Of a DNA stretch of 64,000 nucleotides, positions 1 through 64,000 are shown piece by piece. Within the stretch, counting starts at the first letter, position 1, and every line of letters starts with the position of its first letter. The notes beneath the pieces were generated by a model. The model saw only the letters and a program-made list of their open reading frames with translations. It searched no databases and was not told where the DNA came from. Source of the DNA: Mycoplana rhizolycopersici (GTDB taxonomy: Bacteria; Pseudomonadota; Alphaproteobacteria; Rhizobiales; Rhizobiaceae); the NCBI RefSeq assembly GCF_013378445.1, contig NZ_JABXYK010000008.1, forward strand, positions 186,001 through 250,000. The letters are read 5' to 3'. The translations under genes were made by a program, and so were the position numbers.

Positions 1-45
1 GCGATAGGTTCCCCCGTTGAAACATCCAGTTAAGGGAACTTCAGC

Positions 46-1635
46 ATGACCGACTTCACCAGGCGCCCCGACGGACTGATCGTCCCGACCGAGATCAATC
101 GCCGCAGCTTCCTTGCCGGCACCGCCGCGCTCGGCATCGCCGCCGGCCTTGGCGGCACGCTGGTGGCCACGGGCGCGCATGCGCAGGAGCCGACGCGGGG
201 GGGCCATCTGAAGCTCGGCCTCAAGGGTGGCGCCGCCACCGATGTGCTCGACCCGGCGACCTACAGCGCCTCCGTGCTCTTCGTCATCGGCCGTCTTTGG
301 GGCGACACGCTGGTGGAGACCGATCCCAAGACCGGCGGCGCCCTGCCGTCGATCGCGGCGTCCTGGGAGCCGTCCGCGGACGCCTCGGTATGGACCTTCA
401 AGATCCGTGACGACGTCTCCTTCCACGACGGCAAGAAAATGACGGTCGCCGACGTGGTCGCCACCCTGAAGCGCCATTCCGACGAAGGCGCCAAGTCCGG
501 CGCACTCGGCCTGATGAAGTCGATCAAGACGATCGAGGAAAAGGCTGGCGACCTTGTCATCACGCTCAGCGAAGGCAATGCCGACCTGCCGCTGCTTCTG
601 ACCGACTATCACCTGATCATCCAGCCGAACGGCGGCGTCGACAATCCGGCGGCCGCCGTCGGCACCGGCCCCTACAAGCTTTCAAGCTACGAGGCAGGCG
701 TACGCGCCACCTTCGAAAAGAATGCCGCCGACTGGCGCTCCGATCGAGGCTTCGTCGATTCCGTCGAGATCATCGTGATGAACGACGCGACGGCACGCAT
801 CGCCGCGCTTTCGTCCGGACAGGTCCACTTCATCAACAACATCGATCCGAAGACCGTGCCGCTCCTGAAGCGCGCGCCGCGCGTCGAGATCATCCGCAGC
901 GCCGGCAAGGGGTTCTACTCGTTCCTGATGCACTGCGACACCGCCCCCTTCGACAACAACGACCTGCGGCTGGCGCTGAAGTACGCGATCGACCGCCAGG
1001 CGATCCTCGACCGCGTTCTCGGCGGCTACGGCACGCTCGGCAACGACTACCCGGTCAACGCCAACTATGCACTCGCCCCCGACGACATCGAGCAGCGCGC
1101 CTACGATCCCGACAAGGCAGCCTTCCACTTCAAGAAGTCCGGCCATGACCGTCCGGTCCTGCTGCGCACGTCCGACGCCGCCTTCGCCGGCGCAGTCGAT
1201 GCCGCCGTCATCTTCCAGGAAAGTGCCAAGAAGGCCGGCATCGAGATCGAGGTCCGCCGCGAGCCGGAGGACGGTTACTGGACCAACGTCTGGAACGTCC
1301 AGCCCTTCTGCGCCTCCTACTGGGGCGGTCGTCCGACGCAGGATTCGCGCTACTCCACCTCCTACCTCTCGACGGCGGAGTGGAACGACACCCGATTCAA
1401 GCGCGAGGACTTCGACAAGCTCCTGCTGCAGGCCCGCTCGGAACTGGATGAAGCCAAGCGCAAGGACCTCTACCGCACCATGGCGCTGATGGTCCGCGAC
1501 GAGGGCGGCCTGATCCTGCCGGTGTTCAACGACTACGTCATGGCCGCCTCGACGTCCGTGAAGGGCATCATCGACGACATCGGCAACGACATGTCGAACG
1601 GCTACATCGGCAGCCGCGCCTGGATCGCGGCATAA
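46..1635 (+). CDS. ABC transporter substrate-binding protein, family 5 (DppA/OppA-like)
   Basis: Periplasmic binding protein of the peptide/opine/nickel class (SBP_bac_5), 529 aa, the usual length for the family. A twin-arginine leader is visible: two Arg followed by SFLAG near residue 20, an Ala/Gly-rich hydrophobic stretch, and an AHAQ cleavage site near residue 47. So it is probably exported folded by Tat. The ATG has an AAGGGA-type ribosome site about 8 bases upstream. The permease and ATPase genes are not in the window and presumably lie upstream of position 1. The hydrolase that follows after 20 bases suggests that the imported compound is an ester or amide cleaved in the cytoplasm. The substrate cannot be read from sequence. 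Confidence 0.88.
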   Translation: MTDFTRRPDGLIVPTEINRRSFLAGTAALGIAAGLGGTLVATGAHAQEPTRGGHLKLGLKGGAATDVLDPATYSASVLFVIGRLWGDTLVETDPKTGGALPSIAASWEPSADASVWTFKIRDDVSFHDGKKMTVADVVATLKRHSDEGAKSGALGLMKSIKTIEEKAGDLVITLSEGNADLPLLLTDYHLIIQPNGGVDNPAAAVGTGPYKLSSYEAGVRATFEKNAADWRSDRGFVDSVEIIVMNDATARIAALSSGQVHFINNIDPKTVPLLKRAPRVEIIRSAGKGFYSFLMHCDTAPFDNNDLRLALKYAIDRQAILDRVLGGYGTLGNDYPVNANYALAPDDIEQRAYDPDKAAFHFKKSGHDRPVLLRTSDAAFAGAVDAAVIFQESAKKAGIEIEVRREPEDGYWTNVWNVQPFCASYWGGRPTQDSRYSTSYLSTAEWNDTRFKREDFDKLLLQARSELDEAKRKDLYRTMALMVRDEGGLILPVFNDYVMAASTSVKGIIDDIGNDMSNGYIGSRAWIAA

Positions 1636-1655
1636 GGCGAAAGACGGATCGGAAA

Positions 1656-3662
1656 ATGACAATGACCGAACGAAATTTTACCGTGATCGAGAACGAGTGG
1701 ATCACGCTTGCGGACGGCACGCGGCTCGCCGCGCGCATCTGGATGCCTGATGGCGCCGAGCGTGACCCGGTGCCCGCCGTGCTCGAATTCCTGCCCTACA
1801 GGAAACGCGACGGGACCTGTGCGCGCGACGAATCCACCTATCCGGTGTTCGCTAGCGCTGGCATCGCCGGCGTGCGCGTCGATATCCGCGGCTCGGGCGA
1901 GTCCGACGGCGTCATCGACGGCGAATACACGCCGCTGGAGCTTGCCAACGCCTGCGAGCTGATCGCCTGGATCGCCGCGCAAGCCTGGTCGAACGGCGCG
2001 GTCGGTATGATGGGCATCTCCTGGGGCGGTTTCAACTGCCTGCAGGTGGCCGCCCTCAAGCCGCCGGCGCTGAAGGCGGTGATCTCGATCGCCTCCACCG
2101 TCGACCGCTATAACGACGACATCCACTACAAGAACGGCACGCATCTCTCCGCCCAGCTCTCCTGGGCGGCGACCATGCTCGCCTACCAGTCCCGCTCGCC
2201 CGATCCGGAGATCGTCGGCGACCGCTGGAAGGAGATGTGGCTGGAGCGGCTGGAAAACGAGCCCTTTTTCATGGAGGAGTGGCTGCAGCACCAGCGCCGC
2301 GACGAATTCTGGAAGCACGGCTCGATCTGCGAGGACTTCAACGGCTTCGACGTCCCGGCGCTCGTCATCGCCGGCTGGGCCGACGGCTACCGCAATACAC
2401 CGCTGAAGGCCGTCGAGGGTCTCGGCTCCAAGGCCAAGGCGCTGATCGGCCCGTGGGTCCACAAATATCCGCACTTCGCCTGGCCGAAGCCGCGCATGGA
2501 TTTCCACGCCGAAGCCATCGCCTGGTGGAACCGCTGGCTGCGCGGCGAGGAAAACGGCGCGGAGAACTGGCCGCAGGTGCGCGCCTATATCCAGGACGGG
2601 CCGAAGCCGTCTTTGCGGCGCGAGTTCGATCCCGGCACCTGGATCGCCAAGAAGGAATGGAGCGCACCGGACATGGAGTGCTTCTATGTCGAGCAATACG
2701 GCACGCTTGCGCCCGGCATGCCGATCGCCGGTGCCTCGAACCACGACCACTACCTGCGCTCGCCGCTCGACACCGGCACCATGTCCGGCGAATGGTTCAC
2801 GCTGAAGCCGGATGCCGAGATGGCGCTCGACCAGCGCCTCGACGATGCCGGTTCGCTGGTGCTGGAGACGGCGCCGCTGACCGAGGCCCGCGACTATCTC
2901 GGCCAGCCGGTGCTGGACCTCCAGCTCTCCTGCGAGGCTGACATCGCAAACCTTTGCGCGCGCATCGTCGATATCCATCCGGACGGCACCGCCACTCGCG
3001 TCTCCTTCGGCGTGCTCAACCTCGCCCATCGCGACGGCAATGCCGAGCCGAAGCCGATGAAGAAGGGCGAGAAGACCGAGGTCCGTCTCGTGCTCGACGC
3101 GATGGGCTACCGTTTCCCGGCCGGCCACCGCATCCGCCTGTCGCTGTCCACCTCCTACTGGCCGACGATCCTGCCGCCGCCGACCGACCCCGGCCTGACG
3201 ATCGATCTCGCCAGCCTCGGTCTGGCGCTGCCGAAGCTTGGGCGCCACGAGGCCATTTCGCTGCCGGAACCGGCCAACAAGGACCCGCTGCCGAAGTACA
3301 ACGAACTGGAACCGGGCGAGACCGCCCGCAGCGTCGAGCGCGATCTCACCAACGGCCTGTGCGAGTACACGATCTACGAGGACACCGGCCTGTCGGAACA
3401 CCCCGGCACGGGGCTTGCAACGCGGCAGGTGCGCGACGAGCTCTGGTCGATTGCCGATGGCGACCCGCTCTCGGCGACGGGCACTTCCACCTGGACCTGC
3501 GACATGCAGCGCCCCGGCTGGTTCGTCCGCACCATCTCGACGGCAACGATCGCGTGCACGCAGACCGACTGGCTGATCTCCGCCAGCATCCGCGCCTTCG
3601 AAGGCGAGGACGAAGTCTTCCAGAAGACCTTCGAAAAGAAGATCGCTCGCGATTTCATGTGA
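1656..3662 (+). CDS. CocE/NonD family hydrolase (X-Pro dipeptidyl-peptidase S15 fold)
   Basis: Serine hydrolase of 668 aa in the CocE/NonD/S15 family, which cleaves esters or N-terminal amides. The nucleophile elbow G-I-S-W-G-G sits at residues 120-125 with Ser122 as likely nucleophile. An oxyanion-region tyrosine is plausible in LPYRKRD at residues 46-52. The C-terminal half (from about residue 330) reads as the family's beta-sandwich domain. There is no signal peptide, so it is cytosolic. The gene starts 20 bases after the binding-protein gene on the same strand, so the two are probably co-transcribed. Specificity is unknown; annotation as peptidase, acylase or esterase would all be guesses. 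Confidence 0.88.
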   Translation: MTMTERNFTVIENEWITLADGTRLAARIWMPDGAERDPVPAVLEFLPYRKRDGTCARDESTYPVFASAGIAGVRVDIRGSGESDGVIDGEYTPLELANACELIAWIAAQAWSNGAVGMMGISWGGFNCLQVAALKPPALKAVISIASTVDRYNDDIHYKNGTHLSAQLSWAATMLAYQSRSPDPEIVGDRWKEMWLERLENEPFFMEEWLQHQRRDEFWKHGSICEDFNGFDVPALVIAGWADGYRNTPLKAVEGLGSKAKALIGPWVHKYPHFAWPKPRMDFHAEAIAWWNRWLRGEENGAENWPQVRAYIQDGPKPSLRREFDPGTWIAKKEWSAPDMECFYVEQYGTLAPGMPIAGASNHDHYLRSPLDTGTMSGEWFTLKPDAEMALDQRLDDAGSLVLETAPLTEARDYLGQPVLDLQLSCEADIANLCARIVDIHPDGTATRVSFGVLNLAHRDGNAEPKPMKKGEKTEVRLVLDAMGYRFPAGHRIRLSLSTSYWPTILPPPTDPGLTIDLASLGLALPKLGRHEAISLPEPANKDPLPKYNELEPGETARSVERDLTNGLCEYTIYEDTGLSEHPGTGLATRQVRDELWSIADGDPLSATGTSTWTCDMQRPGWFVRTISTATIACTQTDWLISASIRAFEGEDEVFQKTFEKKIARDFM

Positions 3663-3722
3663 CATGGTCGCCGCCCCTGCCGGGGCGGCACCAGCTTGCG
3701 GCGCCCGTGCGGCCTGCCGGCC

Positions 3723-4079
3723 CTATCGCAGCGGCTTCTGCCCGTCACGGTAGAGGATCATGCCGCCGTGGTGGAGCACATCGTCGATGAAGTCGCCGTC
3801 GGCGGTGAAACCGGTGTCGTCCCAGTATTCGATATGGTCGCCGGTCACCTCATAGCGCCCCTTGTAGGCGCCCTCGCGGCTGCCGCGCGCCTCGACGTAG
3901 CGGCCATTCGGCAGCAACTCGTGGCGGACGTGGCCGTCCTCGGTGATCCACATCCCTGCATAGGGATGGCTGTGGTGGGCATCGGAAGCGGTATTCATCT
4001 GGGCATGACCTTTCTGGACTGATGCAAGCGTTGCAGAAACGGCGATCACGCCCGCCGTGAAAATCTGTAGGCCGTTCAT
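3723..4079 (-). CDS. Atu4866-like small exported protein
   Basis: 118 aa. After a secretion leader of about 26 residues (ending GHAQ) the mature part closely matches the Agrobacterium protein Atu4866 family: WITEDGHVRHELLPNGRY, then YDDTGF-like YWDDTGFTADG and HHGGMILYR. The family is a small beta-barrel of unknown biochemical role. A strong GAGGAGG ribosome site precedes the ATG. It is the last gene of a three-gene operon (SDR, CMD-like, this) that diverges from an AraC regulator. The leader is unusual compared with the shorter cytosolic version I recall from Agrobacterium, so here it may act in the periplasm. Confidence 0.82.
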   Translation of the reverse strand: MNGLQIFTAGVIAVSATLASVQKGHAQMNTASDAHHSHPYAGMWITEDGHVRHELLPNGRYVEARGSREGAYKGRYEVTGDHIEYWDDTGFTADGDFIDDVLHHGGMILYRDGQKPLR

Positions 4080-4089
4080 CCCTGCCTCC

Positions 4090-4542
4090 TCACTGCTGCG
4101 CCTCGCGGCGTTGGGAAAAGAGCTCGGAAAGCGTCTGCGACGCGGCGATCGCCTTCGGGAATCCGGCCGGCACCGTCACCATGTAGACGACCTCCTTCAG
4201 TTCCTCCTCGCTCACGCCGATGTTCAGCGCGTAGCCGGCATGGACCTTCATGAACACCCGCTCGCCGAGCGCCGCAAAGGCGGCGACCGCAGCCAGCTGG
4301 CGCGTGCGGTTGTCGAGGCCGGGCCGCGACCAGACGTCGCCGAGCGCATAGGCCTCGGTCGCCTCCGCGAGGAATGGAAACTCTTCCCGCATCCGCTCCA
4401 GCGTTTGCTGCGGAACGCCGTTGTTCAGGCTGCGAACGACGGCGTCGCCACGAATGAGGCGCTCCTCGGTGGTATCGGCGGCAGCGGCGAGCGGCATGGC
4501 GCAGAGAAGCAGAGCGGCGAAAATTCCGGTATCGAAACGCAT
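4090..4542 (-). CDS. Carboxymuconolactone decarboxylase family protein, exported
   Basis: 150 aa with an N-terminal hydrophobic leader (FAALLLCAMPLAAAADT, cleavage near residue 22) and a CMD-like helical core. The segment YALNIGVSEEELKEVVYMVTVPAGFPKA is typical of CMD-family proteins. The AhpD-type CxxC pair is absent, so a peroxidase role is unlikely, and decarboxylase activity is not implied by the family name alone. The ATG has a GAGGAGG site 6 bases upstream. It sits 11 bases after the SDR gene and 10 bases before the Atu4866-like gene. These three genes occur together in other proteobacteria under AraC-type control, but the pathway is not established to my knowledge. Confidence 0.83.
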   Translation of the reverse strand: MRFDTGIFAALLLCAMPLAAAADTTEERLIRGDAVVRSLNNGVPQQTLERMREEFPFLAEATEAYALGDVWSRPGLDNRTRQLAAVAAFAALGERVFMKVHAGYALNIGVSEEELKEVVYMVTVPAGFPKAIAASQTLSELFSQRREAQQ

Positions 4543-4553
4543 GACAGGCCTCC

Positions 4554-5285
4554 TCAGGTGCTTGCGGTCGGACGGACGACGATCTCGCTGGTATCGACGT
4601 CGGCCGGCTGTTCGATCACGTGACGGATTGCGGCTGCGATCGCCTCCGGCTTCAGCGCAATGCTGCGATAAGCGACCATCGCCTCGGCGGCGGCAGGGTC
4701 GGTGATCGTGTCGGCCAGCTCGGATTCGACCACGCCCGGATAGACGCAGGTGACACGGATCTTGTCATTCTCCTGCCGGAGACCATCCGAAATCGACCGC
4801 ACCGCATATTTCGTGGCGCAGTAGACGGCTGCCGTGGGAACGACGTACAGGCCGCCGATCGAGGAGACGTTGATGATCTGGCCGTGGCCCTGCGCGTTCA
4901 TCGTCGGCAGCACCGCCGCGATCCCGTGCAGCACGCCGCGGATGTTGACGTCGATCATCCGGTCCCATTCCTCGACCTTCAGCGAGCTCATCGGCGACAG
5001 CGGCATCACGCCCGCATTGTTGACGATCACGTCGATGCGGCCGTAGGCGTCGAGCGCGGCGCGTGCGAAACGTTCCACGTCCTGCCGGACCGTCACGTCG
5101 AGCGCCCGCATGGCGATCGTGCCGCCGGCGGCCTCGACCTCTTCCTTCAGGTCGGACAGGCGCTCGGTGCGGCGGGCGCCGATCATCAGTTTCGCGCCGG
5201 CCTTGCCGAGCTCCCGTGCAAGCGCAGCGCCGATGCCGCTGCTGGCGCCGGTGATCAGGATCACCTTCTCGGATATGCTGGTCAT
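4554..5285 (-). CDS. SDR family NAD(P)-dependent oxidoreductase
   Basis: 243 aa classical short-chain dehydrogenase. The cofactor motif TGASSGIG is at residues 12-19, NNAG at 89-92, the catalytic Ser at about 142, and Tyr155 with Lys159 in YCATK. The length is standard and there is no leader, so it is cytosolic, unlike its two operon partners which carry signal peptides. GAAAGGA lies about 7 bases before the ATG. It is the first gene of the operon and is divergent from the AraC-type regulator at 5452, which probably controls it. Substrate unknown. Confidence 0.9.
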   Translation of the reverse strand: MTSISEKVILITGASSGIGAALARELGKAGAKLMIGARRTERLSDLKEEVEAAGGTIAMRALDVTVRQDVERFARAALDAYGRIDVIVNNAGVMPLSPMSSLKVEEWDRMIDVNIRGVLHGIAAVLPTMNAQGHGQIINVSSIGGLYVVPTAAVYCATKYAVRSISDGLRQENDKIRVTCVYPGVVESELADTITDPAAAEAMVAYRSIALKPEAIAAAIRHVIEQPADVDTSEIVVRPTAST

Positions 5286-5451
5286 CGTTTCATCCTTTCA
5301 TCGCGAGCCGCGGCCGTTTCAGCCGGGCAAGGCAAGGATGGCGTCAACGCATGTCCGCGCGGTAGCATGGAGTTCCGCAGTTCTTGCACGATCCTCCGAA
5401 AGGCCTGCAGGTCCCATTGGCATACGTCCCTGATTGCGCGAAGCTGCGTCC

Positions 5452-6357
5452 ATGACGAACTTGACGAACTTGACGGAATTGAAACAGCTGATCGCGCGGC
5501 ACGCGCCTGACGAAGGCTTCTTCGACACGGCCGTGCCCGCCCTGACGCTGATCCGCTCGCAGGCCGTGTCCGATCCGGTGCATACGCTCTACGACCCATC
5601 GTTCTGCCTCGTCGCCTCCGGCCGCAAGCGGGCGCGCATCGGCAGCCGCGAGATGGTCTATGAGACCGGCGGATGTCTGGTTGTCGGCATCGACCTGCCG
5701 ATCATCGGTGCCGTGATCGAGGCGAGCGCCGACGAACCCTATCTCTGCCTGAAGCTCAGCCTCGATCGCGGGACGATGGCCGATCTGCTTTTGCAGGATT
5801 CCCGATCCGGCGATGCTCCCCCGCCCCCCGAACGCCCTGGGGCCGCCGGCATCCTGGCCGCCACGCCGGAACTGATCGATGCCGCCGCGCGACTCGTCCG
5901 GCTGCTCGATGCGCCGCAGGATATCGCCGTCCTGGCGCCGCTGGTCGTCCGTGAGATCCACTATCGGCTGATGACCGGCCCGCAGGGGACGATCCTGCGC
6001 CAGATCGCAAGCGGCGAGAGCCATCTCGGCCAGATCGGCCGGGCGGTGGCCTATCTCTGCGACAACTATGCCGCGCCGACCCGGATCGAGGACCTCGCCC
6101 GCATCGCCGGCATGAGCCCCTCCTCATTCCACGAGCACTTCCGCACCGCGACCGCGATGAGCCCGCTGCAGTTCCGCACCCGCCTGCGCATGCACGAGGC
6201 GCGACGGCTGATGGTCGCAGAAGGACTGAGCGCCGCCGAGGCCGGGTTCCGCGTCGGCTACGACAGCCCTTCGCAATTCAGCCGCGACCATGCGCGCATC
6301 TACAGCCGTCCGCCGCGGCGCGACCTGTTGCGCATGCAGGCCGAGCAGGCCTACTGA
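5452..6357 (+). CDS. AraC family transcriptional regulator (AraC_N type)
   Basis: 301 aa. The N-terminal cupin-like sensor domain (about residues 20-170) is of the AraC_N type, with SFCLVASGRKRARIG early in the domain. The C-terminal double helix-turn-helix covers about residues 200-298, containing RIEDLARIAGMSPSSFHEHF and VGYDSPSQFSRD. I chose the ATG at 5452; an in-frame TTG at 5434 would add six residues. It is divergent from the SDR-CMD-Atu4866 operon with a 166-bp shared intergenic region, so autoregulation and activation of that operon are likely. The inducer is unknown. Confidence 0.88.
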   Translation: MTNLTNLTELKQLIARHAPDEGFFDTAVPALTLIRSQAVSDPVHTLYDPSFCLVASGRKRARIGSREMVYETGGCLVVGIDLPIIGAVIEASADEPYLCLKLSLDRGTMADLLLQDSRSGDAPPPPERPGAAGILAATPELIDAAARLVRLLDAPQDIAVLAPLVVREIHYRLMTGPQGTILRQIASGESHLGQIGRAVAYLCDNYAAPTRIEDLARIAGMSPSSFHEHFRTATAMSPLQFRTRLRMHEARRLMVAEGLSAAEAGFRVGYDSPSQFSRDHARIYSRPPRRDLLRMQAEQAY

Positions 6358-6802
6358 TACGGCTATCTCGATCACGGGCAGGCATGCAACGCGCACGAAT
6401 TCGTGTTCGGCAGCGTACATGAATACGGGCCTGCCGCCGCCGGCTCGCCACTTTTCGAGATCAGCTTCGCCTCGGCAGCGATTCGCATGCCAGATGGGAT
6501 CGATGCGTCTTTGGAGGAGGCGAGATAAACCTGGAAGTGTTGCCGGTGGCGCGAGACCCGCAAGGACGGCTAAAACTATTCCGCAAGACGGGCTGGAAAC
6601 AGACTAGGGAATGATTATCTGAAGCCTTCGCAGGCCGGGCCTTGCCTTCGGCGAGCAGATCGCCGAAAGGACACCGCGCCACGGCCTGGAATTTTCCGGG
6701 CGCCGCGCCTGACCGCGGCGGACGTATAGCGACATTTTTATCTGCGCAGCATGACGCGGGGATCGGACGTCCCGGCCTGCGATGCTGCGCGAGGAGCAAA
6801 CG
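6358..6802. other. Intergenic stretch without a supported gene
   Basis: About 445 bases between the AraC gene and the SRPBCC gene. After the AraC stop codon the same frame stays open to a TAA at 6526-6528 and reads plausibly protein-like, but it has no convincing start codon or ribosome site. No hairpin terminator with a T-tract was seen. I found no RNA gene or promoter that I could defend. Confidence 0.4.
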
Positions 6803-7270
6803 ATGACGATCCTGCAGCGCGCCATCGCGTCCGCGGATACCGCCCTTTCCGTCGAGCGCCGCTTCGACGCCCCCGTTCCGGTCGTCTACCGCTTGTGGAC
6901 GGCGCCGGAACTGTTGGCGCTCTGGTGGGGACCGCACGACTTCACCACGCACTCGATCGTCATGGATTTCCGCCCCGGCGGAACGTGGTCGGCCGTGATC
7001 CGCTCGCCGTTCGGGGAAGACACGGTGATGTCGGCGCTCTACCGCGACATCGTCGAGAACAGCTCCATTTCGTTCGCGCTACAGAACGATGAAGGCGAGG
7101 AGAGCGAAGTCGCCGTGGCCTTTCAGGCCGTCAATGGAACGACGCGACTGACGGTCCGCCAGTCGCCGATGGCGCACCCTGCAGAAGCGGAAGCCTTCCG
7201 GGACGGCTGGAAGGAGTACCTGGACAGGCTCGAATCCTATCTGCTCCGCCGTCACTGGGGCGAGCGCTGA
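6803..7270 (+). CDS. SRPBCC (AHSA1/START-like) domain protein
   Basis: 155 aa small ligand-binding fold of the AHSA1 type: VERRFDAPVPVVYRLWTAPELLALWWGP near the N-terminus, then FRPGGTW, and a C-terminal helix beginning DGWKEYLDRLESYL. The start at 6803 is fixed by GAGGAG at 6791-6796, six bases upstream; the in-frame ATG at 6782 has no such site. Members bind hydrophobic ligands and often sit beside ArsR regulators, but none is adjacent here. No specific function can be given. Confidence 0.85.
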   Translation: MTILQRAIASADTALSVERRFDAPVPVVYRLWTAPELLALWWGPHDFTTHSIVMDFRPGGTWSAVIRSPFGEDTVMSALYRDIVENSSISFALQNDEGEESEVAVAFQAVNGTTRLTVRQSPMAHPAEAEAFRDGWKEYLDRLESYLLRRHWGER

Positions 7271-7303
7271 AAACGCCGGTCGCGGGCGCGCGGCAAGCTA
7301 CCG

Positions 7304-7711
7304 CTATGCGCCACTCCCGGAGAGCGCTGTGAGGACCTGAAGCGCCCGCTCGCCGTCCGCCGCAGGCACGAACACGTGGTCATGGTGGAAGGCGGCAACA
7401 ACGTTTGCGCTGATACCCTGGCGCGAAAGGGCGGTGGCGATGGCGGCTGTCAGGCCGACGGCCTCGAGCGAGGAGTGCACGCTGAGCGTGATCAGCCGCA
7501 TCGGCGCGCTGCACGCAATCCCCTCGCCTGCCGCCACCGCGACAGGCAGGATCAGCGTCATCCCCTCTTCCTCCCTAAACGTCCCGAGCGCGTCGAGATG
7601 GCGCAACCGTTCCGCCTCTGCGAACGGCAGGCTGCAAAAGACGAACAGTCCGTCTTTCAGCGTCGGCCGCATCTCGCAGACGAGTCTGTCCAGATCGGTA
7701 AGGCCGCTCAC
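7304..7711 (-). CDS. ACT domain-containing protein
   Basis: 135 aa. The sequence LITLSVHSSLEAVGLTAAIATALSRQGISANVVAAFHHDHVFVPA is a typical ACT-type amino-acid or ligand-binding segment of the two-domain small ACT family. The start is a GTG at 7711 that overlaps the stop of the upstream esterase (GTGA), with GGGAGGGG directly before it, so the two are translationally coupled. A longer reading from 7750 lacks these signals. Ligand unknown; coupling to the esterase suggests a sensor or accessory role, which is inference. Confidence 0.8.
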   Translation of the reverse strand: MSGLTDLDRLVCEMRPTLKDGLFVFCSLPFAEAERLRHLDALGTFREEEGMTLILPVAVAAGEGIACSAPMRLITLSVHSSLEAVGLTAAIATALSRQGISANVVAAFHHDHVFVPAADGERALQVLTALSGSGA

Positions 7712-8634
7712 GTCCCCTCCCGCCCGGCGAAGTCGGCAACGGCGCTGCACAGCGCCGCAAAACCTGTCGCCGCACCTTCGCTCATGTGGCGCGCCCTCAG
7801 CCAGGCATGGATCATCTGCGGCTCCTCGCGGAAGCGGACCTCCACGCCGGCCAGCGCAAGCCGGGCCGCATACTGGCGCGCATCGTCGCGCAGCGGATCG
7901 AAGAACGCCCCGGTGATGAAGGTCGGCGGCAGGCCTGAGAGATCCACATGGGCGAGCGGAAATGCGTAGGGATTGGCCTGCGGCGCCTGATAGATGTCGC
8001 GATAGTAGAGCACGTCAGCGGTCGAAAGCCCCGGTGCCTCGGCCATCTCCACATAGGAGCCGGCCGACGTATCGCCGCCGAGTCCCGGATAGACCAGCGC
8101 CTGGCCGGCGATGCCCGAAAGCTGTTCGTCGCGCGCCTTCAGCACGAGGCCGGCGACGAGATTGCCCCCGGCGCTGTCGCCGATCAGCACGACCGGCCCC
8201 TTGCCGCGCAGCAGATATTTCAGCACCTCGAAGCAGTCCTCGAACGCGGCGGGCCACACATGCTCCGGCGCCAGCCGGTAGTCGACCGAGATCAGCTCGG
8301 CACCGGCCGCTTCGGCAATCTCCGCGCAGATCGCGTCGTGGCTCTGTAGCGATCCGACGACGAAACCGCCGCCGTGGACGTAACAGAGCCGCGTCTCGGT
8401 CGTCACCCGCGCCGGACGGTAGCGCCGTGTGGGGATGCGGCCGAGCACCAGCGCCTCCTCGCGGATCATGCCGGCCGGCGACGGCTGGTCGAACTCGGCG
8501 CAAAGCGCATCGTACCATTGCCGCTGCTGGGCGATCGACGCATCGACGGCATCGGCGGGATAGAAATCCTCGCAGCGCTTGTGGAAGGCGAGAATGCCGG
8601 CCTCGGTGGGGACAGGTTTTGCGGGTACAGTCAT
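7708..8634 (-). CDS. Alpha/beta hydrolase, HSL (fold-3) esterase family
   Basis: 308 aa cytosolic esterase/lipase. The oxyanion motif HGGG is at residues 87-90, YRLAPEH at 119-125, the nucleophile elbow GDSAGG at 152-157 (Ser154), and later FDPLRDD and IHAW supply the Asp and His of the triad. The ATG at 8634 is preceded by a purine-rich AAGAGAGAAG tract; upstream extension to 8976 is non-coding by composition. The stop overlaps the GTG of the ACT-domain gene. Family members hydrolyse short acyl esters; the natural substrate is unknown. It is divergent from the LysR gene at 8770. Confidence 0.9.
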   Translation of the reverse strand: MTVPAKPVPTEAGILAFHKRCEDFYPADAVDASIAQQRQWYDALCAEFDQPSPAGMIREEALVLGRIPTRRYRPARVTTETRLCYVHGGGFVVGSLQSHDAICAEIAEAAGAELISVDYRLAPEHVWPAAFEDCFEVLKYLLRGKGPVVLIGDSAGGNLVAGLVLKARDEQLSGIAGQALVYPGLGGDTSAGSYVEMAEAPGLSTADVLYYRDIYQAPQANPYAFPLAHVDLSGLPPTFITGAFFDPLRDDARQYAARLALAGVEVRFREEPQMIHAWLRARHMSEGAATGFAALCSAVADFAGREGT

Positions 8635-8769
8635 CTTCTCTCTTCTTTCATGCACGCCGGATGGCGGATCGCGGCGATCGCAGGATAGGACACGCGGCGG
8701 CCCCGATCGCGACAGCAGGAATGCGGCGGCCCCTTGCCTGTCGTCAAGGCCCCATATTAACTGCCGGCC

Positions 8770-9678
8770 ATGGCCTTTACCCTTCGTCAGTTGCAATATT
8801 TCGTCGCCGTCGCAGAACAGGGATCGGTGACCCGCGCCGCCCAGATCCTGTCGATCTCGCAGTCCTCGATCACCGAGGCGGTGAAGGAGCTGGAAAGCGA
8901 CCTCGGCGTCGAATTGTTCGAGCGCCACCCGCGCGGCCTGACGACCACCCACAACGGCCACCAGTTCCTCCGGCATGCGACCAAGATCCTCGCCAGCGTC
9001 TCCGATGCGCGCCGTTCCTTTTCCGACAATCCCTCGACCGAAAAGCGGCAGCTCAATCTCGGCGTCACCTCACTTGTCGCGGGCTACGTGCTCTCCGATC
9101 TTCTGGCCCGCTATCGCCGCGCCTTTCCCGGTGTCGAGGTCAGCGCCATCGAGGACAACGGCTCATATCTCGAACACCTTTTGATCGGCGGCGAACTCGA
9201 CGTCGCCGTCATGGTCATCTCCAACCTCCGCGACCGCATGGCGCTTCAGGCGGAGATCATCGAGACCTCACCCTATCGTCTCTGGCTGCCGCTTGGCCAT
9301 CCGTTGGTCTCCGCCGAGATCATCTCGGTCGGGGACATCACCAAGGAACCGCTGATCATGCTCACGGTGGACGAAATCGAGGAAAACACCGGCAAGTTGC
9401 TCTCCGCCCTCGGCGCCCGCCCGCATGTGGCCTTCCGCACCCGCTCGGTCGAAGCGGTGCGCAGCCTGGTGGCGACCGGAGCCGGCATTGCGCTGTTGCC
9501 CGACCTCGTCTACCGCCCCTGGTCGCTGGAAGGCGACCGCATCGAAAGCCGCGACGTCTCCGGGGCGCTGCCGGTGGTGCAGGTCGGCATGGTCTGGCGC
9601 AAGGGCTCCAGCCTGCCGCAGTCGGCCCGCGATTTCGTGGGGATCGCCGAGGCGCTTCGCAGCGGCCGCGGACGCTGA
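8770..9678 (+). CDS. LysR family transcriptional regulator
   Basis: 302 aa. The N-terminal winged helix-turn-helix lies in residues 1-62 (FTLRQLQYFVAVAEQGSVTR followed by SISQSSITEAVKELE), and a periplasmic-binding-fold effector domain covers about 90-295. It is followed in the same direction, after 256 bases, by the ydcSTUV-patD operon, whose upstream region holds a T-N11-A dyad at 9820-9832. It is also divergent from the esterase gene with 135 bases between them. Control of the amine-uptake operon is the more likely role, based on the dyad and on E. coli-like synteny. Confidence 0.88.
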   Translation: MAFTLRQLQYFVAVAEQGSVTRAAQILSISQSSITEAVKELESDLGVELFERHPRGLTTTHNGHQFLRHATKILASVSDARRSFSDNPSTEKRQLNLGVTSLVAGYVLSDLLARYRRAFPGVEVSAIEDNGSYLEHLLIGGELDVAVMVISNLRDRMALQAEIIETSPYRLWLPLGHPLVSAEIISVGDITKEPLIMLTVDEIEENTGKLLSALGARPHVAFRTRSVEAVRSLVATGAGIALLPDLVYRPWSLEGDRIESRDVSGALPVVQVGMVWRKGSSLPQSARDFVGIAEALRSGRGR

Positions 9679-9819
9679 AACACCCGCCTGGTCGTGTACG
9701 TCGCCTCGGGTGCTGCAGTTCCCGGTTGGCTGGAATGCCAGGCTGGGGCCGGGCGAGAGTGCTCGACCGCGCTGAGCGGTCCTGTATCCACATGCGTTTC
9801 GTAGCGCTTCCACTCGATT

Positions 9820-9832
9820 TCGGAATTTCCGA
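9820..9832. promoter_or_regulatory. T-N11-A dyad, candidate LysR operator upstream of ydcS
   Basis: TCGGAATTTCCGA is a perfect 6-bp inverted repeat around one base and fits the LysR T-N11-A consensus. It lies 103 bases before the ydcS start and downstream of the LysR gene. This is consistent with activation of the amine-uptake operon. Confidence 0.45.
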
Positions 9833-9934
9833 TATCGCCATTCTGATTAATGAATTTGCGAAAGCGGCAGAAACGGGGCACGCTTCTTTCCGGGAACAAG
9901 ACCGCGCATCAAGCGGACAAACCGGGAGATTATC

Positions 9935-11095
9935 ATGAAGCGATTTTTGCATTCCTGCACCGCGCTGACCCTGTCGCTCTCATTCGCCACCGCCGCCGTG
10001 GCACAGGAGCCGCTGAAGGAACTCGGCGCGGGCGAAGGCGAGGTTTCGATCGTCGCCTGGGCCGGCTATATCGAGCGCGGCGAGACAGACAAGAACTACG
10101 ACTGGGTCACCGACTTCGAGAAGAAGACCGGCTGCAAGGTTTCGGTGAAGACAGCGGCGACCTCCGACGAAATGGTGGCGCTGATGAACGAGGGCGGCTT
10201 CGACCTCGTCACCGCTTCCGGCGACGCCTCGCGGCGCCTGATTGCCGGCAAGCGCGTCCAGCCGATCAACACCGACCTGATCCCGAGCTGGAAGACGGTG
10301 GACGAGCGGCTGCAGAGTGCGCCGTGGAACACGGTGAACGGCGTCCACTACGGCACCCCCTACCTCTGGGGTCCCAACGTCCTGATGTACAACACCGAGG
10401 CCTTCAAGGGCGAAGCGCCGAAGAGCTGGAACGTCGTCTTCGAGGAGACGACGCTGCCGGACGGCAAGTCGAACAAGGGCCGCGTGCAGGCCTATGATGG
10501 CCCGATCCATGTCGCCGACGCCGCCAACTACCTCATGCACCACAAGCCCGAACTCGGCATCAAGGATCCCTACGAGCTCAACGAAGAGCAGTACAAGGCG
10601 GCCCTCGACCTTCTGCGCGTCCAGCGCACCCTGGTCGGCCGCTACTGGCACGACGCCATGATCCAGATCGACGACTTCAAGAACGAGGGCGTCGTCGCCT
10701 CCGGCTCCTGGCCCTTCCAGGTCAACCTCCTGAAGGCGGAGAAGCAGCCGATCGCCTCGACCTTCCCCGAGGAAGGTGTCACCGGCTGGTCGGACACGAC
10801 CATGCTGCATGCCGAAAGCGAGCACCCGAACTGCGCCTACATGTGGATGGAACATTCGCTCTCGCCTAAGGTGCAAGGCGATGCCGCCGCCTGGTTCGGC
10901 GCCGTCCCCTCCGTTCCCACCGCCTGCAAGGGCAACGCGTTGCTGACCGACGAGGGCTGCACCACCAACGGCTTCGACAACTTCGAAAAGATCAGGTTCT
11001 GGAAGACGCCGGTGTCCAAGTGCGAGAGCCAGGGCGAATGTGTGCCCTATCACCGCTGGGTCTCCGACTACATCGGCGTGATCGGCGGGCGTTGA
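9935..11095 (+). CDS. ydcS: Putrescine-type ABC transporter substrate-binding protein YdcS
   Basis: 386 aa periplasmic binding protein with a Sec leader (cleavage after AVAQ-type VAQ near residue 24). Long stretches agree with E. coli YdcS as I remember it, including GYIERGETDKNYDWVT, VKTAATSDEMVALM and DLVTASGDAS. The length also matches (381 aa in E. coli). A GGGAG ribosome site precedes the ATG. Gene order ydcS-T-U-V-patD is the same as in E. coli, where the system imports putrescine-like amines. A hairpin-rich repeat separates this gene from ydcT, which could leave the binding protein more highly expressed than the membrane parts. Confidence 0.9.
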   Translation: MKRFLHSCTALTLSLSFATAAVAQEPLKELGAGEGEVSIVAWAGYIERGETDKNYDWVTDFEKKTGCKVSVKTAATSDEMVALMNEGGFDLVTASGDASRRLIAGKRVQPINTDLIPSWKTVDERLQSAPWNTVNGVHYGTPYLWGPNVLMYNTEAFKGEAPKSWNVVFEETTLPDGKSNKGRVQAYDGPIHVADAANYLMHHKPELGIKDPYELNEEQYKAALDLLRVQRTLVGRYWHDAMIQIDDFKNEGVVASGSWPFQVNLLKAEKQPIASTFPEEGVTGWSDTTMLHAESEHPNCAYMWMEHSLSPKVQGDAAAWFGAVPSVPTACKGNALLTDEGCTTNGFDNFEKIRFWKTPVSKCESQGECVPYHRWVSDYIGVIGGR

Positions 11096-11106
11096 GGCCG
11101 TTTTAT

Positions 11107-11198
11107 CCCTCCCCCTTGTGGGGAGGGTGGCCCGACAGGGCCGGGAGGGGTCCGCAAAGACCAAGTCCCCTCCCCAACCCTCCCCACGAGGGGGAGGG
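11107..11198. repeat. Palindromic intergenic repeat (REP/RIME-like) inside the ydc operon
   Basis: Two 21-base arms of the form CCCTCCCC..GGGGAGGG at 11107-11127 and 11178-11198. Each is a self-complementary hairpin and they are complementary to each other. The GGCCCGACAGGGCCG segment between them can form a third stem. It sits between ydcS and ydcT. Such elements are common in rhizobial intergenic DNA and can stabilise the upstream mRNA. Confidence 0.75.
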
Positions 11199-11291
11199 AG
11201 ACCGTTTCCATGTGCCGCTCCGATCCCGGTCATTCACCGAGGACTGCCGCATCGTGCCGCACAAACTGTTGCTACCCGGAGTTCGACGCCC

Positions 11292-12296
11292 ATGACCACC
11301 GCCGTCCTGTTCGACAAGGTATCCCGCCATTTCGGCGCCGTGCGCGCCGTCGACGGCGTCGACCTTGCCATCACCGAGGGCGAGTTCTTCGCCATGCTGG
11401 GGCCGTCGGGTTCCGGCAAGACGACCTGTCTGAGGCTGATGGCCGGCTTCGAGCAGCCGACGGACGGGCACATCGAGATCTTCGGCGAGACGGCCGAAGG
11501 CGTGCCGCCCTACCGGCGCAACGTCAACACCGTATTCCAGGACTACGCTCTTTTTCCGCATCTCTCGATCCTTGAAAACGTCGCCTACGGCCTGATGGTC
11601 AAGGGCGTGGCGAGGGAGGAAAGATTGAAGGCGGCCGAGGCGGCACTCGCCATGGTCAAGCTGCCGGGCTACGGCACGCGTCGGCCCGGCCAGCTCTCCG
11701 GCGGCCAGCGCCAGCGCGTCGCGCTCGCCCGCGCCCTCGTCAACCGTCCGCGCGTCCTCCTTCTCGACGAACCGCTCGGCGCGCTCGACCTGAAGCTGCG
11801 CGAGCAGATGCAGGAGGAACTGAAGACGCTGCAGAAGTCGCTCGGCATCACCTTCGTCTTCGTCACCCACGACCAGGGCGAGGCGCTGTCGATGGCCGAC
11901 CGCATCGCCGTGTTCAACGACGGAAAGATCCAGCAGCTCGGCACTCCCGAGGAGGTCTACAAGCGGCCGCAGACCCGCTTCGTCGCCGATTTCGTCGGTT
12001 CCTCCAACGTTCTCTCGCCGATCTTCGTCAAGAGGCTCGGCTACCCCGCCCGCTACGCCAGCCTGCGCCCCGAGGCGCTGTCGCTCGGCGAAGGCACGGG
12101 CGGGCGCAAGAATGTGACCGGCAGGCTCGTGGCCACGAATTTCCTCGGCGCCTCGAACAGGCTGACGATCGAAGCCGACGAAGGCACGCGGATCGCCGCC
12201 ATGGTCCCGGCCTCGATTGCCGTGCCCGAGCAGGGCAGCGGCGTCACCCTCTCCTTTGCTGCCGAAGACCTGCACCTGATGGATGATGCGGCATGA
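11292..12296 (+). CDS. ydcT: Polyamine-type ABC transporter ATP-binding protein YdcT
   Basis: 334 aa ABC ATPase. Walker A GPSGSGKTT is at residues 37-45, the signature LSGGQRQR and Walker B VLLLDEPLGALD are in the middle, the switch histidine is in THDQGEA, and a TOBE-like regulatory domain lies in the last 100 residues. The ATG at 11292 begins the conserved domain; the open frame upstream runs through the repeat and is not coding. Its stop overlaps the permease start (ATGA). It energises the ydcUV permease for amine import. Confidence 0.92.
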   Translation: MTTAVLFDKVSRHFGAVRAVDGVDLAITEGEFFAMLGPSGSGKTTCLRLMAGFEQPTDGHIEIFGETAEGVPPYRRNVNTVFQDYALFPHLSILENVAYGLMVKGVAREERLKAAEAALAMVKLPGYGTRRPGQLSGGQRQRVALARALVNRPRVLLLDEPLGALDLKLREQMQEELKTLQKSLGITFVFVTHDQGEALSMADRIAVFNDGKIQQLGTPEEVYKRPQTRFVADFVGSSNVLSPIFVKRLGYPARYASLRPEALSLGEGTGGRKNVTGRLVATNFLGASNRLTIEADEGTRIAAMVPASIAVPEQGSGVTLSFAAEDLHLMDDAA

Positions 12297-13243
12297 GCGC
12301 GATCACGGACAACAGCATCCTTGAAAGCCGCCCCGGCACGCTCAGCCGCTTGTCGGATTTCTTCTGGCGAAATCCGAAGATCCTGCTTTTTCTGATGCTT
12401 GCCCCCCCGCTTCTTTGGCTCGGCATCGTCTATCTCGGCTCGCTGTTCGCGCTGCTGCTGCAGAGCTTTTTCTCGATCGACGAGTATTCGGGGCTGATCA
12501 ACTACGAGTTCACGCTGGACACCTACCGCCAGTTGCTGATCCCGTCGAACTTTGACATCATCCTGCGCACCGTCGTCATGGCGGCGCTGGTGACGCTTGC
12601 ATCCGCCCTGATCGCCTTCCCGATCGCCTACTACGCCGCCCGCTACGCCCGCGGCAAATGGAAGGCGCTGTTCTACCTCGGCGTCATGCTGCCGCTGTGG
12701 TCGAGCTACCTCGTCAAGATCTACGCCTGGAAGCTGATCCTCGCCAAGGAAGGCATCCTCACCTGGATCTTCGCCAAGCTGCATCTGACATGGCTGCTCG
12801 ATGGATGGCTGTCGCTTCCGATCGTCGGCGGAAACTCGTTGTCGATCAGCTACACCGGCACCTTCATCGTCTTCGTCTATGTCTGGATGCCCTTCATGAT
12901 CCTGCCGATCCAGGCAGCCCTCGAACGCGTGCCGGGCAACCTGATCGAGGCTTCCGCCGATCTCGGCGGCCATCCCGCGCAGACCTTCCGCTACGTGCTG
13001 TTTCCCCTGGCGCTGCCCGGCATCATCGCCGGCTCCATCTTCACCTTCTCGCTGACGCTCGGCGACTACATCATCCCGCAGATCATCGGTTCGTCGCGTC
13101 TCTTTATCGGCCAGGCGGTCTATGCCCAGCAGGGCACCGCCGGCAACATCCCGCTCGCCGCCGCCTTCACCGTGGTGCCGATCGTCATCATGGGCCTCTA
13201 TCTCTGGATGGCCAAGAAACAGGGGGCCTTCGATGCGCTCTGA
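12293..13243 (+). CDS. ydcU: Polyamine-type ABC transporter permease YdcU
   Basis: 316 aa inner-membrane permease with about six transmembrane helices; the first is [20 protein letters not shown]. The EAA loop that docks on the ATPase reads [25 protein letters not shown] near residue 220. It belongs to the PotB/PotH class and its length is near that of E. coli YdcU (313 aa). The start overlaps the ydcT stop by four bases and its end overlaps ydcV by 11 bases, so the genes are translationally coupled. Confidence 0.91.
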
Positions 13244-14048
13244 CCGCTCCACCTCCGCCCCCCTCGGCCTGAAGATCGCAGCCGGCGCCGGCCTGCTCTT
13301 CCTGCACCTGCCGATCCTTTTGATCTTCCTCTACGCGTTCACCACGGAAGAGAAGAGCTACCAGTTTCCGCCGCCCGGCTACACGCTGCAATGGCTCTCG
13401 GTCGCCTGGAACCGGCCCGACGTCTGGCAGGCGCTGGGCCTCTCCGTCCGCGTCGCCTCGATCGCCACCGCGATCGCGCTGGTGCTCGGTACGCTGTGTG
13501 CGGCGGCCGTCAGCCAGACGCGCTTCTTCGGCCGGGAGACGATTTCGCTGCTGGTCATCCTGCCGATCGCGCTGCCGGGCATCATCACCGGCATCGCGTT
13601 ACGCTCCGCCTTCTCCGTTGCCGAGATCCCGTTCTCGTTCTGGACGATCATACTCGGCCACGCCACCTTCTGCGTCGTGGTTGTCTACAACAATGCGGTG
13701 GCGCGCTTCCGCCGCGTCTCCGGCTCGCTGATCGAGGCCTCGATGGACCTCGGCGCCGATGGTTTCCAGACCTTCCGCCATGTCATCCTGCCCAATATCG
13801 GCACGGCACTTCTCGCCGGCGGCATGCTGGCCTTCGCGCTGTCATTCGACGAAGTGATCGTCACCACCTTTACCGCCGGCCAGCAGCAGACGCTGCCGAT
13901 CTGGATGCTGGAGGAACTGGTGCGGCCGCGCCAGCGCCCGGTGACCAACGTCGTCGCCATGTTCGTGGTGCTCGTCACCCTGCTGCCCATTCTCGCAGCC
14001 TACTACCTCACCCGCGAAGGCGACCAGGTCGCCGGCGGCGGCAAATAG
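13233..14048 (+). CDS. ydcV: Polyamine-type ABC transporter permease YdcV
   Basis: 271 aa inner-membrane permease of the PotC/PotI class. It has about six helices, a first helix with the run [15 protein letters not shown], and an EAA loop [22 protein letters not shown] near residue 165. The ATG at 13233 has an AGGGGG ribosome site and lies inside the end of ydcU. The length matches E. coli YdcV (264 aa). It forms the heterodimeric channel with YdcU. Confidence 0.91.
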
Positions 14049-14078
14049 AACAACGAATTGGACTAAGGGAGATTCCTG

Positions 14079-15506
14079 ATGGACACTGAGATGCTGATCG
14101 GCGCACGCTTCGAAGCCGGCACGGAGAGCGAGGAGCACATTCTCAACCCCAAGACGGGCGAGACGGTCGCCGAGCTGCCCGAAGCCTCGCACGCCCAGAT
14201 CGACGCCGCTGTCGATGCCGCCGAGAAGGCCTTCCGCGGCTGGTCGATGACGACGCCCGGCGAGCGCTCCGCCTACCTTCTGAAGATCGCCGACGCGATC
14301 GAACGCGATGCCGACGGCTTCGCGGCGCTTGAAGCGCTGAACTGCGGCAAGCCTATCAACGCCGTCCGCAACGACGAGATCCCGGCGATCATCGACTGCT
14401 GGCGCTTCTTCGCCGGCGCCGTTCGCTCGATGACGGCGACGGTTGCGGGCGAATACCTGCCCGGCCACACTTCGATGATCCGGCGCGACCCCATCGGCAT
14501 CGTCGGCTCGATCGCGCCATGGAACTATCCGATGATGATGATGGCGTGGAAGCTGGCGCCGGCGATCGCAGGCGGCAATACCGTCGTCTTCAAGCCGTCG
14601 GAGCAGACGCCGCTGACGGCGCTGAAAATGGCGAAGCTTCTGGCCGACATCCTGCCCGCGGGCGTCGTCAACATCGTGCTCGGCCGCGGCGAGACCGTGG
14701 GCAACGCCCTGATCAATCACCCGAAGATCAACATGGTCTCGATCACCGGCGACGTCGCAACCGGCAAGAAGGTGCTGGCCGCAGCCTCGAAGACCGTCAA
14801 GCGCACCCATCTGGAGCTCGGCGGCAAGGCACCGGTCATCGTCTATGGCGACGCCGATCTCGAAGCGGTGGTAAACGGCATCCGCGCATTCGGCTATTAC
14901 AATGCCGGCCAGGACTGCACCGCCGCCTGCCGGATCTACGCAGAGAAGGGCATCTACGACAAGTTCGTCGCCGAGCTATCCGCCGCCGTCGCGACCATCC
15001 GCTACAATCAGCCCGACGACACCGAAAACGAGATCGGCCCGCTGATCTCCAAGCGCCAGCGCGATCGCGTCGCGAGTTTCGTAGAGCGCGCAGCCGACGT
15101 GAAGCACATCGAGATCACCACCGGTGGCGCGCCCGGCAGCGACAGGGGTTTCTTCTTCCAGCCGACCGTCGTCGCCGGCGCAACCCAGGAGGATGAGATC
15201 GTCCGCCGCGAGGTCTTCGGCCCGGTCGTCTCCGTCACCCGCTTCGAGGGTGAGGAGCAGGCGATCGGCTGGGCCAACGACAGCGACTACGGCCTCGCCT
15301 CGTCTGTCTGGACGAAGGACATCTCCAAGGCAATGCGCGCTGCCGCCCGCCTGCAGTACGGCTGCACTTGGATCAACACCCACTTCATGCTGTGCAACGA
15401 GATGCCGCATGGCGGCGTCAAGCAGTCCGGCTACGGCAAGGACATGTCCGTCTATGCACTGGAAGACTACACCGCGGTCCGTCACGTGATGATCAACCAC
15501 GGTTGA
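14079..15506 (+). CDS. patD: Gamma-aminobutyraldehyde dehydrogenase PatD
   Basis: 475 aa NAD-dependent aldehyde dehydrogenase that oxidises 4-aminobutanal to GABA, the step after putrescine transamination or oxidation. The catalytic Cys is in [11 protein letters not shown] (Cys280), the general base Glu is in LELGGKAP (Glu246), and the APWNYP motif is at about 146-151. The sequence agrees with E. coli PatD (YdcW, 474 aa) along its length as I recall it, for example [14 protein letters not shown] and the C-terminal [14 protein letters not shown]. An AAGGGAG site precedes the ATG. Being last in the ydcSTUV operon links uptake directly to catabolism. No putrescine aminotransferase is adjacent. 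Confidence 0.93.
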
Positions 15507-15618
15507 AAAGGCCCGCTCACCCGGCGGGCAAGGCTCGCCGGGTACTCCGTTTCCATGGCTCGCGGAACAATTTCCACTCTCAAGCGTATCCCTCTGCGGT
15601 TCAAGAGAGGACACTGCA

Positions 15619-15792
15619 ATGCTGAAATGGGCCCTGATCTTTCTCGTGATTTCGCTGGTTGCCGGTTTCCTCGGCTTTCGCGGCGTTTCCTCGGCGGCGG
15701 CCACCGTCGCCAAGGTGCTGTTTGCGATCGCGCTGATTCTGTTCCTGATTTTCGTCGTGCTCGCCTTCATGGCAGGCAGCGCTGCACTTTAG
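15619..15792 (+). CDS. DUF1328 (YtjA/UPF0391) small membrane protein
   Basis: 57 aa. It begins [20 protein letters not shown], followed by a short polar loop RGVSSAAA and a second hydrophobic helix ([21 protein letters not shown]). This is the standard two-helix UPF0391 layout. GAGAGG at 15605-15610 is eight bases before the ATG. It is a stand-alone gene followed by a strong terminator. Homologues are often induced by envelope stress; the function is unknown. Confidence 0.88.
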
Positions 15793-15830
15793 CGATTCCC
15801 CGTATCTCTCCTTAAAGCTGAAAAAAGAAA

Positions 15831-15860
15831 GACCGCCACTACCTTGGCGGTCGCTTTTTT
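15831..15860 (+). terminator. Rho-independent terminator after DUF1328 gene
   Basis: Perfect 8-bp stem GACCGCCA / TGGCGGTC with a 6-base loop (15831-15852), followed by GCTTTTTT. It ends the transcript of the small membrane protein and insulates the iron operon downstream. Confidence 0.9.
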
Positions 15861-15889
15861 GTTGCGCATCGGCAACATCGCCACAAACA

Positions 15890-15904
15890 TGACATTTTCA
15901 GTCA
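15890..15904. promoter_or_regulatory. TGA-N9-TCA box 1 (RirA/IRO-like)
   Basis: TGACATTTTCAGTCA matches the TGA-N9-TCA iron-responsive operator described for RirA in rhizobia, and has a 4-bp dyad TGAC/GTCA. It lies 77 bases before the TonB-receptor start. Confidence 0.55.
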
Positions 15905-15930
15905 TATAAACCTTGCACATCGCCATAACA

Positions 15931-15945
15931 TGATCAGAACAGTCA
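15931..15945. promoter_or_regulatory. TGA-N9-TCA box 2 (RirA/IRO-like)
   Basis: TGATCAGAACAGTCA is a second TGA-N9-TCA match, 41 bases downstream of the first and 36 bases before the TonB-receptor start. Two boxes before an iron-uptake operon make iron-dependent repression likely. Confidence 0.5.
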
Positions 15946-15980
15946 TCTTATCGACTTAGTAACATCATGAGATTTTGCCG

Positions 15981-18167
15981 ATGCCACTGACCTCCTCGCC
16001 GATGCGCCGCACGCTTGTCCTTGCGCTTGCCGGAACCTCCCTCCTGACCCTGTCCCTTTCGGCGCGTGCGCAGGATCAGGCTGCCGCGGCATCAACCGAG
16101 GGCACCACCACGCTGGAGGAGATCGTTATCGACGGCGGCAGCGGCGGCGTGATCACGGCGGATGGCTACGTCGGCAAGAGCAGCGCGACCGGCGCGAAGG
16201 TCGATACACCCTTCCTCCAGACCCCACAGTCGGTGTCGTCGGTGACCAAGGCCCAGTTGGAGGACCGCAACCCGCAGAACCTCATCGACACGGTCGCCTA
16301 CACCCCGGGTGTACGCGTCAATGCCTACGGCTTCGATCCGCGCTTTGATTCTTTTTCCGTCCGCGGCTTCGATGTCCTCTACACGGGCGTCTTCCGCGAC
16401 AACCTGCGCCAGCCCGGCGCCAGTTCCTCGGTCTTCAAGACCGAGCCATACGGCCTTGAGGGTGTCTCGATCCTGCGCGGTCCCTCGTCCGCCCTCTACG
16501 GCGCGACCGGTGCCGGCGGCCTTTTCAATCTTGTCACCAAGCGTCCGACGGAAGAAACCCTGCGCGAGGTACAGCTTCAGTACGGCAGCCACGATCGTTT
16601 CCAGGGCCAGTTCGACTTTTCGGGTGCCGTGAACGACACCGATCCGTTCTACTATCGCCTCACCGGGCTGGCGCGCAATTCCGATACGGAGCAGGTCGGC
16701 GTCCCCGACGACCGGATCTACATCGCCCCGGCCTTTACCTGGCAGCCCGACGACGACACCCGCCTGACGGTTCTGGGCGAATACTCCCGCACCAAGACCG
16801 GCGGCACGGCGGCCTACTACTACGACTCCACGGCCGGCAAGGTCACGGACTTCTTCTCCGGCAACCCCGCCTTCAACGATTCGGTACAGAACCAGGGCCG
16901 CATCGGCTATGAATTCGAGCATCGCTTCAACGAGACCTTCACCTTCCGCCAGAACGTCCGCGCCTCGACGCTGAACATCGACGCCGACTGGGCCTTCGCC
17001 TATGCCCCGAATGCCGTCGATCCGACGCTGATCGATCGCAGCGCCGGCACCTTCGACGAGCGCCTGTCGGCCATCGTCATCGACAACCAGCTCGTCTCCG
17101 AGTTCGAGACCGGAGCCTTCAGCCATACGCTGCTGACAGGTGTCGACCTGATGAAGCTGCGCTACCGGTCGCTGGGCGGCTACGGCGTTTCGCCGCCGCT
17201 CGACACCAACGATCCGGACCGCGGCGACCCCGTCGATCCGATCCCGTTCAGCGAGCGCGTCGATCAGGACCAGTGGCAGGTCGGCACTTACTTTCAAGAC
17301 CAGATCCGCTACAACGCCTGGACCCTGACGCTCGGCGGTCGCTATGACTGGGTTTCGACCGACACGGACTCGACCGATCTTCTGGGCGGCACCGTCACCA
17401 CGCTCGACCAGAGCGACCGTGCCTTCTCCAAGCGCGTGGGCCTGACCTACGAATTCGACTTCGGCCTGGCACCCTACGCCAGCTATTCGACCGCCTTTGC
17501 GCCGAACGCAGGCTTCAACCAGGAAACCGACGCGCCGTTCAAGCCGACCGAAAGCGAACAGGAAGAAGTCGGCGTCAAGTATCTGCTGCCGAACAGCAAC
17601 ACCATGCTTTCAGCAGCCCTGTTCAACATCGACCAGGAAAACGGTCTCTACTACACGGTCGTCGACCTGCCGACCGGCCCGGCCAACGTCCAGGTCCAGC
17701 GCGGCAAGCTTCGCTCGCGCGGCCTCGAGCTCGAGGCCAATACCAGCCTGGACAACGGCCTGTCGCTGACCGCCTCCTACACCTACACGGCAATGAAGAT
17801 CATCGAAGGCCCGGAAGCGACGATCGACAACGACGTCTCCTCCGTTCCGCGCCACCAGGCAGCCCTGTGGGCCTTCTACACCATGCCGGAAGACACCGCG
17901 CTCGACGGCCTCGGCGTCGGCGGTGGCGCCCGCTTCATCGGCTCCAGCTACGGAAACGACGAGAACACGATGGAGAATGGCTCCCGCGTCCTGTTCGACG
18001 CAGCCCTGCGCTATGACTTCGGCGCCCTGGACAAGAAGATGGAAGGCCTGGCACTGCAGGTCAACGCCACCAACATCTTCGACCGCCGCGATCCGGTCTG
18101 CTCGGCAGGCTTCTGCTACAAGGACCAGGGCCGCACGGTGATCGGCTCTCTCAAGTACACGTGGTGA
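15981..18167 (+). CDS. TonB-dependent siderophore receptor
   Basis: 728 aa outer-membrane receptor. It has a leader with MRRTLVLALAGTSLLTLSLSARA, a plug domain (about residues 60-190, with TPQSVSSVTKAQLEDR and ILRGPSSALYGATGAGGLFNLVTKRP), a long beta-barrel, and a C-terminal Trp as expected for outer-membrane insertion. It is of the FhuA/FoxA hydroxamate-type family by overall pattern, but the ligand is not certain. I start at ATG 15981; 16002 is an alternative and neither has a strong ribosome site. Two RirA-like boxes upstream and the FhuF and binding-protein genes downstream support ferric-siderophore uptake. Confidence 0.91.
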   Translation: MPLTSSPMRRTLVLALAGTSLLTLSLSARAQDQAAAASTEGTTTLEEIVIDGGSGGVITADGYVGKSSATGAKVDTPFLQTPQSVSSVTKAQLEDRNPQNLIDTVAYTPGVRVNAYGFDPRFDSFSVRGFDVLYTGVFRDNLRQPGASSSVFKTEPYGLEGVSILRGPSSALYGATGAGGLFNLVTKRPTEETLREVQLQYGSHDRFQGQFDFSGAVNDTDPFYYRLTGLARNSDTEQVGVPDDRIYIAPAFTWQPDDDTRLTVLGEYSRTKTGGTAAYYYDSTAGKVTDFFSGNPAFNDSVQNQGRIGYEFEHRFNETFTFRQNVRASTLNIDADWAFAYAPNAVDPTLIDRSAGTFDERLSAIVIDNQLVSEFETGAFSHTLLTGVDLMKLRYRSLGGYGVSPPLDTNDPDRGDPVDPIPFSERVDQDQWQVGTYFQDQIRYNAWTLTLGGRYDWVSTDTDSTDLLGGTVTTLDQSDRAFSKRVGLTYEFDFGLAPYASYSTAFAPNAGFNQETDAPFKPTESEQEEVGVKYLLPNSNTMLSAALFNIDQENGLYYTVVDLPTGPANVQVQRGKLRSRGLELEANTSLDNGLSLTASYTYTAMKIIEGPEATIDNDVSSVPRHQAALWAFYTMPEDTALDGLGVGGGARFIGSSYGNDENTMENGSRVLFDAALRYDFGALDKKMEGLALQVNATNIFDRRDPVCSAGFCYKDQGRTVIGSLKYTW

Positions 18168-18171
18168 TCCA

Positions 18172-18927
18172 TTGAGCGCTGTCCCTCCCAGGACTGACGA
18201 GACCGTCTTCGGGCCGCAAGGCCTGAGGGCGGTCTTTGCCGGTGAGCATGCCTGGTGCGGCGAGAAGATGATGCTGTCTTCCGAGCTGGCAGACGGCATC
18301 CCCGTCCGCCAGTTCTTCGAGGGCGGCGCGTTTGCGGACGGGCTCGAGACCTATTCGAAGGCGCACGGTGTGGACCGTCGAGCCGCCGCGTCGTTCTGGT
18401 CACTCTATTACTTTTCGGCGCTGTCGATCCCATACATCGTCGCCCGCCGCGCCGAACTCGCGCTTCCGATCGGCATCGACGAGATGACGATCGCGCTTGG
18501 GGACGACGGCCTGCCCAGGGCGTTTGGTCTGCCGCGTGTCGGCGACTGGTGCGAGAGCGGCGCGCCGACGGAGATCGCCATGCCTCTGGTGACCGGGCAT
18601 CTGGGCGAAGTCATCGCCCGTTTGAAGCAGCACGCCGGCATCGCGCCCAAGCTTGGCTGGAACAATGCGGCCGTCTACCTCGACTACGCACTGAACAGCA
18701 CCTCCACCGATCCCGCCGCCGGCCCGGATCCCTGGCCCGCTCGTGAATTGTTCGAAGAGGCCTGCCTGCCGGATGGCTCGCCCAACCCCTTCAAGGGTTG
18801 CCTGCGCCACGAGATGGACGGTGAGCAGATCCATTGCCGTCGCAAGGTATGCTGTCTGCGCTACATGCTGCCCGGTATTCCAAGCTGCGGCGAACTGTGT
18901 GCCCTGCCTGCCCAAAGGAAGCATTGA
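18172..18927 (+). CDS. FhuF-like siderophore-iron reductase
   Basis: 251 aa cytoplasmic protein of the FhuF family, which reduces ferric siderophores to release iron. The C-terminal [2Fe-2S] ligand region reads CCLRYMLPGIPSCGELC, that is CC-X10-C-X3-C. E. coli FhuF has CC-X10-C-X2-C, so the last spacing is one residue longer here. Translation probably begins at a TTG four bases after the receptor stop; the next ATG (18268) would remove 32 residues of apparent domain. It lies between the receptor and the binding protein, with a 1-base gap to the latter. Confidence 0.82.
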   Translation: MSAVPPRTDETVFGPQGLRAVFAGEHAWCGEKMMLSSELADGIPVRQFFEGGAFADGLETYSKAHGVDRRAAASFWSLYYFSALSIPYIVARRAELALPIGIDEMTIALGDDGLPRAFGLPRVGDWCESGAPTEIAMPLVTGHLGEVIARLKQHAGIAPKLGWNNAAVYLDYALNSTSTDPAAGPDPWPARELFEEACLPDGSPNPFKGCLRHEMDGEQIHCRRKVCCLRYMLPGIPSCGELCALPAQRKH

Positions 18928-18928
18928 C

Positions 18929-20032
18929 GTGCTGCGAACTGCCACCCTCTTCCTCTTCCTCGTGCTGCTGCCGTTGCATGCCTGCCTGGCGGACGAGCGC
19001 TGGCCGCTGACGGTGACCGACGCGCTGGGACGCGAGGTGACGATCCCCGAGAAGCCGAAGGCGGTTCTGCTCGGCAGCGGCTTCAACCTGATCGCGCTTT
19101 CCCTGATCCATCCCGATCCGGTCAGCCTGCTTGCCGGCTGGGCCGGCGACATGAAGGGCGACAATCCCGCCATCTACGAGAGCTTCCGCCGGAAGTTCCC
19201 TGAGATCGACGATGTGCCCCTGATCGGCGACGGCACCGGCAATTTTTCCTTCGAGGCCATACTGTCGCTGAACGCGGATCTGGCGATCCTCGCCAACTGG
19301 CAGGCCAATACCGAGCTGGGGAAGCAGGCGATCCAGTATCTCGAACAGATCGACGTCCCCGTCGTCGTCGTCGATTTCAACAGCGATGCCCTGAAGAACA
19401 CCCCCGACAACATGCGTCTCCTCGGGCGGATTTTGGAGCGCGACGAGCAGGCGGAAGCTTTTGCCCGCTTCTACGAGGACAGGGTGAAGCTGATCCGCGA
19501 CCGTGTCGCCGCCCATCCCGAACCCGGCCCGACCGTCTTGATGGATGCCTTCCCCAACGACCAGACCTGCTGCTATGCCTATGGTACCGGAGGCCTGGGG
19601 GAGTTCATCGGCATTACCGGCAGCAGGAACATCGCAGCCGACCTCCCCCGCCAGGGCGGCATGGTCAGCATCGAATACATCATCGCCGCCGATCCGCAGG
19701 CCTATATCGCCACCGCCTCGCCAGGCGGCACGTACAGCGCCTTCTCCGTCGGTCCGGGCGTTCCCGCAGACGAAGCGCGACAGACGCTGAAAAGGGCGAC
19801 CGAACGACCGGTGCTGGCCGACCTTTCGGCTATACGGAACGGCCGCGTCTACGGGCTCTGGAACTTCTTCAACGCCGTCCCCCTGAACATCCTCGCCGCC
19901 GAGGCCTTCGCCCACTGGCTGCGCCCCGATCTCTTTGCCGACATCGATCCGCAAAAGAGCCTCGAAGAGATCAACGCCCGCTTTGCCGCCGTGCCCTTTG
20001 AGGGCGCCTACTGGATCAGCCTGAAGGAGTGA
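18929..20032 (+). CDS. Iron-siderophore ABC transporter substrate-binding protein (FecB/BtuF fold)
   Basis: 367 aa periplasmic binding protein. It has a leader (FLFLVLLPLHACLAD) and the class III fold with the opening motif VTDALGREVTIPEKPKAVLLGSG typical of FepB/FecB/BtuF proteins, and a later long helix linking the two lobes. The GTG at 18929 is preceded by AAGGAAG about eight bases upstream and follows the fhuF stop by one base, so the genes are coupled. An LHAC site could make it a lipoprotein, but the His at -2 is atypical. No FecCD permease or ATPase is in the window; these must be elsewhere. Confidence 0.87.
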   Translation: MLRTATLFLFLVLLPLHACLADERWPLTVTDALGREVTIPEKPKAVLLGSGFNLIALSLIHPDPVSLLAGWAGDMKGDNPAIYESFRRKFPEIDDVPLIGDGTGNFSFEAILSLNADLAILANWQANTELGKQAIQYLEQIDVPVVVVDFNSDALKNTPDNMRLLGRILERDEQAEAFARFYEDRVKLIRDRVAAHPEPGPTVLMDAFPNDQTCCYAYGTGGLGEFIGITGSRNIAADLPRQGGMVSIEYIIAADPQAYIATASPGGTYSAFSVGPGVPADEARQTLKRATERPVLADLSAIRNGRVYGLWNFFNAVPLNILAAEAFAHWLRPDLFADIDPQKSLEEINARFAAVPFEGAYWISLKE

Positions 20033-20118
20033 GGGCGTGGGCGACGGGGTCGCCCGGGCACACGTGGCATCGTCACTGCACTCCGCGAGAGCGAAACCAT
20101 TGCCGCATCTGCGACCTC

Positions 20119-20162
20119 GTCCCCTCTCCCCGCCCGCGGGGAGAGCTAGGGTGAGGGGCAAC
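20119..20162. repeat. Half-size RIME-like palindromic repeat
   Basis: It contains a perfect 10-bp stem CTCTCCCCGC/GCGGGGAGAG with a 2-base loop at 20124-20145, followed by GGGTGAGGGGCAAC. It resembles the right end of the repeats at 30058-30218 and 56719-56922. It lies in the 385-base gap between the iron operon and the next gene, in which I see nothing else. Confidence 0.65.
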
Positions 20163-20417
20163 CGCCCTGCCTGGCAGCACATCCTTCCGAGAGCCGACGG
20201 TCTCCTCAACCCCCGCCGTCTGCCTCCGCGAAGCAATCTCGTCGGAATGCATCGAAACCCGAACACAGCCCCATCACGAATGCGAGAGCCCATCCCCGAA
20301 AGCCCCGCTTCGCCTGCGATTTCCGTTCCGCCGACCCTTGCCATCCCCAATTGCGTGGTTGCAACGGTCTTTTGGCTTTGGTCGCAGCAGGCTATATGAA
20401 GGGTCGGGAGGATCTTG

Positions 20418-20939
20418 ATGATCTGGGCATTCGCAGTCGTCGCCGTCGCCGTTCTCTATCTTGCCTTGCGCTTCAAGCGTTTCCAGAGCTGGGTCGAGCC
20501 TGTCCTCACCATCACGGTCGCGATCGGGCTGGCGAGTGCAGCGCTTATATGGCTGACGGACAGCCGCAGCGTTACGCCCGAACCGGTCGTCCCGCGCAAT
20601 GCGGTCGCGCCTGAGGATATCATGCTCTCCGATATGAAATTCGCCGTCGGCCAGCCGGTCACGAGCTATCGTGTCACCGGCGTGATCACCAACAACAGCA
20701 CCGCCACGCTGCAGTCGCTGCGCCTGAGCATTACGCTTGAGAATTGCCCCGGTGGCGCCTGCACGCCGGTCGGGACGGACGCCGGCCTCGTCGTGGCACG
20801 CGTGCTCCCGGGTGAGAGCCAGCCCTTCACCACCTTCGCCGTCTTCACCGGCAGCGACCTGCTGCAGATCACCGAGCCAAAGTGGACATGGGCCGTCAGC
20901 GACGTGCGCGCGCTGCCGCGTTCGATCCCGGCCCAATAA
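20418..20939 (+). CDS. Hypothetical membrane-anchored protein
   Basis: 173 aa. Two N-terminal membrane helices (about residues 2-17 and 28-44, the second being VLTITVAIGLASAALIWL) are followed by a soluble domain of about 120 residues. This domain has a pattern seen in extracytoplasmic beta-sandwich domains (YRVTGVITNNSTATLQSLRLSITLE) and one Cys pair in NCPGGACTP. GGGAGGA at 20406-20412 is five bases before the ATG. It is monocistronic, convergent with the MttB-family gene. I do not recognise the family; the layout suggests an anchored periplasmic protein. Confidence 0.72.
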   Translation: MIWAFAVVAVAVLYLALRFKRFQSWVEPVLTITVAIGLASAALIWLTDSRSVTPEPVVPRNAVAPEDIMLSDMKFAVGQPVTSYRVTGVITNNSTATLQSLRLSITLENCPGGACTPVGTDAGLVVARVLPGESQPFTTFAVFTGSDLLQITEPKWTWAVSDVRALPRSIPAQ

Positions 20940-20982
20940 GGCGCCGCGACCGGGCTCCAACGTCCCGGCCCACCTGCCCTGC

Positions 20983-22527
20983 TCAGAAGTAGATGCGAAA
21001 CTTCTCCCGTATCGCCCGGTCGATCTCGCGGTCGAACAGCGGCCCTCCCGCTTCGGCAAGGATCCGGTTCTTCCGCTCGATCGCCTTGGCCACGAGGTCA
21101 GGCCTGCCGATTTCCGCCCACTCCTTGGGGCTTGTCCGGTCCGCGACGGCCGGGTAGATGTATTCGGTCTGCATCAAGGAAAGCGTCTGCGGATCGCCCA
21201 GATAGTGCCCCGGTCCGCCGAGGCAGACGGAGCGCATCGTCTCCAGCGACACGGTGTCCTCGGTAACGTCGATGCCGCGGATGCAGCGCTGCACCTGGCC
21301 GAGCAGGTCGTCGCCGAGCACCAGGCTTTCCAGGCAGAAACCCAGCAGCGAGGCATGCATGCCGACCGCCTCGTAGACCATGTTGAGCCCGGAAAGCCCC
21401 GCCATGACGTTCGAGATCGCCTGTTCCCAGCCGGCCTGCATGTCCGGCAGCTTGGAATCGGCAATGCCGGCGGCGGCCCCGCCGGGCAGGCCATAGAACT
21501 GGTGCATCTGCGCGCAGCCGGCCGTGAGCAACGCCTGCTCGCCGGAGCCGCCCGACATCGCCCCGGTGCGAAGGTCGGAGACGAACGGCCAGGTGCCGAA
21601 GATCGCGGGATGGCCGGGCGCCATGGCGTTGACATAGACCACTCCCGCCAGGCATTCGGCCATCGCCTGCACGATCGCGGTCGCCAGCGGCGCCGGCGCC
21701 GTCGCGCCCGCCTGCCCCGCCGAGAGCAGCAGGATCGGCATGCCCGCGCGGATGCAGGCTTCCATGGTGATGCAGCTCTCCTCGGCGAACTTCATCGGCG
21801 GTACGACGAAGCAGTTGGAGTTCGACACGAACGGCCGCGCCCGCCACTTTTCCTCGCCGCCGGCCATCATGTGGATCAGGTCGAAGCAGCCGGCGACATG
21901 CGACGGATCCGAGAAGCTCGTGCCGACATGTTTGGAGGTACCCGCGCAGCATCCGTAGAGCGTGTTGATGTCCATCAGGAAATTGTCGGCCACGTCGCGG
22001 CAAACCATCGCCCGCTGGAAGAAGTGGACGTTGTCGAGATGATGAACGAGCTGGGCCGCGTTGTAGAGATCCTTCGCAGTCGATTCGCGATATTCCCGCT
22101 TCTCGACGTCGACGATGTGCACCGCCGCCCCCGCCGTGCCGTAATAGACGCGCGTGCCGGTCAGTTCGAGGTCGTATTTCGGGTCCCGGCCGTAGAGCGT
22201 GATGTCACGGGCGGCGAGCGCCAGCATGTCCTCAACCAGCGCGCGGGGAAAGCGGATGCGACCGTCTTCGCCGAGGATCGCGCCGGCGCCGGTCATGATC
22301 TCGATGCCGGACTTCGGCGCATTGGCAAGGCCGATGTTCTCCAGCGCGTCGAGTGCCGCTTCGTGGATGCGGCGCACAGCCGCCTCCGTCAACGGCTTGT
22401 ATTGTCCGCCCGGCAGGCCCGGGCGAACGGGGCGGACGTTCTCCGCCAGCGGTGCCGCCCGCATGGCGACGCGCGCGGCGCGGCCGCCGGCGCGTCGGGA
22501 CGTCTGGGTTGCGTCAGCTATGCTCAT
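20983..22527 (-). CDS. Trimethylamine methyltransferase (MttB) family protein
   Basis: 514 aa member of the MttB superfamily (COG5598). These enzymes transfer a methyl group from quaternary or tertiary amines to a corrinoid protein. The frame is continuous with no internal amber codon, so it is a non-pyrrolysine member, the group that includes glycine-betaine methyltransferase MtgB. It opens with RRIHEAALDALENIGLANAPKSG. The ATG at 22527 is preceded by GGAGGG. It is the last minus-strand gene of the demethylation block, 613 bases after the Rieske gene. No corrinoid protein or its reductive activator is visible nearby, so the methyl acceptor is unknown. Confidence 0.85.
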   Translation of the reverse strand: MSIADATQTSRRAGGRAARVAMRAAPLAENVRPVRPGLPGGQYKPLTEAAVRRIHEAALDALENIGLANAPKSGIEIMTGAGAILGEDGRIRFPRALVEDMLALAARDITLYGRDPKYDLELTGTRVYYGTAGAAVHIVDVEKREYRESTAKDLYNAAQLVHHLDNVHFFQRAMVCRDVADNFLMDINTLYGCCAGTSKHVGTSFSDPSHVAGCFDLIHMMAGGEEKWRARPFVSNSNCFVVPPMKFAEESCITMEACIRAGMPILLLSAGQAGATAPAPLATAIVQAMAECLAGVVYVNAMAPGHPAIFGTWPFVSDLRTGAMSGGSGEQALLTAGCAQMHQFYGLPGGAAAGIADSKLPDMQAGWEQAISNVMAGLSGLNMVYEAVGMHASLLGFCLESLVLGDDLLGQVQRCIRGIDVTEDTVSLETMRSVCLGGPGHYLGDPQTLSLMQTEYIYPAVADRTSPKEWAEIGRPDLVAKAIERKNRILAEAGGPLFDREIDRAIREKFRIYF

Positions 22528-22720
22528 TGCGCCCTCCACCTGCTGCAGCTTTGCGCGGGCATTGCACGCGAAAGCAGATCCAGAACTTCAACTCGGCTGC
22601 CTAGTCCCTTGAATCGACTCCATTCCCATCAATCCGACGTCCTCCAGAAACGCCGGCAAGGCGGCATGTTCTCGCTCGCACCTGCAGCGCTGCTTGCCGC
22701 GACCGAGCCCACAAGCACCG

Positions 22721-22841
22721 TCATGCCGAACCCGATCCGGCATCCAGCGCGCGCAAGTCCTTGCGCGCGGGAAGTGCACTCTCTCACGCCGCCGACGCGG
22801 CGTGGCTGGACCCCGGATCTCGTCCGGGGTGACGGAGATGG
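22721..22841. repeat. Intergenic hairpin repeat, copy 1
   Basis: About 121 bases with three hairpins: a degenerate ATGCCG..CGGCAT, a GCGCGCAAG-TCC-TTGCGCGC stem, and CCCCGGAT-CTCG-TCCGGGG. It is nearly the same as copy 2 at 22922-23040 in the same orientation. This type (TCATGCCGGG...CCGGGGTGACGG) is dispersed widely in alphaproteobacterial genomes. Confidence 0.75.
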
Positions 22842-22921
22842 ACGGATGCCGGCACGACCGACACGGCCCGCATCCCCATGTCCCATCGCCCAGCACCTTG
22901 GCGCCACACCTCTCCACCCCG

Positions 22922-23040
22922 TCATGCCGGGCTCGACCCGGCATCCAGCGCGCAAGTCCTTGCGCGCGGGAAGTGCACCTTCTCACGCCGTCGACGCAGC
23001 GTGGCTGGCCCTCGGATCTAGTCCGGGGTGACGGAGGTGG
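22922..23040. repeat. Intergenic hairpin repeat, copy 2
   Basis: About 119 bases. Here the first hairpin is perfect: ATGCCGGG-CTCGA-CCCGGCAT. The middle GCGCGCAAG..TTGCGCGC stem is kept, and the last stem is weakened by changes in CTCGGATCTAGTCCGGGG. It is a direct repeat of copy 1 with an 80-base spacer. Both lie in the 613-base gap between the MttB-family and Rieske genes, where I see no gene. Confidence 0.75.
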
Positions 23041-23140
23041 GGCAGCGGCCCCGTATTCATCGCAACCTACCGCTGCGCCCGCGACGAACGCCCTCGCGGA
23101 ATCCGCATCTGCAATGGGAACGGCCACTCGGACCGCCCCC

Positions 23141-24373
23141 TCACGCCCGGCTGATCTCGTCCAGGTACCAGTCGATATAGCGAAGCTCGTTGTGTTCCAT
23201 CGGCGCGATCGGTCCGGACTCGAAGTAGTGCGAGCGAACGCCGCGTGCGGTGTGCTCGATGATCGCCTTGTCTTCGTCGGTGGTGACCTTCCACAGCCAG
23301 GTGAGACGATCGAGATTGTAGTCTGTCCCCTCCTCGGCCTTGCCGTCGACGAGCCAGATCAGTTCCATCTCGCAGGACTCGGCCGTCTTCGGGATGAAGC
23401 GGTAGATCATGCCGTGATCAGGGTAGCAGACGAGGAAGGTCGTGCCGCCGAGATGGATCGAGGTGACCCCGCCGTCGAAATCGGTGAAGCGGCCCATCAG
23501 TGGCGCCACCGCCGCGCCGTCCTCGCTGCCGCTCTTGACGCCTTCATAGAGCGCATAGCGGAAGGCGTGGATCGCCTCCTTGCCGTCCCCGGACGTCTGC
23601 CAGTGGTTGCCCGAACCCACCTCGATACCGAGCGCACAGGTGCGCTGCTCCATCGCCTGGTTCATCGCCTCGATCATGTGCAGCGGCTGCTCCAGAGCAT
23701 GCGTCTGCGAATATTCGGGATGCGCCGGGCCGCAGTGGTAGCATTCGACGTAGTTCTCGACCGCGAGTTTCCAGTTGGCGTTGATCGCATAACTCTCCCG
23801 GTGGGCGATCTTGGCGCTCGCCCAGCCGTACTGGCCGCAGGTTGCATGCAGCAGGTGCTCGACCTCGGTGAAGTCGAGAGGTACCGGTGCAAACGAGATG
23901 AAGACGAGCCCCTCGACCACACGGACATGGAGCTTCCTCAAGCCATGATCTTCGCGTTTGAACTCCTTCGGCATCAGCCGCGCAGCGCGCAACGACCCGT
24001 CATTGGCATAAGTCCAGGCATGATAGGGACAGACGAACACACGGGCATTGCCCTTGTCTTTGGAACAGACCTCGGCGCCGCGATGGCGGCAGACGTTGAG
24101 CAGGGCATGGATCGAGCCATCGGCGTGCCGCGTCAGGATCACCTGCTCGTTGGCCATGCGGAACACCTCGAAGTCGTTGGCGTTCGCAATCACGCTCTCA
24201 TGGGCGACACAGTGCCAGTGCCGACGAAACACCCGCTCGAGATCGCGCTCGTAGATGTCCTGGTCATGGTAGAAGGCGCGCGCCAGGCCATGGCCCGGCC
24301 GGTGCTCCGCCACAAGGCGGTCGATCCGGTCGCCGGAGGGCGTATTGAGGTCCTTGAGATCGGAAACGATCAC
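23141..24373 (-). CDS. Rieske non-heme iron oxygenase alpha subunit (GbcA-like)
   Basis: 410 aa. The Rieske [2Fe-2S] ligands are Cys95-X-His97 and Cys115-X2-His118 (CRHRGAE... and CPYHAW). The mononuclear iron site is in ENYVECYHCGPAHPEY, with the two His four residues apart. The pattern resembles GbcA, the oxygenase that demethylates glycine betaine to dimethylglycine. The start is a GTG at 24373 with GGAG seven bases upstream. No ferredoxin reductase (GbcB-like) gene is in the window. Neighbouring DMGDH/SarDH-like genes fit a sequential demethylation pathway. Stachydrine- or carnitine-type substrates remain possible. Confidence 0.88.
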   Translation of the reverse strand: MIVSDLKDLNTPSGDRIDRLVAEHRPGHGLARAFYHDQDIYERDLERVFRRHWHCVAHESVIANANDFEVFRMANEQVILTRHADGSIHALLNVCRHRGAEVCSKDKGNARVFVCPYHAWTYANDGSLRAARLMPKEFKREDHGLRKLHVRVVEGLVFISFAPVPLDFTEVEHLLHATCGQYGWASAKIAHRESYAINANWKLAVENYVECYHCGPAHPEYSQTHALEQPLHMIEAMNQAMEQRTCALGIEVGSGNHWQTSGDGKEAIHAFRYALYEGVKSGSEDGAAVAPLMGRFTDFDGGVTSIHLGGTTFLVCYPDHGMIYRFIPKTAESCEMELIWLVDGKAEEGTDYNLDRLTWLWKVTTDEDKAIIEHTARGVRSHYFESGPIAPMEHNELRYIDWYLDEISRA

Positions 24374-24422
24374 CTGAAAGCTCCATGGAAAGAGAGATGA
24401 AACGGAGGAAGAAAAGGCACAG

Positions 24423-24899
24423 TCATTTTTCGGCCTGCTGGAAATAGGGTTTTGCCTTCAGGTGCAGCATCACCACCGGATAGGCCATCAGCAGCGCCCC
24501 GCCGATGAACGCGCAGAGGCCCGTTGCAAAATCGAGGTGTCCCTCTTCCGCCGCCTTCATGAAGATCGCCGTCCCGAGCGGCAGGAACAGCACCACCGCG
24601 GTGACAAGTCCGGGCGAGAAACGCCCTTTCGTGCGGATCACCGGCAGGATGTGGAAGAACACCGCATTGATCAGCATCAGTGCTGCGAAGGTCAGTGGGA
24701 TCAGCGGCACGGTCGGCGCCAGTTGCGCCTGCGCGATGCCGATCGCGATCACTACCGCGTTCGTGACGTAGAAGTCGGCCCATTCGACCGGTAGCCCGAT
24801 GACGCCCCGCGCCCAGTTCCGCCAGTCGAACGTATGTTCCTCCATGATGTGGACGGCATAGGCCGCCATCGCCAGCCAGGCGAGATCCTGCAAGCTCAT
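24423..24899 (-). CDS. HXXEE domain-containing membrane protein
   Basis: 158 aa integral membrane protein with about five helices. The family motif is HIMEEH near residue 17, followed by TFDWRNW. The start at 24899 is set by GGAGGG five bases upstream. It lies 49 bases before the Rieske gene on the same strand, so the two are probably co-transcribed. The family has no assigned function; the HxxEE residues suggest a metal site in the membrane. Confidence 0.82.
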   Translation of the reverse strand: MSLQDLAWLAMAAYAVHIMEEHTFDWRNWARGVIGLPVEWADFYVTNAVVIAIGIAQAQLAPTVPLIPLTFAALMLINAVFFHILPVIRTKGRFSPGLVTAVVLFLPLGTAIFMKAAEEGHLDFATGLCAFIGGALLMAYPVVMLHLKAKPYFQQAEK

Positions 24900-25035
24900 C
24901 TGAACCCTCCAGCCAGGCCGCGTGCGGGCGGCAACCACAATCCGAAACTTCCGTCTGCCGTCTTGAATGCCAGTCTACTGTCGTGAACGCCTGTATGCTG
25001 CTGCCGTCTGCGTCTGCCTGTGTGCTTCTGGCCGC

Positions 25036-27483
25036 CTACATGCGCACCCGCGACGCCTTCGGGTCATACATCGGCGCGAGCGAGGCCTCCGCCTTTACGC
25101 GGACCCCGGCAACCTCGATCTCGTAGCGCGACGCCAGCACCTGCTCTTCGCTCTCGCCCTCACAGGGCACGTACCCCATGCCGATCGCGCCGCCGAGGAA
25201 GTGGCCGTAGTTGCCCGAGGTGATCGTCGAGACGATCTTTCCGTCGCGCACCAGCGCCTCGTTGTGGAACAGGAGCGGCTCGGGATCGGCGAGCTTGAAC
25301 TGCACCATCCGCCGCCCCAGCCCTTTGTCCTGCCGGCGCAGCACCGCCTCGCGGCCGATGAAGTCGCCCTTGTTGACCCTGACCGCAAAGCCGAGTCCGG
25401 CCTCCAGCACGTGGTCCTCGTCGGTGATGTCGTGGCCGAAATGGCGGAACGCCTTCTCTATGCGGCAGCTGTCGAGCGTATGCAGGCCGCAAAGCTTCAG
25501 CCCGACATCCGCACCTGCCTCTTCCAGCGCCTCGAACACATGCGCCGTTTGGTCGGTCGAGACGTAGAGCTCCCAGCCGAGCTCGCCGACATAGGTGACG
25601 CGGTGGGCGCGGGCGATGCCCATGCCGATCTCGATCTCGCGCGCGGTGGCAAACGGATGGGCGCTGTTGGAGAAGTCGTTCGGGCTGACCTTGACCATCA
25701 ACTCGCGCGCCTTCGGCCCCATCACGCAGAGCACGCTTTCCGATGCCGTCACGTCGGTGACGACGACGAACTCGTCCTGCAGATGCTTGCGCAGCCAGGC
25801 GAGGTCGCGCTGCAGCGTCGCGCCGGGCACGACCAGCAGGAACGCCGTTTCCGAAAGCCGCGTCACCGTCAGGTCGCTCTCGATGCCGCCGCGCGCGTTC
25901 AGCATCTGGGTATAGACGATCTTGCCGGGAGCCACGTCCATCTGGTTGGCGCAGAGCTTTTGCAGGAAGGCGAGTGCATCGCGCCCCTCCACGCGGATCT
26001 TGCCGAACGAGGTCATGTCGAACAGGCCGACGCCCTCGCGCACGGCCATGTGCTCTTCCTTCTGGTTCTCAAACCAGTTCTGCCGCTTCCAGCTATATTT
26101 GTATTCCCGCTCCTGGCCTTCCTTGGCGAACCAGTTGGCACGCTCCCAGCCTGCGACCTCGCCGAACACGGCGCCACGGGCCTTCAGGTGTTCGTGGATC
26201 GGCGAGCGGCGCACGCCGCGCGCGGTCGCCATCTGGCGATAGGGGAAGTGATCGGCATAAAGGAGGCCGAGGGTCTCCGAAACGCGATCCTTCAGGTAGG
26301 CGCGGTTCTTCTGGAACGGCTGCGCCCGGCGAATATCGACTTCCCAGAGATCGAACGGCGGCTCGCCGTCGTTCATCCACTGCGCCAGCGCCATGCCGGC
26401 GCCGCCTGAGGAGACGATGCCGATCGAATTGTAGCCGGCCGCGACCCAGTAGCCCTTCAGTTGCGGCGCCTCGCCGAGATAGTAGCGGTCGTCTGGCGTA
26501 AAGCTCTCCGGGCCGTTGAAGAAGGTGTGGATGCCGGCGGTTTCCAGCATCGGCATGCGGTTGATCGCGTTTTCGAGGATAGGCTGGAAGTGGTCGAAAT
26601 CTTCCGGCAGCTGGTCGAAGCAGAAATCTTCCGAGATGCCGTCCATGCCCCAGGGCTTGGCCTTCAGCTCGAAGGCGCCGATCAGCATCTTGCCGGCATC
26701 CTCCTTGTAGTAGGTGCATTCGTCCGGCACGCGCAGCACCGGAAGCCGCTCAAGGTTCGGGATCGGCTCGGTGACGATGTAGAAGTGCTCGCAGGCGTGC
26801 AGCGGCAGCGTCACGCCTGACATGTCGGCGAGCGTCCGCCCCCACATGCCGGCGGCGTTGACGACGTTGTCTGTCTCGATCGTGAAGCTCTCGCCGTTCT
26901 GCTCGCAGGTGACGCCCGTCACCCGGCCATCCTTGGTGAGCACGGAGGTGACCTTCACGCCCTCGATGACCGTGGCACCGTTCTGCCGCGCGCCCTTGGC
27001 GAGCGCCATCGCGATGTTGGCCGGGTCGCACTGGCCGTCGAGCGGCAGGTGTACTGCGGCTTTCACATCCGCCGTATTGAGGTGCGGGTACAGCGCCTTG
27101 ACCTCGTCGACCGAGATCTCGCGCACGTCGATATCGAAGGCGCGGGCGAGCGACGCCTGGCGGTAGATCTCCTCCTTGCGCTCCTCCGTCAGCGCCACGG
27201 TCATCGAGCCGCACTGGCGCATGCCGGTGCCGATACCGGTTTCAGCTTCCAACTTTACGTAGAGGTCGGCGGAATATTTCGCCAGCCGCGTCATGTTCTG
27301 CGAGGCGCGCAACTGGCCGATCAGGCCCGCCGCATGCCAAGTCGTGCCGCAGGTGAGCTGCTTGCGCTCCAAAAGCACCACATCGGTCCAGCCGAGCTTT
27401 GCCAGGTGATAGGCGACCGAGCAGCCGGAGACGCCGCCGCCGATGATGACCGCGCGGGCTTTGTTGGGAATGGGCTTGCTCAT
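25036..27483 (-). CDS. FAD-dependent oxidoreductase/GcvT fusion, DMGDH/SarDH family (second copy)
   Basis: 815 aa. The N-terminal DAO fold has the GGGVSG dinucleotide motif (residues 15-20) and TTWHAAG with His50 in the position that carries covalent FAD in dimethylglycine and sarcosine dehydrogenases. The C-terminal half (from about 430) is a GcvT-like tetrahydrofolate domain with its C-terminal barrel. Such enzymes oxidise an N-methyl group and pass formaldehyde to folate as methylene-THF. The ATG overlaps the stop of the upstream paralogue (ATGA), so translation is coupled. The two copies probably act on successive intermediates, for example dimethylglycine and sarcosine; which does which cannot be told from the sequence. 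Confidence 0.88.
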   Translation of the reverse strand: MSKPIPNKARAVIIGGGVSGCSVAYHLAKLGWTDVVLLERKQLTCGTTWHAAGLIGQLRASQNMTRLAKYSADLYVKLEAETGIGTGMRQCGSMTVALTEERKEEIYRQASLARAFDIDVREISVDEVKALYPHLNTADVKAAVHLPLDGQCDPANIAMALAKGARQNGATVIEGVKVTSVLTKDGRVTGVTCEQNGESFTIETDNVVNAAGMWGRTLADMSGVTLPLHACEHFYIVTEPIPNLERLPVLRVPDECTYYKEDAGKMLIGAFELKAKPWGMDGISEDFCFDQLPEDFDHFQPILENAINRMPMLETAGIHTFFNGPESFTPDDRYYLGEAPQLKGYWVAAGYNSIGIVSSGGAGMALAQWMNDGEPPFDLWEVDIRRAQPFQKNRAYLKDRVSETLGLLYADHFPYRQMATARGVRRSPIHEHLKARGAVFGEVAGWERANWFAKEGQEREYKYSWKRQNWFENQKEEHMAVREGVGLFDMTSFGKIRVEGRDALAFLQKLCANQMDVAPGKIVYTQMLNARGGIESDLTVTRLSETAFLLVVPGATLQRDLAWLRKHLQDEFVVVTDVTASESVLCVMGPKARELMVKVSPNDFSNSAHPFATAREIEIGMGIARAHRVTYVGELGWELYVSTDQTAHVFEALEEAGADVGLKLCGLHTLDSCRIEKAFRHFGHDITDEDHVLEAGLGFAVRVNKGDFIGREAVLRRQDKGLGRRMVQFKLADPEPLLFHNEALVRDGKIVSTITSGNYGHFLGGAIGMGYVPCEGESEEQVLASRYEIEVAGVRVKAEASLAPMYDPKASRVRM

Positions 27484-29930
27484 GCGCGCAGTCTTTCATT
27501 GTTGGGATCGAAGAGCGGCCCGTCCGGCTGGACGATGGCCTTGAAGCGGTCGCCGTAGATCTCGACCTCGACCTCGGTGCCGGGCTCTGCCAGATCGGCG
27601 TGCAGCATGCCGAGTGCAATCGACTTGCCGGTGCGATAGCCCCAGTTGCCGGAGGTCGTCTCTCCTACCACCTTGCCGTCGTGCCAGAGCGTCGACATGT
27701 ACGGTGCGTCGCAGTCGCCGGCGTCGACGGTCAGCAACACGAAGCGCTTGGAAACGCCCTGCTGCTTCTCCCGCTCCAGCGCCGCCTTGCCCTTGAAATC
27801 GGGCTTGGACCAGTCGACGAAGCGCTCAAGCCCGCCCTGCAGGACGGTATAGTCGGTGGAAAGATCGCCCTTCCAGGCGCGGTAACCCTTCTCGATGCGC
27901 AGGCTGTCGAGCGCCTCCATGCCGAAGGGCTTGAGCCCGTGCTTCTGGCCGGCTTGCCAGATGACATCGAAGATGGCGGCGGTGTCCTCGACCTTGGTAT
28001 GGATCTCCCAGCCGAGTTCACCGGCAAACGAGACGCGCACCAGCTGGCACCAGCGCCCGGCGATCTGGCAGCTCAGATGCGTCAGCCAGCCCTTGGCAAG
28101 GTCGGCATCGGAAACCTCGGCCAGGATCGCCCGCGAATTCGGGCCGGAGAGGATCTGGCAGGAGAAATTCTCCGTGACGTCATCGATCGTGAATGCCGCG
28201 TCCTTCGGCAAATGCTTCTGCAGCCATTCAAGATCGTGCCACTGGGCGGTTGCGGCGGTGATCAGGAAGAAGAAGTCCTCGTCCAGCATCATCACTGACA
28301 TTTCCGTGACAATGCGGCCCTTATCGTCGGCAAAGTAGGCAAGGCCGATGCGGCCTGGTTTTGGTACCCGCCCGGTGATCAGCGAGGAAAGCCACGCCGT
28401 CGCCCCCTCGCCCTTCACCCGGTAGCGCGAGAAGCCGGGCAGGTCGAGGATGCCGGCAGCTTCGGTGACGGCGCGGCATTCCGCCTCGATCCGCGGCCGC
28501 CACGGCCCCTCCCGGTTCCAGGTCTGGGTCGCCTCCTCGGAGGTGTCGTCGCCGGGTTTCGCATACCAGTTGGCCCGCTCCCAGCCGTTGAACGGCTTGA
28601 ACTGGGCGCCCAGCGCCGCGATCCGGTCGTGGATCGGCGAGAGCTTGCGGTTGCGTCCTGCCGGCCATGCGTGCTTCGGAAAATGCATCGCATATTCGTG
28701 GCCGTAGATTTCCATACCCTTGTCGATGCAGTAGTCCTGCTCCGAGGCGAAGCTTGTGAAGCGGCGCGGATCGCAGGACCACATGTCCCACTCCGTCTCG
28801 CCTTCGGTGATCCATTCGGCCAGCACCTTGCCGGCCCCGCCCGCCTGGCAGATGCCGAAGGTGAAGACGCAGGCCTCGAAAGCGTTCGGCACGCCCGGCA
28901 TCGGCCCGATCAGCGGGTTGCCGTCCGGCGCATAGGGGATCGGCCCGTTGATCATCCGCGACAGGCCGGCAGTGCCGAGGATCGGCACGCGCTCGCAGGC
29001 GTCGTTCAGGTACCATTCGAGCCGGTCGAGGTCGTCCGGGAACAGCTGGAACGAGAAGTCGTCCGGCATCGGATCGCCCGGCGTCGTCCAGTGCGCCTTG
29101 CAGTTCTTCTCGTAGGGACCGAGGTTCATCCCGGTCTTTTCCTGGCGGAGATAATAGGAGCTGTCGACGTCGCGGAGCAGCGGTAGCTTGTGGCCGACTT
29201 CCTTTGACCAGGCGGCAAGCTCCGGGATCTCCTCGAATAGGATGTACTGGTGGCTCATCACCATCATCGGCACGTCGCGGCCGAACCATTTGCCGACCTC
29301 GCGGGCATAATAGCCGGCGGCGTTGACGACGTATTCGCAGCGGATCTCGCCCTGCGCCGTCGTGATCACCCATTCGTCGTTCTCGCGCCGGGCGCCAGTC
29401 GCCGGACAGAAGCGGAAGATCTTGGCGCCCAGGTCGCGCGCGCCCTTCGCCAGCGCCTGGGTCAGCTGCGCCGGGTCTATGTCGCCGTCATAGGGGTCGT
29501 AGAGCGCGCCGGTCAGCTCGTGAGTTTCCACGAACGGATAACGGCTCTTGATCTGGTCGGGGGTTAGAATGTCGAGGTCCATGCCCTGGTAACGGCCCAT
29601 GCCGACGACGCGCTTGAACTCCTGCAGCCGCTCCCTGGAATGGCCGAGCCGGATCGAGCCGGTCACGTGGTAGTTCATCGGATAATCGACCAGATCGCCG
29701 AGCTCGCGGTAGAGCGAGGCCGAATAGCGCTGCATGTTCATGATCGACCAGGAGGAAGAGAATGTCGGCACGTTGCCGGCCGCATGCCAGGTCGAGCCGG
29801 CCGTCAGCTCGTTCTTCTCCAGAAGCACGCAGTCGGTCCATCCGGCCTTCGCCAGATGATAGAGCGCAGACGCTCCGACCGCCCCTCCCCCGATGATCAC
29901 GACGCGTGCATGTGACGGCAAGTTCGACAT
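27480..29930 (-). CDS. FAD-dependent oxidoreductase/GcvT fusion, DMGDH/SarDH family (first copy)
   Basis: 816 aa, same architecture as its downstream neighbour: GGGAVG at residues 14-19, STWHAAG with His49 as predicted covalent FAD ligand, a catalytic DAO domain to about residue 420, then FAO-linker and GcvT domains. It is the first gene of the operon, divergent from the LysR gene across a 309-bp region. The two proteins are recognisable paralogues but clearly diverged, so this is an old duplication with separate roles rather than a recent copy. The cluster context (Rieske oxygenase, MttB-family protein) points to quaternary or tertiary methylamine breakdown to glycine or a similar amino acid. 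Confidence 0.88.
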   Translation of the reverse strand: MSNLPSHARVVIIGGGAVGASALYHLAKAGWTDCVLLEKNELTAGSTWHAAGNVPTFSSSWSIMNMQRYSASLYRELGDLVDYPMNYHVTGSIRLGHSRERLQEFKRVVGMGRYQGMDLDILTPDQIKSRYPFVETHELTGALYDPYDGDIDPAQLTQALAKGARDLGAKIFRFCPATGARRENDEWVITTAQGEIRCEYVVNAAGYYAREVGKWFGRDVPMMVMSHQYILFEEIPELAAWSKEVGHKLPLLRDVDSSYYLRQEKTGMNLGPYEKNCKAHWTTPGDPMPDDFSFQLFPDDLDRLEWYLNDACERVPILGTAGLSRMINGPIPYAPDGNPLIGPMPGVPNAFEACVFTFGICQAGGAGKVLAEWITEGETEWDMWSCDPRRFTSFASEQDYCIDKGMEIYGHEYAMHFPKHAWPAGRNRKLSPIHDRIAALGAQFKPFNGWERANWYAKPGDDTSEEATQTWNREGPWRPRIEAECRAVTEAAGILDLPGFSRYRVKGEGATAWLSSLITGRVPKPGRIGLAYFADDKGRIVTEMSVMMLDEDFFFLITAATAQWHDLEWLQKHLPKDAAFTIDDVTENFSCQILSGPNSRAILAEVSDADLAKGWLTHLSCQIAGRWCQLVRVSFAGELGWEIHTKVEDTAAIFDVIWQAGQKHGLKPFGMEALDSLRIEKGYRAWKGDLSTDYTVLQGGLERFVDWSKPDFKGKAALEREKQQGVSKRFVLLTVDAGDCDAPYMSTLWHDGKVVGETTSGNWGYRTGKSIALGMLHADLAEPGTEVEVEIYGDRFKAIVQPDGPLFDPNNERLRA

Positions 29931-29944
29931 TCTCTTCCCCTTGA

Positions 29945-29964
29945 TTGCCAGCGATTTGTGGCAA
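29945..29964. promoter_or_regulatory. Inverted repeat in the LysR/FAD-enzyme divergent region
   Basis: TTGCCA-N8-TGGCAA, 15 bases before the first FAD-enzyme start codon. It is a candidate operator, or a leader hairpin, for the demethylation operon. Confidence 0.35.
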
Positions 29965-30057
29965 CCAATTCGACTCCCGGCAAGCTGCGAAAATCCGCTT
30001 TATTGATCGAGGATTTCGATTAGTGTCGGCGTGTCGAATTCATTCCTATCCGTGGAG

Positions 30058-30218
30058 GTTGCCCCTCATCCGCCTGCCGGCACCTTCTCCCCGTGAGCGG
30101 GGAGAACGACACGCGACGTAACGCCTTGCCCCATCTGACGGTTGAGCCAGAGCGGGTGCGGCGCTCCCCTTGTCCCCGCCTGCGGGGAGAAGGTCGCGGC
30201 AGCGGGATGAGGGGCAAC
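30058..30218. repeat. RIME-like palindromic repeat
   Basis: 161 bases bounded by a perfect 13-bp inverted repeat (GTTGCCCCTCATC at 30058-30070 and its complement at 30206-30218). Inside are two hairpins, TTCTCCCCG-TGAG-CGGGGAGAA (30085-30106) and a second CCCCGC..GCGGGG stem near 30175-30188. The left half is shared with the repeat at 56719. It lies just before the LysR start, within the 309-base divergent region. Confidence 0.8.
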
Positions 30219-30239
30219 GCCGGTAACCAGAGCCCGCCC

Positions 30240-31088
30240 ATGCAGATCGAGCTCATCGAGACCTATCTGGACCTGATGGAGACCCGCAGCTTCAATCGCA
30301 CCGCCGAGCGGCTGAACCTGACGCAATCCACCGTCTCCCACCGGATGAAGGCGCTGGAGGCGGTGCTGGGGCGGCCGCTGTTTGCCCGCAACAAGGGCGG
30401 CACCCAGCCGACGGCGGCGGGCCTGCGCTTCCACGACCACGCCAAGGCAATCCAGCACCAGTGGCACGAGGCCGCACGCGCGGTGGAGTCCGCTGGCGCC
30501 TACGAGCGCTCGATGCGCATTGGCCTGCAACACGACCTCGCCGCCCACTATGCCGGCGACTGGCTGGCGGCGGTCCGAAAGGACCTTCCCGGCACATCGA
30601 TCTATCTGGAAGTGGACTATTCCAAACAGATGAACCGCGATCTCGCGGCGGGCGACCTGGATCTCGCGATCCTCTACACGCCGCACCATCTACCGGAGCT
30701 GCACTACGAGCCCATCGGCGACGTGCGCTACGAAATGGTAAGCAACAAGGTGACGCGGATCGGAGACGTGAAGCCGGAAGACTATATCCAGGCCGTCTAT
30801 TCTCCCGCCTTCGATCGCCTGCATCGCCAGGCTCTTCCCCACCTGTCGACCGCGCCGATCGCAAGCGGCGAAACGACGGCGATCATGGCACTGATGGCGA
30901 AGCTCGGCGGTTCGGCCTATGTGCTGGCGCCCGATGCGCTCCGCCTTGCCCGCAGCGGGGCGGTCAGCCGCGTGCAGGATGTCGACCCGATCCCGCAGAC
31001 CGTCTACGCCGCCGTCAACGTCCGCACCCGCCATGCGCACCAGCATCGCCGCATTATCACCCTTCTGCAGGCGTTGCTGGCAGCCTGA
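30240..31088 (+). CDS. LysR family transcriptional regulator
   Basis: 282 aa. The helix-turn-helix is at residues 1-60 (MQIELIETYLDLMETRSFNR, LTQSTVSHRMKALE) and the effector-binding domain at about 85-275. The ATG at 30240 lies 21 bases after a RIME-like repeat and has no good ribosome site. The open frame upstream is repeat sequence, not protein. It is divergent from the two FAD-GcvT enzymes and is their probable regulator, sensing a methylated amine or an intermediate; that role is inferred from position. Confidence 0.86.
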   Translation: MQIELIETYLDLMETRSFNRTAERLNLTQSTVSHRMKALEAVLGRPLFARNKGGTQPTAAGLRFHDHAKAIQHQWHEAARAVESAGAYERSMRIGLQHDLAAHYAGDWLAAVRKDLPGTSIYLEVDYSKQMNRDLAAGDLDLAILYTPHHLPELHYEPIGDVRYEMVSNKVTRIGDVKPEDYIQAVYSPAFDRLHRQALPHLSTAPIASGETTAIMALMAKLGGSAYVLAPDALRLARSGAVSRVQDVDPIPQTVYAAVNVRTRHAHQHRRIITLLQALLAA

Positions 31089-31220
31089 CAGCGTCCCGAC
31101 GCACGCTTCGCCGCAGCGCACGTCCCCGCCGTTGCAACTGCGTGCCCGCAGGCGCATGATTCGCAGCCTTCGGATCACGTGCGTCAAATCGCGGGTTCCG
31201 ATTGCGACGAGGCGTACGCC

Positions 31221-34200
31221 ATGAACTGCGCGGCATGCGGCTTCCAGGTCGAGGACGGTTTTGCCTTCTGCCCCAGATGCGGAACACCGCAGCAGAAGAC
31301 GTGCCCTTCCTGCGGCCAGGTTTCGCCACCCGACTTCGCGTTCTGTCCCAAATGCGGAACGAGCCTTGTGCCTCCGGCCGGCGTGGCGAGTACGGCCAAG
31401 CCGCAGTCGGCCGGCGCATCTTCGGCTTCGCATCCGCAATCAAGGTCGCCGGCGGCGGCTCGGGAGACCGAATCCGACCGCCGCATCGTCACTGCACTCT
31501 TTGCGGATCTCTGCGGCTACACGACGCTGGGGGAACGGATCGATCCTGAAATGCTGCAGGCCCTGCAGAACGAGGTTTTCGAGGAATTGAGCGCCGCCGT
31601 CGCCGCCGAGGGTGGCTATGTCGACAAGTTCGTCGGCGATGCGCTGCTGGCCCTGTTCGGCGCCCCCGTCGCGCATGAGCGGGATCCGGAGCGCGCATTG
31701 CGGGCGGCACTGGACATGCGCGTGCGGATGGCCCGCATCGAGGAGCGCTGGGAGGCGCGTCTCGGCCAGCCGCTGGCACTGCATATCGGCGTCAATACCG
31801 GACCCGTCGTTGCCGGTGGCGTCGGCGTCGGCGGCAGCAAGTCCTACTCGGTGACCGGCGACACCGTGAACACCGCCCAGCGCCTGCAGGCCATGGCCGG
31901 GTCAGGCGAGATACTGGTGGGCGCGGTCACGCGCCGGCTGACCCAGCACGCCTTCGATTTCACCGCTCTCGGCACCCTGCCGCTGCGCGGCAAGGCCGGA
32001 GAGACGCCGGTCTTCCGGCTTGAAGCCTCGCTCGACGCGCCGCCGCCCGCCCGCGGCCTTGCGAGCTTCGGCATCGACACCGCCATGATCGGCCGCGATG
32101 GAGACCTTGCGACCCTCTTGCGATGCCTGGAGCAGGTCCGCGGCGGCGCCACGCAACTGGTGCGCGTGATCGGCGATGCCGGCATCGGGAAGACCCGACT
32201 GGTGGAAGCCTTCCTCGACCGTATCCGGGCCGCGCAGCCGGACATCACCATCCGCCAGATCGCCTGCTCGTCGCTCGGAGAACCCTCCTACGGCACGCTG
32301 GCGGCAAGCCTAAGGCAGGCCTACCGGATAGCGCCCGGGGACAATCTCGAGCGGTCCCGCGAGTTGCTCGTTGCCGGATTGACCGATCTCGGCCTTGCCG
32401 AGAACGAGATCGACAGGCTGCAGCCCCTCTTCCTCTTCGTGCTGGGCTTCGGCGATCCCGACGGCGCGCTGCGTTTCCTGGAGCCGGACCAGCTCCGGCG
32501 ACAGATCTTCCATGCCATGCGCACCCTGTTTGATCGCCGCATGGAGCAATCGCCGCTGCTGGTGGTGATCGAAGACCTGCATTGGGCCGACAGCGTCTCC
32601 ATCGATGCCCTGCGGTTCATCATGGACCGGATCGAGAGCCGCCGGCTGATGCTGCTCGTCACCCATCGTCCCGGCTTCGAGACCGAGGTGCTGAGTTCCG
32701 CCCGCGCCAGCCAGACGACGCTGCGGCTGAGCCCGCTGTCGGTCACCGAGACCGCCGCCCTCCTCGACGGCGCGCTGGACGGCTGCGTCCTACCGGAAGC
32801 ACTGCGCCGCCGCATCGTCGAGAGGGCCGAGGGCAATCCATTCTTCATCGAGGAAATCCTGCGCACGCTGATCGAGACCGGGGTTCTGCATCGTGCAGCG
32901 GCGGGCTGGGAGGCGAGGACCGCAGCCGCGGAGACCGAGATGCCGCTCGGCATCCAGGCCATGATGCTCGCCCGCCTCGACCGGCTGCCGGCCGATGCGC
33001 GGCGCCTGGCGCAGGTCGCCTCCGTCATCGGCCACCGCTTCGACGTGGCTCTGCTGAAGGCGCTTCCCACGGGTGTCGACGACATCGAGGCGAACCTCCA
33101 ATGCCTCGGCGAGGCCGACATCATCGAGGAACTGGCGGATATCCCTTCGCAGGCGGCCCCGCGTTACGCCTTCCGCCAGATGCTGCTGCACGAGGTCTTC
33201 TATGACAATCTGCTGCTGCGGCGACGAACCGAACTGCATGGCGCCATCGGCACCCTGCTGGAGCGCCGCCAGGGCGGCGTGCCCGAACATCCGGAGCAAC
33301 TGATCGAGCTCGGCTACCATTTTGCCGCTTCGGCGGAAAAGGATAAGGGCGCGCAATACTTCACGGCCGCCGGCGACCTCGCACGCAAGGCCTATGCGAA
33401 TGCCGACGCCATGCGCCTCTATGTGCGCGCGCTCTCGGCCGCCGAGGCGGCTGGCGGCGATGCCTGGCAGGTTCCGGGGGAGCGCTACGCCGACCTCTGC
33501 CAGCCGGTGGGCCGCGGCGAGGAGGCCCGTCATCTCTACGAGGACTTGCTTGCAGCCGCGCGCGAAGGCGGCGACGTGACCGCGGCCGCGCGCATCCTGC
33601 GCAAGCTCGGCCAGCTTGCCTTCGAAGCCGGTGACCGCGAGCGGGCAACTACCTGTTTCGACGAGGCCCAGAACCTGCTGGAAGGCGTCGATGCACCGAT
33701 CGAGCTCGCCCACCTGATGCAGCGCCAGGGACACCTCGCCTTCCGCGCCGGCGACTACCGGCGGGCCGCCCTTTGGGCAGACAGGGCGCTGGAATGTGCC
33801 AATCACCTCCCACCACGGCCGAACGAGGCGGAGAAGGCCGATATCGCGCTCGCGATCGCCCGCGCCTTCAACACAAAAGGCGTATCGTTGGCCCGTCTCG
33901 GCCAGCCCCGGGAAGCGCTGCAGATGGTCGAGCGCAGCGTCGAGATCGCGCTTGGCGCAAACCACCTCAATACCGCCTGCCGCGGATACACCAATCTCGG
34001 CGCCCTCTACACGATGATCGATCCGGCCCGGGCGATCGAGGTCTGCCGGCGCGGCTACGACATGGCCAGGCAGATCGGCGATCTCGGGCACCAGGCACGC
34101 CTGCTCACCAACCTCGCCGTCGCATTCTGCACCTTTACCGACCGTTGCATGGCCGAAGGGCTTCCGGCCGTGGAGGAAGCGATCGCGATCGACCGCGCGC

Positions 34201-34487
34201 TCGGCCAGCGCGACCACCTGCCGGTCCCCCTGCTTGTGCTCGGCCAGATCCGCCAATGCCATGGCGCAATCGACGCCGCGCGCGAGAATTTCCTGGAAGC
34301 ACTCGACCTCGTTCGTGACAGCGCGGAGGCGCAGCTGCTGTTTCCGTGCTATGATGGTCTGGCGACGCTCTGCCTCGAACTGAATGAACTGGAGAAGGCG
34401 GAGGAGTATTTTGAACTGGCGCAGCAGGTCTGTGCCAGACACGGCCTCGACCCTGATGCCCTCATCGTCCTGCCGTTTCTCGACTAG
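31221..34487 (+). CDS. Zinc-ribbon / class III cyclase / AAA ATPase / TPR signalling protein
   Basis: 1088 aa. Two N-terminal zinc ribbons have CxxC pairs at Cys3/6 with 17/20 and Cys28/31 with 42/45. A class III nucleotide cyclase domain follows (about 86-260) with metal Asp96 in FADLCG and Asp140 in FVGDALLALFG, and the VTGDTVNTAQRL segment near 213. Then comes a MalT-like AAA/STAND ATPase with P-loop GDAGIGKT at about 318-325 and Walker B LLVVIEDLHWAD, and TPR-like helices from about 690 to the end. The start at 31221 has GAGG about 8 bases upstream. Whether it makes cAMP is not certain. It is a stand-alone gene; the input signal is unknown. Confidence 0.88.
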   Translation: MNCAACGFQVEDGFAFCPRCGTPQQKTCPSCGQVSPPDFAFCPKCGTSLVPPAGVASTAKPQSAGASSASHPQSRSPAAARETESDRRIVTALFADLCGYTTLGERIDPEMLQALQNEVFEELSAAVAAEGGYVDKFVGDALLALFGAPVAHERDPERALRAALDMRVRMARIEERWEARLGQPLALHIGVNTGPVVAGGVGVGGSKSYSVTGDTVNTAQRLQAMAGSGEILVGAVTRRLTQHAFDFTALGTLPLRGKAGETPVFRLEASLDAPPPARGLASFGIDTAMIGRDGDLATLLRCLEQVRGGATQLVRVIGDAGIGKTRLVEAFLDRIRAAQPDITIRQIACSSLGEPSYGTLAASLRQAYRIAPGDNLERSRELLVAGLTDLGLAENEIDRLQPLFLFVLGFGDPDGALRFLEPDQLRRQIFHAMRTLFDRRMEQSPLLVVIEDLHWADSVSIDALRFIMDRIESRRLMLLVTHRPGFETEVLSSARASQTTLRLSPLSVTETAALLDGALDGCVLPEALRRRIVERAEGNPFFIEEILRTLIETGVLHRAAAGWEARTAAAETEMPLGIQAMMLARLDRLPADARRLAQVASVIGHRFDVALLKALPTGVDDIEANLQCLGEADIIEELADIPSQAAPRYAFRQMLLHEVFYDNLLLRRRTELHGAIGTLLERRQGGVPEHPEQLIELGYHFAASAEKDKGAQYFTAAGDLARKAYANADAMRLYVRALSAAEAAGGDAWQVPGERYADLCQPVGRGEEARHLYEDLLAAAREGGDVTAAARILRKLGQLAFEAGDRERATTCFDEAQNLLEGVDAPIELAHLMQRQGHLAFRAGDYRRAALWADRALECANHLPPRPNEAEKADIALAIARAFNTKGVSLARLGQPREALQMVERSVEIALGANHLNTACRGYTNLGALYTMIDPARAIEVCRRGYDMARQIGDLGHQARLLTNLAVAFCTFTDRCMAEGLPAVEEAIAIDRALGQRDHLPVPLLVLGQIRQCHGAIDAARENFLEALDLVRDSAEAQLLFPCYDGLATLCLELNELEKAEEYFELAQQVCARHGLDPDALIVLPFLD

Positions 34488-34591
34488 CCGCGTCTGCGGT
34501 CTTCGGTCCGCGGACGCGGCAAGCGAAAAGCAAACGAGAAGCGCCGCGCGTCCGGCCCCGACGTAAGGCGCTTCAGTCGGAGGAGCAACCA

Positions 34592-35272
34592 ATGGCAGAG
34601 CATGCAATGGAACGCCCCCTTCGCCCCGGCGATCGCGCACCGAACGTGGTGCTGGATGCGATCAACCACGGCGGCAAGGTTTCGATCGACGATTTTCGCG
34701 GCCAGTCAGGTGTGCTGATCGGCCTTTTCCGTGGGCTGCAATGCCCCTTCTGCCGCCGCCATATCGCAGCCTCCGCCGAACTGGCCTCGTCGCTGCACGA
34801 AAAGGGCATCGACAGCCTCACGGTCGTCAACACGCCGATCGAGCGGGCGCGGCTCTATTTCCGCTACCATCCGCTGCCGGGCGTGATTGCCGCCTCGGAT
34901 CCCGACAGCATCGCCCACCGCGCCTTCGGCCTGCCGAACCTGCAGTTCACCGAACATGAGGATGCCTGGCCCTACAAGGTCTCGATCCCGACCGTGATGT
35001 CGATGCGGATGGAGATGCCGGGCGAGTTGCCCGAGCCGATGAACCCGTTCGACGCCTCGACCTACCTCAATACGCTGGACGGCTACGAGAAAACGCCGGC
35101 CGACGAGAAGACGGAGGAGCGCACTGGCGGCCAGTTGGTCGGAGAATTCCTGCTCGACCGCAACGGAATCGTGCGCTGGTCGTTCACCGAGGTCGATGGC
35201 GACGGATCGAACATGTTCGCGATCCCGCGAGCCGAGGAACTGATGTCGGCGGCCTCGCAACTGCCGCATTGA
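34592..35272 (+). CDS. Peroxiredoxin-like (redoxin domain) protein
   Basis: 226 aa thioredoxin-fold protein. The active-site region reads FRGLQCPFCRRH with CPFC at residues 51-54 and the opening LRPGDRAPNVVL at 10-21, typical of AhpC/TSA-type proteins. There is no signal peptide. GGAGGAG at 34579-34585 precedes the ATG. The insertion at about 120-170 (WPYKVSIPTVMSMRMEMPGELPEP) is longer than in standard peroxiredoxins. It may reduce peroxides or act as a disulphide reductase. It is monocistronic, convergent with the GlxA-type regulator. Confidence 0.84.
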   Translation: MAEHAMERPLRPGDRAPNVVLDAINHGGKVSIDDFRGQSGVLIGLFRGLQCPFCRRHIAASAELASSLHEKGIDSLTVVNTPIERARLYFRYHPLPGVIAASDPDSIAHRAFGLPNLQFTEHEDAWPYKVSIPTVMSMRMEMPGELPEPMNPFDASTYLNTLDGYEKTPADEKTEERTGGQLVGEFLLDRNGIVRWSFTEVDGDGSNMFAIPRAEELMSAASQLPH

Positions 35273-35390
35273 AGCACGCCGCGCAAAAGTGTTCAGCGGT
35301 TTCGTGACAGCGACATGTGCAAAAACAATGTCGTAAAGCGTATCGCGTGAAGCCTTTTTCCACGCGATACGCGGCGCCGTTCCAGCGCGT

Positions 35391-36431
35391 TCAGGCCGGG
35401 GCCGCATCCGCAAGCGACGGTTGCCGCTGCCCGCCGGCGATCGAAAACCGCATCCGGTACTCGCTTGGCGAAATCCCGAGGATCTTGCGGAAGATCTTCC
35501 GATAGGCATTGCTGTCGTCGTAACCGCTCTGCCAGGCCACCTGCTCGATTGAGAGATAGGAGCGCTCGAGGAGTTCCCGCGACTTGGCGATCCTGAGGCG
35601 CTGGCAGTATTCGGTCGGATTGATTCCGGTGGCTTTCTGGAAGCGGCGCAGGAAGGTGCGCTCCCCGAGCCCGGCGCGATCGGCCATCATCTGCAGGGTG
35701 ATGCCCTTGGTGTTTGCCCCGTGCAGCCAGTGCTGGATTTTCAGGATGACCTGGTCTCCATGGTCCATGCGCGGTGCGAAGACGCTGTAGTAGCTCTGTT
35801 CGCGCGCGCCGGGATCGACGACCATGAACCGGGCCGTCTCCAGCATCACCGTCGATCCCATGAAGCGATCGACAAGCTTCAGCCCCAGATTGATCCAGGC
35901 CATCATGCCGCCGGTCGTGATGATGTCGCCCTCGTCGATCATCAGCTTGTCGGTGTCGACATTGACCTGCGGGAAGCGGCGGGCGATCTGCTCGGCATGC
36001 GACCAGTGCGTCGTCAGCGCCCTGCCCTCGACCAGGCCGGATTCGGCCAGAAGATAGGCGCCACCGCAAACGGAACTGACCACGGTTCCCTCGGAATGCC
36101 TCTGCCGGAGCCATTGTGAAATTTCCGAAAGATCGCGCTTCAGCTGCAGCTCGACAGACAGGGTCGGCGGCAGGATAAGAGCCGACAGCGACCGGATTTC
36201 CAGTTCGGAATGGCTGTCGAAGCCGCGCCGCACCGACCCGTCGGAACCCAGCTTCCAGTGGCTGGTGCGGATCTGCGGCGCGTTCATGCCGTGCTGCTCG
36301 CGGCTTTGCAGATTGGCGACGTTGAACATGTCGGTCAGTCCGTAGACGGCCGACATCAGCGCCTCCTCGTGAACGACGATCCCGATCTCGACAGGCTCCA
36401 CGGCCGTCCCCTTTGTCAATTCTGCCTCCAT
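35391..36431 (-). CDS. GlxA-type regulator (DJ-1/PfpI plus AraC helix-turn-helix)
   Basis: 346 aa. The N-terminal DJ-1/PfpI-like domain (about 15-195) contains the nucleophile-elbow-like SSVCGGAYLLAESG. The C-terminal AraC-type DNA-binding domain (about 235-335) contains MMADRAGLGERTFLRRFQKATG and VAWQSGYDDSNAYRKIFRK. It is divergent from the Tat-exported alpha/beta hydrolase with 119 bases between the starts, so it is the likely regulator of the hydrolase and perhaps of the MBL-fold gene behind it. The inducer is unknown. Confidence 0.88.
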   Translation of the reverse strand: MEAELTKGTAVEPVEIGIVVHEEALMSAVYGLTDMFNVANLQSREQHGMNAPQIRTSHWKLGSDGSVRRGFDSHSELEIRSLSALILPPTLSVELQLKRDLSEISQWLRQRHSEGTVVSSVCGGAYLLAESGLVEGRALTTHWSHAEQIARRFPQVNVDTDKLMIDEGDIITTGGMMAWINLGLKLVDRFMGSTVMLETARFMVVDPGAREQSYYSVFAPRMDHGDQVILKIQHWLHGANTKGITLQMMADRAGLGERTFLRRFQKATGINPTEYCQRLRIAKSRELLERSYLSIEQVAWQSGYDDSNAYRKIFRKILGISPSEYRMRFSIAGGQRQPSLADAAPA

Positions 36432-36550
36432 CGTTGTCAGCTTTGCCGGTCGAGAGATCCGGCAGGCGGCTGTATCTATTCAATCACAGCTTCGGAACGG
36501 AAGCCAAGAGTTGAAACAAAACAACCACCTGCTCGGAAAGGAACACAGTC

Positions 36551-37552
36551 ATGGCAAAGGCAATAGCAACCACCGCGACCGCAACGCTCTCCCGCCGCAA
36601 CATCCTGGCAGGGGCATTCGGCGCAGCCGCAACCGCCGCCGCAGTCGGCGCAGTCCAATCCCCCGCAAAGGCAGCTGACGCTGCCGCCCCCCAAACGAAG
36701 TCAGAAGGAGCAACGACCATGGCAAGCAGGATCATCACCCGCGACGGCGTCGAAATCTACTACAAGGACTGGGGTCCGAAGGACGGCCCCGTCGTCGTCC
36801 TTTCGCATGGCTGGCCGCTGTCGTCCGACAGCTGGGAGGCCCAGGCTTTCCACCTCGCCAACAACGGTTTCCGCGTCATCACCCATGACCGCCGCGGCCA
36901 TGGCCGCTCCAGCCAGCCCTGGGACGGCAACGACATGGACCACTATGCCGACGACCTCGCCGACCTGATCGAGCAGCTGGATCTGAACGACATATTCATC
37001 GCCGGCTTTTCCACCGGCGGCGGCGAGATCACCCGCTATATCGGCCGCCACGGCACCGGCCGCGTCAAGAAGGCCGGTCTTATCTCCGCCGTGCCGCCGC
37101 TGATGGTAAAGACCGACAAGAACCCCGGCGGCCTGCCGAAGGAGGTCTTCGACGGCATCCAGGCGGCGAGCCTGAAGGACCGCTCGCAGCTCTACAAGGA
37201 CATCGCTTCGGGTCCATTCTTCGGCTTCAACCGGCCGGGTGCAACCGCCTCGCAGGGCATGATCGACAGCTTCTGGCTGCAGGGTATGATGGGCGGCCAC
37301 AAGAACACCTACGACAGCATCGTCGCCTTCTCGCAGACCGACTTCACCGAGGACCTGAAGAAGTTCGACGTGCCGACGATCATCATCCATGGTGACGACG
37401 ACCAGATCGTCCCGATCGACGCAGCCGCCCGGGCCTCCAAGAAGCTCGTGCCCCATGCCATCCTGAAGGTCTATCCGGGCGCCCCGCACGGGATCACCGA
37501 TACCCACAAGGACCAGTTGAACGCCGACCTGCTGGAGTTCGCGAAGTCCTGA
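36551..37552 (+). CDS. Alpha/beta hydrolase (non-heme chloroperoxidase/arylesterase type) with Tat leader and internal start
   Basis: 333 aa from ATG 36551. Residues 13-42 form a twin-arginine leader (LSRRNILAG then Ala-rich to AKAADA). The core begins at [19 protein letters not shown] and carries HGWPLSS (86-92), DRRGHGRS (113-120), the nucleophile elbow GFSTGG with Ser154, and the later Asp and His in HGDDDQIVP and GAPHGI. The core alone (277 aa from ATG 36719) has the usual length of this family, and this second ATG has its own AAGGAG at 36705-36710. Both an exported and a cytosolic form are therefore possible. It is divergent from the GlxA-type regulator. Confidence 0.87.
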
Positions 37553-37644
37553 CCGGCACGGGCGCCAAGCGCATCGCTCTCACAAACCGGTATCGCTCCC
37601 ATGGGGGCGGTGCCGGGCTTACCCCCAGACGAAGGACGACGCCG

Positions 37645-38589
37645 ATGAACCACACCCTCGACCGCTCCGCATCCGCCTTCACCCGCCGCCAGCTTATGGC
37701 CGGCGGCGCCGCACTCGCCGCAAACGGCCTGCTTCCGAAGGGGGCATTTGCCGCCGAGGCCCATCGCTTCGACCACGGCCACTTCGACGTCACCGTCTTC
37801 AGCGACGGCTTTCTCACCCTGCCGGCAGAGGTCCTGCTTCCCGACGCCACCACCGAGGAACGCCTGCCGATCCTGAAGCGTCTCGGCGGCGACGCCGCCG
37901 GCGCCCCGGTGCAGGTCAACATCCCGCTGATCCGCGCGGGCGATGAACTCATCCTCGTCGACATCGGCTCCGGCACCAGCTTCCAGGACAGCGCCGGTAA
38001 GTTCGCCGGAAACCTGAGGGCCGCAGGCGTCGATCCCGACGCGATCACCAAGGTCGTGTTCACCCATGCCCATCCCGACCATTCCGGTGCGACACTCGGC
38101 CCGGACGGCAGGCTGCTCTATCCGAACGCCGACTATGTGGTCAGCGCTGCCGAATGGGAATTCTGGACCGACCGGGACTTCGAGAAGAGCCAGCCGGAGG
38201 CGCTGCACGGCTTCGCCCGCGGCGCAAGGCGCGACCTCCTCGCCGTCCGGGACCGGCTGCGGCTGGTGAAACCCGGCGACGAGGTCGTGCCCGGCATGAC
38301 GGTCCTCGATACCCCCGGCCACACGCCGGGCCACATCTCGCTGCATCTCGACGGCGGCGACGGCCTGATCGTGACGGGCGACGCCGCCACCAGCAACGTC
38401 ATCTTCTTCGAGCACCCCGACTGGCATTTCGGCTTCGACACCCAGGCCGAGACAGCGCTTGCGACCCGCAAGGCGCTGATCGACGAGGCGGCGAACAAGA
38501 AGACCAAGCTTCTCGGCTATCACTGGGCCTATCCCGGCGTTGGCTTCGCCGAGCGCAAGGGCGCCGCCTATCGCTTCGTCCCGGCATAG
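37645..38589 (+). CDS. MBL-fold metallo-hydrolase with Tat leader
   Basis: 314 aa. It has a twin-arginine leader (FTRRQLMAGGAALAANGLLP, cleavage near AFA-AEA at residue 37), then a metallo-beta-lactamase fold. Metal ligands are visible in HAHPDHSG (His141, His143, Asp145, His146), in TPGHTPGH, and in VTGDAA. It is exported folded to the periplasm, presumably with metal bound. It is 92 bases after the alpha/beta hydrolase on the same strand, so the two may share a transcript and a periplasmic detoxification or lactone/ester hydrolysis role. Substrate unknown. Confidence 0.87.
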   Translation: MNHTLDRSASAFTRRQLMAGGAALAANGLLPKGAFAAEAHRFDHGHFDVTVFSDGFLTLPAEVLLPDATTEERLPILKRLGGDAAGAPVQVNIPLIRAGDELILVDIGSGTSFQDSAGKFAGNLRAAGVDPDAITKVVFTHAHPDHSGATLGPDGRLLYPNADYVVSAAEWEFWTDRDFEKSQPEALHGFARGARRDLLAVRDRLRLVKPGDEVVPGMTVLDTPGHTPGHISLHLDGGDGLIVTGDAATSNVIFFEHPDWHFGFDTQAETALATRKALIDEAANKKTKLLGYHWAYPGVGFAERKGAAYRFVPA

Positions 38590-38705
38590 TGCCATAGCCG
38601 CTTCGCCCTGCCCTGCCCCGATTCTGGCTTTGCCAAGGGTCCGGGCTTTTCCTTTCGCCCATCGCTTCTATGTCTGTCCCTGTATAAAGGACGAAAGGGA
38701 ATGGA

Positions 38706-40415
38706 ATGAACGAACGACTGACGGTGGCGGCCGACACCATCCGCACCCTTGCGGTCGACCTGCCGGTCAATGCCACCTTCCACATCTGGCTGAAGGCGAC
38801 GGGGCACAACAGCTTGGGCTCCGTCTCCTTCGCCAACGCCCGCGGCAAGTTCGCCGAAGTGTCGATCGCCAATGCCGAGGAATACGGCCTGCGCATCTAT
38901 CAGGTCTTCGGCGGTGGTCACGTCGAACTGAGCTTCGACACGGCGACGACGTCGGTGTCGGTGATCTACTGGTTCACCGCGGCTGACGTGCTGGAGACCG
39001 GCATCACGGTCGTCCACACCAACCGCGGCAACGCGCCGCCGGAGCTTCCAGGCGGCTACCACTTCCGCCCGCCTTTCGGCTGGATGAACGATCCGAACGG
39101 CTTCGGCCGCTTCGACGGCCGCCCCCACCTCTTCTACCAGCACTATTCGCATGGCCTTCGCTGGAACACGATGCACTGGGGCCACGCGGTCTCCTCCGAC
39201 TACCTGCGCTGGCGCCACCTGCCGATCTTCCTCTTTCCCTCCGAGGACCTGACGGTGCGCCCCGACAAGCGCGGCGGCGCCTTCTCCGGCACCACCATCC
39301 CGCTGGTCGACGGCCCCGGCATCCGCGTCTTCTTCACCGAGCAGGTCGCCGACCGACAACCCGAGCAGCAGATCCAGCTCACTGCCACCTCCTCCGACCT
39401 GATCACCGCCGGACAGGCCGAGGTGGTCCTTGCCGGTCGCCCGACCGGTGAGGGCCTGACGCCGGACTTTCGCGATCCGTACGTGTTCCGTGGACCGGAC
39501 GGGCTATGGAAAATGCTGCTCGGCAGCCAGAGCGACGATGGCGGCGTCATCCTGCTCTACGAAACCGAGGACCGGGCGGCGGCGACCGGCTGGACCTATG
39601 TCGGCAAGCTTCTGGTCGAGGAGCGCTACCGCACCACCGCGATCGAATGCCCCTGCCTGTTGCCGCTCGACGGCCCGGCGACCAGCCGTTCGACCCGCTG
39701 GGTGCTCGTCTACGGGCTGATGAACAGCAAGGACGAGGAGACCGGCCGGCAGAACCTGACGATGGCCGATGTCGGCTGGTTCGACGGCCGCAGCTTCTCC
39801 AAGGAATTCGGGCAGGAGCTCGATTTCGGCACCGACAACTACGCCTTCCAGGCCTTCCTCGACGGCGACCGCGTGGTGGGGATTGGCTGGCTGGCCAACT
39901 GGGCCGACGCACATCCGGATATCGACTTCCCCACGGCCATGACGTTGCCACGCGCGATGCATCTCTCCGACGGCATGCTGCTGACGCCGCCGATCGGCGC
40001 GGCCGAAAGCCTGCGCAGCCGCATTCTCGACCGCACGCGGCTTTCGGCCGGCGAGACGGTTTCGTTCGACAACGGCTCCGTCGAGATCCTGTTCGATCTG
40101 GACGAGGCCGGGGCGACTTTCGAGCTGGAGCTCGATCACCCCGGGGCGGCGATCGCCGTCTTTCGCGACCAGCACGGCCTCGGCATCCGCTATGAGCGCG
40201 ACGGCGGGCCGGCGTCGCCGCTCTACGTCGCCCACGGCGCCAATCCGCGGCGGGTGCGCGTCTTCCTCGACTACGGCTCGATCGAGGTCTTCGCCGACCG
40301 CGGCCGTTGGGTCGGGACGAAGCGCATCGACGGCTTCGAGCCGATCCGCGCCGCCCGCTTCAGTGCAGGCGCGCAAAGCGTGGTGCAGGCAACGGTTTGG
40401 GCCTTGAAGCTCTGA
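38706..40415 (+). CDS. Glycoside hydrolase family 32 (beta-fructosidase)
   Basis: 569 aa. The GH32 signature WMNDPNG is at residues 126-132 (nucleophile Asp129), with FRDP as transition-state stabiliser and IECPC as the acid/base region. A five-bladed propeller is followed by the C-terminal beta-sandwich with VFLDYGSIEVFADRG. About 115 residues before the propeller form an extra beta-rich N-terminal domain. There is no signal peptide, so it cleaves imported fructosides (sucrose, inulin or levan fragments) in the cytoplasm, unless exported by another route. No sugar transporter or fructokinase is adjacent. Confidence 0.9.
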   Translation: MNERLTVAADTIRTLAVDLPVNATFHIWLKATGHNSLGSVSFANARGKFAEVSIANAEEYGLRIYQVFGGGHVELSFDTATTSVSVIYWFTAADVLETGITVVHTNRGNAPPELPGGYHFRPPFGWMNDPNGFGRFDGRPHLFYQHYSHGLRWNTMHWGHAVSSDYLRWRHLPIFLFPSEDLTVRPDKRGGAFSGTTIPLVDGPGIRVFFTEQVADRQPEQQIQLTATSSDLITAGQAEVVLAGRPTGEGLTPDFRDPYVFRGPDGLWKMLLGSQSDDGGVILLYETEDRAAATGWTYVGKLLVEERYRTTAIECPCLLPLDGPATSRSTRWVLVYGLMNSKDEETGRQNLTMADVGWFDGRSFSKEFGQELDFGTDNYAFQAFLDGDRVVGIGWLANWADAHPDIDFPTAMTLPRAMHLSDGMLLTPPIGAAESLRSRILDRTRLSAGETVSFDNGSVEILFDLDEAGATFELELDHPGAAIAVFRDQHGLGIRYERDGGPASPLYVAHGANPRRVRVFLDYGSIEVFADRGRWVGTKRIDGFEPIRAARFSAGAQSVVQATVWALKL

Positions 40416-40428
40416 GAACGTCCCTCGC

Positions 40429-40908
40429 TCACGTCGCCCTGGCGTAGGCGAGGACGAAGAGGACAAGCGACCCGATCGAGGTGACCGTGCGGACGTGGTT
40501 CCACGCCGTCCAGCTGCCCAGATAGGTTTTCCACAGGGCCTCGCCTTCCGGGCTCGCCGGGTTCACCGCGGCGAGCGCGTCGTTCATCGGCACATTGAAG
40601 ACGATGGTGACGCCGAGCGTGCCGACCAGGAAGAGCACAGCAGCACCGATCGCAAGAGCGCTGCCGGCAGTTCCGTTCAGCAAGGCAAGGACGACGATTG
40701 CCACCGCGAGCAAGGCCGTACCCATGAAGGCGGCAAAAAACAGCGGGTTCTGGATCACCACGTTGATCGCGTTCATCGCCGCGATGCCTTCGCCCGCCGG
40801 CAGTCGCGCCAGCGCCGCCATGATGCACACCGAAAAGATGAAGAACAGGCCGGCATTCAGGCCCGCACCGACCGTGGCGACGAGGAGAAGCAAGGTATAG
40901 GCGGCCAC
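40429..40908 (-). CDS. DUF1772 (anthrone oxygenase-like) membrane protein
   Basis: 159 aa with four membrane helices: an opening YTLLLLVATVGAGLNAGLFFIFS, then PLFFAAFMGTALLAVAIVVL, then an Ala-rich helix, and a C-terminal helix. The sequence VTIVFNVPMNDALA and W..YL..WTAWNHVRT is typical of DUF1772. The GTG at 40908 has GGAGG five bases upstream; a longer frame to 41022 lacks such support. It is convergent with the GH32 gene. Function unknown. Confidence 0.82.
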   Translation of the reverse strand: MAAYTLLLLVATVGAGLNAGLFFIFSVCIMAALARLPAGEGIAAMNAINVVIQNPLFFAAFMGTALLAVAIVVLALLNGTAGSALAIGAAVLFLVGTLGVTIVFNVPMNDALAAVNPASPEGEALWKTYLGSWTAWNHVRTVTSIGSLVLFVLAYARAT

Positions 40909-41142
40909 GGGATCCTCCGAATCTGCTGGCAGGGCGCAAGCATGCAACCCGGCGACAGCTATACCAGCTCTCGTCCGCGTGATCACCGACAGTTGAACGC
41001 AATTGCTGATCGGCCCCGGCAAATGCCTGTGCTACAGTCTTCGCTTGCACGGTTGGCGCCTGAACCGCGCCGCGCATCGCCGCCCTGTTCCGCATTTCCG
41101 TCCCGAACGGCAGCGGACGTTTCCGCAGGAGGGAAATGCAGG

Positions 41143-41940
41143 ATGCTGCTTGCCGCACTCGCCATGTTCATCAGCGTGACCGCCCATGGCGAGACGTCTA
41201 CCGTCGCCGCCGAAAGCGGGGCAGTCGTCGATCTGGAACTTGTTCTTGCCGTCGATGTTTCCGGCTCGATGGATCTGGAGGAGGCGCAGGTCCAGCGCGC
41301 CGGCTATGTCTCCGCCCTCACCCACCCCGAGTTCCTTGCCGCGATCCGCGAGGGCTATAACGGCCGCATCGCGCTCAGCTACTACGAATGGGGCGGTACC
41401 ATCAGCGCGAGTTCGCGAATGCCCTGGACGCTGATCGAAACGGCCGAGGACGCACGGCGCTTTGCCCAGATGATCAAGGAGCGCCCATTCGCATCGATGC
41501 GCGGCACCTCCCTGTCGGCCGCGCTCGCCTATGGTTCCACGCTTTTCGAAGGCAACGGATATGCCGGCGCCCGGCGGGTGATCGACGTTTCCGGTGACGG
41601 ACCCAACAATTACGGCGCGCCCGTGGCGCCGGCCCGCGACGCGGCGACGGCGCTCGGCATCGTGGTCAACGGTCTTGCCATCATGATCCGCCCTTCCGCC
41701 GGGTACGGTCCTCTGGACCGCTATTATGCCGACTGCGTCATCGGCGGCCCCGGCGCCTTCGTCGTCTCGGTGCAGGAGCCGGAGGACTTTGCGATCGCCA
41801 TTCGCCGCAAGCTGGTGCTCGAGGTCAGCGGCCGCCTGCCCCCGCCCAACGTCTTCGCTGCGGCCGGCGACAGCGATTGTATGATCGGCGAGAAGCTCCG
41901 GCCGGGCTTCGACCAGTACTATCCGGAATTAAACCGCTGA
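41143..41940 (+). CDS. DUF1194 (VWA-like) exported protein
   Basis: 265 aa. After a leader (MLLAALAMFISVTAHG) comes a von Willebrand factor A-like domain whose metal site motif DVSGSM is at residues 38-43, with the later MRGTSLSAALAYG and VIDVSGDGPNN segments completing the MIDAS-like pattern. GGAGGG at 41128-41133 is nine bases before the ATG. The family is widespread in rhizobia with unknown role; metal-dependent protein binding in the periplasm is the structural expectation. It is a single gene. Confidence 0.86.
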   Translation: MLLAALAMFISVTAHGETSTVAAESGAVVDLELVLAVDVSGSMDLEEAQVQRAGYVSALTHPEFLAAIREGYNGRIALSYYEWGGTISASSRMPWTLIETAEDARRFAQMIKERPFASMRGTSLSAALAYGSTLFEGNGYAGARRVIDVSGDGPNNYGAPVAPARDAATALGIVVNGLAIMIRPSAGYGPLDRYYADCVIGGPGAFVVSVQEPEDFAIAIRRKLVLEVSGRLPPPNVFAAAGDSDCMIGEKLRPGFDQYYPELNR

Positions 41941-42187
41941 GACGCTGAACAATTTCAGCTCGATGCCTGCCCCACTCCTGGCCACCCCGCTTCCGGCGCC
42001 CACTCTTCAGGCATGACCAGCGGTTGAAAGGCCGTCCGGCAGGCCTAGCGACGACGAACGGACGCACCGCGTCAACGCCTGTTTTGCCGCTCGAGGGGAC
42101 TCCGCGGCAGTTGCCGGCAACAGTGACCGAGAGCCACCATCAGAACACGAGCTATCGCAACCTATTCCTTTCTTTATGAAAATATGT

Positions 42188-42193
42188 TATAAT
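42188..42193 (+). promoter_or_regulatory. Candidate -10 element of the Rieske gene promoter
   Basis: A perfect TATAAT directly abuts the operator-like dyad at 42193-42208, in an AT-rich pocket within otherwise GC-rich DNA. The -35 is weak (TTCCTT at the expected distance), as expected for an inducible promoter. It lies in the 286-base gap after the DUF1194 gene, in which no gene is visible. Confidence 0.45.
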
Positions 42194-42208
42194 TGAATGA
42201 ACGTTCAG
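42193..42208. promoter_or_regulatory. TetR/BetI-type operator, site A
   Basis: TTGAATGAACGTTCAG contains the perfect 10-bp palindrome TGAACGTTCA. It shares 10 of 16 positions, with identical spacing, with sites B (45045) and C (52154). It overlaps the start of the -10 side and the first in-frame ATG, arguing that translation begins at 42227. Confidence 0.6.
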
Positions 42209-42226
42209 CAAAATATGGGGAAGAAG

Positions 42227-43417
42227 ATGAATGAAGTGATCCGTGACATCTCCATTCCGAACGACTGGGAACGCAGCGGCCTGCCGGGATGGTGCTACCA
42301 CAGCGCCGCTCTGCTGGAGCTGGAAAAGCAGCATGTTTTCCGGGAGCACTGGCAGATCGCCTGCCACGTCTCCGACGTCGCCGAACCCGGCAACTACATC
42401 ACGCTGGACGTGATCGGCGAGCGCGCCCTGATCCTTCGCGATCAGGACGGAGAGATCAAAGCGTTCCACAATATCTGTCGCCACCGCGGCTCGCGTCTCG
42501 TTGCAGACAGGAGCGGCACCTGCCGCAACGCCCTCGTCTGCCCGTTTCACGGCTGGGTCTACAATCTCGACGGCACGCTGCGCGGGGCCGCACGGCCCCG
42601 CTCCTTCCCGCCCATGGACAAGCACGAATTCGCGCTGAAGACGATCGAATGCGAGGTCTGGCAGGGCTTCGTCTTCATTCGCTTCGCCACCGGCCCGCAA
42701 GCGTCCGTGGCCGAAATCATGCGCCCGTTCGAGGCGGAACTGTCGCACTACCGCCCCGCCGAGATGGTGCCCGCCGGCGAAATCCACACGCAGGAAACGC
42801 CGGTCAACTGGAAGTCTGTGCGCGACGTGGACAATGAGGGCTACCACGTGGCGATGGCCCATCCCGCGCTGCAGGATCTCTACGGCTCGACCTATTACGA
42901 CGAGCCCTTCGTCGACGGACTCTGCCGCTCGTTCGCCACCTACAATCCCCATGCCGGGCGCAGATGGAGCGTCGGGCGCTACGTCAAGATCGCACCCGAG
43001 AACAAGACCCTGCCGGACCATCTGCGCAAGGCCTGGATTTACTTCGGCATCTTCCCCAACGCCGTGATCGCCGTCACGCCGGAAAGCCTGCAGTTCTACC
43101 AGGAATTCCCGATCTCCGTCGGCCGCACCCTGCTGCGCGGCGGCGTGTACCGCTACCGCGACGAAAGCCGCGAACAGGCCGCCGCCCGCTATCTCGCCGC
43201 CCGCATCGACCGCGACACGCAGGCCGAGGACGTGCAACTGACCATCTGGTCGAACGAGGCCATGACCTCTGACGCCTTCGCCGGCTTCTATCTGTCGGAC
43301 CTCGAATACGGCGTGCGGACGCACCACGACCACCTGCGGAAAGTCCTGCCGGTGATGAACCTGGCAGCCCCGCCGGCAGAGAGGGACATGGCGGAGAAAA
43401 ATGCGGCCATGCGCTGA
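42227..43417 (+). CDS. Rieske non-heme iron oxygenase alpha subunit
   Basis: 396 aa from ATG 42227, chosen because GGGGA lies five bases upstream and because the earlier ATG (42197) is inside an operator. The Rieske ligands are Cys84-X-His86 (CRHRGS) and Cys105-X2-His108 (CPFHGW). The mononuclear iron motif is VRDVDNEGYHVAMAHPAL, differing from the GbcA-like EN-x2-E pattern of the other Rieske protein in this window. It is monocistronic, controlled by operator A, and convergent with the aminotransferase. The substrate is probably the methylated amine handled by this locus; no reductase partner gene is present. Confidence 0.86.
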   Translation: MNEVIRDISIPNDWERSGLPGWCYHSAALLELEKQHVFREHWQIACHVSDVAEPGNYITLDVIGERALILRDQDGEIKAFHNICRHRGSRLVADRSGTCRNALVCPFHGWVYNLDGTLRGAARPRSFPPMDKHEFALKTIECEVWQGFVFIRFATGPQASVAEIMRPFEAELSHYRPAEMVPAGEIHTQETPVNWKSVRDVDNEGYHVAMAHPALQDLYGSTYYDEPFVDGLCRSFATYNPHAGRRWSVGRYVKIAPENKTLPDHLRKAWIYFGIFPNAVIAVTPESLQFYQEFPISVGRTLLRGGVYRYRDESREQAAARYLAARIDRDTQAEDVQLTIWSNEAMTSDAFAGFYLSDLEYGVRTHHDHLRKVLPVMNLAAPPAERDMAEKNAAMR

Positions 43418-43464
43418 GGCGGGTGGCTGCAACATTCCCGCCATCCCCTTTCGGCACAGTCGCT

Positions 43465-43491
43465 AAAAAGAGAGCCCGCTTTCGCGGGCTC
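43465..43491 (-). terminator. Terminator of the aminotransferase gene
   Basis: Perfect 8-bp stem GAGCCCGC / GCGGGCTC with a 4-base loop at 43472-43491. On the minus strand it is followed by TCTTTTTAG, giving a U-tract. It separates the convergent Rieske and aminotransferase genes. Confidence 0.85.
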
Positions 43492-43542
43492 AAAATGTCG
43501 GGGTCGGGAATGAGTGACCCGACAGGCCGGCAGGGCGCGGCC

Positions 43543-44970
43543 TCAACCGCGCCACAGTCCTTCCCGAACAAGGTCGTCCATCGTCAGCTCGATGCCGCGG
43601 CGAAGGATCGCCGCCATGTCGTCGATCTGGCCGGTACTGATCGTCAACGGCGGCGACATCACGCACATGTTGATGAGCGGCCGCACCAGCAGGCCGAGTT
43701 CCTGGCAGTGATTGTCGATGCGCTTGCCCACCTCGAGGTCGAGCGTCAGCGGATTGTTGCTCACCCGGTCGGCCACACATTCCACGCAGGCCATCAGCCC
43801 CATGCCACGCACTTCGCCGACCAGCGGAAGTTCTTCCAAAGCCTTCAGGCTGGATTGGAAATGGCCGGATACCGAGCGTGCGTGCTCCAAAAGCCCGTCT
43901 TCGAGAAGATCGAGGTTCTTCAAGGCCACGGCGCATCCGACCGGATGGCTCGAATAGGTGAGCCCGTGCGCGAACATCGCCTCCGAATGATTGGAGCGGC
44001 GCAGTTCCTCCAGAAGACGCCCGGCGATCATCACGCCGCCGAGCGGGAAATAACCTGACGTCACGCCCTTGGCGAAGGTGATCATGTCCGGATCGAGGCC
44101 GAATACCTCCTGCGAGGCAAAGACGTGCCCGAGCCTTCCGAAGGCGGTCACCACCTCGTCGGCGATGAAGAGGATGTCGTTTTGTCGGCACAGTTCGCGA
44201 ATGCGTCGCAGATAGCCGTCCGGCGGAACGATGACGCCGCCCGATGCCATCACCGGTTCGGCGACGAAGGCGCCGATGCGCTCGGCGCCGACCGTCTCGA
44301 TCACGTCCAGGAACTCGGCCACCAGATAGTCGCAGAACTCCGCCGCCGCCACGCCGTCCGGCCGACGGAACGGATTGGGACAGCTCAGCTTGACCACCTG
44401 TTCGCCGGCGCCGTCCATCCAGTCCTGGTCGCGCGGCCGCCCGTTCAGCGAGGCCGAGAGATAGGTGGAGCCATGATAGGCACCCTGGCGCGAGACGATG
44501 AGCTTCTTCTCGCCCCGTCCCTTCACATTGTTGGCAAATTGCATGAAACGCAGCGCGGTCTCCACCGCCGAGGAGCCGCCGGTCGTGTAGAACACGTGGT
44601 CGAGCCCGTCGGGCGCATGGCCGGCCAGCCGTCCGGACAGGCGTGCTGCGGGCGCGTTGGTCGTGTACCAGGGCGAATTGTAGGAAAGCTCCATCGCCTG
44701 CGCCGCCATGACTTCGGCCAGTTCCTTGCGCCTGTGCCCGGCATTGACGCACCACATGCCGGCAGGTCCGTCGATCAGCTTGCGCCCGGCGGCGTCGGTG
44801 ACGTAGATGCCATCGCCGCCCTCGAGCCGGCCGCGGGCTTCCGCACCGATAGAGCCCGACACGGGCCAGGGCTGCACCAGATGGCGCTCGGCCAGCAGCG
44901 TCAGTTCGTCCGCAGCCTCCTCCACCTTTGCCCCGCCCTGCATTCCGGTCGTCTTCGGTATCGCGGCCAT
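43543..44970 (-). CDS. Class III PLP-dependent aminotransferase
   Basis: 475 aa. The fold-type I ornithine/omega-aminotransferase pattern is clear: YTTGGSSAVETAL, then YHGSTYL, DEVVTAFGRLG with the pyridine-contact Asp271, and the Schiff-base Lys301 in FAKGVTSGYFPLG. It resembles the taurine/putrescine/beta-alanine-pyruvate aminotransferase group. The ATG at 44970 is preceded by GGAG six bases upstream; the open frame continues to 45060 but runs into operator B. It is divergent from the transporter operon and would deaminate the primary amine produced by demethylation. Confidence 0.88.
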   Translation of the reverse strand: MAAIPKTTGMQGGAKVEEAADELTLLAERHLVQPWPVSGSIGAEARGRLEGGDGIYVTDAAGRKLIDGPAGMWCVNAGHRRKELAEVMAAQAMELSYNSPWYTTNAPAARLSGRLAGHAPDGLDHVFYTTGGSSAVETALRFMQFANNVKGRGEKKLIVSRQGAYHGSTYLSASLNGRPRDQDWMDGAGEQVVKLSCPNPFRRPDGVAAAEFCDYLVAEFLDVIETVGAERIGAFVAEPVMASGGVIVPPDGYLRRIRELCRQNDILFIADEVVTAFGRLGHVFASQEVFGLDPDMITFAKGVTSGYFPLGGVMIAGRLLEELRRSNHSEAMFAHGLTYSSHPVGCAVALKNLDLLEDGLLEHARSVSGHFQSSLKALEELPLVGEVRGMGLMACVECVADRVSNNPLTLDLEVGKRIDNHCQELGLLVRPLINMCVMSPPLTISTGQIDDMAAILRRGIELTMDDLVREGLWRG

Positions 44971-45017
44971 CCTACGCTCCAGATATGTTGAAAACGCCAA
45001 ATCATCATTCAACGCAA

Positions 45018-45037
45018 TGAAAAGAATATTCTTTTCA
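45018..45037. promoter_or_regulatory. Perfect palindrome in the aminotransferase/transporter divergent region
   Basis: A perfect dyad with GAAAAGAAT and ATTCTTTTC as its inner 18 bases, extended by one more pair to 20 bases. It lies eight bases from operator B and 48 bases before the aminotransferase start. It could be a second regulator site or part of the minus-strand promoter. Confidence 0.5.
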
Positions 45038-45044
45038 CGACATA

Positions 45045-45060
45045 TTGAATGTTCGTTCAA
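45045..45060. promoter_or_regulatory. TetR/BetI-type operator, site B
   Basis: TTGAATGTTCGTTCAA, with 6-bp arms ATTGAA/TTCAAT when extended to 45044-45061. It is in the 285-bp region between the aminotransferase and the transporter operon and can control both. It shares its invariant positions with sites A and C. Confidence 0.62.
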
Positions 45061-45255
45061 TCAATATTGCAGAATTAGCGCTTGATTTCAATGGCGGTTT
45101 GCGCTCATCTTTCGCCAGGGAACAGCAACAGCCGAAAAGGCGGTCGAAATGAAATCGGCATCACAGGCAGACGGGCTCTGTCCCGGGTTCCAGATTCGGA
45201 TGCAGGGCCGGATCCGCATGCAGGGAAAGGCTCATATCCAGGGAAAGCCCCGGCG

Positions 45256-46173
45256 ATGAGCACCGCGGCCATCGTCAGCGCGCCGGAAAAACCGGCACCC
45301 GCCAAGGGCATCCGCTGGCTACACGGCGAAGAGGCCCGCGGGCTGGCGATGATCTCGCCGACCCTGCTTTACGCACTTGCGCTGCTGCTTCTGCCTGTCC
45401 TGCTGGTGATCGCCTACAGCTTCTGGACCCAGAACTATCTGGACATCGACCGCACCTTCACCTTCGAGAACTATCGCCTCGCCCTGACCGAGCCGATCTA
45501 CCGCGACCTTTTCGTGCGCTCGCTGTGGATCTCGCTGCTGACCGCCGCCATCACCGTCGGCTTTTCCTATCCGATCGCCTGGTACATTTCCTTCCACGGC
45601 GGCCCGCACAAGAACCTCTGGCTCTTTCTCGTCACCATTCCCTGCTGGACCAGCTATCTCCTGCGGGTGATGTCGTGGAAGGTGATCCTCGGCTATGGCG
45701 GCGTTCTCAATACCGGCCTGATGGCAACAGGCATCATCGAACAGCCGATCACTTCGCTGCTCTACAATGCCAATGCCGTCGTCATCACCCTCGTCCACAG
45801 CTGGGCCGCGTTTGCGATCCTGCCGATCTACGTCTCGCTGCAGAAGATCGACCGCTCGCTGATCGAAGCCGCGCGCGATCTGGGCGACGGCGCCGTGCGC
45901 TCCTTCCTCCGCGTCACCCTGCCGCTGTCGATGCCCGGCGTCATCTCCGCCTTCCTGATCGTGATGATACCGACGGTCGGCGACTACGTGACGCCCAAGC
46001 TGGTGGGCGGCAAGGACGGCGTGATGATCGCGACCGCGATCCAGGCGCAGTTCGGCAAGAGCGCCAACTGGCCGCTCGGCGCGGCGCTGTCGGTCACCAC
46101 CATGGTGCTGGTCTCGCTGGCGGCGGCAGCCGTCGTCCTTGCCCTGCGCTTTGCCGTACGGAGGATCCGCTGA
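45256..46173 (+). CDS. ABC transporter permease (PotB class)
   Basis: 305 aa inner-membrane permease with six helices; the first is LLYALALLLLPVLLVIAYSFW. The EAA loop is EAARDLGDGAVRSFLRVTLPLSMPG near residue 208. I start at ATG 45256, which begins a conserved-looking cytosolic N-terminus; an open frame upstream to 45082 has repetitive, non-protein-like composition. First gene of a permease-permease-ATPase operon transcribed from the operator-B region. The binding protein is encoded separately at 49450. The substrate is predicted to be a cationic or methylated amine. Confidence 0.87.
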   Translation: MSTAAIVSAPEKPAPAKGIRWLHGEEARGLAMISPTLLYALALLLLPVLLVIAYSFWTQNYLDIDRTFTFENYRLALTEPIYRDLFVRSLWISLLTAAITVGFSYPIAWYISFHGGPHKNLWLFLVTIPCWTSYLLRVMSWKVILGYGGVLNTGLMATGIIEQPITSLLYNANAVVITLVHSWAAFAILPIYVSLQKIDRSLIEAARDLGDGAVRSFLRVTLPLSMPGVISAFLIVMIPTVGDYVTPKLVGGKDGVMIATAIQAQFGKSANWPLGAALSVTTMVLVSLAAAAVVLALRFAVRRIR

Positions 46174-46985
46174 TGCTGCAGAGGATACGCTTTCTGCCGT
46201 TCCTGCCTGTCTACGTGGCGATCTATTTCCTCTTCCTCTATCTGCCGATCCTGCTTCTGCCGGTCCTTTCCTTCAACGACGCGGCGACGACCACCTTCCC
46301 CCTCGCCGGCTTCACGACGAAATGGTACGCCTCGCTGTGGGGCAATTCCGTGCTGCTGCAGGCTGCGCGCAACAGCCTCATCGTCGGCGTCTGCGTCTCC
46401 CTGCTCAGCACCATCCTCGGCATCTGCGCCGCCCGCGCCATCACTCGCTACCGCTTCCGCGGCCAGCGCGCCGCAGGCGGGCTGATCATGGCGCCGCTGT
46501 TTCTGCCGGAGATCATCGTCGCCGTATCCCTGCTGATGATCGCGCTTCAGTTCGGGCTGCAGCTGTCGCTCGTCACCGTGATCCTTGGCCAGGTGGTCTT
46601 TTGCATCCCCTATTCGATGTCGGTTCTGGTCTCCGGCTTCGAAGGTTTCGACCGCAGCCTGGAGGAGGCCTCCTACGATCTGGGGGAGACCGCCTTCGGG
46701 ACGTTCCGTCGCGTCACCCTGCCGGTGGTCGCACCTGCAATCGTCTCCAGCCTGCTCGTCACCTTCACGATCTCGCTCGACGAGTTCATTCTCGCCTTCT
46801 TCCTTTCCGGCACCGAACCGACGCTGCCCGTCTACATCTGGGGACAGCTCCGCTTCGCCGCCAAGCTGCCGGGCGTGCTGGCGCTCGGAAGCCTGATGAT
46901 CCTCGCCTCCGTCGTCCTGCTGACCGTTGCCGAAGTGCTGCGCCGGCGGGCCGAACGGCGCACGCAAGCCGCACTCGCACACTGA
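46173..46985 (+). CDS. ABC transporter permease (PotC class)
   Basis: 270 aa inner-membrane permease with six helices, starting FLPVYVAIYFLFLYLPILLL. The EAA loop is EASYDLGETAFGTFRRVTLPVVAP near residue 165. The ATG overlaps the preceding stop by one base (TGATG) and has GGAGG upstream, so it is translationally coupled to the first permease. It forms the channel heterodimer. Confidence 0.9.
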   Translation: MLQRIRFLPFLPVYVAIYFLFLYLPILLLPVLSFNDAATTTFPLAGFTTKWYASLWGNSVLLQAARNSLIVGVCVSLLSTILGICAARAITRYRFRGQRAAGGLIMAPLFLPEIIVAVSLLMIALQFGLQLSLVTVILGQVVFCIPYSMSVLVSGFEGFDRSLEEASYDLGETAFGTFRRVTLPVVAPAIVSSLLVTFTISLDEFILAFFLSGTEPTLPVYIWGQLRFAAKLPGVLALGSLMILASVVLLTVAEVLRRRAERRTQAALAH

Positions 46986-46996
46986 CAGGAGCCCGC

Positions 46997-48106
46997 ATGG
47001 CTGACCGCCCGATGATCTCCATCGAAAACGTCTCCCGCTATTACGGGGTGTACAAGGCGCTCGACGACGTATCGCTGCAGATCGGCGAAGGCGAGTTCTT
47101 CTCGCTGCTGGGGCCGTCCGGCTGCGGCAAGACCACGCTGCTGCGCTCCATCGCGGGCTTCGACGTGCCGACCAGCGGCGAGATCCGCATCGACGGCGTC
47201 GCCTCGACCCTGCTGCCGGCCAATCGTCGCCCGACCAACATGGTCTTCCAGAACTATGCGATCTTTCCGCATCTCGACGTCGGTGAAAACGTCGCCTACG
47301 GACTGAAGCGGCTGAGGCTCGATGCCACCGAGGAACGACGGCGCGTCTCGGATGCGCTCGACCAGGTGCGGCTGACGGGCCTCGACCGACGCAAGGCCGA
47401 CGAGCTTTCGGGCGGCCAGCGCCAGCGGGTGGCACTCGCCCGCGCCCTCGTCATGCGCCCCAAGGTGCTGCTGCTGGACGAGCCGCTCTCGGCGTTGGAC
47501 AAGAAGCTGCGCGAGCAGATGCAGGTCGAGTTGCGCAGCCTGCAGCAGGCCGTCGGCATCACCTTCATCCTCGTCACGCATGACCAGTACGAGGCTCTCG
47601 CGCTGTCGGACCGCATCGCTGTGATGTTCGGCGGACGCATCGCCCAGGTGGCGACGCCCAAGGAGATCTACCAGCATCCCCGCACGCGCAAAGTTGCAGA
47701 TTTTCTCGGCGGCATGAATTTTCTCCGCGCCCGCCTCCTTGCCGACCGCAAGGGCGACGTATCGGTCGACGCGGCGCAATTCGGCACAGTGAACCTGGCA
47801 AAGCCGGCGGGGTTCACCGCGTCGGACGGGCACGTCACGGTCGGCATCCGGCCCGAGCGGCTTCGCCTGCTCTGGGACGACGAAAGGGCGCCGCACGAGC
47901 TGACGGGACGCGTCGAGAACCGCGCCTATTTCGGCGAGGTGACGCACCTGACGATCGGCGTCGATGGCCTGGAGCAACCGCTTTCCATGATCGAGACGAA
48001 CGACTACGGCGCCGACGACCTGCCGGTCGGCGCGGAGATCAGGCTGGCATACGACCCCGACGCCTTCGTGCTGCTGGCGGATGACGAAATGGCCCTGCGG
48101 GCCTGA
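46997..48106 (+). CDS. ABC transporter ATP-binding protein (PotA class)
   Basis: 369 aa. Walker A GPSGCGKTT is at residues 39-47, the signature is LSGGQRQR, Walker B is VLLLDEPLSALD, the switch His is in THDQYEAL, and TOBE-type domains occupy about 285-365. CAGGAG lies five bases before the ATG. Third gene of the operon, 11 bases after the permease. It is clearly diverged from the ydcT-encoded ATPase in the same window, so it is a separate importer. Confidence 0.9.
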   Translation: MADRPMISIENVSRYYGVYKALDDVSLQIGEGEFFSLLGPSGCGKTTLLRSIAGFDVPTSGEIRIDGVASTLLPANRRPTNMVFQNYAIFPHLDVGENVAYGLKRLRLDATEERRRVSDALDQVRLTGLDRRKADELSGGQRQRVALARALVMRPKVLLLDEPLSALDKKLREQMQVELRSLQQAVGITFILVTHDQYEALALSDRIAVMFGGRIAQVATPKEIYQHPRTRKVADFLGGMNFLRARLLADRKGDVSVDAAQFGTVNLAKPAGFTASDGHVTVGIRPERLRLLWDDERAPHELTGRVENRAYFGEVTHLTIGVDGLEQPLSMIETNDYGADDLPVGAEIRLAYDPDAFVLLADDEMALRA

Positions 48107-48110
48107 CGAT

Positions 48111-48146
48111 GTGCCGGCGCGGCCATGGCCGAGAGACGGCACTTTT
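48111..48146 (+). terminator. Possible terminator of the transporter operon
   Basis: GTGCCG (48111-48116) pairs with CGGCAC (48137-48142), enclosing a GGCCATGGCC palindrome, and is followed by TTTT. The stem is interrupted and the T-tract short, so this is tentative. It lies between convergent operons. Confidence 0.45.
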
Positions 48147-48172
48147 CGCGAGCCTTTGCCGCTCGACAATGG

Positions 48173-49450
48173 CTACAGGGCGTCCTGTCCGACCGCCGCC
48201 ATGATCTCTTCCGCTGCGACCCGCCCTGCCACGATCGCCCCCTCGATGTAGCCGGGATAGGAGGGTGACAGCTCCGAACAGGCAAACCGGATGCGTCCTG
48301 CGCCCGCGCGTAGCACGTCTTCGGCATCCTGCGCCCGCAGGTCGCAGACGGTATCGCTGTAGCCGCCGCCGCTCCAGGCGTCGCCGGTCCAGTCCCTCAC
48401 CGCGATGGCGGTCGCCGTGCGGGCAGTCTCTCCCAGCGCGGTTGCAAGCTTTGCCAGTATCATCTCCTCAAGCGCCGCCGGCGGCATCGCCTGTGCCGCG
48501 ATCGCGAGCGGACCGCCGACGAAGACCACCAGCGCGGCACCGAGCCCTTCGCGGCTGACGTCGCAGGCAAACAGCCCAGACGGATCGAGCCAGGACACCA
48601 TGCCGCTCAGGCCGCGCTGGCGCCAGAACGGCCGCGGATAGCGCACCAGCGCCTTGATGACCGCCCCGCTCTTCCATACCGAAAGCGCCCGCCTGAGCGC
48701 AGCCGGCAGGTCCGGTTCGAAGCCGATGCGCGACGCGGCCACCGGCGGCACGGCGACAAGCACGTGCCTTGCGGAAAATAGAAGGTCCCCGGCCTGAACC
48801 TGGACGCGTTCCGCCCTCGCCGAAATCCGTGTAACCGGCCTGCCCGTCAGGACCCGGCCATCGAGACCCGCTGCCATGTCCTCTGCCAGCGAATGGATCG
48901 TCTCCCCGACGAAATACTCGATCTCCGATTGCCGGTTGGTGATCCGTCGGTCGTTGGAGACGAGGTACCAGAGCGGCAGTTCGCCGATCGGCCGGCACCA
49001 CAGCCCCTCGACCGTCGAGCGGAAGGCTTTTGCGGCGTCGGTGCTGACGGGCTGCGCGGCCAGCCAGTCCGCAACGCTCATGCCGCCGATGGCCGGATCG
49101 CGCGGGTCGAGCGCCCGCATTCGCAGACGCAGGGACCGTGACTCGGCATAGGCCCTGTCCGGCGCGTCGATCTCCGGCTGGACGACGAAGGCGCCCTCGA
49201 CCGGTGTCTGGACCAGCGTCTTGCCGTAGCGGCGGATCAACGCCATCACGTTCGTCATGTCGTCGCAGACAAACTGGCCGCCCTTATCGACGCGTGCGCC
49301 GTCCGCAAGGGTGTGCGCCTCGGCGCGCCCGCCGACGCGCATCTGCGCTTCCAGCACGGCAACATCAAAGCCCCGCTCGGCCAGCATGGCTGCGGCCGAG
49401 AGGCCTGTGAACCCGGCCCCGACGACGATCACGTCATGATGCTGCGCCAT
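48173..49450 (-). CDS. Flavin monoamine oxidase family protein
   Basis: 425 aa FAD enzyme of the amine-oxidase (MAO/LAAO-like) fold. The dinucleotide motif GAGFTG is at residues 11-16 and is followed by an acidic residue and RVGGRAEAH near 38-46, the usual second FAD motif. The C-terminal FAD contact reads CSELSPSYPGYIEGAIVAGRVAAEEI. It would oxidise a primary, secondary or tertiary amine to an aldehyde. The ATG overlaps the stop of the binding-protein gene (TGATG). Last gene of the methyltransferase-TetR-SBP-MAO operon. Confidence 0.87.
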   Translation of the reverse strand: MAQHHDVIVVGAGFTGLSAAAMLAERGFDVAVLEAQMRVGGRAEAHTLADGARVDKGGQFVCDDMTNVMALIRRYGKTLVQTPVEGAFVVQPEIDAPDRAYAESRSLRLRMRALDPRDPAIGGMSVADWLAAQPVSTDAAKAFRSTVEGLWCRPIGELPLWYLVSNDRRITNRQSEIEYFVGETIHSLAEDMAAGLDGRVLTGRPVTRISARAERVQVQAGDLLFSARHVLVAVPPVAASRIGFEPDLPAALRRALSVWKSGAVIKALVRYPRPFWRQRGLSGMVSWLDPSGLFACDVSREGLGAALVVFVGGPLAIAAQAMPPAALEEMILAKLATALGETARTATAIAVRDWTGDAWSGGGYSDTVCDLRAQDAEDVLRAGAGRIRFACSELSPSYPGYIEGAIVAGRVAAEEIMAAVGQDAL

Positions 49451-50532
49451 CAGTAGCCGGACTTGATCTTCTCGAACTCGGCGATCATCTTCTGGCGCAG
49501 TTCGGTCGGCAGCGGCGACTGGAACAGCGTGTCCTTGACGAACTCGTCGATGTCGCCATAGCCCTTCTGGTCCAGCAGCGCCGCATCGACCGCGGCCATC
49601 CCCTTGGCGTTCGAATGCCCATAACCCCAGGATTCGACCATGTAGTTGGCGACGGGCGGATCGGTCAGCGCGTTCAGATAGTCGTATGCCTTGTCTTCGC
49701 TACCCTCGCCGCCCTTGAGCCTGACGTAGCCGCAGACCCAGGTCGACAGTCCCTCGCCCGTGTCGCGCTTCATGTCGACGGGCACGCCGTCTGCCTGCAG
49801 CGTAACGGAGGTTTCGTTCCAGGCCCAGGCGAGGTCCACTTCGCCGCTCGCCATCGCCTGGCTCAGCTCGGTGTTGTCGGTCCAGTAGAGGCGAATGTTC
49901 TGGTGGACCTGGCGAAGGAAGTCCGACGCCTCCTTGAATTGCTCATCCGTCATCTGCGACCAGTCCTTCAGCCCGATCGCAAGGCTCGCCAGCGCATAGG
50001 CATCGTCGACATTGTCGCCGATCGAGACCCGATCCTTGAACTTCGGATCGGCGAAAGCCTTGAGCGATGCCACCTCCTCCGGCTTCACCGTGTCGGTGCG
50101 GTAGGTCAGCACGGTGTTTCCCCACTCGAACGGAATGAGCCAAGCGGTGCCGTCCTCCGATGTCATCAGGCCCTTCATCGCCTTGAACCCCGGAAGCACG
50201 TCGTTCCAGTTGTGAAGCTTCGACGTATCGAGCGGCTCCAGCAATCCCGCCTCCCGCCACTTCTCCACGCTCTGCGCACAGGGATGGGCGACATCGGCCT
50301 TGAAGCCGGCGCGCAGTTTCTGGAAGGCCTCCTCCTCGTCGCCGAAGAAGCTGAAGTCCGGCGGCGTCTCGTGTTTTTCCATAAAGGCGGGGAAGAAAGC
50401 CGGATCCTCGTAGCCGGACCAGTCGAAGACGGTGAGCCCGTCTCCGGCCTGTGCAGGCAGGGCGGTGGAGACCGAAAGTGCAGCGGCGAAAGCGGCAACG
50501 AGAAATTTGCCCGTCCTGTAGCTGATGCTCAT
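49450..50532 (-). CDS. ABC transporter substrate-binding protein (PotD/PotF class)
   Basis: 360 aa with a Sec leader cleaved after residue 29 (ALPAQA). The mature part begins LTVFDWSGYEDP, the spermidine/putrescine-binding protein opening, and contains MASGEVDLAWAWN, a typical second-lobe segment. Two ATGs lie six bases apart; AAGGGG is one base from the first (50538) but seven from the second (50532), so I use the second. It is the partner of the permeases and ATPase at 45256-48106. Compared with YdcS it is much diverged, so a different amine is likely. Confidence 0.87.
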   Translation of the reverse strand: MSISYRTGKFLVAAFAAALSVSTALPAQAGDGLTVFDWSGYEDPAFFPAFMEKHETPPDFSFFGDEEEAFQKLRAGFKADVAHPCAQSVEKWREAGLLEPLDTSKLHNWNDVLPGFKAMKGLMTSEDGTAWLIPFEWGNTVLTYRTDTVKPEEVASLKAFADPKFKDRVSIGDNVDDAYALASLAIGLKDWSQMTDEQFKEASDFLRQVHQNIRLYWTDNTELSQAMASGEVDLAWAWNETSVTLQADGVPVDMKRDTGEGLSTWVCGYVRLKGGEGSEDKAYDYLNALTDPPVANYMVESWGYGHSNAKGMAAVDAALLDQKGYGDIDEFVKDTLFQSPLPTELRQKMIAEFEKIKSGY

Positions 50533-50556
50533 GCTCATTCCCCTTTTTGATGTTGG

Positions 50557-51261
50557 CTATTTGGGTCCCGTTCGCGCGATATGCCTCGGGAACATGGCGG
50601 TGATGGCTTCGACGGCGGCCTCGTGGGCCTTCTCGCGGGTCAGCCCGTCGCCCATCATCAGGCGCAGCCAAAGGCCTTCCAGCATGGTCGAGACGGCAAG
50701 CGCCATGGGCTCGACGACATAGTCGTAGCCGCCCTCCTCCTTGAGGCGCGCACACAGGGAGACGACGATTTCCTGATACTTGACGTCGCGGGCGCCGCAG
50801 AGCGCCTGGTAGGTCGGCCGCGACTTCGCCTCGCCCCAGAAGGCGCACCAGGCGGCAAGCTTGCGCTTGGTGCAGATGCGGCGGTCGAAATCGGCCGCAA
50901 CCAGCGCCCACAATTGGTCAGCCGGCCGCTCGCCCGCCTTTTCCAATGCGGAGTACCAGTGATTGGCATATTCGTCGGCCATGAACTGCAGCGTGGCAAC
51001 GAGCAGCTTTTCCTTGCTCTCGAAGTGGAAGTTGACGATGCCGCGCGAAAGCCCGGCACCGTCTGCGACGTCGGCAAGCGTGGTGTCGGCATAGCCGCGC
51101 CTGGCAAGCGAATCGATCGTCGCCTCGATCAGTTGCAGCCGCCGCGTTTCCTTGGATGCCTTGCGGCCCTTCTTTTCGACTTCCGTCACGTCCTTCTGCG
51201 CCGCACCTGCCCGCATCTTCACCGCCGTTCTCATTTTGGGATTTCGCAGCGCCTCGTTCAC
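50557..51261 (-). CDS. TetR family regulator, BetI-like
   Basis: 234 aa. The helix-turn-helix is at about residues 58-82 (TTLADVADGAGLSRGIVNFHF). The C-terminal part has LAAWCAFWGEAKSRPTYQ and MLEGLWLRL, which resemble BetI, the choline-responsive repressor. Translation begins at GTG 51261, overlapping the methyltransferase stop (GTGA), with GGAGG six bases upstream. A basic N-terminal extension of about 35 residues precedes the domain. It lies inside one of the operons it probably represses; three matching dyads at 42193, 45045 and 52154 are its candidate operators. The ligand is likely a quaternary or methylated amine. Confidence 0.86.
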   Translation of the reverse strand: MNEALRNPKMRTAVKMRAGAAQKDVTEVEKKGRKASKETRRLQLIEATIDSLARRGYADTTLADVADGAGLSRGIVNFHFESKEKLLVATLQFMADEYANHWYSALEKAGERPADQLWALVAADFDRRICTKRKLAAWCAFWGEAKSRPTYQALCGARDVKYQEIVVSLCARLKEEGGYDYVVEPMALAVSTMLEGLWLRLMMGDGLTREKAHEAAVEAITAMFPRHIARTGPK

Positions 51262-52073
51262 GGATGGCCTCCGCCCGGCTTGCTGCCGCGCAGATGAGTG
51301 GGGCAATGCTCGCCGGTGTCAAGCACCTTCTGCATGGCGCCCCAGGTGCGGATGTTCTTTGCCACGTATTCCTCGCCGACGGCGGCCACGGCCTGCGCAT
51401 GCAGCGGCCCCGACAGCCGCTCGAGCTCGCCGCGGGCGACCTCCCGATACCAGGCATTGCGGTTTTCCGCCGATACGTCGACGAAGCCCGCTGCCGTCAT
51501 CGCCTGCAGATAGCGCTGCGGCGAGGCCATGCCGAAGCGCAACCCCTCGGCGGCGATGTAGTCCTGCATCTCGCTCGACGGCTCGCCGTCATGCGCGATC
51601 AGCCAGTCGGACGCGGCCAGCCGCCCGCCCGGCTTGAGCACCCGGAACAGTTCGGAAAACAGCCACTCCTTGTCGTCCACATGGATCATCGCGTCCTTGG
51701 AGAAGACGAGGTCGAACTCGTCGTCGTCGAAGGGCAGCGTTCCCGGCGGCGTGGCGATGAAGCGCACCTGCGCCGTCAACCCCTCGCGCACGGCGGCCAG
51801 CCGCGCCCGGTCGATCACCGGCTGCTCGACGTCGTAGCCGACCACTTCGGCAGGGTTGTACTTCTTGGCGATATGCAGGGTGATGCCGCCGGCTCCGCAG
51901 CCGAAGTCGAGCACCGACTTGCCGGCAAGATCGAGCCCGGAAAGCACGCGATCGACCTCCTCCGGGCCACCGGGCGAAAGGTATCCATCTCCCCAGACCA
52001 CCGCCAGAAACCGGATCGCCGTGTCGTCATATTCGGGTTCGTGCTCCGCTCCGCTCTCGCTTTCCGCCGTCAT
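51258..52073 (-). CDS. SAM-dependent methyltransferase, phosphoethanolamine N-methyltransferase-like
   Basis: 271 aa class I methyltransferase. The SAM motif is VLDFGCGAGG at about residues 54-63, preceded by WGDGYLSPGG, and followed by KDAMIHVDDK, LKPGGRLAASDW and YLQAMTAAGFVDVSAENR. This order matches the eukaryotic phosphoethanolamine N-methyltransferase domain as I recall it. The start at 52073 has GAGGGG just upstream; upstream alternatives run into operator C. It is the first gene of the TetR operon. A methyl donor enzyme inside a demethylation locus is unexpected; the acceptor is unknown. Confidence 0.84.
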   Translation of the reverse strand: MTAESESGAEHEPEYDDTAIRFLAVVWGDGYLSPGGPEEVDRVLSGLDLAGKSVLDFGCGAGGITLHIAKKYNPAEVVGYDVEQPVIDRARLAAVREGLTAQVRFIATPPGTLPFDDDEFDLVFSKDAMIHVDDKEWLFSELFRVLKPGGRLAASDWLIAHDGEPSSEMQDYIAAEGLRFGMASPQRYLQAMTAAGFVDVSAENRNAWYREVARGELERLSGPLHAQAVAAVGEEYVAKNIRTWGAMQKVLDTGEHCPTHLRGSKPGGGHP

Positions 52074-52153
52074 GCGCCCCTCGAAACCAGCCACGTCCTC
52101 TTTGCGTCTGACACGAAATTTTACCGGATTATCAGCGGATTGCAACATACTTG

Positions 52154-52169
52154 CTGAATATTCATTCAA
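52154..52169. promoter_or_regulatory. TetR/BetI-type operator, site C
   Basis: CTGAATATTCATTCAA contains the 10-bp palindrome TGAATATTCA. It lies in the 155-bp region between the divergent methyltransferase-TetR operon and the COG1233 oxidoreductase operon, so it can control both and autoregulate the TetR gene. Confidence 0.58.
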
Positions 52170-52228
52170 AATATCTGGACAAGCTTTTGGCTTTGATGCA
52201 GCCTTTTGGCAACTGAGGGAGAACGAGC

Positions 52229-53848
52229 ATGCAGCGATATGACGTCCTCGTGGTGGGCGGCGGCCATAACGGCCTGGTCACCGCCTGCTACCTGCAGCGG
52301 GCCGGCCTGAAGGTCGCAGTGCTGGAGAAGAACGGCTGGGTCGGTGGCGCTGCCACCAGCCGCGAACTGACCCCCGGCTTCCTCTATTCCAACTGTTCCT
52401 ACGTCTGCTCGCTGTTCCGCCCGGAGATCATGCGCGACCTGGAGCTGCCGAAACACGGCCTGCAGGTGGTCGCCTACGAGGGCGGCGCCGTGCTGACCCG
52501 CGACGGCGACTATCTCGCCTCCTACCGCGACCACGACAGCCACCGCCGCGAATTCGCCCGCTATTCGAAACGCGACGCCGAGGCCTACGAGCGCTACGCC
52601 CGCGACGTCACCCGCCAATGCCGCTTCATCCAGCCGCTTCTGATGCGCACCGCGCCAGATCCCTTCGGCTTCCGCCCGCGCGACATCGCCGAATTCGTCT
52701 ACCTCGCGAAGAAATTCGGCGAGTTCAGCCCGAGCGAAATGGCCGAGACGCTGCGGTTCTGGACCATGTCGATCTCCGACTTCCTCGACGAGTATTTCGA
52801 GACCGACGTGATCAAGGCCTATCTGGCGATCTCCGGCATCATCGGCACGGCACTCGGGCCGATGTCGCCCGGAACGGCCTATGTGCTCCTGCACCACTAC
52901 ATGGGCGAGGTCGATGGCTCGGTCGGTGCCTGGGGCTATGCCCGCGGCGGCATGGGTGCGGTCACCCAGGCGCTCGCAAGCTCCTTCCTCGCATCCGGCG
53001 GCACGATCCGCACCGATGCGGAAGTCGCCAAGATCTTCTCCCGCGGCGGCCGTACCACCGGCGTCGTTCTGGAGAGCGGCGAGGAGATCCGCGCCGGTCT
53101 CGTCGTCTCCAACGCCGACGTGAAGCGCACCTTCCTGAAGCTCGTCGACGAGGCCGATCTGCCGGAAAGCTTCGTCCACCGGGTGAAGCACTTCAAGATG
53201 CGCGGCTCGTCCGGCAAGGTGAACATCGCCCTCGACAGCCTGCCGGAGTTCCCCGCCCTGCCGAAAGGCTCATCCTGCATCCGCGGCGACTTGCACTTCA
53301 CCGACAGCATCGAGCGCATGGAACGCGCCTATGACGACTGGAAGGCCGGGCGCTGGTCGGCCGATCCCATGCTCGACACGATGATCCCGACCACGCTCGA
53401 CCCGACCATGACCTCGCCCGGCAAGCATTTCATGAGCTGTTTTGTGCAATACTGCCCGCCGAAGGTGGAGGGCCGCGACTGGACCGATGCCGACCGCGCA
53501 GCCTTCGCCGAGACCGTCGTCAGCCAGATCGCCGACTATTCGCCCGGCTTCCGCGACCGCATCGTCCACATGGAGGTGCGCACGCCGCGCGAACTCGAAG
53601 CCGAAGTCGGGCTGACCGAGGGCAACATCTTCCAGGGCGAACTGACCTTCGACCAGTTGCTGTTCAACCGCCCGGTGCCCGGCTACGCACAGTACCGCAG
53701 CCCGATCGCCGGCCTCTACATCTGCGGCTCCTCCACCCATCCCGGCGGCGGCGTCATGGGCGCGCCCGGACGCAACGCCGCCATGGAGATCCTCCGCGAC
53801 CTCAAGCGCAGCCCCGAAACGATGAGCAACGCCCATGACGTCATCTGA
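52229..53848 (+). CDS. NAD(P)/FAD-dependent oxidoreductase, COG1233/PYROXD2-like (copy 1)
   Basis: 539 aa FAD enzyme related to phytoene desaturase. The FAD motif GGGHNG is at residues 10-15, followed by VLEKNGWVGGAATSRELTPGF; the C-terminal FAD contact is LYICGSSTHPGGGVMGAPGRNAA. GGGAG lies about eight bases before the ATG. No carotenoid genes are near, so a desaturase role in pigment synthesis is unlikely. In this context it may dehydrogenate an amine or its carbon chain. First gene of a three-gene operon, overlapping the next by 14 bases. Confidence 0.86.
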   Translation: MQRYDVLVVGGGHNGLVTACYLQRAGLKVAVLEKNGWVGGAATSRELTPGFLYSNCSYVCSLFRPEIMRDLELPKHGLQVVAYEGGAVLTRDGDYLASYRDHDSHRREFARYSKRDAEAYERYARDVTRQCRFIQPLLMRTAPDPFGFRPRDIAEFVYLAKKFGEFSPSEMAETLRFWTMSISDFLDEYFETDVIKAYLAISGIIGTALGPMSPGTAYVLLHHYMGEVDGSVGAWGYARGGMGAVTQALASSFLASGGTIRTDAEVAKIFSRGGRTTGVVLESGEEIRAGLVVSNADVKRTFLKLVDEADLPESFVHRVKHFKMRGSSGKVNIALDSLPEFPALPKGSSCIRGDLHFTDSIERMERAYDDWKAGRWSADPMLDTMIPTTLDPTMTSPGKHFMSCFVQYCPPKVEGRDWTDADRAAFAETVVSQIADYSPGFRDRIVHMEVRTPRELEAEVGLTEGNIFQGELTFDQLLFNRPVPGYAQYRSPIAGLYICGSSTHPGGGVMGAPGRNAAMEILRDLKRSPETMSNAHDVI

Positions 53849-55436
53849 TGCGCCCCTGAAATCTTCGAAGACACCCGCAAACGCCTACGACGCAATCGTC
53901 ATCGGCGCCGGCCATAACGGCCTTGCCGCCGCCGCCAAGCTCGGTCGCAGCGGCCGGAAGGTGCTGGTGCTCGAGGCGGCGAACGCACCGGGGGGCGCGA
54001 CCCGCGGACGCGAGTTCGCCCCGGGCTTCCGTTCCGCCGGCCTCGCCCACCTCGTCAACCGGCTTGATCCCGAGGTCGCCCGCGACCTCGGCCTGACGCT
54101 CACAGCAAAGCCCGGCCATGCCATGCCGACCGCAGTGCTCGACGGCATGAACGAGCCGGCGGTCCTGCGTGGCGCCTATGGCGAGACGATCGATGGGGTG
54201 ACGCCCGAGGAGGCCGCAGCCTTTTCCCGCCTGCGCGACAAGCTGACCTTCCAGGCCGGCATCCTCAAGCGCTTCCTCCGCCGCCCGCCGCCGCAGCTCG
54301 GCGCGATCGGCATCGGCGATGTCTCGACACTCATGGCCGCCGGTATAGGCCTGATACGGAAGGGGCGCGCCGAGGGCCGCGACTTCTTGCGCATGCTGCT
54401 GATGAACGTTGCCGACGTCGCCGACGAATACCTCGACGACGGCCGGCTGAATGGGCTCCTGTCCTTCGACGCCACGCTCGGCATCCATCTGGGGCCTCGC
54501 TCGCCGACCTCGCTGCTCGGGCTCTACTATCGCCTGACCGGCGAAGTCGACGGCAGGGCCGGCGGCCAGTTTATCCCGGAGGGCGGAATGGCCGCCGTGG
54601 CACCCGCCTTCCTCAAGGCCGCCAAGGGTGCCGGCGTCACCGTTCGCTGCGGTGCGCGTGTCGGCCGCATCCTTGCCGATCGCGGCAGTACGCGCGGCGT
54701 CGTACTCACCGACGGCTCGGAACTGACCGCCCCCGTCGTCGTCTCGGCGATCCATCCGCAGGCGACCTTCCTGCATCTGGTCGATCCGGCCGAGACCGGC
54801 ACCGCTTTCCTGCGCGCCATCCGCCATGTCCGCTCCGCCGGAAATGTCGCCAAGCTGGACCTGGCGCTCTCGCGCATGCCGAACTTCACCGGCCTCACCG
54901 GTCGCGACCATGCCGGCCGCATCGTTATCGTCCGTTCGATGACGCATGTGGAAGAAGCCTTCAACCCGGCCAAGTACGGCGAGTTCTCGCAGGACCCGGT
55001 GATGGAGATCGTTCTTCCGAGCCTTGCCGATGCCACGCTCGCGCCCGACGGGGCCTGCACGCTCTCGGCACTCGTGCAATACGCTCCCTACAAGCTGCAG
55101 CAGGGCTGGGAAGCCGGCAAGCCGGCCTTCCTGAAGATCGTGCTCGACATCCTCGAGCATCACGCTCCAGGTCTCGGGCGCACGATCGTCGCGGCCGATC
55201 TCAGCACGCCGATCGACATCGAGGCCGAATACAATCTTCCCGGTGGGCACTGGCACCACGGCGAATTGCAGGCCGACCAGCTGCTGATCAACCGCCCGAC
55301 GGGTGCGGCGTCGGGCTATGCGACGCCGATCGAAGGGCTCTACCTCGCCAGCGCCGGCGCGCATCCCGGCGGCGGCATTTCTGGCCTCGCCGGATGGAAC
55401 GCCGCCCGCCACATCCTTGCCGGAGGCACCCGATGA
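53835..55436 (+). CDS. NAD(P)/FAD-dependent oxidoreductase, COG1233/PYROXD2-like (copy 2)
   Basis: 533 aa, paralogue of the preceding gene product: GAGHNG at residues 24-29, then GGATRGREFAPGF, and a C-terminal LYLASAGAHPGGGISGLAGWNAA. Divergence between the copies is large, so they may form a heteromer or act in sequence. The start lies inside the previous gene and the stop overlaps the GcvT-type gene (ATGA), so all three are translated together. Confidence 0.86.
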   Translation: MTSSDAPLKSSKTPANAYDAIVIGAGHNGLAAAAKLGRSGRKVLVLEAANAPGGATRGREFAPGFRSAGLAHLVNRLDPEVARDLGLTLTAKPGHAMPTAVLDGMNEPAVLRGAYGETIDGVTPEEAAAFSRLRDKLTFQAGILKRFLRRPPPQLGAIGIGDVSTLMAAGIGLIRKGRAEGRDFLRMLLMNVADVADEYLDDGRLNGLLSFDATLGIHLGPRSPTSLLGLYYRLTGEVDGRAGGQFIPEGGMAAVAPAFLKAAKGAGVTVRCGARVGRILADRGSTRGVVLTDGSELTAPVVVSAIHPQATFLHLVDPAETGTAFLRAIRHVRSAGNVAKLDLALSRMPNFTGLTGRDHAGRIVIVRSMTHVEEAFNPAKYGEFSQDPVMEIVLPSLADATLAPDGACTLSALVQYAPYKLQQGWEAGKPAFLKIVLDILEHHAPGLGRTIVAADLSTPIDIEAEYNLPGGHWHHGELQADQLLINRPTGAASGYATPIEGLYLASAGAHPGGGISGLAGWNAARHILAGGTR

Positions 55437-56671
55437 ACGCCCTGACGAAGCCGCTGAATGCCACCGAAGCCCGCCGCACTGCCCGCAACCACATCCTCAC
55501 ACCCCGGCTCGAGACGCCGTTCCATCCACGGCTTGTAGCCCTCGACGAGGTCAACGACTGGTACAATTGGGCCGGCTACAAGGCGCCGCATTCGATCTTC
55601 GACGAGGAGCTGGAATATTTCGCCATCCGCTCCACCGCCGCGCTGTTCGACATCTCGCCGATGGTGAAGTACCGCATCACCGGTTACGACGCCGAGCGCT
55701 ACCTGAACCGGCTGACGCTGCGCGACGTGCGCAAGCTCGGCGTCAATCGCGTGCACTACACCGCTTGGTGCGACGACCACGGCCATGTGCTGGATGACGG
55801 CACGCTCTTCCGGCTCGGCGAGAAGGACTTCCGCCTCTGCTGCCAGGAACGTCACCTGCCCTGGCTGCTGGACAGCGCCTTTGGCTTCGAAGTCGAGATC
55901 TTCGAGGAGACCGACGAGATCGCCGGCCTCGCCCTGCAGGGGCCGACAAGCCATGCGGTGCTGGCCGAGGCGGGCTTTGCCGGCACCGAGCGGCTGAAGC
56001 CGTTCGACATTGCAAGCTTCGCCCATGAAGGCGGGGCGGTCACGATCTCGCGCACCGGCTTCACCGGCGACCTCGGCTACGAGCTGTTCGTCTCCCGCGC
56101 CGCGGCCGTGTCGCTGTGGGACCGGTTGTGGAATGCCGGTGCCGAGCACGGAATCCGCGCCATCGGCTACTCCGCGCTGAACCGCACCCGCATCGAGGCG
56201 GGCTTCATCGTCGCCAATGCCGATTTCGTCACCGCCGAGGCAGCCCTTCGCGCCGACCGTGTCCGGCTGCCTGACGAGATCGGCCTCGACTGGCTGGTCG
56301 ACCCGGACAAGCCGAACTTCAACGGCCGCCGCGCGATCCTCGACGCTCGCCGGAATCAAACTCTGAAGCACATCCTGGTAGGCCTTGAAATCGAAGGCAA
56401 TATTTCGGCCGAACACGCGATCGTCTACCACCGCGGCAAGCGCGAGGCCGGCCTCGTCACCGCCGCCACCTGGTCGCCGACCGCCAAGCGCAACATCGCC
56501 ATCGCCAGCCTGACGCGCCCCTACGGCACGAAGTTCGTCGACGACCTGTGGGTCGAGATCTACGCGATGCGCGAGCTGAGTTACCAGAAGATGATGAAGC
56601 GCGCGAAGATCGTCCCCCGCCCATTCGTGAAGCTGGCGCGGCGGACGGTGACACCGCCGGGGCTGCGATAA
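55433..56671 (+). CDS. GcvT-type aminomethyltransferase family protein
   Basis: 412 aa tetrahydrofolate-binding enzyme of the GcvT/YgfZ fold. LFDISPMVKYRITGYDAERYLNRL is the usual N-terminal segment, GFTGDLGYELFV the central folate-site motif, and the C-terminal barrel begins near residue 315 (LVGLEIEG). Family members move one-carbon units from amines (or DMSP in DmdA) to folate. Here it stands as a separate protein, whereas in the other demethylation block the domain is fused to the FAD enzymes. It is the last gene of the operon and probably captures the methyl or formaldehyde released by its partners. Confidence 0.86.
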   Translation: MNALTKPLNATEARRTARNHILTPRLETPFHPRLVALDEVNDWYNWAGYKAPHSIFDEELEYFAIRSTAALFDISPMVKYRITGYDAERYLNRLTLRDVRKLGVNRVHYTAWCDDHGHVLDDGTLFRLGEKDFRLCCQERHLPWLLDSAFGFEVEIFEETDEIAGLALQGPTSHAVLAEAGFAGTERLKPFDIASFAHEGGAVTISRTGFTGDLGYELFVSRAAAVSLWDRLWNAGAEHGIRAIGYSALNRTRIEAGFIVANADFVTAEAALRADRVRLPDEIGLDWLVDPDKPNFNGRRAILDARRNQTLKHILVGLEIEGNISAEHAIVYHRGKREAGLVTAATWSPTAKRNIAIASLTRPYGTKFVDDLWVEIYAMRELSYQKMMKRAKIVPRPFVKLARRTVTPPGLR

Positions 56672-56718
56672 GGGAATTTGCAGCGGCGTGGGATGTGAGA
56701 TGCAAAGCCGATGCAGGC

Positions 56719-56922
56719 GCCCCTCATCCGCCTGCCGGCACCTTCTCCCCGCAAGCGGGGAGAAGGGCGATTGCTGCAACGTCTCCGGCCCCTATACCGC
56801 CGGTGGCAGCAAGGACAGTCGTGGCCACTGCATTACCGGTCCGCCGGACAGAAAAAGTCAGGCGGCCACAACGTCTCCGCTCCCTCTGCCCGCCTGCGGC
56901 GAGAGGGGCAGGGTGAGGGGCA
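56719..56922. repeat. RIME-like palindromic repeat
   Basis: About 204 bases. The left end (GCCCCTCATCCGCCTGCCGG and the CTTCTCCCCG hairpin) is the same as in the 30058 repeat. The right end has a CTCTGCCCGCCTGCGGCGAGAG hairpin and GGGTGAGGGGCA, like the 20119 element. The middle about 100 bases are unlike the others, a mosaic structure. It follows the GcvT-type gene. Confidence 0.75.
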
Positions 56923-56956
56923 TTTCAATCCACCCACCGTAAACGAGTGGACACTG

Positions 56957-57196
56957 ATGGACGAAGAAACCCTTAAGCAATGGGAACTGATCCGGACACC
57001 CGCAGGCGTCGAATGGTCGGGGCGCGCCCGCTATGCGGCGGCAATGTACTTCTATCAGAAGGGAGCAATGGCTCCCGAGGTGCTGGAGGTCTACCGCATC
57101 TGCTCGCGGCTTGATTCGGAAGATCCGCTGTCGGTGCTGAGACGCTGGAAAATCGGCGAAGACTGGATCGAAAAGGTCGAGACAACGGCCAAATGA
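56957..57196 (+). CDS. Small hypothetical protein
   Basis: 79 aa, mostly helical, rich in charged and aromatic residues: it opens MDEETLKQWELIRTPAG and includes YAAAMYFYQKGAM and LSVLRRWKIGEDWIEKVE. Codon use follows the neighbours and the frame is clean, so I accept it as real, although the ribosome site (GTGGA) is weak. The frame extends upstream into the repeat, which is not coding. Convergent with the TetR gene. I do not recognise the family. Confidence 0.65.
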   Translation: MDEETLKQWELIRTPAGVEWSGRARYAAAMYFYQKGAMAPEVLEVYRICSRLDSEDPLSVLRRWKIGEDWIEKVETTAK

Positions 57197-57264
57197 CCTG
57201 TTGAGCGACCGCAGATAGCCGCCTCAAGGAAGCACGCCCGGCGGGCGCGGCGCGCCCGTCCGAT

Positions 57265-57879
57265 TTACTTCGCCGCCTGAAGGCTGCCGATCAGCCGCCG
57301 CAGCCCTTCCCGCCCTTCGCTGGCCAGATCGAACCGGCGGCCGAACAGCAGCCATTCCGAGCAGATGCCCTTCATCATCCAGCGCAGCGCCGAGGCCGCG
57401 GACTTCGGTGTCCAGCAGGTGCCGAGCTGGCCCTTTTCCGCCGCACGCGCGAATGCCGCCTCCAGCGTCCGCATATGCCCGTCGTCCACGCTCTGCTGCT
57501 TTTCGAGCACCGCAGAGAGCTCGCCGGTATAATCGCAGCGAAGCAGGATCGAAAGGATGCGCTGTCGCTGCTCGTCATTGGCCAGCGTATCCAGCCACTC
57601 CGCCGCGACCCTCTCGATCACCGTCAGAACCTCAGCGTCCTCGGATTCGAGTTCACGCGCGACCATGTCCTCCTGCGGCAGCGGCACCGACTTGTAGAGT
57701 TCCATGAACAGATCGGTCTTGTTGGCAAAATGCCAGTAGATGGCGCCGCGGGTCACGCCAGCGGCATGGGCCACATCCTCCATCGTCGCGTTGGAGACGC
57801 CCTTCTTGAAAAACACCCGTTCGGCCGCGCAGATGATCTGCTGGCGCGTCGCCTCCGCTTCGGCCTTCGTCCGTCGCAT
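57265..57879 (-). CDS. TetR family repressor of the RND operon (AcrR/SmeR-like)
   Basis: 204 aa. The helix-turn-helix is at about residues 31-52 (TMEDVAHAAGVTRGAIYWHF), and the KTDLF that follows is typical of AcrR/TtgR efflux regulators. The ATG at 57879 has AAGGGGAAG four bases upstream. It is the third gene of the adaptor-pump-regulator operon, 49 bases after the pump gene. S. meliloti smeABR has the same order as I recall. It should bind drug-like ligands and repress the promoter near 62400. Confidence 0.86.
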   Translation of the reverse strand: MRRTKAEAEATRQQIICAAERVFFKKGVSNATMEDVAHAAGVTRGAIYWHFANKTDLFMELYKSVPLPQEDMVARELESEDAEVLTVIERVAAEWLDTLANDEQRQRILSILLRCDYTGELSAVLEKQQSVDDGHMRTLEAAFARAAEKGQLGTCWTPKSAASALRWMMKGICSEWLLFGRRFDLASEGREGLRRLIGSLQAAK

Positions 57880-57928
57880 CACACTTCCCCTTGCGGAAAT
57901 GCCCGCCTTGCGGCGGGCATTTCTCTTC

Positions 57929-60900
57929 TCATTCGCCAGCCGCCGGTGCCGCTTCCGCGGCCGGCACTGTCTTCTTCTTTCCATAGCCGAACAGCTTCAT
58001 CACGAAGACGAAGAAGACCGGGACGAAGAAGAGCGCCAGCACCGTCGCGCTGATCATGCCGCCGAGCACGCCGGTACCGATGGCGCGCTGGCTGCCGGAG
58101 CTCGCTCCTGTCGCGATCGCCAGCGGCACCACGCCGAGCGTAAACGCCAGCGACGTCATCAGGATCGGCCGGAAGCGCAGGTGGCATGCCTCAATCGTTG
58201 CATCCATCAACGACTTGCCGTCCTCCATCAGCTCCTTCGCGAACTCGATGATCAGGATCGCGTTCTTCGCCGACAGGCCGATGATGGCGATCAGGCCCAC
58301 CTTGAAGTACACGTCGTTGGGCATGTCGCGCAGGGTCACGGCCACCACCGCGCCGATCACGCCGAGCGGAACGACGAGCATGACGGCAATCGGGATCGAC
58401 CAGCTTTCGTAGAGCGCTGCAAGGCACAGGAACACCAGCAGGCACGAGAGGCCTATAAGGATGGGTGCCTGCGATCCGGACTGGATCTCCTGCAGAGACT
58501 GGCCGGTCCACTCGTAGCCGAAGCCCGGCGGCAGCTGCGCGACAAGCCGCTCCATCTCGGTGATGGCGTCACCGGACGAAAAGCCCGGCTTGGTGTCGCC
58601 GCTGATGCGCACCGATGGGTAGCCGTTATAGCCGACGGTCTGCGTCGGTGCCTTGATCCATTCGACCGTTGCGAACGCCGAGAGGGGAACCATCCCGCCA
58701 TTGGAGTTACGCACGTTGAGGTTCAGGAGGTCGGCGATCTGCATGCGCTTGTTCTCGTCCGCCTGGACGGTCACGCGCTGCATGCGTCCCGCATTCGGGA
58801 AGTCGTTGACGTAGGTCGAGCCGAGGTTGGTCGCGATCGTCGAATTGATCTCGGCGAAAGTCACGCCGAAGGTATTCGCCTTTTCGCGGTCGATCACGAC
58901 GTCCACCTGCGCCGCATCCGGCATGCCCTCGAAGCGGACACCTGCGAGCACCGGACTCTGGGCCGCAAGGCCGAGAAGCTGGTCACGCGCCTGCGACAGC
59001 GCCTGCTGGCCAAGCCCTGCACGGTCCTGCAGGCGGAAGGAGAAGCCGCCCGTGGTGCCGAGACCCTGGATCGGCGGAGGCGAGAGCGCAAAGCTGATCG
59101 CATCCTTGATCTGGCTCATCGCCATGGTGGCCCGCCCCGCGATCGCCTGCGCGGCATTCTCCGGCCCGCGTTCGCTCCAGTCCTTGAGCGTCACGAAGGC
59201 AAGGCCTGCGTTCTGACCGGCACCGAAGAACGAGAAGCCGTTGATCGCCACGATCTTGTCGACCGCCTCTTCCTGACCGAAGATCTTCTCGGTCTGCGCG
59301 ATGACTTCGTCGGTACGGTGCCCCGTCGCTTCCGACGGCAGTTGCATCATGACGATGACGAAGCCCTGGTCTTCGTCGGGGAGGAACGAAGACGGCAGGC
59401 GCATGAACATGTAGCCGAGGCCGACGAGAATCGCGAGATAGATCACCATCACGCGTCCGGCACGGCGTCCGAGCCAGCCCACGCTGCCGCTATAGCTCCG
59501 CGAAGTCTTGTCGAAGCCGCGGTTGAACCAGCCGAAGAAGCCGCGCTTGGCATGATGATGCCCCTTCGGAACCTGTTTCAGGAAGCTGCCGCACAATGCG
59601 GGCGTCAGTGACAGCGCCAGGAAGGCGGAGAACAGGATCGACACCACCATGGTCAGCGAGAACTGCTGGTAGATGACGCCCACCGCGCCGGGGAAGAAGC
59701 CCATCGGGATGAACACCGATGCAAGCACCAGCGTGATGCCGATGACGGCGCCGGTGATCTGCTTCATTGCCTTGCGGGTCGCTTCCTTGGGGGTCAGCCC
59801 CTCTTCCGACATGATGCGCTCGACGTTCTCCACCACGATGATGGCGTCGTCGACGAGAATGCCGATCGCCAGCACCATGGCGAACATGGTGAGCACGTTG
59901 ATCGAGAAGCCCATGGCGAACATCACCGCGCAGGTGCCGAGCAGTGCCACGGGAACGACGAGTGTGGGGATGATCGTGTAGCGTATGTTCTGCAGGAACA
60001 GGAACATCACGAGGAACACCAGACCGACGGCTTCCACGAGCGTGTGCAGAACCTTTTCGATCGACACCTTCACGAAGGGCGACGTGTCGTAGGGGATGGA
60101 GTACTCGAGCCCCGGCGGGAAGAACTGTGACAGTTCCTGCATGCGCGCCTGGATTGCCTCGGAGGTCGCCATGGCGTTGCCCGTCGGCGAGAGCTGCACG
60201 CCGATCGCTGCGGAAGGCTTGCCGTTGAGGCGCGTGCTGAAGGAGTAGCTTTCGCCACCCACTTCGATGCGGGCGACGTCACGCAGGCGTACGGCCGAGC
60301 CGTCCGCATTCGCGCGAAGCACGATCGCGCCGAATTCGTCCGGGCTGGACAGCTGCCCCTTGATGTTCACGGGTGCGGCGATCTGCTGGGTGATCGGGTT
60401 CGGTTGCGCACCGATGCTGCCGGCCGGAATCTGGGCGTTCTGCGCCTCGACCGCCGCCGTTACGTCGGCCGCCGTCATGTTCAGGCCGAGCATCTTGTCG
60501 GGGTCGAGCCAGATACGCATCGAGCGCTGGGTGGCAAAGAGCTGCGCGCGACCGACGCCGGGAACGCGCTGGATTTCGCTCAGAATGTTGCGGTTGAGAT
60601 AGTCGCCGAGACCGATCGCATCCATCGAACCATCGGTCGAGGTCAGCGAGATGATCAGGAGGAAGCCGGAGCCGGCCTCTTCGACCTGTACGCCCTGACG
60701 GCGAACGGAATCCGGCAGCCGCGGTTCGACGCGGCTGATGCGGTTCTGCACGTCGACTGAGGCCTGGCTCGGATCCGTGCCGGGCGCGAAGGTCACGTTG
60801 ATTTCGACCGAACCGGCAGCGCTCGACGTGGATTCGAAGTAAAGCATCCCGTCGACGCCGTTCAGCTCATCCTCGATAAGCTTGGTGACGCTCTGATAAG

Positions 60901-61069
60901 TGTCCTGCGAGGACGCGCCCTGGTAAGTAGTGCTGATCGAGATCTGCGGCGGGGCGACGTCCGGATACTGCGAGATCGGCAGCATCGGAATGGCTATGGC
61001 GCCGGCGAGCATGATGAAGATCGCCACCACCCAGGCAAAGATTGGCCTGTCGATAAAGAAACTTGGCAT
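57929..61069 (-). CDS. RND multidrug efflux pump, inner-membrane subunit (AcrB/MexB-like)
   Basis: 1046 aa, the usual HAE1-type length. The N-terminus is MPSFFIDRPIFAWVVAIFIM. The proton-relay Asp pair is in GILVDDAIIVVENVER at about residue 405, and PISQYPDVAPP marks the start of the porter domain. Twelve membrane helices and two large periplasmic loops are inferred. It works as a trimer with the adaptor encoded just upstream (11-base gap) and an outer-membrane channel encoded elsewhere. Confidence 0.93.
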   Translation of the reverse strand: MPSFFIDRPIFAWVVAIFIMLAGAIAIPMLPISQYPDVAPPQISISTTYQGASSQDTYQSVTKLIEDELNGVDGMLYFESTSSAAGSVEINVTFAPGTDPSQASVDVQNRISRVEPRLPDSVRRQGVQVEEAGSGFLLIISLTSTDGSMDAIGLGDYLNRNILSEIQRVPGVGRAQLFATQRSMRIWLDPDKMLGLNMTAADVTAAVEAQNAQIPAGSIGAQPNPITQQIAAPVNIKGQLSSPDEFGAIVLRANADGSAVRLRDVARIEVGGESYSFSTRLNGKPSAAIGVQLSPTGNAMATSEAIQARMQELSQFFPPGLEYSIPYDTSPFVKVSIEKVLHTLVEAVGLVFLVMFLFLQNIRYTIIPTLVVPVALLGTCAVMFAMGFSINVLTMFAMVLAIGILVDDAIIVVENVERIMSEEGLTPKEATRKAMKQITGAVIGITLVLASVFIPMGFFPGAVGVIYQQFSLTMVVSILFSAFLALSLTPALCGSFLKQVPKGHHHAKRGFFGWFNRGFDKTSRSYSGSVGWLGRRAGRVMVIYLAILVGLGYMFMRLPSSFLPDEDQGFVIVMMQLPSEATGHRTDEVIAQTEKIFGQEEAVDKIVAINGFSFFGAGQNAGLAFVTLKDWSERGPENAAQAIAGRATMAMSQIKDAISFALSPPPIQGLGTTGGFSFRLQDRAGLGQQALSQARDQLLGLAAQSPVLAGVRFEGMPDAAQVDVVIDREKANTFGVTFAEINSTIATNLGSTYVNDFPNAGRMQRVTVQADENKRMQIADLLNLNVRNSNGGMVPLSAFATVEWIKAPTQTVGYNGYPSVRISGDTKPGFSSGDAITEMERLVAQLPPGFGYEWTGQSLQEIQSGSQAPILIGLSCLLVFLCLAALYESWSIPIAVMLVVPLGVIGAVVAVTLRDMPNDVYFKVGLIAIIGLSAKNAILIIEFAKELMEDGKSLMDATIEACHLRFRPILMTSLAFTLGVVPLAIATGASSGSQRAIGTGVLGGMISATVLALFFVPVFFVFVMKLFGYGKKKTVPAAEAAPAAGE

Positions 61070-61080
61070 TATTCAGGCCC

Positions 61081-62337
61081 TCACTTCGCCTGCTCGGTCG
61101 CATCGGCGGCGGGAGCGCCGTCAACGGCACCCGTCTTGTCGGCATCGTCCGCCTTGGGCGCTTCGGCGCCGGCAGCCGGCGCATCCGCACCGGCGGCCGC
61201 GTCTTCCGGCTTCCAGTCAGCCGGAACCACTTCGGCGCCGGGCTGCACCTTCTGGAAGCCCTCGACGATCACCCGCTCGCCGTCCTTGAGACCGTCGGTG
61301 ATGACCCAGCGCGTATCGACCGCGCGGCCGATGCGGACAGGCCGAATCCCGGCCTTGTTGTCGGCGCTGACGACGTAGACGTTGGCGGTGCCGGCGCTGT
61401 CGCGCTGCACGGCCTGCTGGGGAACGAGCACCACGCCCTTTTCGCTGCCCTGTTCGATCTGCACGCGCACGTACATGCCCGGCAGCAGGTCGTTGTCCGG
61501 GTTCGGGAACTCCCCGCGCAGCGTCACCTGCCCCGTCGAGGCATCGACGGCCGCTTCGGAGAAGAGAAGCTTGCCCGGCTGCGGGTAGGCGCTGCCGTCG
61601 TCGAGGAGAAGCCGCACATCGGCGGAGTTGTTCTCGATCAGGTCGCCCTCTTCGAGCGCCTTTCTCAACCGTATCAGGTCGGTCGCCGACTGAGTGAAGT
61701 CCGCATAGACCGGATCGAGCTGCTGGATCGTTGCCAGCGCCTCGGTGCCGGTCGAGCTGACGAGCGCACCCTCGGTGATGAGGGCCCGGCCGATGCGGCC
61801 GCTGATCGGCGCCTTCACATCCGCATATTCGAGGTTCAGCTTCGCCGTTGCGAGCCCTGCTTCGGCGATCGCCACATCCGCGTCGGCCTGGGCAAGCTGG
61901 GCCACGGCGTCGTCATACTGCTGCGCGGAAGCGACGTTCGACTTCTTCAGTTGTTCCTGCCGATCTGCCGATTGGCGCGCCTGCAACTGCACGGCCTTGG
62001 CGCGGCGCAGCGTGGCCTCGGCGCTGTCGACCTGCACCTGGAACGGCTTGGGATCGATGCGGTAGAGGACATCGCCTTCCTTGACGATCGAGCCCTGCTG
62101 GAACACCCGCTCTACGACGATGCCGCTGATCCGCGGCCGCACTTCGGCGGTGCGCGTCGCTGCAATGCGGCCGGGCAGTTCGTTGATGATCGGCACGGTT
62201 TCGGCGGTGGCCGTGATCACTGCCACCTGCGGCGGCGGAAAGCCGCCGGCGCCCTGCGCCTGCTCCTCCTTCTGGCATCCGGCCAGAACGAGAAGGCTGC
62301 TCATCGTTGCAATCACGAAAGGTCTCGTCAAACGCAT
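61081..62337 (-). CDS. RND efflux periplasmic adaptor (AcrA/MexA-like lipoprotein)
   Basis: 418 aa. A lipoprotein leader has its lipobox LAGC at residues 18-21 (Cys21 lipidated). Next come the beta-barrel/lipoyl pieces with PGRIAATRTAEVRPRISG and QGSIVKEGDVLYRIDP, a coiled-coil hairpin (about 95-170), and a C-terminal Ala/Asp-rich tail of about 45 residues that is longer than usual. ATG 62337 has GGAAG five bases upstream; an earlier in-frame GTG does not. First gene of the efflux operon, downstream of the dyad at 62445. Confidence 0.92.
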   Translation of the reverse strand: MRLTRPFVIATMSSLLVLAGCQKEEQAQGAGGFPPPQVAVITATAETVPIINELPGRIAATRTAEVRPRISGIVVERVFQQGSIVKEGDVLYRIDPKPFQVQVDSAEATLRRAKAVQLQARQSADRQEQLKKSNVASAQQYDDAVAQLAQADADVAIAEAGLATAKLNLEYADVKAPISGRIGRALITEGALVSSTGTEALATIQQLDPVYADFTQSATDLIRLRKALEEGDLIENNSADVRLLLDDGSAYPQPGKLLFSEAAVDASTGQVTLRGEFPNPDNDLLPGMYVRVQIEQGSEKGVVLVPQQAVQRDSAGTANVYVVSADNKAGIRPVRIGRAVDTRWVITDGLKDGERVIVEGFQKVQPGAEVVPADWKPEDAAAGADAPAAGAEAPKADDADKTGAVDGAPAADATEQAK

Positions 62338-62444
62338 GGGTTCTTCCACAAAGAGGGGTCGGCGCTGGCCTGACGGTCGAACATACCGCCGGAAGGCCTT
62401 GAAATGATTCGATGCGGAAGGCCGGTAGGCCCCCGCATCGCAGC

Positions 62445-62469
62445 TTTACAGTCAGGTGTGTATGTTAAA
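62445..62469. promoter_or_regulatory. Imperfect dyad upstream of the RND operon, candidate TetR operator
   Basis: A 25-base element with TTTACA at one end and TGTTAAA at the other, AT-richer than the surrounding DNA, about 108 bases before the adaptor start. Its TTTACA-type arms resemble AcrR/TtgR operators. It lies in the 198-base gap between the UgpC-like and adaptor genes. Confidence 0.42.
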
Positions 62470-62535
62470 TGCTGACAAAGCGCAACGCATCTATCGCGCT
62501 GCACAATCCTGATCACGAGTTTGTGATGAGGGTCC

Positions 62536-63537
62536 TCATAGTATGGCTTCACCATTTGCATTGAAACGATGCAACTGTCCGGAATTTGGCGTTGCATACA
62601 CGATTTCATCCGCTTCGTAGTGGTGTTCCCCGAACAGCCGCGCCGTCAGCAGGCCCGTTTTTTCGCTGTCGAGATAGACGATCGTGTCGGCGCCGAGATG
62701 CTCGACATGGACAATCGTCCCCCTCCATTCGCCGGCCTCGCGCGACAGGCTCATGTGCTCCGGGCGGATGCCGATCGTGGCGGCGTCGCTGCGCCCGAGG
62801 CGGGCTGCATCGATGAAATTCATGGCGGGCGAACCGATGAAGCCGGCAACGAACAGGTTGGCCGGCCTGTTGTAGAGCTCCATAGGTGAGCCGACCTGCT
62901 GGATCACGCCGCCGTCGAGCACGACGATCTTGTCGGCCAGCGTCATCGCCTCGACCTGGTCGTGGGTAACGTAGATCATCGTCGCCTTCAGCTCGCGGTG
63001 CAGCCGAGCGATCTCGAGCCGCGTATTGACGCGCAACGCCGCATCGAGGTTGGAGAGCGGCTCGTCGAACAGGAACAGCTTCGGCTCGCGCACGATGGCA
63101 CGCCCAATCGCCACGCGCTGGCGCTGCCCGCCGGAGAGTTCGGCCGGCCGCCGGTCGAGATACTTCTCCAGCGACAGCATGGCAGACGCCTTCTTCGTCC
63201 GCTCCTCGATCTGCGCCTTCGGCGTGCCGGCCTGCTTCAAGCCGAGCCCCATGTTGTCCTTGACGCTCAGGTGCGGATAGAGCGCATAGGACTGGAATAC
63301 CATGGCGATACCGCGCTTGGCCGGCGGCACGGCGCTGACTTCGGCGCCGTCGATCAGGATGTTGCCCGAGGTCGCATCCTCAAGCCCCGCGATAATGCGC
63401 AAAAGCGTCGATTTCCCGCAACCCGACGGCCCAACGAAGATGACGAACTCGCCGTCCTTCACGTCGAGGTCGATGCCCTTGAGCACGTCGACCGGCCCGA
63501 AGGACTTGCGCACGGATTTGAGTTGCAGGGAGCCCAT
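62536..63537 (-). CDS. Sugar-type ABC transporter ATP-binding protein (UgpC/MalK class)
   Basis: 333 aa. Walker A GPSGCGKS is at residues 36-43, the signature is LSGGQRQR, the Walker B Asp-Glu is in [12 protein letters not shown], the switch His is in THDQVEAM, and a MalK-type OB domain follows from about 235 (IGIRPEHM). The promiscuous UgpC/MsmK type serves sugar or glycerol-3-phosphate permeases. GGAAGGAA lies five bases before the ATG. It follows an oxidoreductase gene on the same strand by 13 bases, so it ends a carbohydrate operon that enters the window from the right. Confidence 0.9.
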
Positions 63538-63550
63538 CGTCGTTCCTTCC

Positions 63551-64000
63551 TTACAGCTTTACCGGCCGGCCGGTGCGCACGCTCTCGTCGGCGGCAAGGC
63601 AGATCCTGAGTGACTGCACCGCATCGTCCATGTGCCGGGTCAGGTCGATATCCTCGCGGATCGCCTTCAGCACATAGGCCTGCTCCCGGTCGCAGAGTTC
63701 TTGGTGTCCCGGCTCACCGGTCATCTTCAGATCCTCGTCGGCCTTCAGAAAACGGCCGTCCGGCCCGGTCTCGGCATTGTGGAGGCGGATCACGGCGGTC
63801 TTGGTGTGCGTATCGATATCGTCGGACTTGGCGTTCGGGTCCATGACGATCGACACAGAACCCTTCGGCGACATCACGTCCTTCACGAAGAAGGCCGTCT
63901 CCGAGATCATCGGTCCCCAGCCGGCTTCGTACCAGCCGAGCGAGCCGTCGTCGTAAAGCACCTGCAAATGCCCGTAATTGTACATATCCGGCGCGATCTC
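63551..64000 (-). CDS. Gfo/Idh/MocA family oxidoreductase, C-terminal part (cut by window edge)
   Basis: About 149 residues of the C-terminal domain are visible; the frame is still open at position 64000. The segment [23 protein letters not shown] and the end [29 protein letters not shown] are typical of sugar- or inositol-dehydrogenase-like Gfo/Idh/MocA proteins. The NAD-binding N-terminus lies outside the window. Co-transcribed with the UgpC-like gene, so a role in breakdown of an imported polyol or sugar is likely. Confidence 0.82.

Follow-up and report, generated by a model that had tools for sequence, protein, structure and literature searches.

At positions 42193-56671, the window analysed here, a 64,000-nucleotide stretch of the Mycoplana rhizolycopersici genome, holds twelve genes that a shared 17-bp palindrome joins into one predicted regulon. 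Bacteria of soils and the sea draw nitrogen and one-carbon units from methylated amines. This regulon, switched by a TetR/BetI-like protein, probably serves to take up and break down a quaternary (trimethyl-) ammonium compound, using a Rieske oxygenase, then a triad of two flavoproteins and a separate GcvT-type protein (FAD1-FAD2-GcvT), and finally a transamination. The gene set, its co-occurrence in other genomes and the palindrome are seen directly in the sequences and in genome comparison.

All genes that an earlier, sequence-only reading of this DNA had named are present as Pfam and NCBIfam profile matches (Table 1), and by orientation they form five predicted transcription units with three shared operator sites. 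Because the operator overlaps three of the listed gene starts, these need correction: the listed ATG of the Rieske gene (42197) falls inside the operator and its start is probably 42215 or 42227, and the aminotransferase and methyltransferase starts were moved from 45060 to 44970 and from 52169 to 52148. The GcvT start is probably 55433 (listed 55394), which gives a 4-bp overlap with the FAD2 stop. Neither a Rieske reductase nor an aldehyde dehydrogenase was seen within the locus. GH32 and DUF1194 genes upstream and AcrR/RND genes downstream were rejected as members, as they matched few loci, mostly of the same genus. A separate MTTB gene lies elsewhere in the window (20986-22539).

Table 1. 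Genes and operator sites of the locus, in window positions; scores are in bits against the cut-off of the named model.
Feature	Position	Strand	Remarks
Operator site 1, CTGAACGTTCATTCAAT	42192..42208	-	Exact match at the Rieske gene start; kept in relatives
Rieske non-haem iron oxygenase	42215..43417	+	Pfam PF00355 and PF00848; best PDB match carnitine monooxygenase CntA
Class III omega-aminotransferase, PRK07036 family	43543..44970	-	Pfam PF00202; NCBIfam PRK07036.1
Operator site 2, TTGAATGTTCGTTCAAT	45045..45061	+	Between aminotransferase and PotBCA
PotB-like ABC importer permease	45256..46173	+	Pfam PF00528; PotB 194 vs 348
PotC-like ABC importer permease	46173..46985	+	PotC 190 vs 326
PotA-like ABC importer ATPase	about 46997..48106	+	Pfam PF00005 and TOBE_2; PotA 356 vs 482
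MAO-type flavin amine oxidase	48173..49450	-	Pfam PF01593; closest PDB entries are amine, cyclohexylamine and putrescine oxidases
PotD-like solute-binding protein (SBP)	49450..50538	-	PotD 86.5 vs 582; altered ligand pocket
BetI-like TetR-family regulator	50557..51306	-	TIGR03384 115.8 vs 201.3
PMT-like SAM methyltransferase (resembles phosphoethanolamine N-methyltransferases)	51258..52148	-	Pfam Methyltransf_25 and _11; PDB 5wp5, 5wp4
Operator site 3, CTGAATATTCATTCAAA	52154..52170	+	Between PMT-BetI-SBP-MAO and FAD1-FAD2-GcvT; present in relatives too
FAD1, COG1233/PYROXD2-like flavoprotein	52229..53848	+	CrtO 302 vs 1000
FAD2, second COG1233-like flavoprotein	53835..55436	+	Overlaps FAD1; CrtO 193 vs 1000
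Free-standing GcvT/aminomethyltransferase-type protein	55433..56671	+	Pfam PF01571 and PF08669; best match is the TMAO demethylase C-terminal domain

The palindrome, YTGAAYRTTCRTTCAAW, has three exact copies in the 5.6-Mb genome, all at promoters of the locus. Scanning the window with up to two mismatches returned four matches at three places (one being read on both strands), where shuffled sequences lead one to expect 0.05. In the family, 23 further genomes carry the locus; in 22 of them (all except G074), 61 of 68 sites with at most one mismatch lie at the locus, counting one about 4.4 kb beyond GcvT (G052:C1:1175595), and seven lie elsewhere; a reversed-pattern control gave a single match in these relatives and one in the own genome. 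Where the aminotransferase-PotBCA genes lie 285 kb from GcvT, as in G021, a two-mismatch copy sits between aminotransferase and PotB. With up to two mismatches, the operator is found near the gene start of FAD1 in 22 of 32 loci, of AT3 in 20 of 22 and of Rieske in 18 of 22, counts that inherit the unreliable starts of the ORF calls in relatives, which are GC-bias picks. Four of the 32 orthologous loci scanned (L060, L063, L077 and L078) have no operator within two mismatches, and the sister loci L167 and L165 carry weak relatives of it with three and two to three mismatches, respectively. A wider regulon was considered and dropped: one more site outside the locus (C3:182011, one mismatch), the fourth in this genome and flanked by genes that by eye resemble orotate phosphoribosyltransferase and sugar kinase, looks like a chance match.

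The candidate binder of the operator is the BetI-like TetR protein. Such a gene occurs in every one of the 63 loci that span 19 kb or more, and a BetI-like regulator is thus part of the core, in line with the BetI-like repressor of the sequence-only reading. These 63 loci, on which the gene counts given here are based, are those left of 80 named loci after 17 shorter ones were omitted, and they include one (L106) without FAD1. The protein scores below the cut-off of the BetI choline-repressor model TIGR03384 (Table 1), whereas two proteins encoded elsewhere in the genome, on contigs C14 and C2, exceed it. The alphaproteobacterial betI1 box is given in PMC12442346 as ATTGACGCGTCAAT, from which the locus palindrome differs; we assume that the locus protein is the one that binds it.

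FAD1 and GcvT have an identical presence pattern: of 151 genomes, the own genome included, 29 have both and the others neither (Fisher p about 1e-31, in a test that ignores shared ancestry), and FAD1, at 60% identity or more, and GcvT lie on the same seven plasmid records. Orthologues of Rieske and aminotransferase (at least 66% identity) are present in 24 of these 29 genomes versus 2 of the 122 others. The claim that these genes belong together, rather than having homologues scattered independently, is thus borne out by the shared operator, by co-occurrence and by conserved synteny, the same arrangement recurring in Mycoplana, Shinella, Rhizobium, Mesorhizobium and others. At looser thresholds, aminotransferase homologues appear in 36 of the 151 genomes (nine without the triad) and Rieske homologues in 30 (five without it), and these two families are therefore not confined to the system. 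FAD2 is present in all 63 loci, the MAO-type oxidase was found in 42 and the PMT-like methyltransferase in 49, and the latter two are probably accessory. Shinella zoogloeoides ATCC 19623 has the locus with neither MAO nor PMT annotated. Why a demethylation operon should encode a methyltransferase is left unexplained by the model we favour.

At the level of the class (289 genomes), FAD1 lies about 3 kb from GcvT in eight of nine GcvT-positive genomes, and in the ninth the contig (L193) stops inside FAD2. Three of eleven genomes with a high-scoring FAD1 yielded no GcvT match: in G270 (L181) the neighbours of FAD1 are another COG1233 protein and a GcvT so diverged (32%) that the threshold missed it, the G220 assembly is fragmented, and in G374 (L182) no GcvT was among the ORF calls. 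Eight further genomes of the class match FAD1 at lower scores. FAD1 homologues in Sphingobium (about 38%, 12 records) were set aside, as the surroundings in the two records opened are unrelated. The Rieske-aminotransferase-PMT-importer set occurs in two genomes (G016 and G060) that lack the triad. In three loci (L059, L061 and L152) the triad is accompanied by genes of the acyl-CoA dehydrogenase and CoA-ligase types, and no Rieske gene was matched over the stretch read; the modules are therefore separable.

In most relatives no protein of the locus is as well conserved as FAD1, whose mean column identity is 81% over 17 sequences. Its structural model (pLDDT 85), closest to CrtI-type desaturases and next to MAO-type amine oxidases, suggests a phytoene-desaturase/amine-oxidase fold. 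Both flavoproteins fall short of the carotenoid-enzyme cut-offs, FAD1 with 128 and FAD2 with 115 against 238 bits for TIGR02734, and with 302 and 193 against 1000 bits for NF045689. GcvT comprises the Pfam domains GCV_T and GCV_T_C and has both the acidic DD motif and the folate Glu. Among the residues with which the T-protein of E. coli contacts folate are R223 and Y101, according to PMC12560246; GcvT has Leu and Phe there, the same as in the TMAO demethylase Tdm, in which folate use may be vestigial. None of three fused DAO-GcvT proteins compared has Arg at the R223 position. By its length (412-425 aa), its content of GcvT domains only and its score (NF053776, 261.8 versus 1100 bits), GcvT does not qualify as a TMAO demethylase itself. 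We know of no activity for any member of the triad. There is about an even chance, in our estimate, that the triad represents a previously unseen kind of N-demethylase, coupled to folate and based on flavoproteins of the CrtI/PYROXD2 type, which feeds an undescribed omega-amine pathway; the wide COG1233 family, whose members are often labelled phytoene dehydrogenase, would then include amine demethylases.

The Rieske protein carries the CxH and CxxH motifs and an NEGYH motif with the bridging Glu, as do all 19 orthologues aligned (more than 50% identity, 380-480 aa). At CntA position 203, where the group V rule, as stated in PMC7948474, assigns Tyr/Phe to Va and Asn to Vb, the window protein and the same 19 orthologues have Asp, matching neither CntA (Tyr203) nor GbcA/Stc2 (Asn). 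The protein lies below the GbcA cut-off (NF058607, 136 versus 670 bits), and a GbcA-like protein encoded elsewhere in the genome scores higher (513 bits, also under the cut-off). Aligned with PotD, the SBP and eleven clade relatives have lost three acidic pocket positions (E36G, D168N and D257C); of the four acidic positions compared, the window protein retains a carboxylate (Asp) at E171 only. It thus lacks the acidic-pocket feature of PotD/PotF for amine groups and keeps the aromatics W34, Y37, W229, W255 and Y293. The aminotransferase passes the PRK07036 cut-off (NF005447, 679.6 versus 618 bits), as do those of the loci L186, L185 and L167.

The sister cluster L167 has relatives of the aminotransferase (50%), SBP (49%), PotBCA (49-56%) and BetI-like gene (30%), and in place of Rieske and triad it carries MTTB-family, OYE-type and fused DAO-GcvT proteins. 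This cluster supports an N-demethylation logic, although neither its MTTB nor its OYE protein reaches the cut-off of the best-matching NCBIfam model and the OYE models do not describe demethylases. The methylated-amine catabolism proposed in the sequence-only reading is supported in part: the grouping of the genes and this logic speak for it, the modules found apart in some genomes against it. The proposed downstream route is supported by L186, which has FAD1, FAD2, GcvT, an aldehyde dehydrogenase and the aminotransferase in a single run, and by L185, where GcvT adjoins the aminotransferase. In Defluviimonas L161 one run comprises the triad, the importer, two Rieske genes and an aminotransferase that belongs to a different family. 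The aminotransferase of the distant clades (c19), closest to models of GntE and glutamate-1-semialdehyde aminomutase, is by its family an analogue, not an orthologue. Distant loci also encode a PotF-like SBP (334 bits, cut-off 636) with more acidic pocket residues retained, and in a carnitine-type cluster a single COG1233 protein adjoins GcvT.

For the individual reactions and their order, the folate link, the regulator's binding and the class of substrate, we infer the following scheme. The PotD-type SBP, with its aromatic, non-polyamine pocket, and PotBCA would import the compound, which is likely an omega-betaine or N-methylated diamine rather than glycine betaine. The Rieske oxygenase would take off the first methyl group as formaldehyde, and FAD1 and FAD2 would oxidise the remaining N-methyl groups, with the separate GcvT accepting the one-carbon unit and probably passing it to tetrahydrofolate; the triad would then be the counterpart of a dimethylglycine dehydrogenase, but divided among three proteins and using another flavoprotein family. 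The leftover primary amine would be transaminated by the PRK07036 aminotransferase and the resulting aldehyde oxidised by an aldehyde dehydrogenase encoded elsewhere, the whole being controlled by the BetI-like repressor acting on the shared palindrome.

The substrate could instead be an N-methylated diamine or polyamine, on whose free primary amine end the aminotransferase and the MAO-type oxidase would act first. We consider this possible but doubtful: PotBCA and the SBP are relatives of polyamine importers, putrescine oxidases are among the closest solved relatives of the MAO-type protein, the aldehyde dehydrogenase linked in L186 is closest to PuuC (557 bits, cut-off 850), and the SBP of distant loci retains more of the acidic pocket; yet the window SBP and its eleven clade relatives lack three PotD acidic positions, and 21 of the 63 loci showed no MAO-type gene within their 10-kb flanks. 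The later steps of such a route would be an amino-aldehyde dehydrogenase, a CoA ligase and then demethylation by the triad, whose role overlaps with that in the favoured scheme. A different role for the triad, with FAD1 and FAD2 dehydrogenating the carbon skeleton of the amine and GcvT merely mopping up formaldehyde made by the Rieske enzyme, is unlikely. It would fit the carotenoid desaturases being nearest in sequence and fold, the expected release of formaldehyde and the loss of two T-protein folate contacts, but FAD1-FAD2-GcvT remain neighbours in several distant loci whose stretch read gave no Rieske match, a lone COG1233 protein adjoins GcvT in the carnitine-type cluster, and a fused DAO-GcvT replaces the triad in L167.

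Improbable, too, is an operator bound by another regulator, for example a true BetI, which would place the locus under choline/betaine control. The genome does encode two over-cut-off BetI proteins, the motif resembles BetI-type palindromes (one BetI2 flank appears as AAACTTGAAC in PMC12442346), and L077, L078 and, with a weak BetI match, L060 have TetR genes beside the triad and no operator within two mismatches; against this stand the different betI1 box, the lack of any site with at most one mismatch on contigs C14 and C2, and L063, with neither a BetI-like match in the 20 kb read nor an operator within two mismatches. Least probable of all is that a characterised pathway, be it for glycine betaine, choline, carnitine, stachydrine or TMAO, is present here unrecognised. 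Several proteins do have distant relatives in those pathways, but their scores stay under the equivalog cut-offs (136 of 670 bits for GbcA, 262 of 1100 for Tdm and 116 of 201 for BetI), the higher-scoring GbcA-like and BetI proteins are encoded elsewhere, and no characterised pathway with this gene set turned up in the literature searched, in line with the mismatch claimed earlier. Searches on the homarine pathway gave incidental mentions only, and those on a gamma-butyrobetaine/trimethyllysine/Rieske route returned no title with such a gene set, the nearest being cobalamin, CntA and host carnitine routes.

If the favoured reading, import and stepwise demethylation of a quaternary ammonium compound, is true, two conserved flavoenzymes that family models assign to the carotenoid enzymes acquire a function. 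The Asp-type enzyme would point to a third Rieske subgroup, and a marker operator and a directly testable regulon would be named. The locus itself offers a way to find the substrate, since it encodes the binding protein as well as a candidate regulator.

Among known systems, glycine betaine and stachydrine degradation (GbcA and Stc2, group Vb) likewise places a Rieske protein with a bridging Glu in a methylated-amine cluster and uses flavin- and GcvT-type demethylation at later steps, as we propose here. The locus differs in its Asp in place of the group Vb Asn, in its Pot-type importer and omega-aminotransferase, and in its proposed later demethylases, two COG1233 flavoproteins and a separate GcvT. 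Dimethylglycine and sarcosine dehydrogenases and heterotetrameric sarcosine oxidase would share with the triad, by analogy, an N-methyl oxidation by a flavoprotein coupled to a GcvT domain; unlike these DAO-GcvT enzymes, the triad has two flavoproteins of the CrtI/PYROXD2 family and its GcvT is separate. The closest known relative of GcvT, Tdm of Methylocella silvestris, has the DDGTLF motif and both replaced folate contacts in common with it, whereas the locus protein is free-standing, has no DUF1989 part and is tied to flavoproteins. Corrinoid demethylation of the MttB type (MtgB) has a parallel in L167, where an MTTB-family protein fills the demethylase slot next to an importer and an aminotransferase of the same families as here; the locus itself has no MTTB gene. 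With PotABCD polyamine import, finally, the locus shares the importer family, but its pocket is without three of the four acidic positions compared.

COG1233 proteins, GcvT and the aminotransferase, which the sequence-only reading had placed in one system for methylated-amine uptake and demethylation, do occur together. All genes of the proposed set are present, including a Pot importer split between two units, and when grouped by orientation they form the five units listed in the table, the two long ones diverging at ~52.2 kb. In a survey of 151 genomes, own genome included, GcvT (E<=1e-60) and the COG1233/PYROXD2-like flavoprotein FAD1 (E<=1e-150) were found in an identical set of 29. Aminotransferase and Rieske orthologues (>=66% identity) each occurred in 26 genomes, namely 24 of those 29 plus G016 and G060, while looser thresholds gave 36 and 30 genomes (27 and 25 among the 29). 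Within these 24 of the 29, all from the window's family, the Rieske gene lies within 30 kb of GcvT in 24/24 and the aminotransferase gene in 23/24; the PotD-like solute-binding protein (SBP) is likewise present in 26 genomes, of which 24 belong to the 29. Fisher p values for co-occurrence, which ignore shared descent, were 1e-31, 8e-21 and 1e-12. Seven plasmid records carry GcvT, and the same seven carry FAD1 at >=60% identity. Across 289 genomes of the class, GcvT (E<=1e-110) occurred in 9 and FAD1 (E<=1e-150) in 19, 11 of these at >=760 bits; the genes are adjacent in all 8 genomes having both at those scores.

Features of the locus and of related stretches (window coordinates unless preceded by a locus number)
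Feature	Coordinates	Strand	Content
Locus	42193-56671		12 genes
Unit 1		+	Rieske
Unit 2		-	aminotransferase
Unit 3		+	PotB-PotC-PotA
Unit 4		-	methyltransferase-BetI-like-SBP-MAO
Unit 5		+	FAD1-FAD2-GcvT
FAD1	52229-53848	+	
FAD2	53835-55436	+	
Operator, exact matches	42192, 45045, 52154		
Immediately downstream	57265-62349		AcrR-like regulator, RND efflux pump, membrane-fusion protein
~11 kb upstream	20986-31085		second methylated-amine cluster
Mesorhizobium	L107:2731-5003		tandem duplicated SBP genes
Orthologous locus	L113:2469-4762		tandem duplicated SBP genes
Shinella sumterensis plasmid	L162:4972-14107		COG1233-GcvT cluster
Fuscovulum	L077:27533-28381		DMSP-lyase-family cupin gene (PF16867), after importer genes
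594-aa ORF	L156:7074-8855 (apparently same contig as L060:4728-6509)		BetI-like TetR part (11-199), GbcA-like Rieske part (227-468)
594-aa ORF	L174:17722-19503		Rieske match

A bacterial genome scan yielded at least 80 named loci. Among the 63 of those listed that span at least 19 kb, FAD2 is present in 63, GcvT in 63 (by selection), FAD1 in 62, SBP in 59, PotA in 57, the PMT-like methyltransferase in 49, the MAO-type oxidase in 42, PotC in 39 and PotB in 29; the aminotransferase (17) and Rieske (8) genes lie mostly outside the 10-kb flanks read. MAO and PMT are accessory to the locus. The orthologous locus of Mesorhizobium camelthorni (L106) keeps FAD2 and GcvT without a FAD1 match, reflecting either a deletion or an assembly gap.

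Comparison of three intergenic regions of the locus uncovered a common palindromic element, YTGAAYRTTCRTTCAAW, with three exact matches in the window (the second also readable on the opposite strand with 2 mismatches; shuffled-window expectation 0.05). The own genome (5,603,916 bases) has three exact matches, all at the locus, plus one site with 1 mismatch, and a single match to the reversed pattern. Besides the own genome, 23 genomes of the family carry the locus; for 22 of them (G074 left out), a manual tally, with one palindromic site counted on both strands, gave 68 sites at <=1 mismatch, 61 at the locus (including one 4.4 kb past GcvT) and 7 elsewhere; the reversed pattern matched once. 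Within 2 mismatches, 32 orthologous stretches gave 95 readings versus 0.5 in mononucleotide shuffles, and four of the 32 (L060, L063, L077, L078) had no such site. G021 has its aminotransferase and PotBCA genes as a unit 285 kb from GcvT, with a 2-mismatch operator copy, readable on both strands, between aminotransferase and PotB. Since 6 of 200 shuffles of this stretch equalled its match count at 3 mismatches, the argument is the position of the copy and not the number: the operator travels with the genes, which is more than synteny. The locus thus looks like one predicted regulon, and as the BetI-like gene is present in all 63 listed loci of at least 19 kb, its product, encoded in mid-locus, is the natural candidate for operator binding. 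As listed, the Rieske, aminotransferase and methyltransferase genes would begin within the operator, so that in-frame codons downstream are more likely to be the true starts.

The case for demethylation draws on related clusters. In G070, a sister cluster (L167) has an aminotransferase (50%), SBP (49%), PotBCA (49-56%) and a BetI-like gene (30%). Beside them lie three proteins of kinds familiar from methylamine demethylation: an MTTB-family methyltransferase, an OYE-type flavoprotein and a fused DAO-GcvT; neither of the first two reaches the cut-off of its best NCBIfam model. This replacement is the strongest argument for the predicted demethylating role of the locus. On the Shinella plasmid, a lone COG1233 protein (41% to FAD1) adjoins GcvT, beside CoA-ligase and BKACE genes and neighbours whose best models, both under cut-offs, are carnitine 3-dehydrogenase and crotonobetainyl-CoA hydratase. 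L186 continues FAD1-FAD2-GcvT with an aldehyde dehydrogenase (nearest PuuC) and a PRK07036 aminotransferase, and single runs in Defluviimonas (L161) and Fuscovulum (L077) unite FAD1, FAD2, GcvT, two Rieske genes, SBP, importer and an aminotransferase of another family. Three other distant loci, L059, L061 and L152, contain genes of the acyl-CoA dehydrogenase and CoA-ligase types (domains checked for L061, the others assigned by clustering), with no Rieske match within the stretch read. The sister loci in G016 and G060 (L165, L166) have the PMT-aminotransferase-Rieske-importer set and a PF00144 serine-hydrolase gene, without FAD1-FAD2-GcvT; operator copies in L165 are weak. The second cluster in the window encodes an MTTB-family methyltransferase, a LysR regulator and two fused DAO-GcvT proteins in tandem, together with a further Rieske oxygenase that scores 250 bits to GbcA.

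Class III omega-aminotransferases act on primary alkyl amines, so the demethylated product should be an omega-amine, and glycine betaine, stachydrine or TMAO therefore fit less well than omega-betaines or N-methylated diamines. Compared with PotD, SBP retains the aromatic residues and has lost three acidic ones, which speaks against an ordinary polyamine. The predicted FAD1 structure (pLDDT 85) best matches the gamma-carotene desaturase fold (TM 0.76/0.83), followed by NicA2, putrescine oxidase and MAO (TM about 0.5-0.6, query length), a resemblance that makes amine oxidation plausible but unproven.

A pathway with this gene set was not found in searches of open-access literature, in keeping with the earlier view that the combination matches no known pathway. 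The locus palindrome YTGAAYRTTCRTTCAAW differs from the alphaproteobacterial betI1 box ATTGACGCGTCAAT, as published (PMC12442346). The Rieske protein has the bridging Glu and, like all 19 orthologues aligned, Asp at the group V diagnostic position, whereas that position is Tyr/Phe in group Va and Asn in group Vb (PMC7948474). It also falls far short of the GbcA cut-off. The two 594-aa ORFs, with domains assigned by hmmscan for L156, are either regulator-enzyme fusions or sequence or ORF-call errors. GcvT is closest to the TMAO demethylase C-terminal domain (1e-50, PDB 9q5a), next to T-proteins, and after these to dimethylglycine dehydrogenase. In the alignment it retains the DD motif and the folate Glu, with Leu and Phe at two folate contacts of E. 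coli T-protein (PMC12560246). TMAO demethylase (Tdm) carries the same Leu and Phe replacements. The Leu need not be disqualifying, as the Arg contact is also absent from 3/3 fused DAO-GcvT proteins compared.
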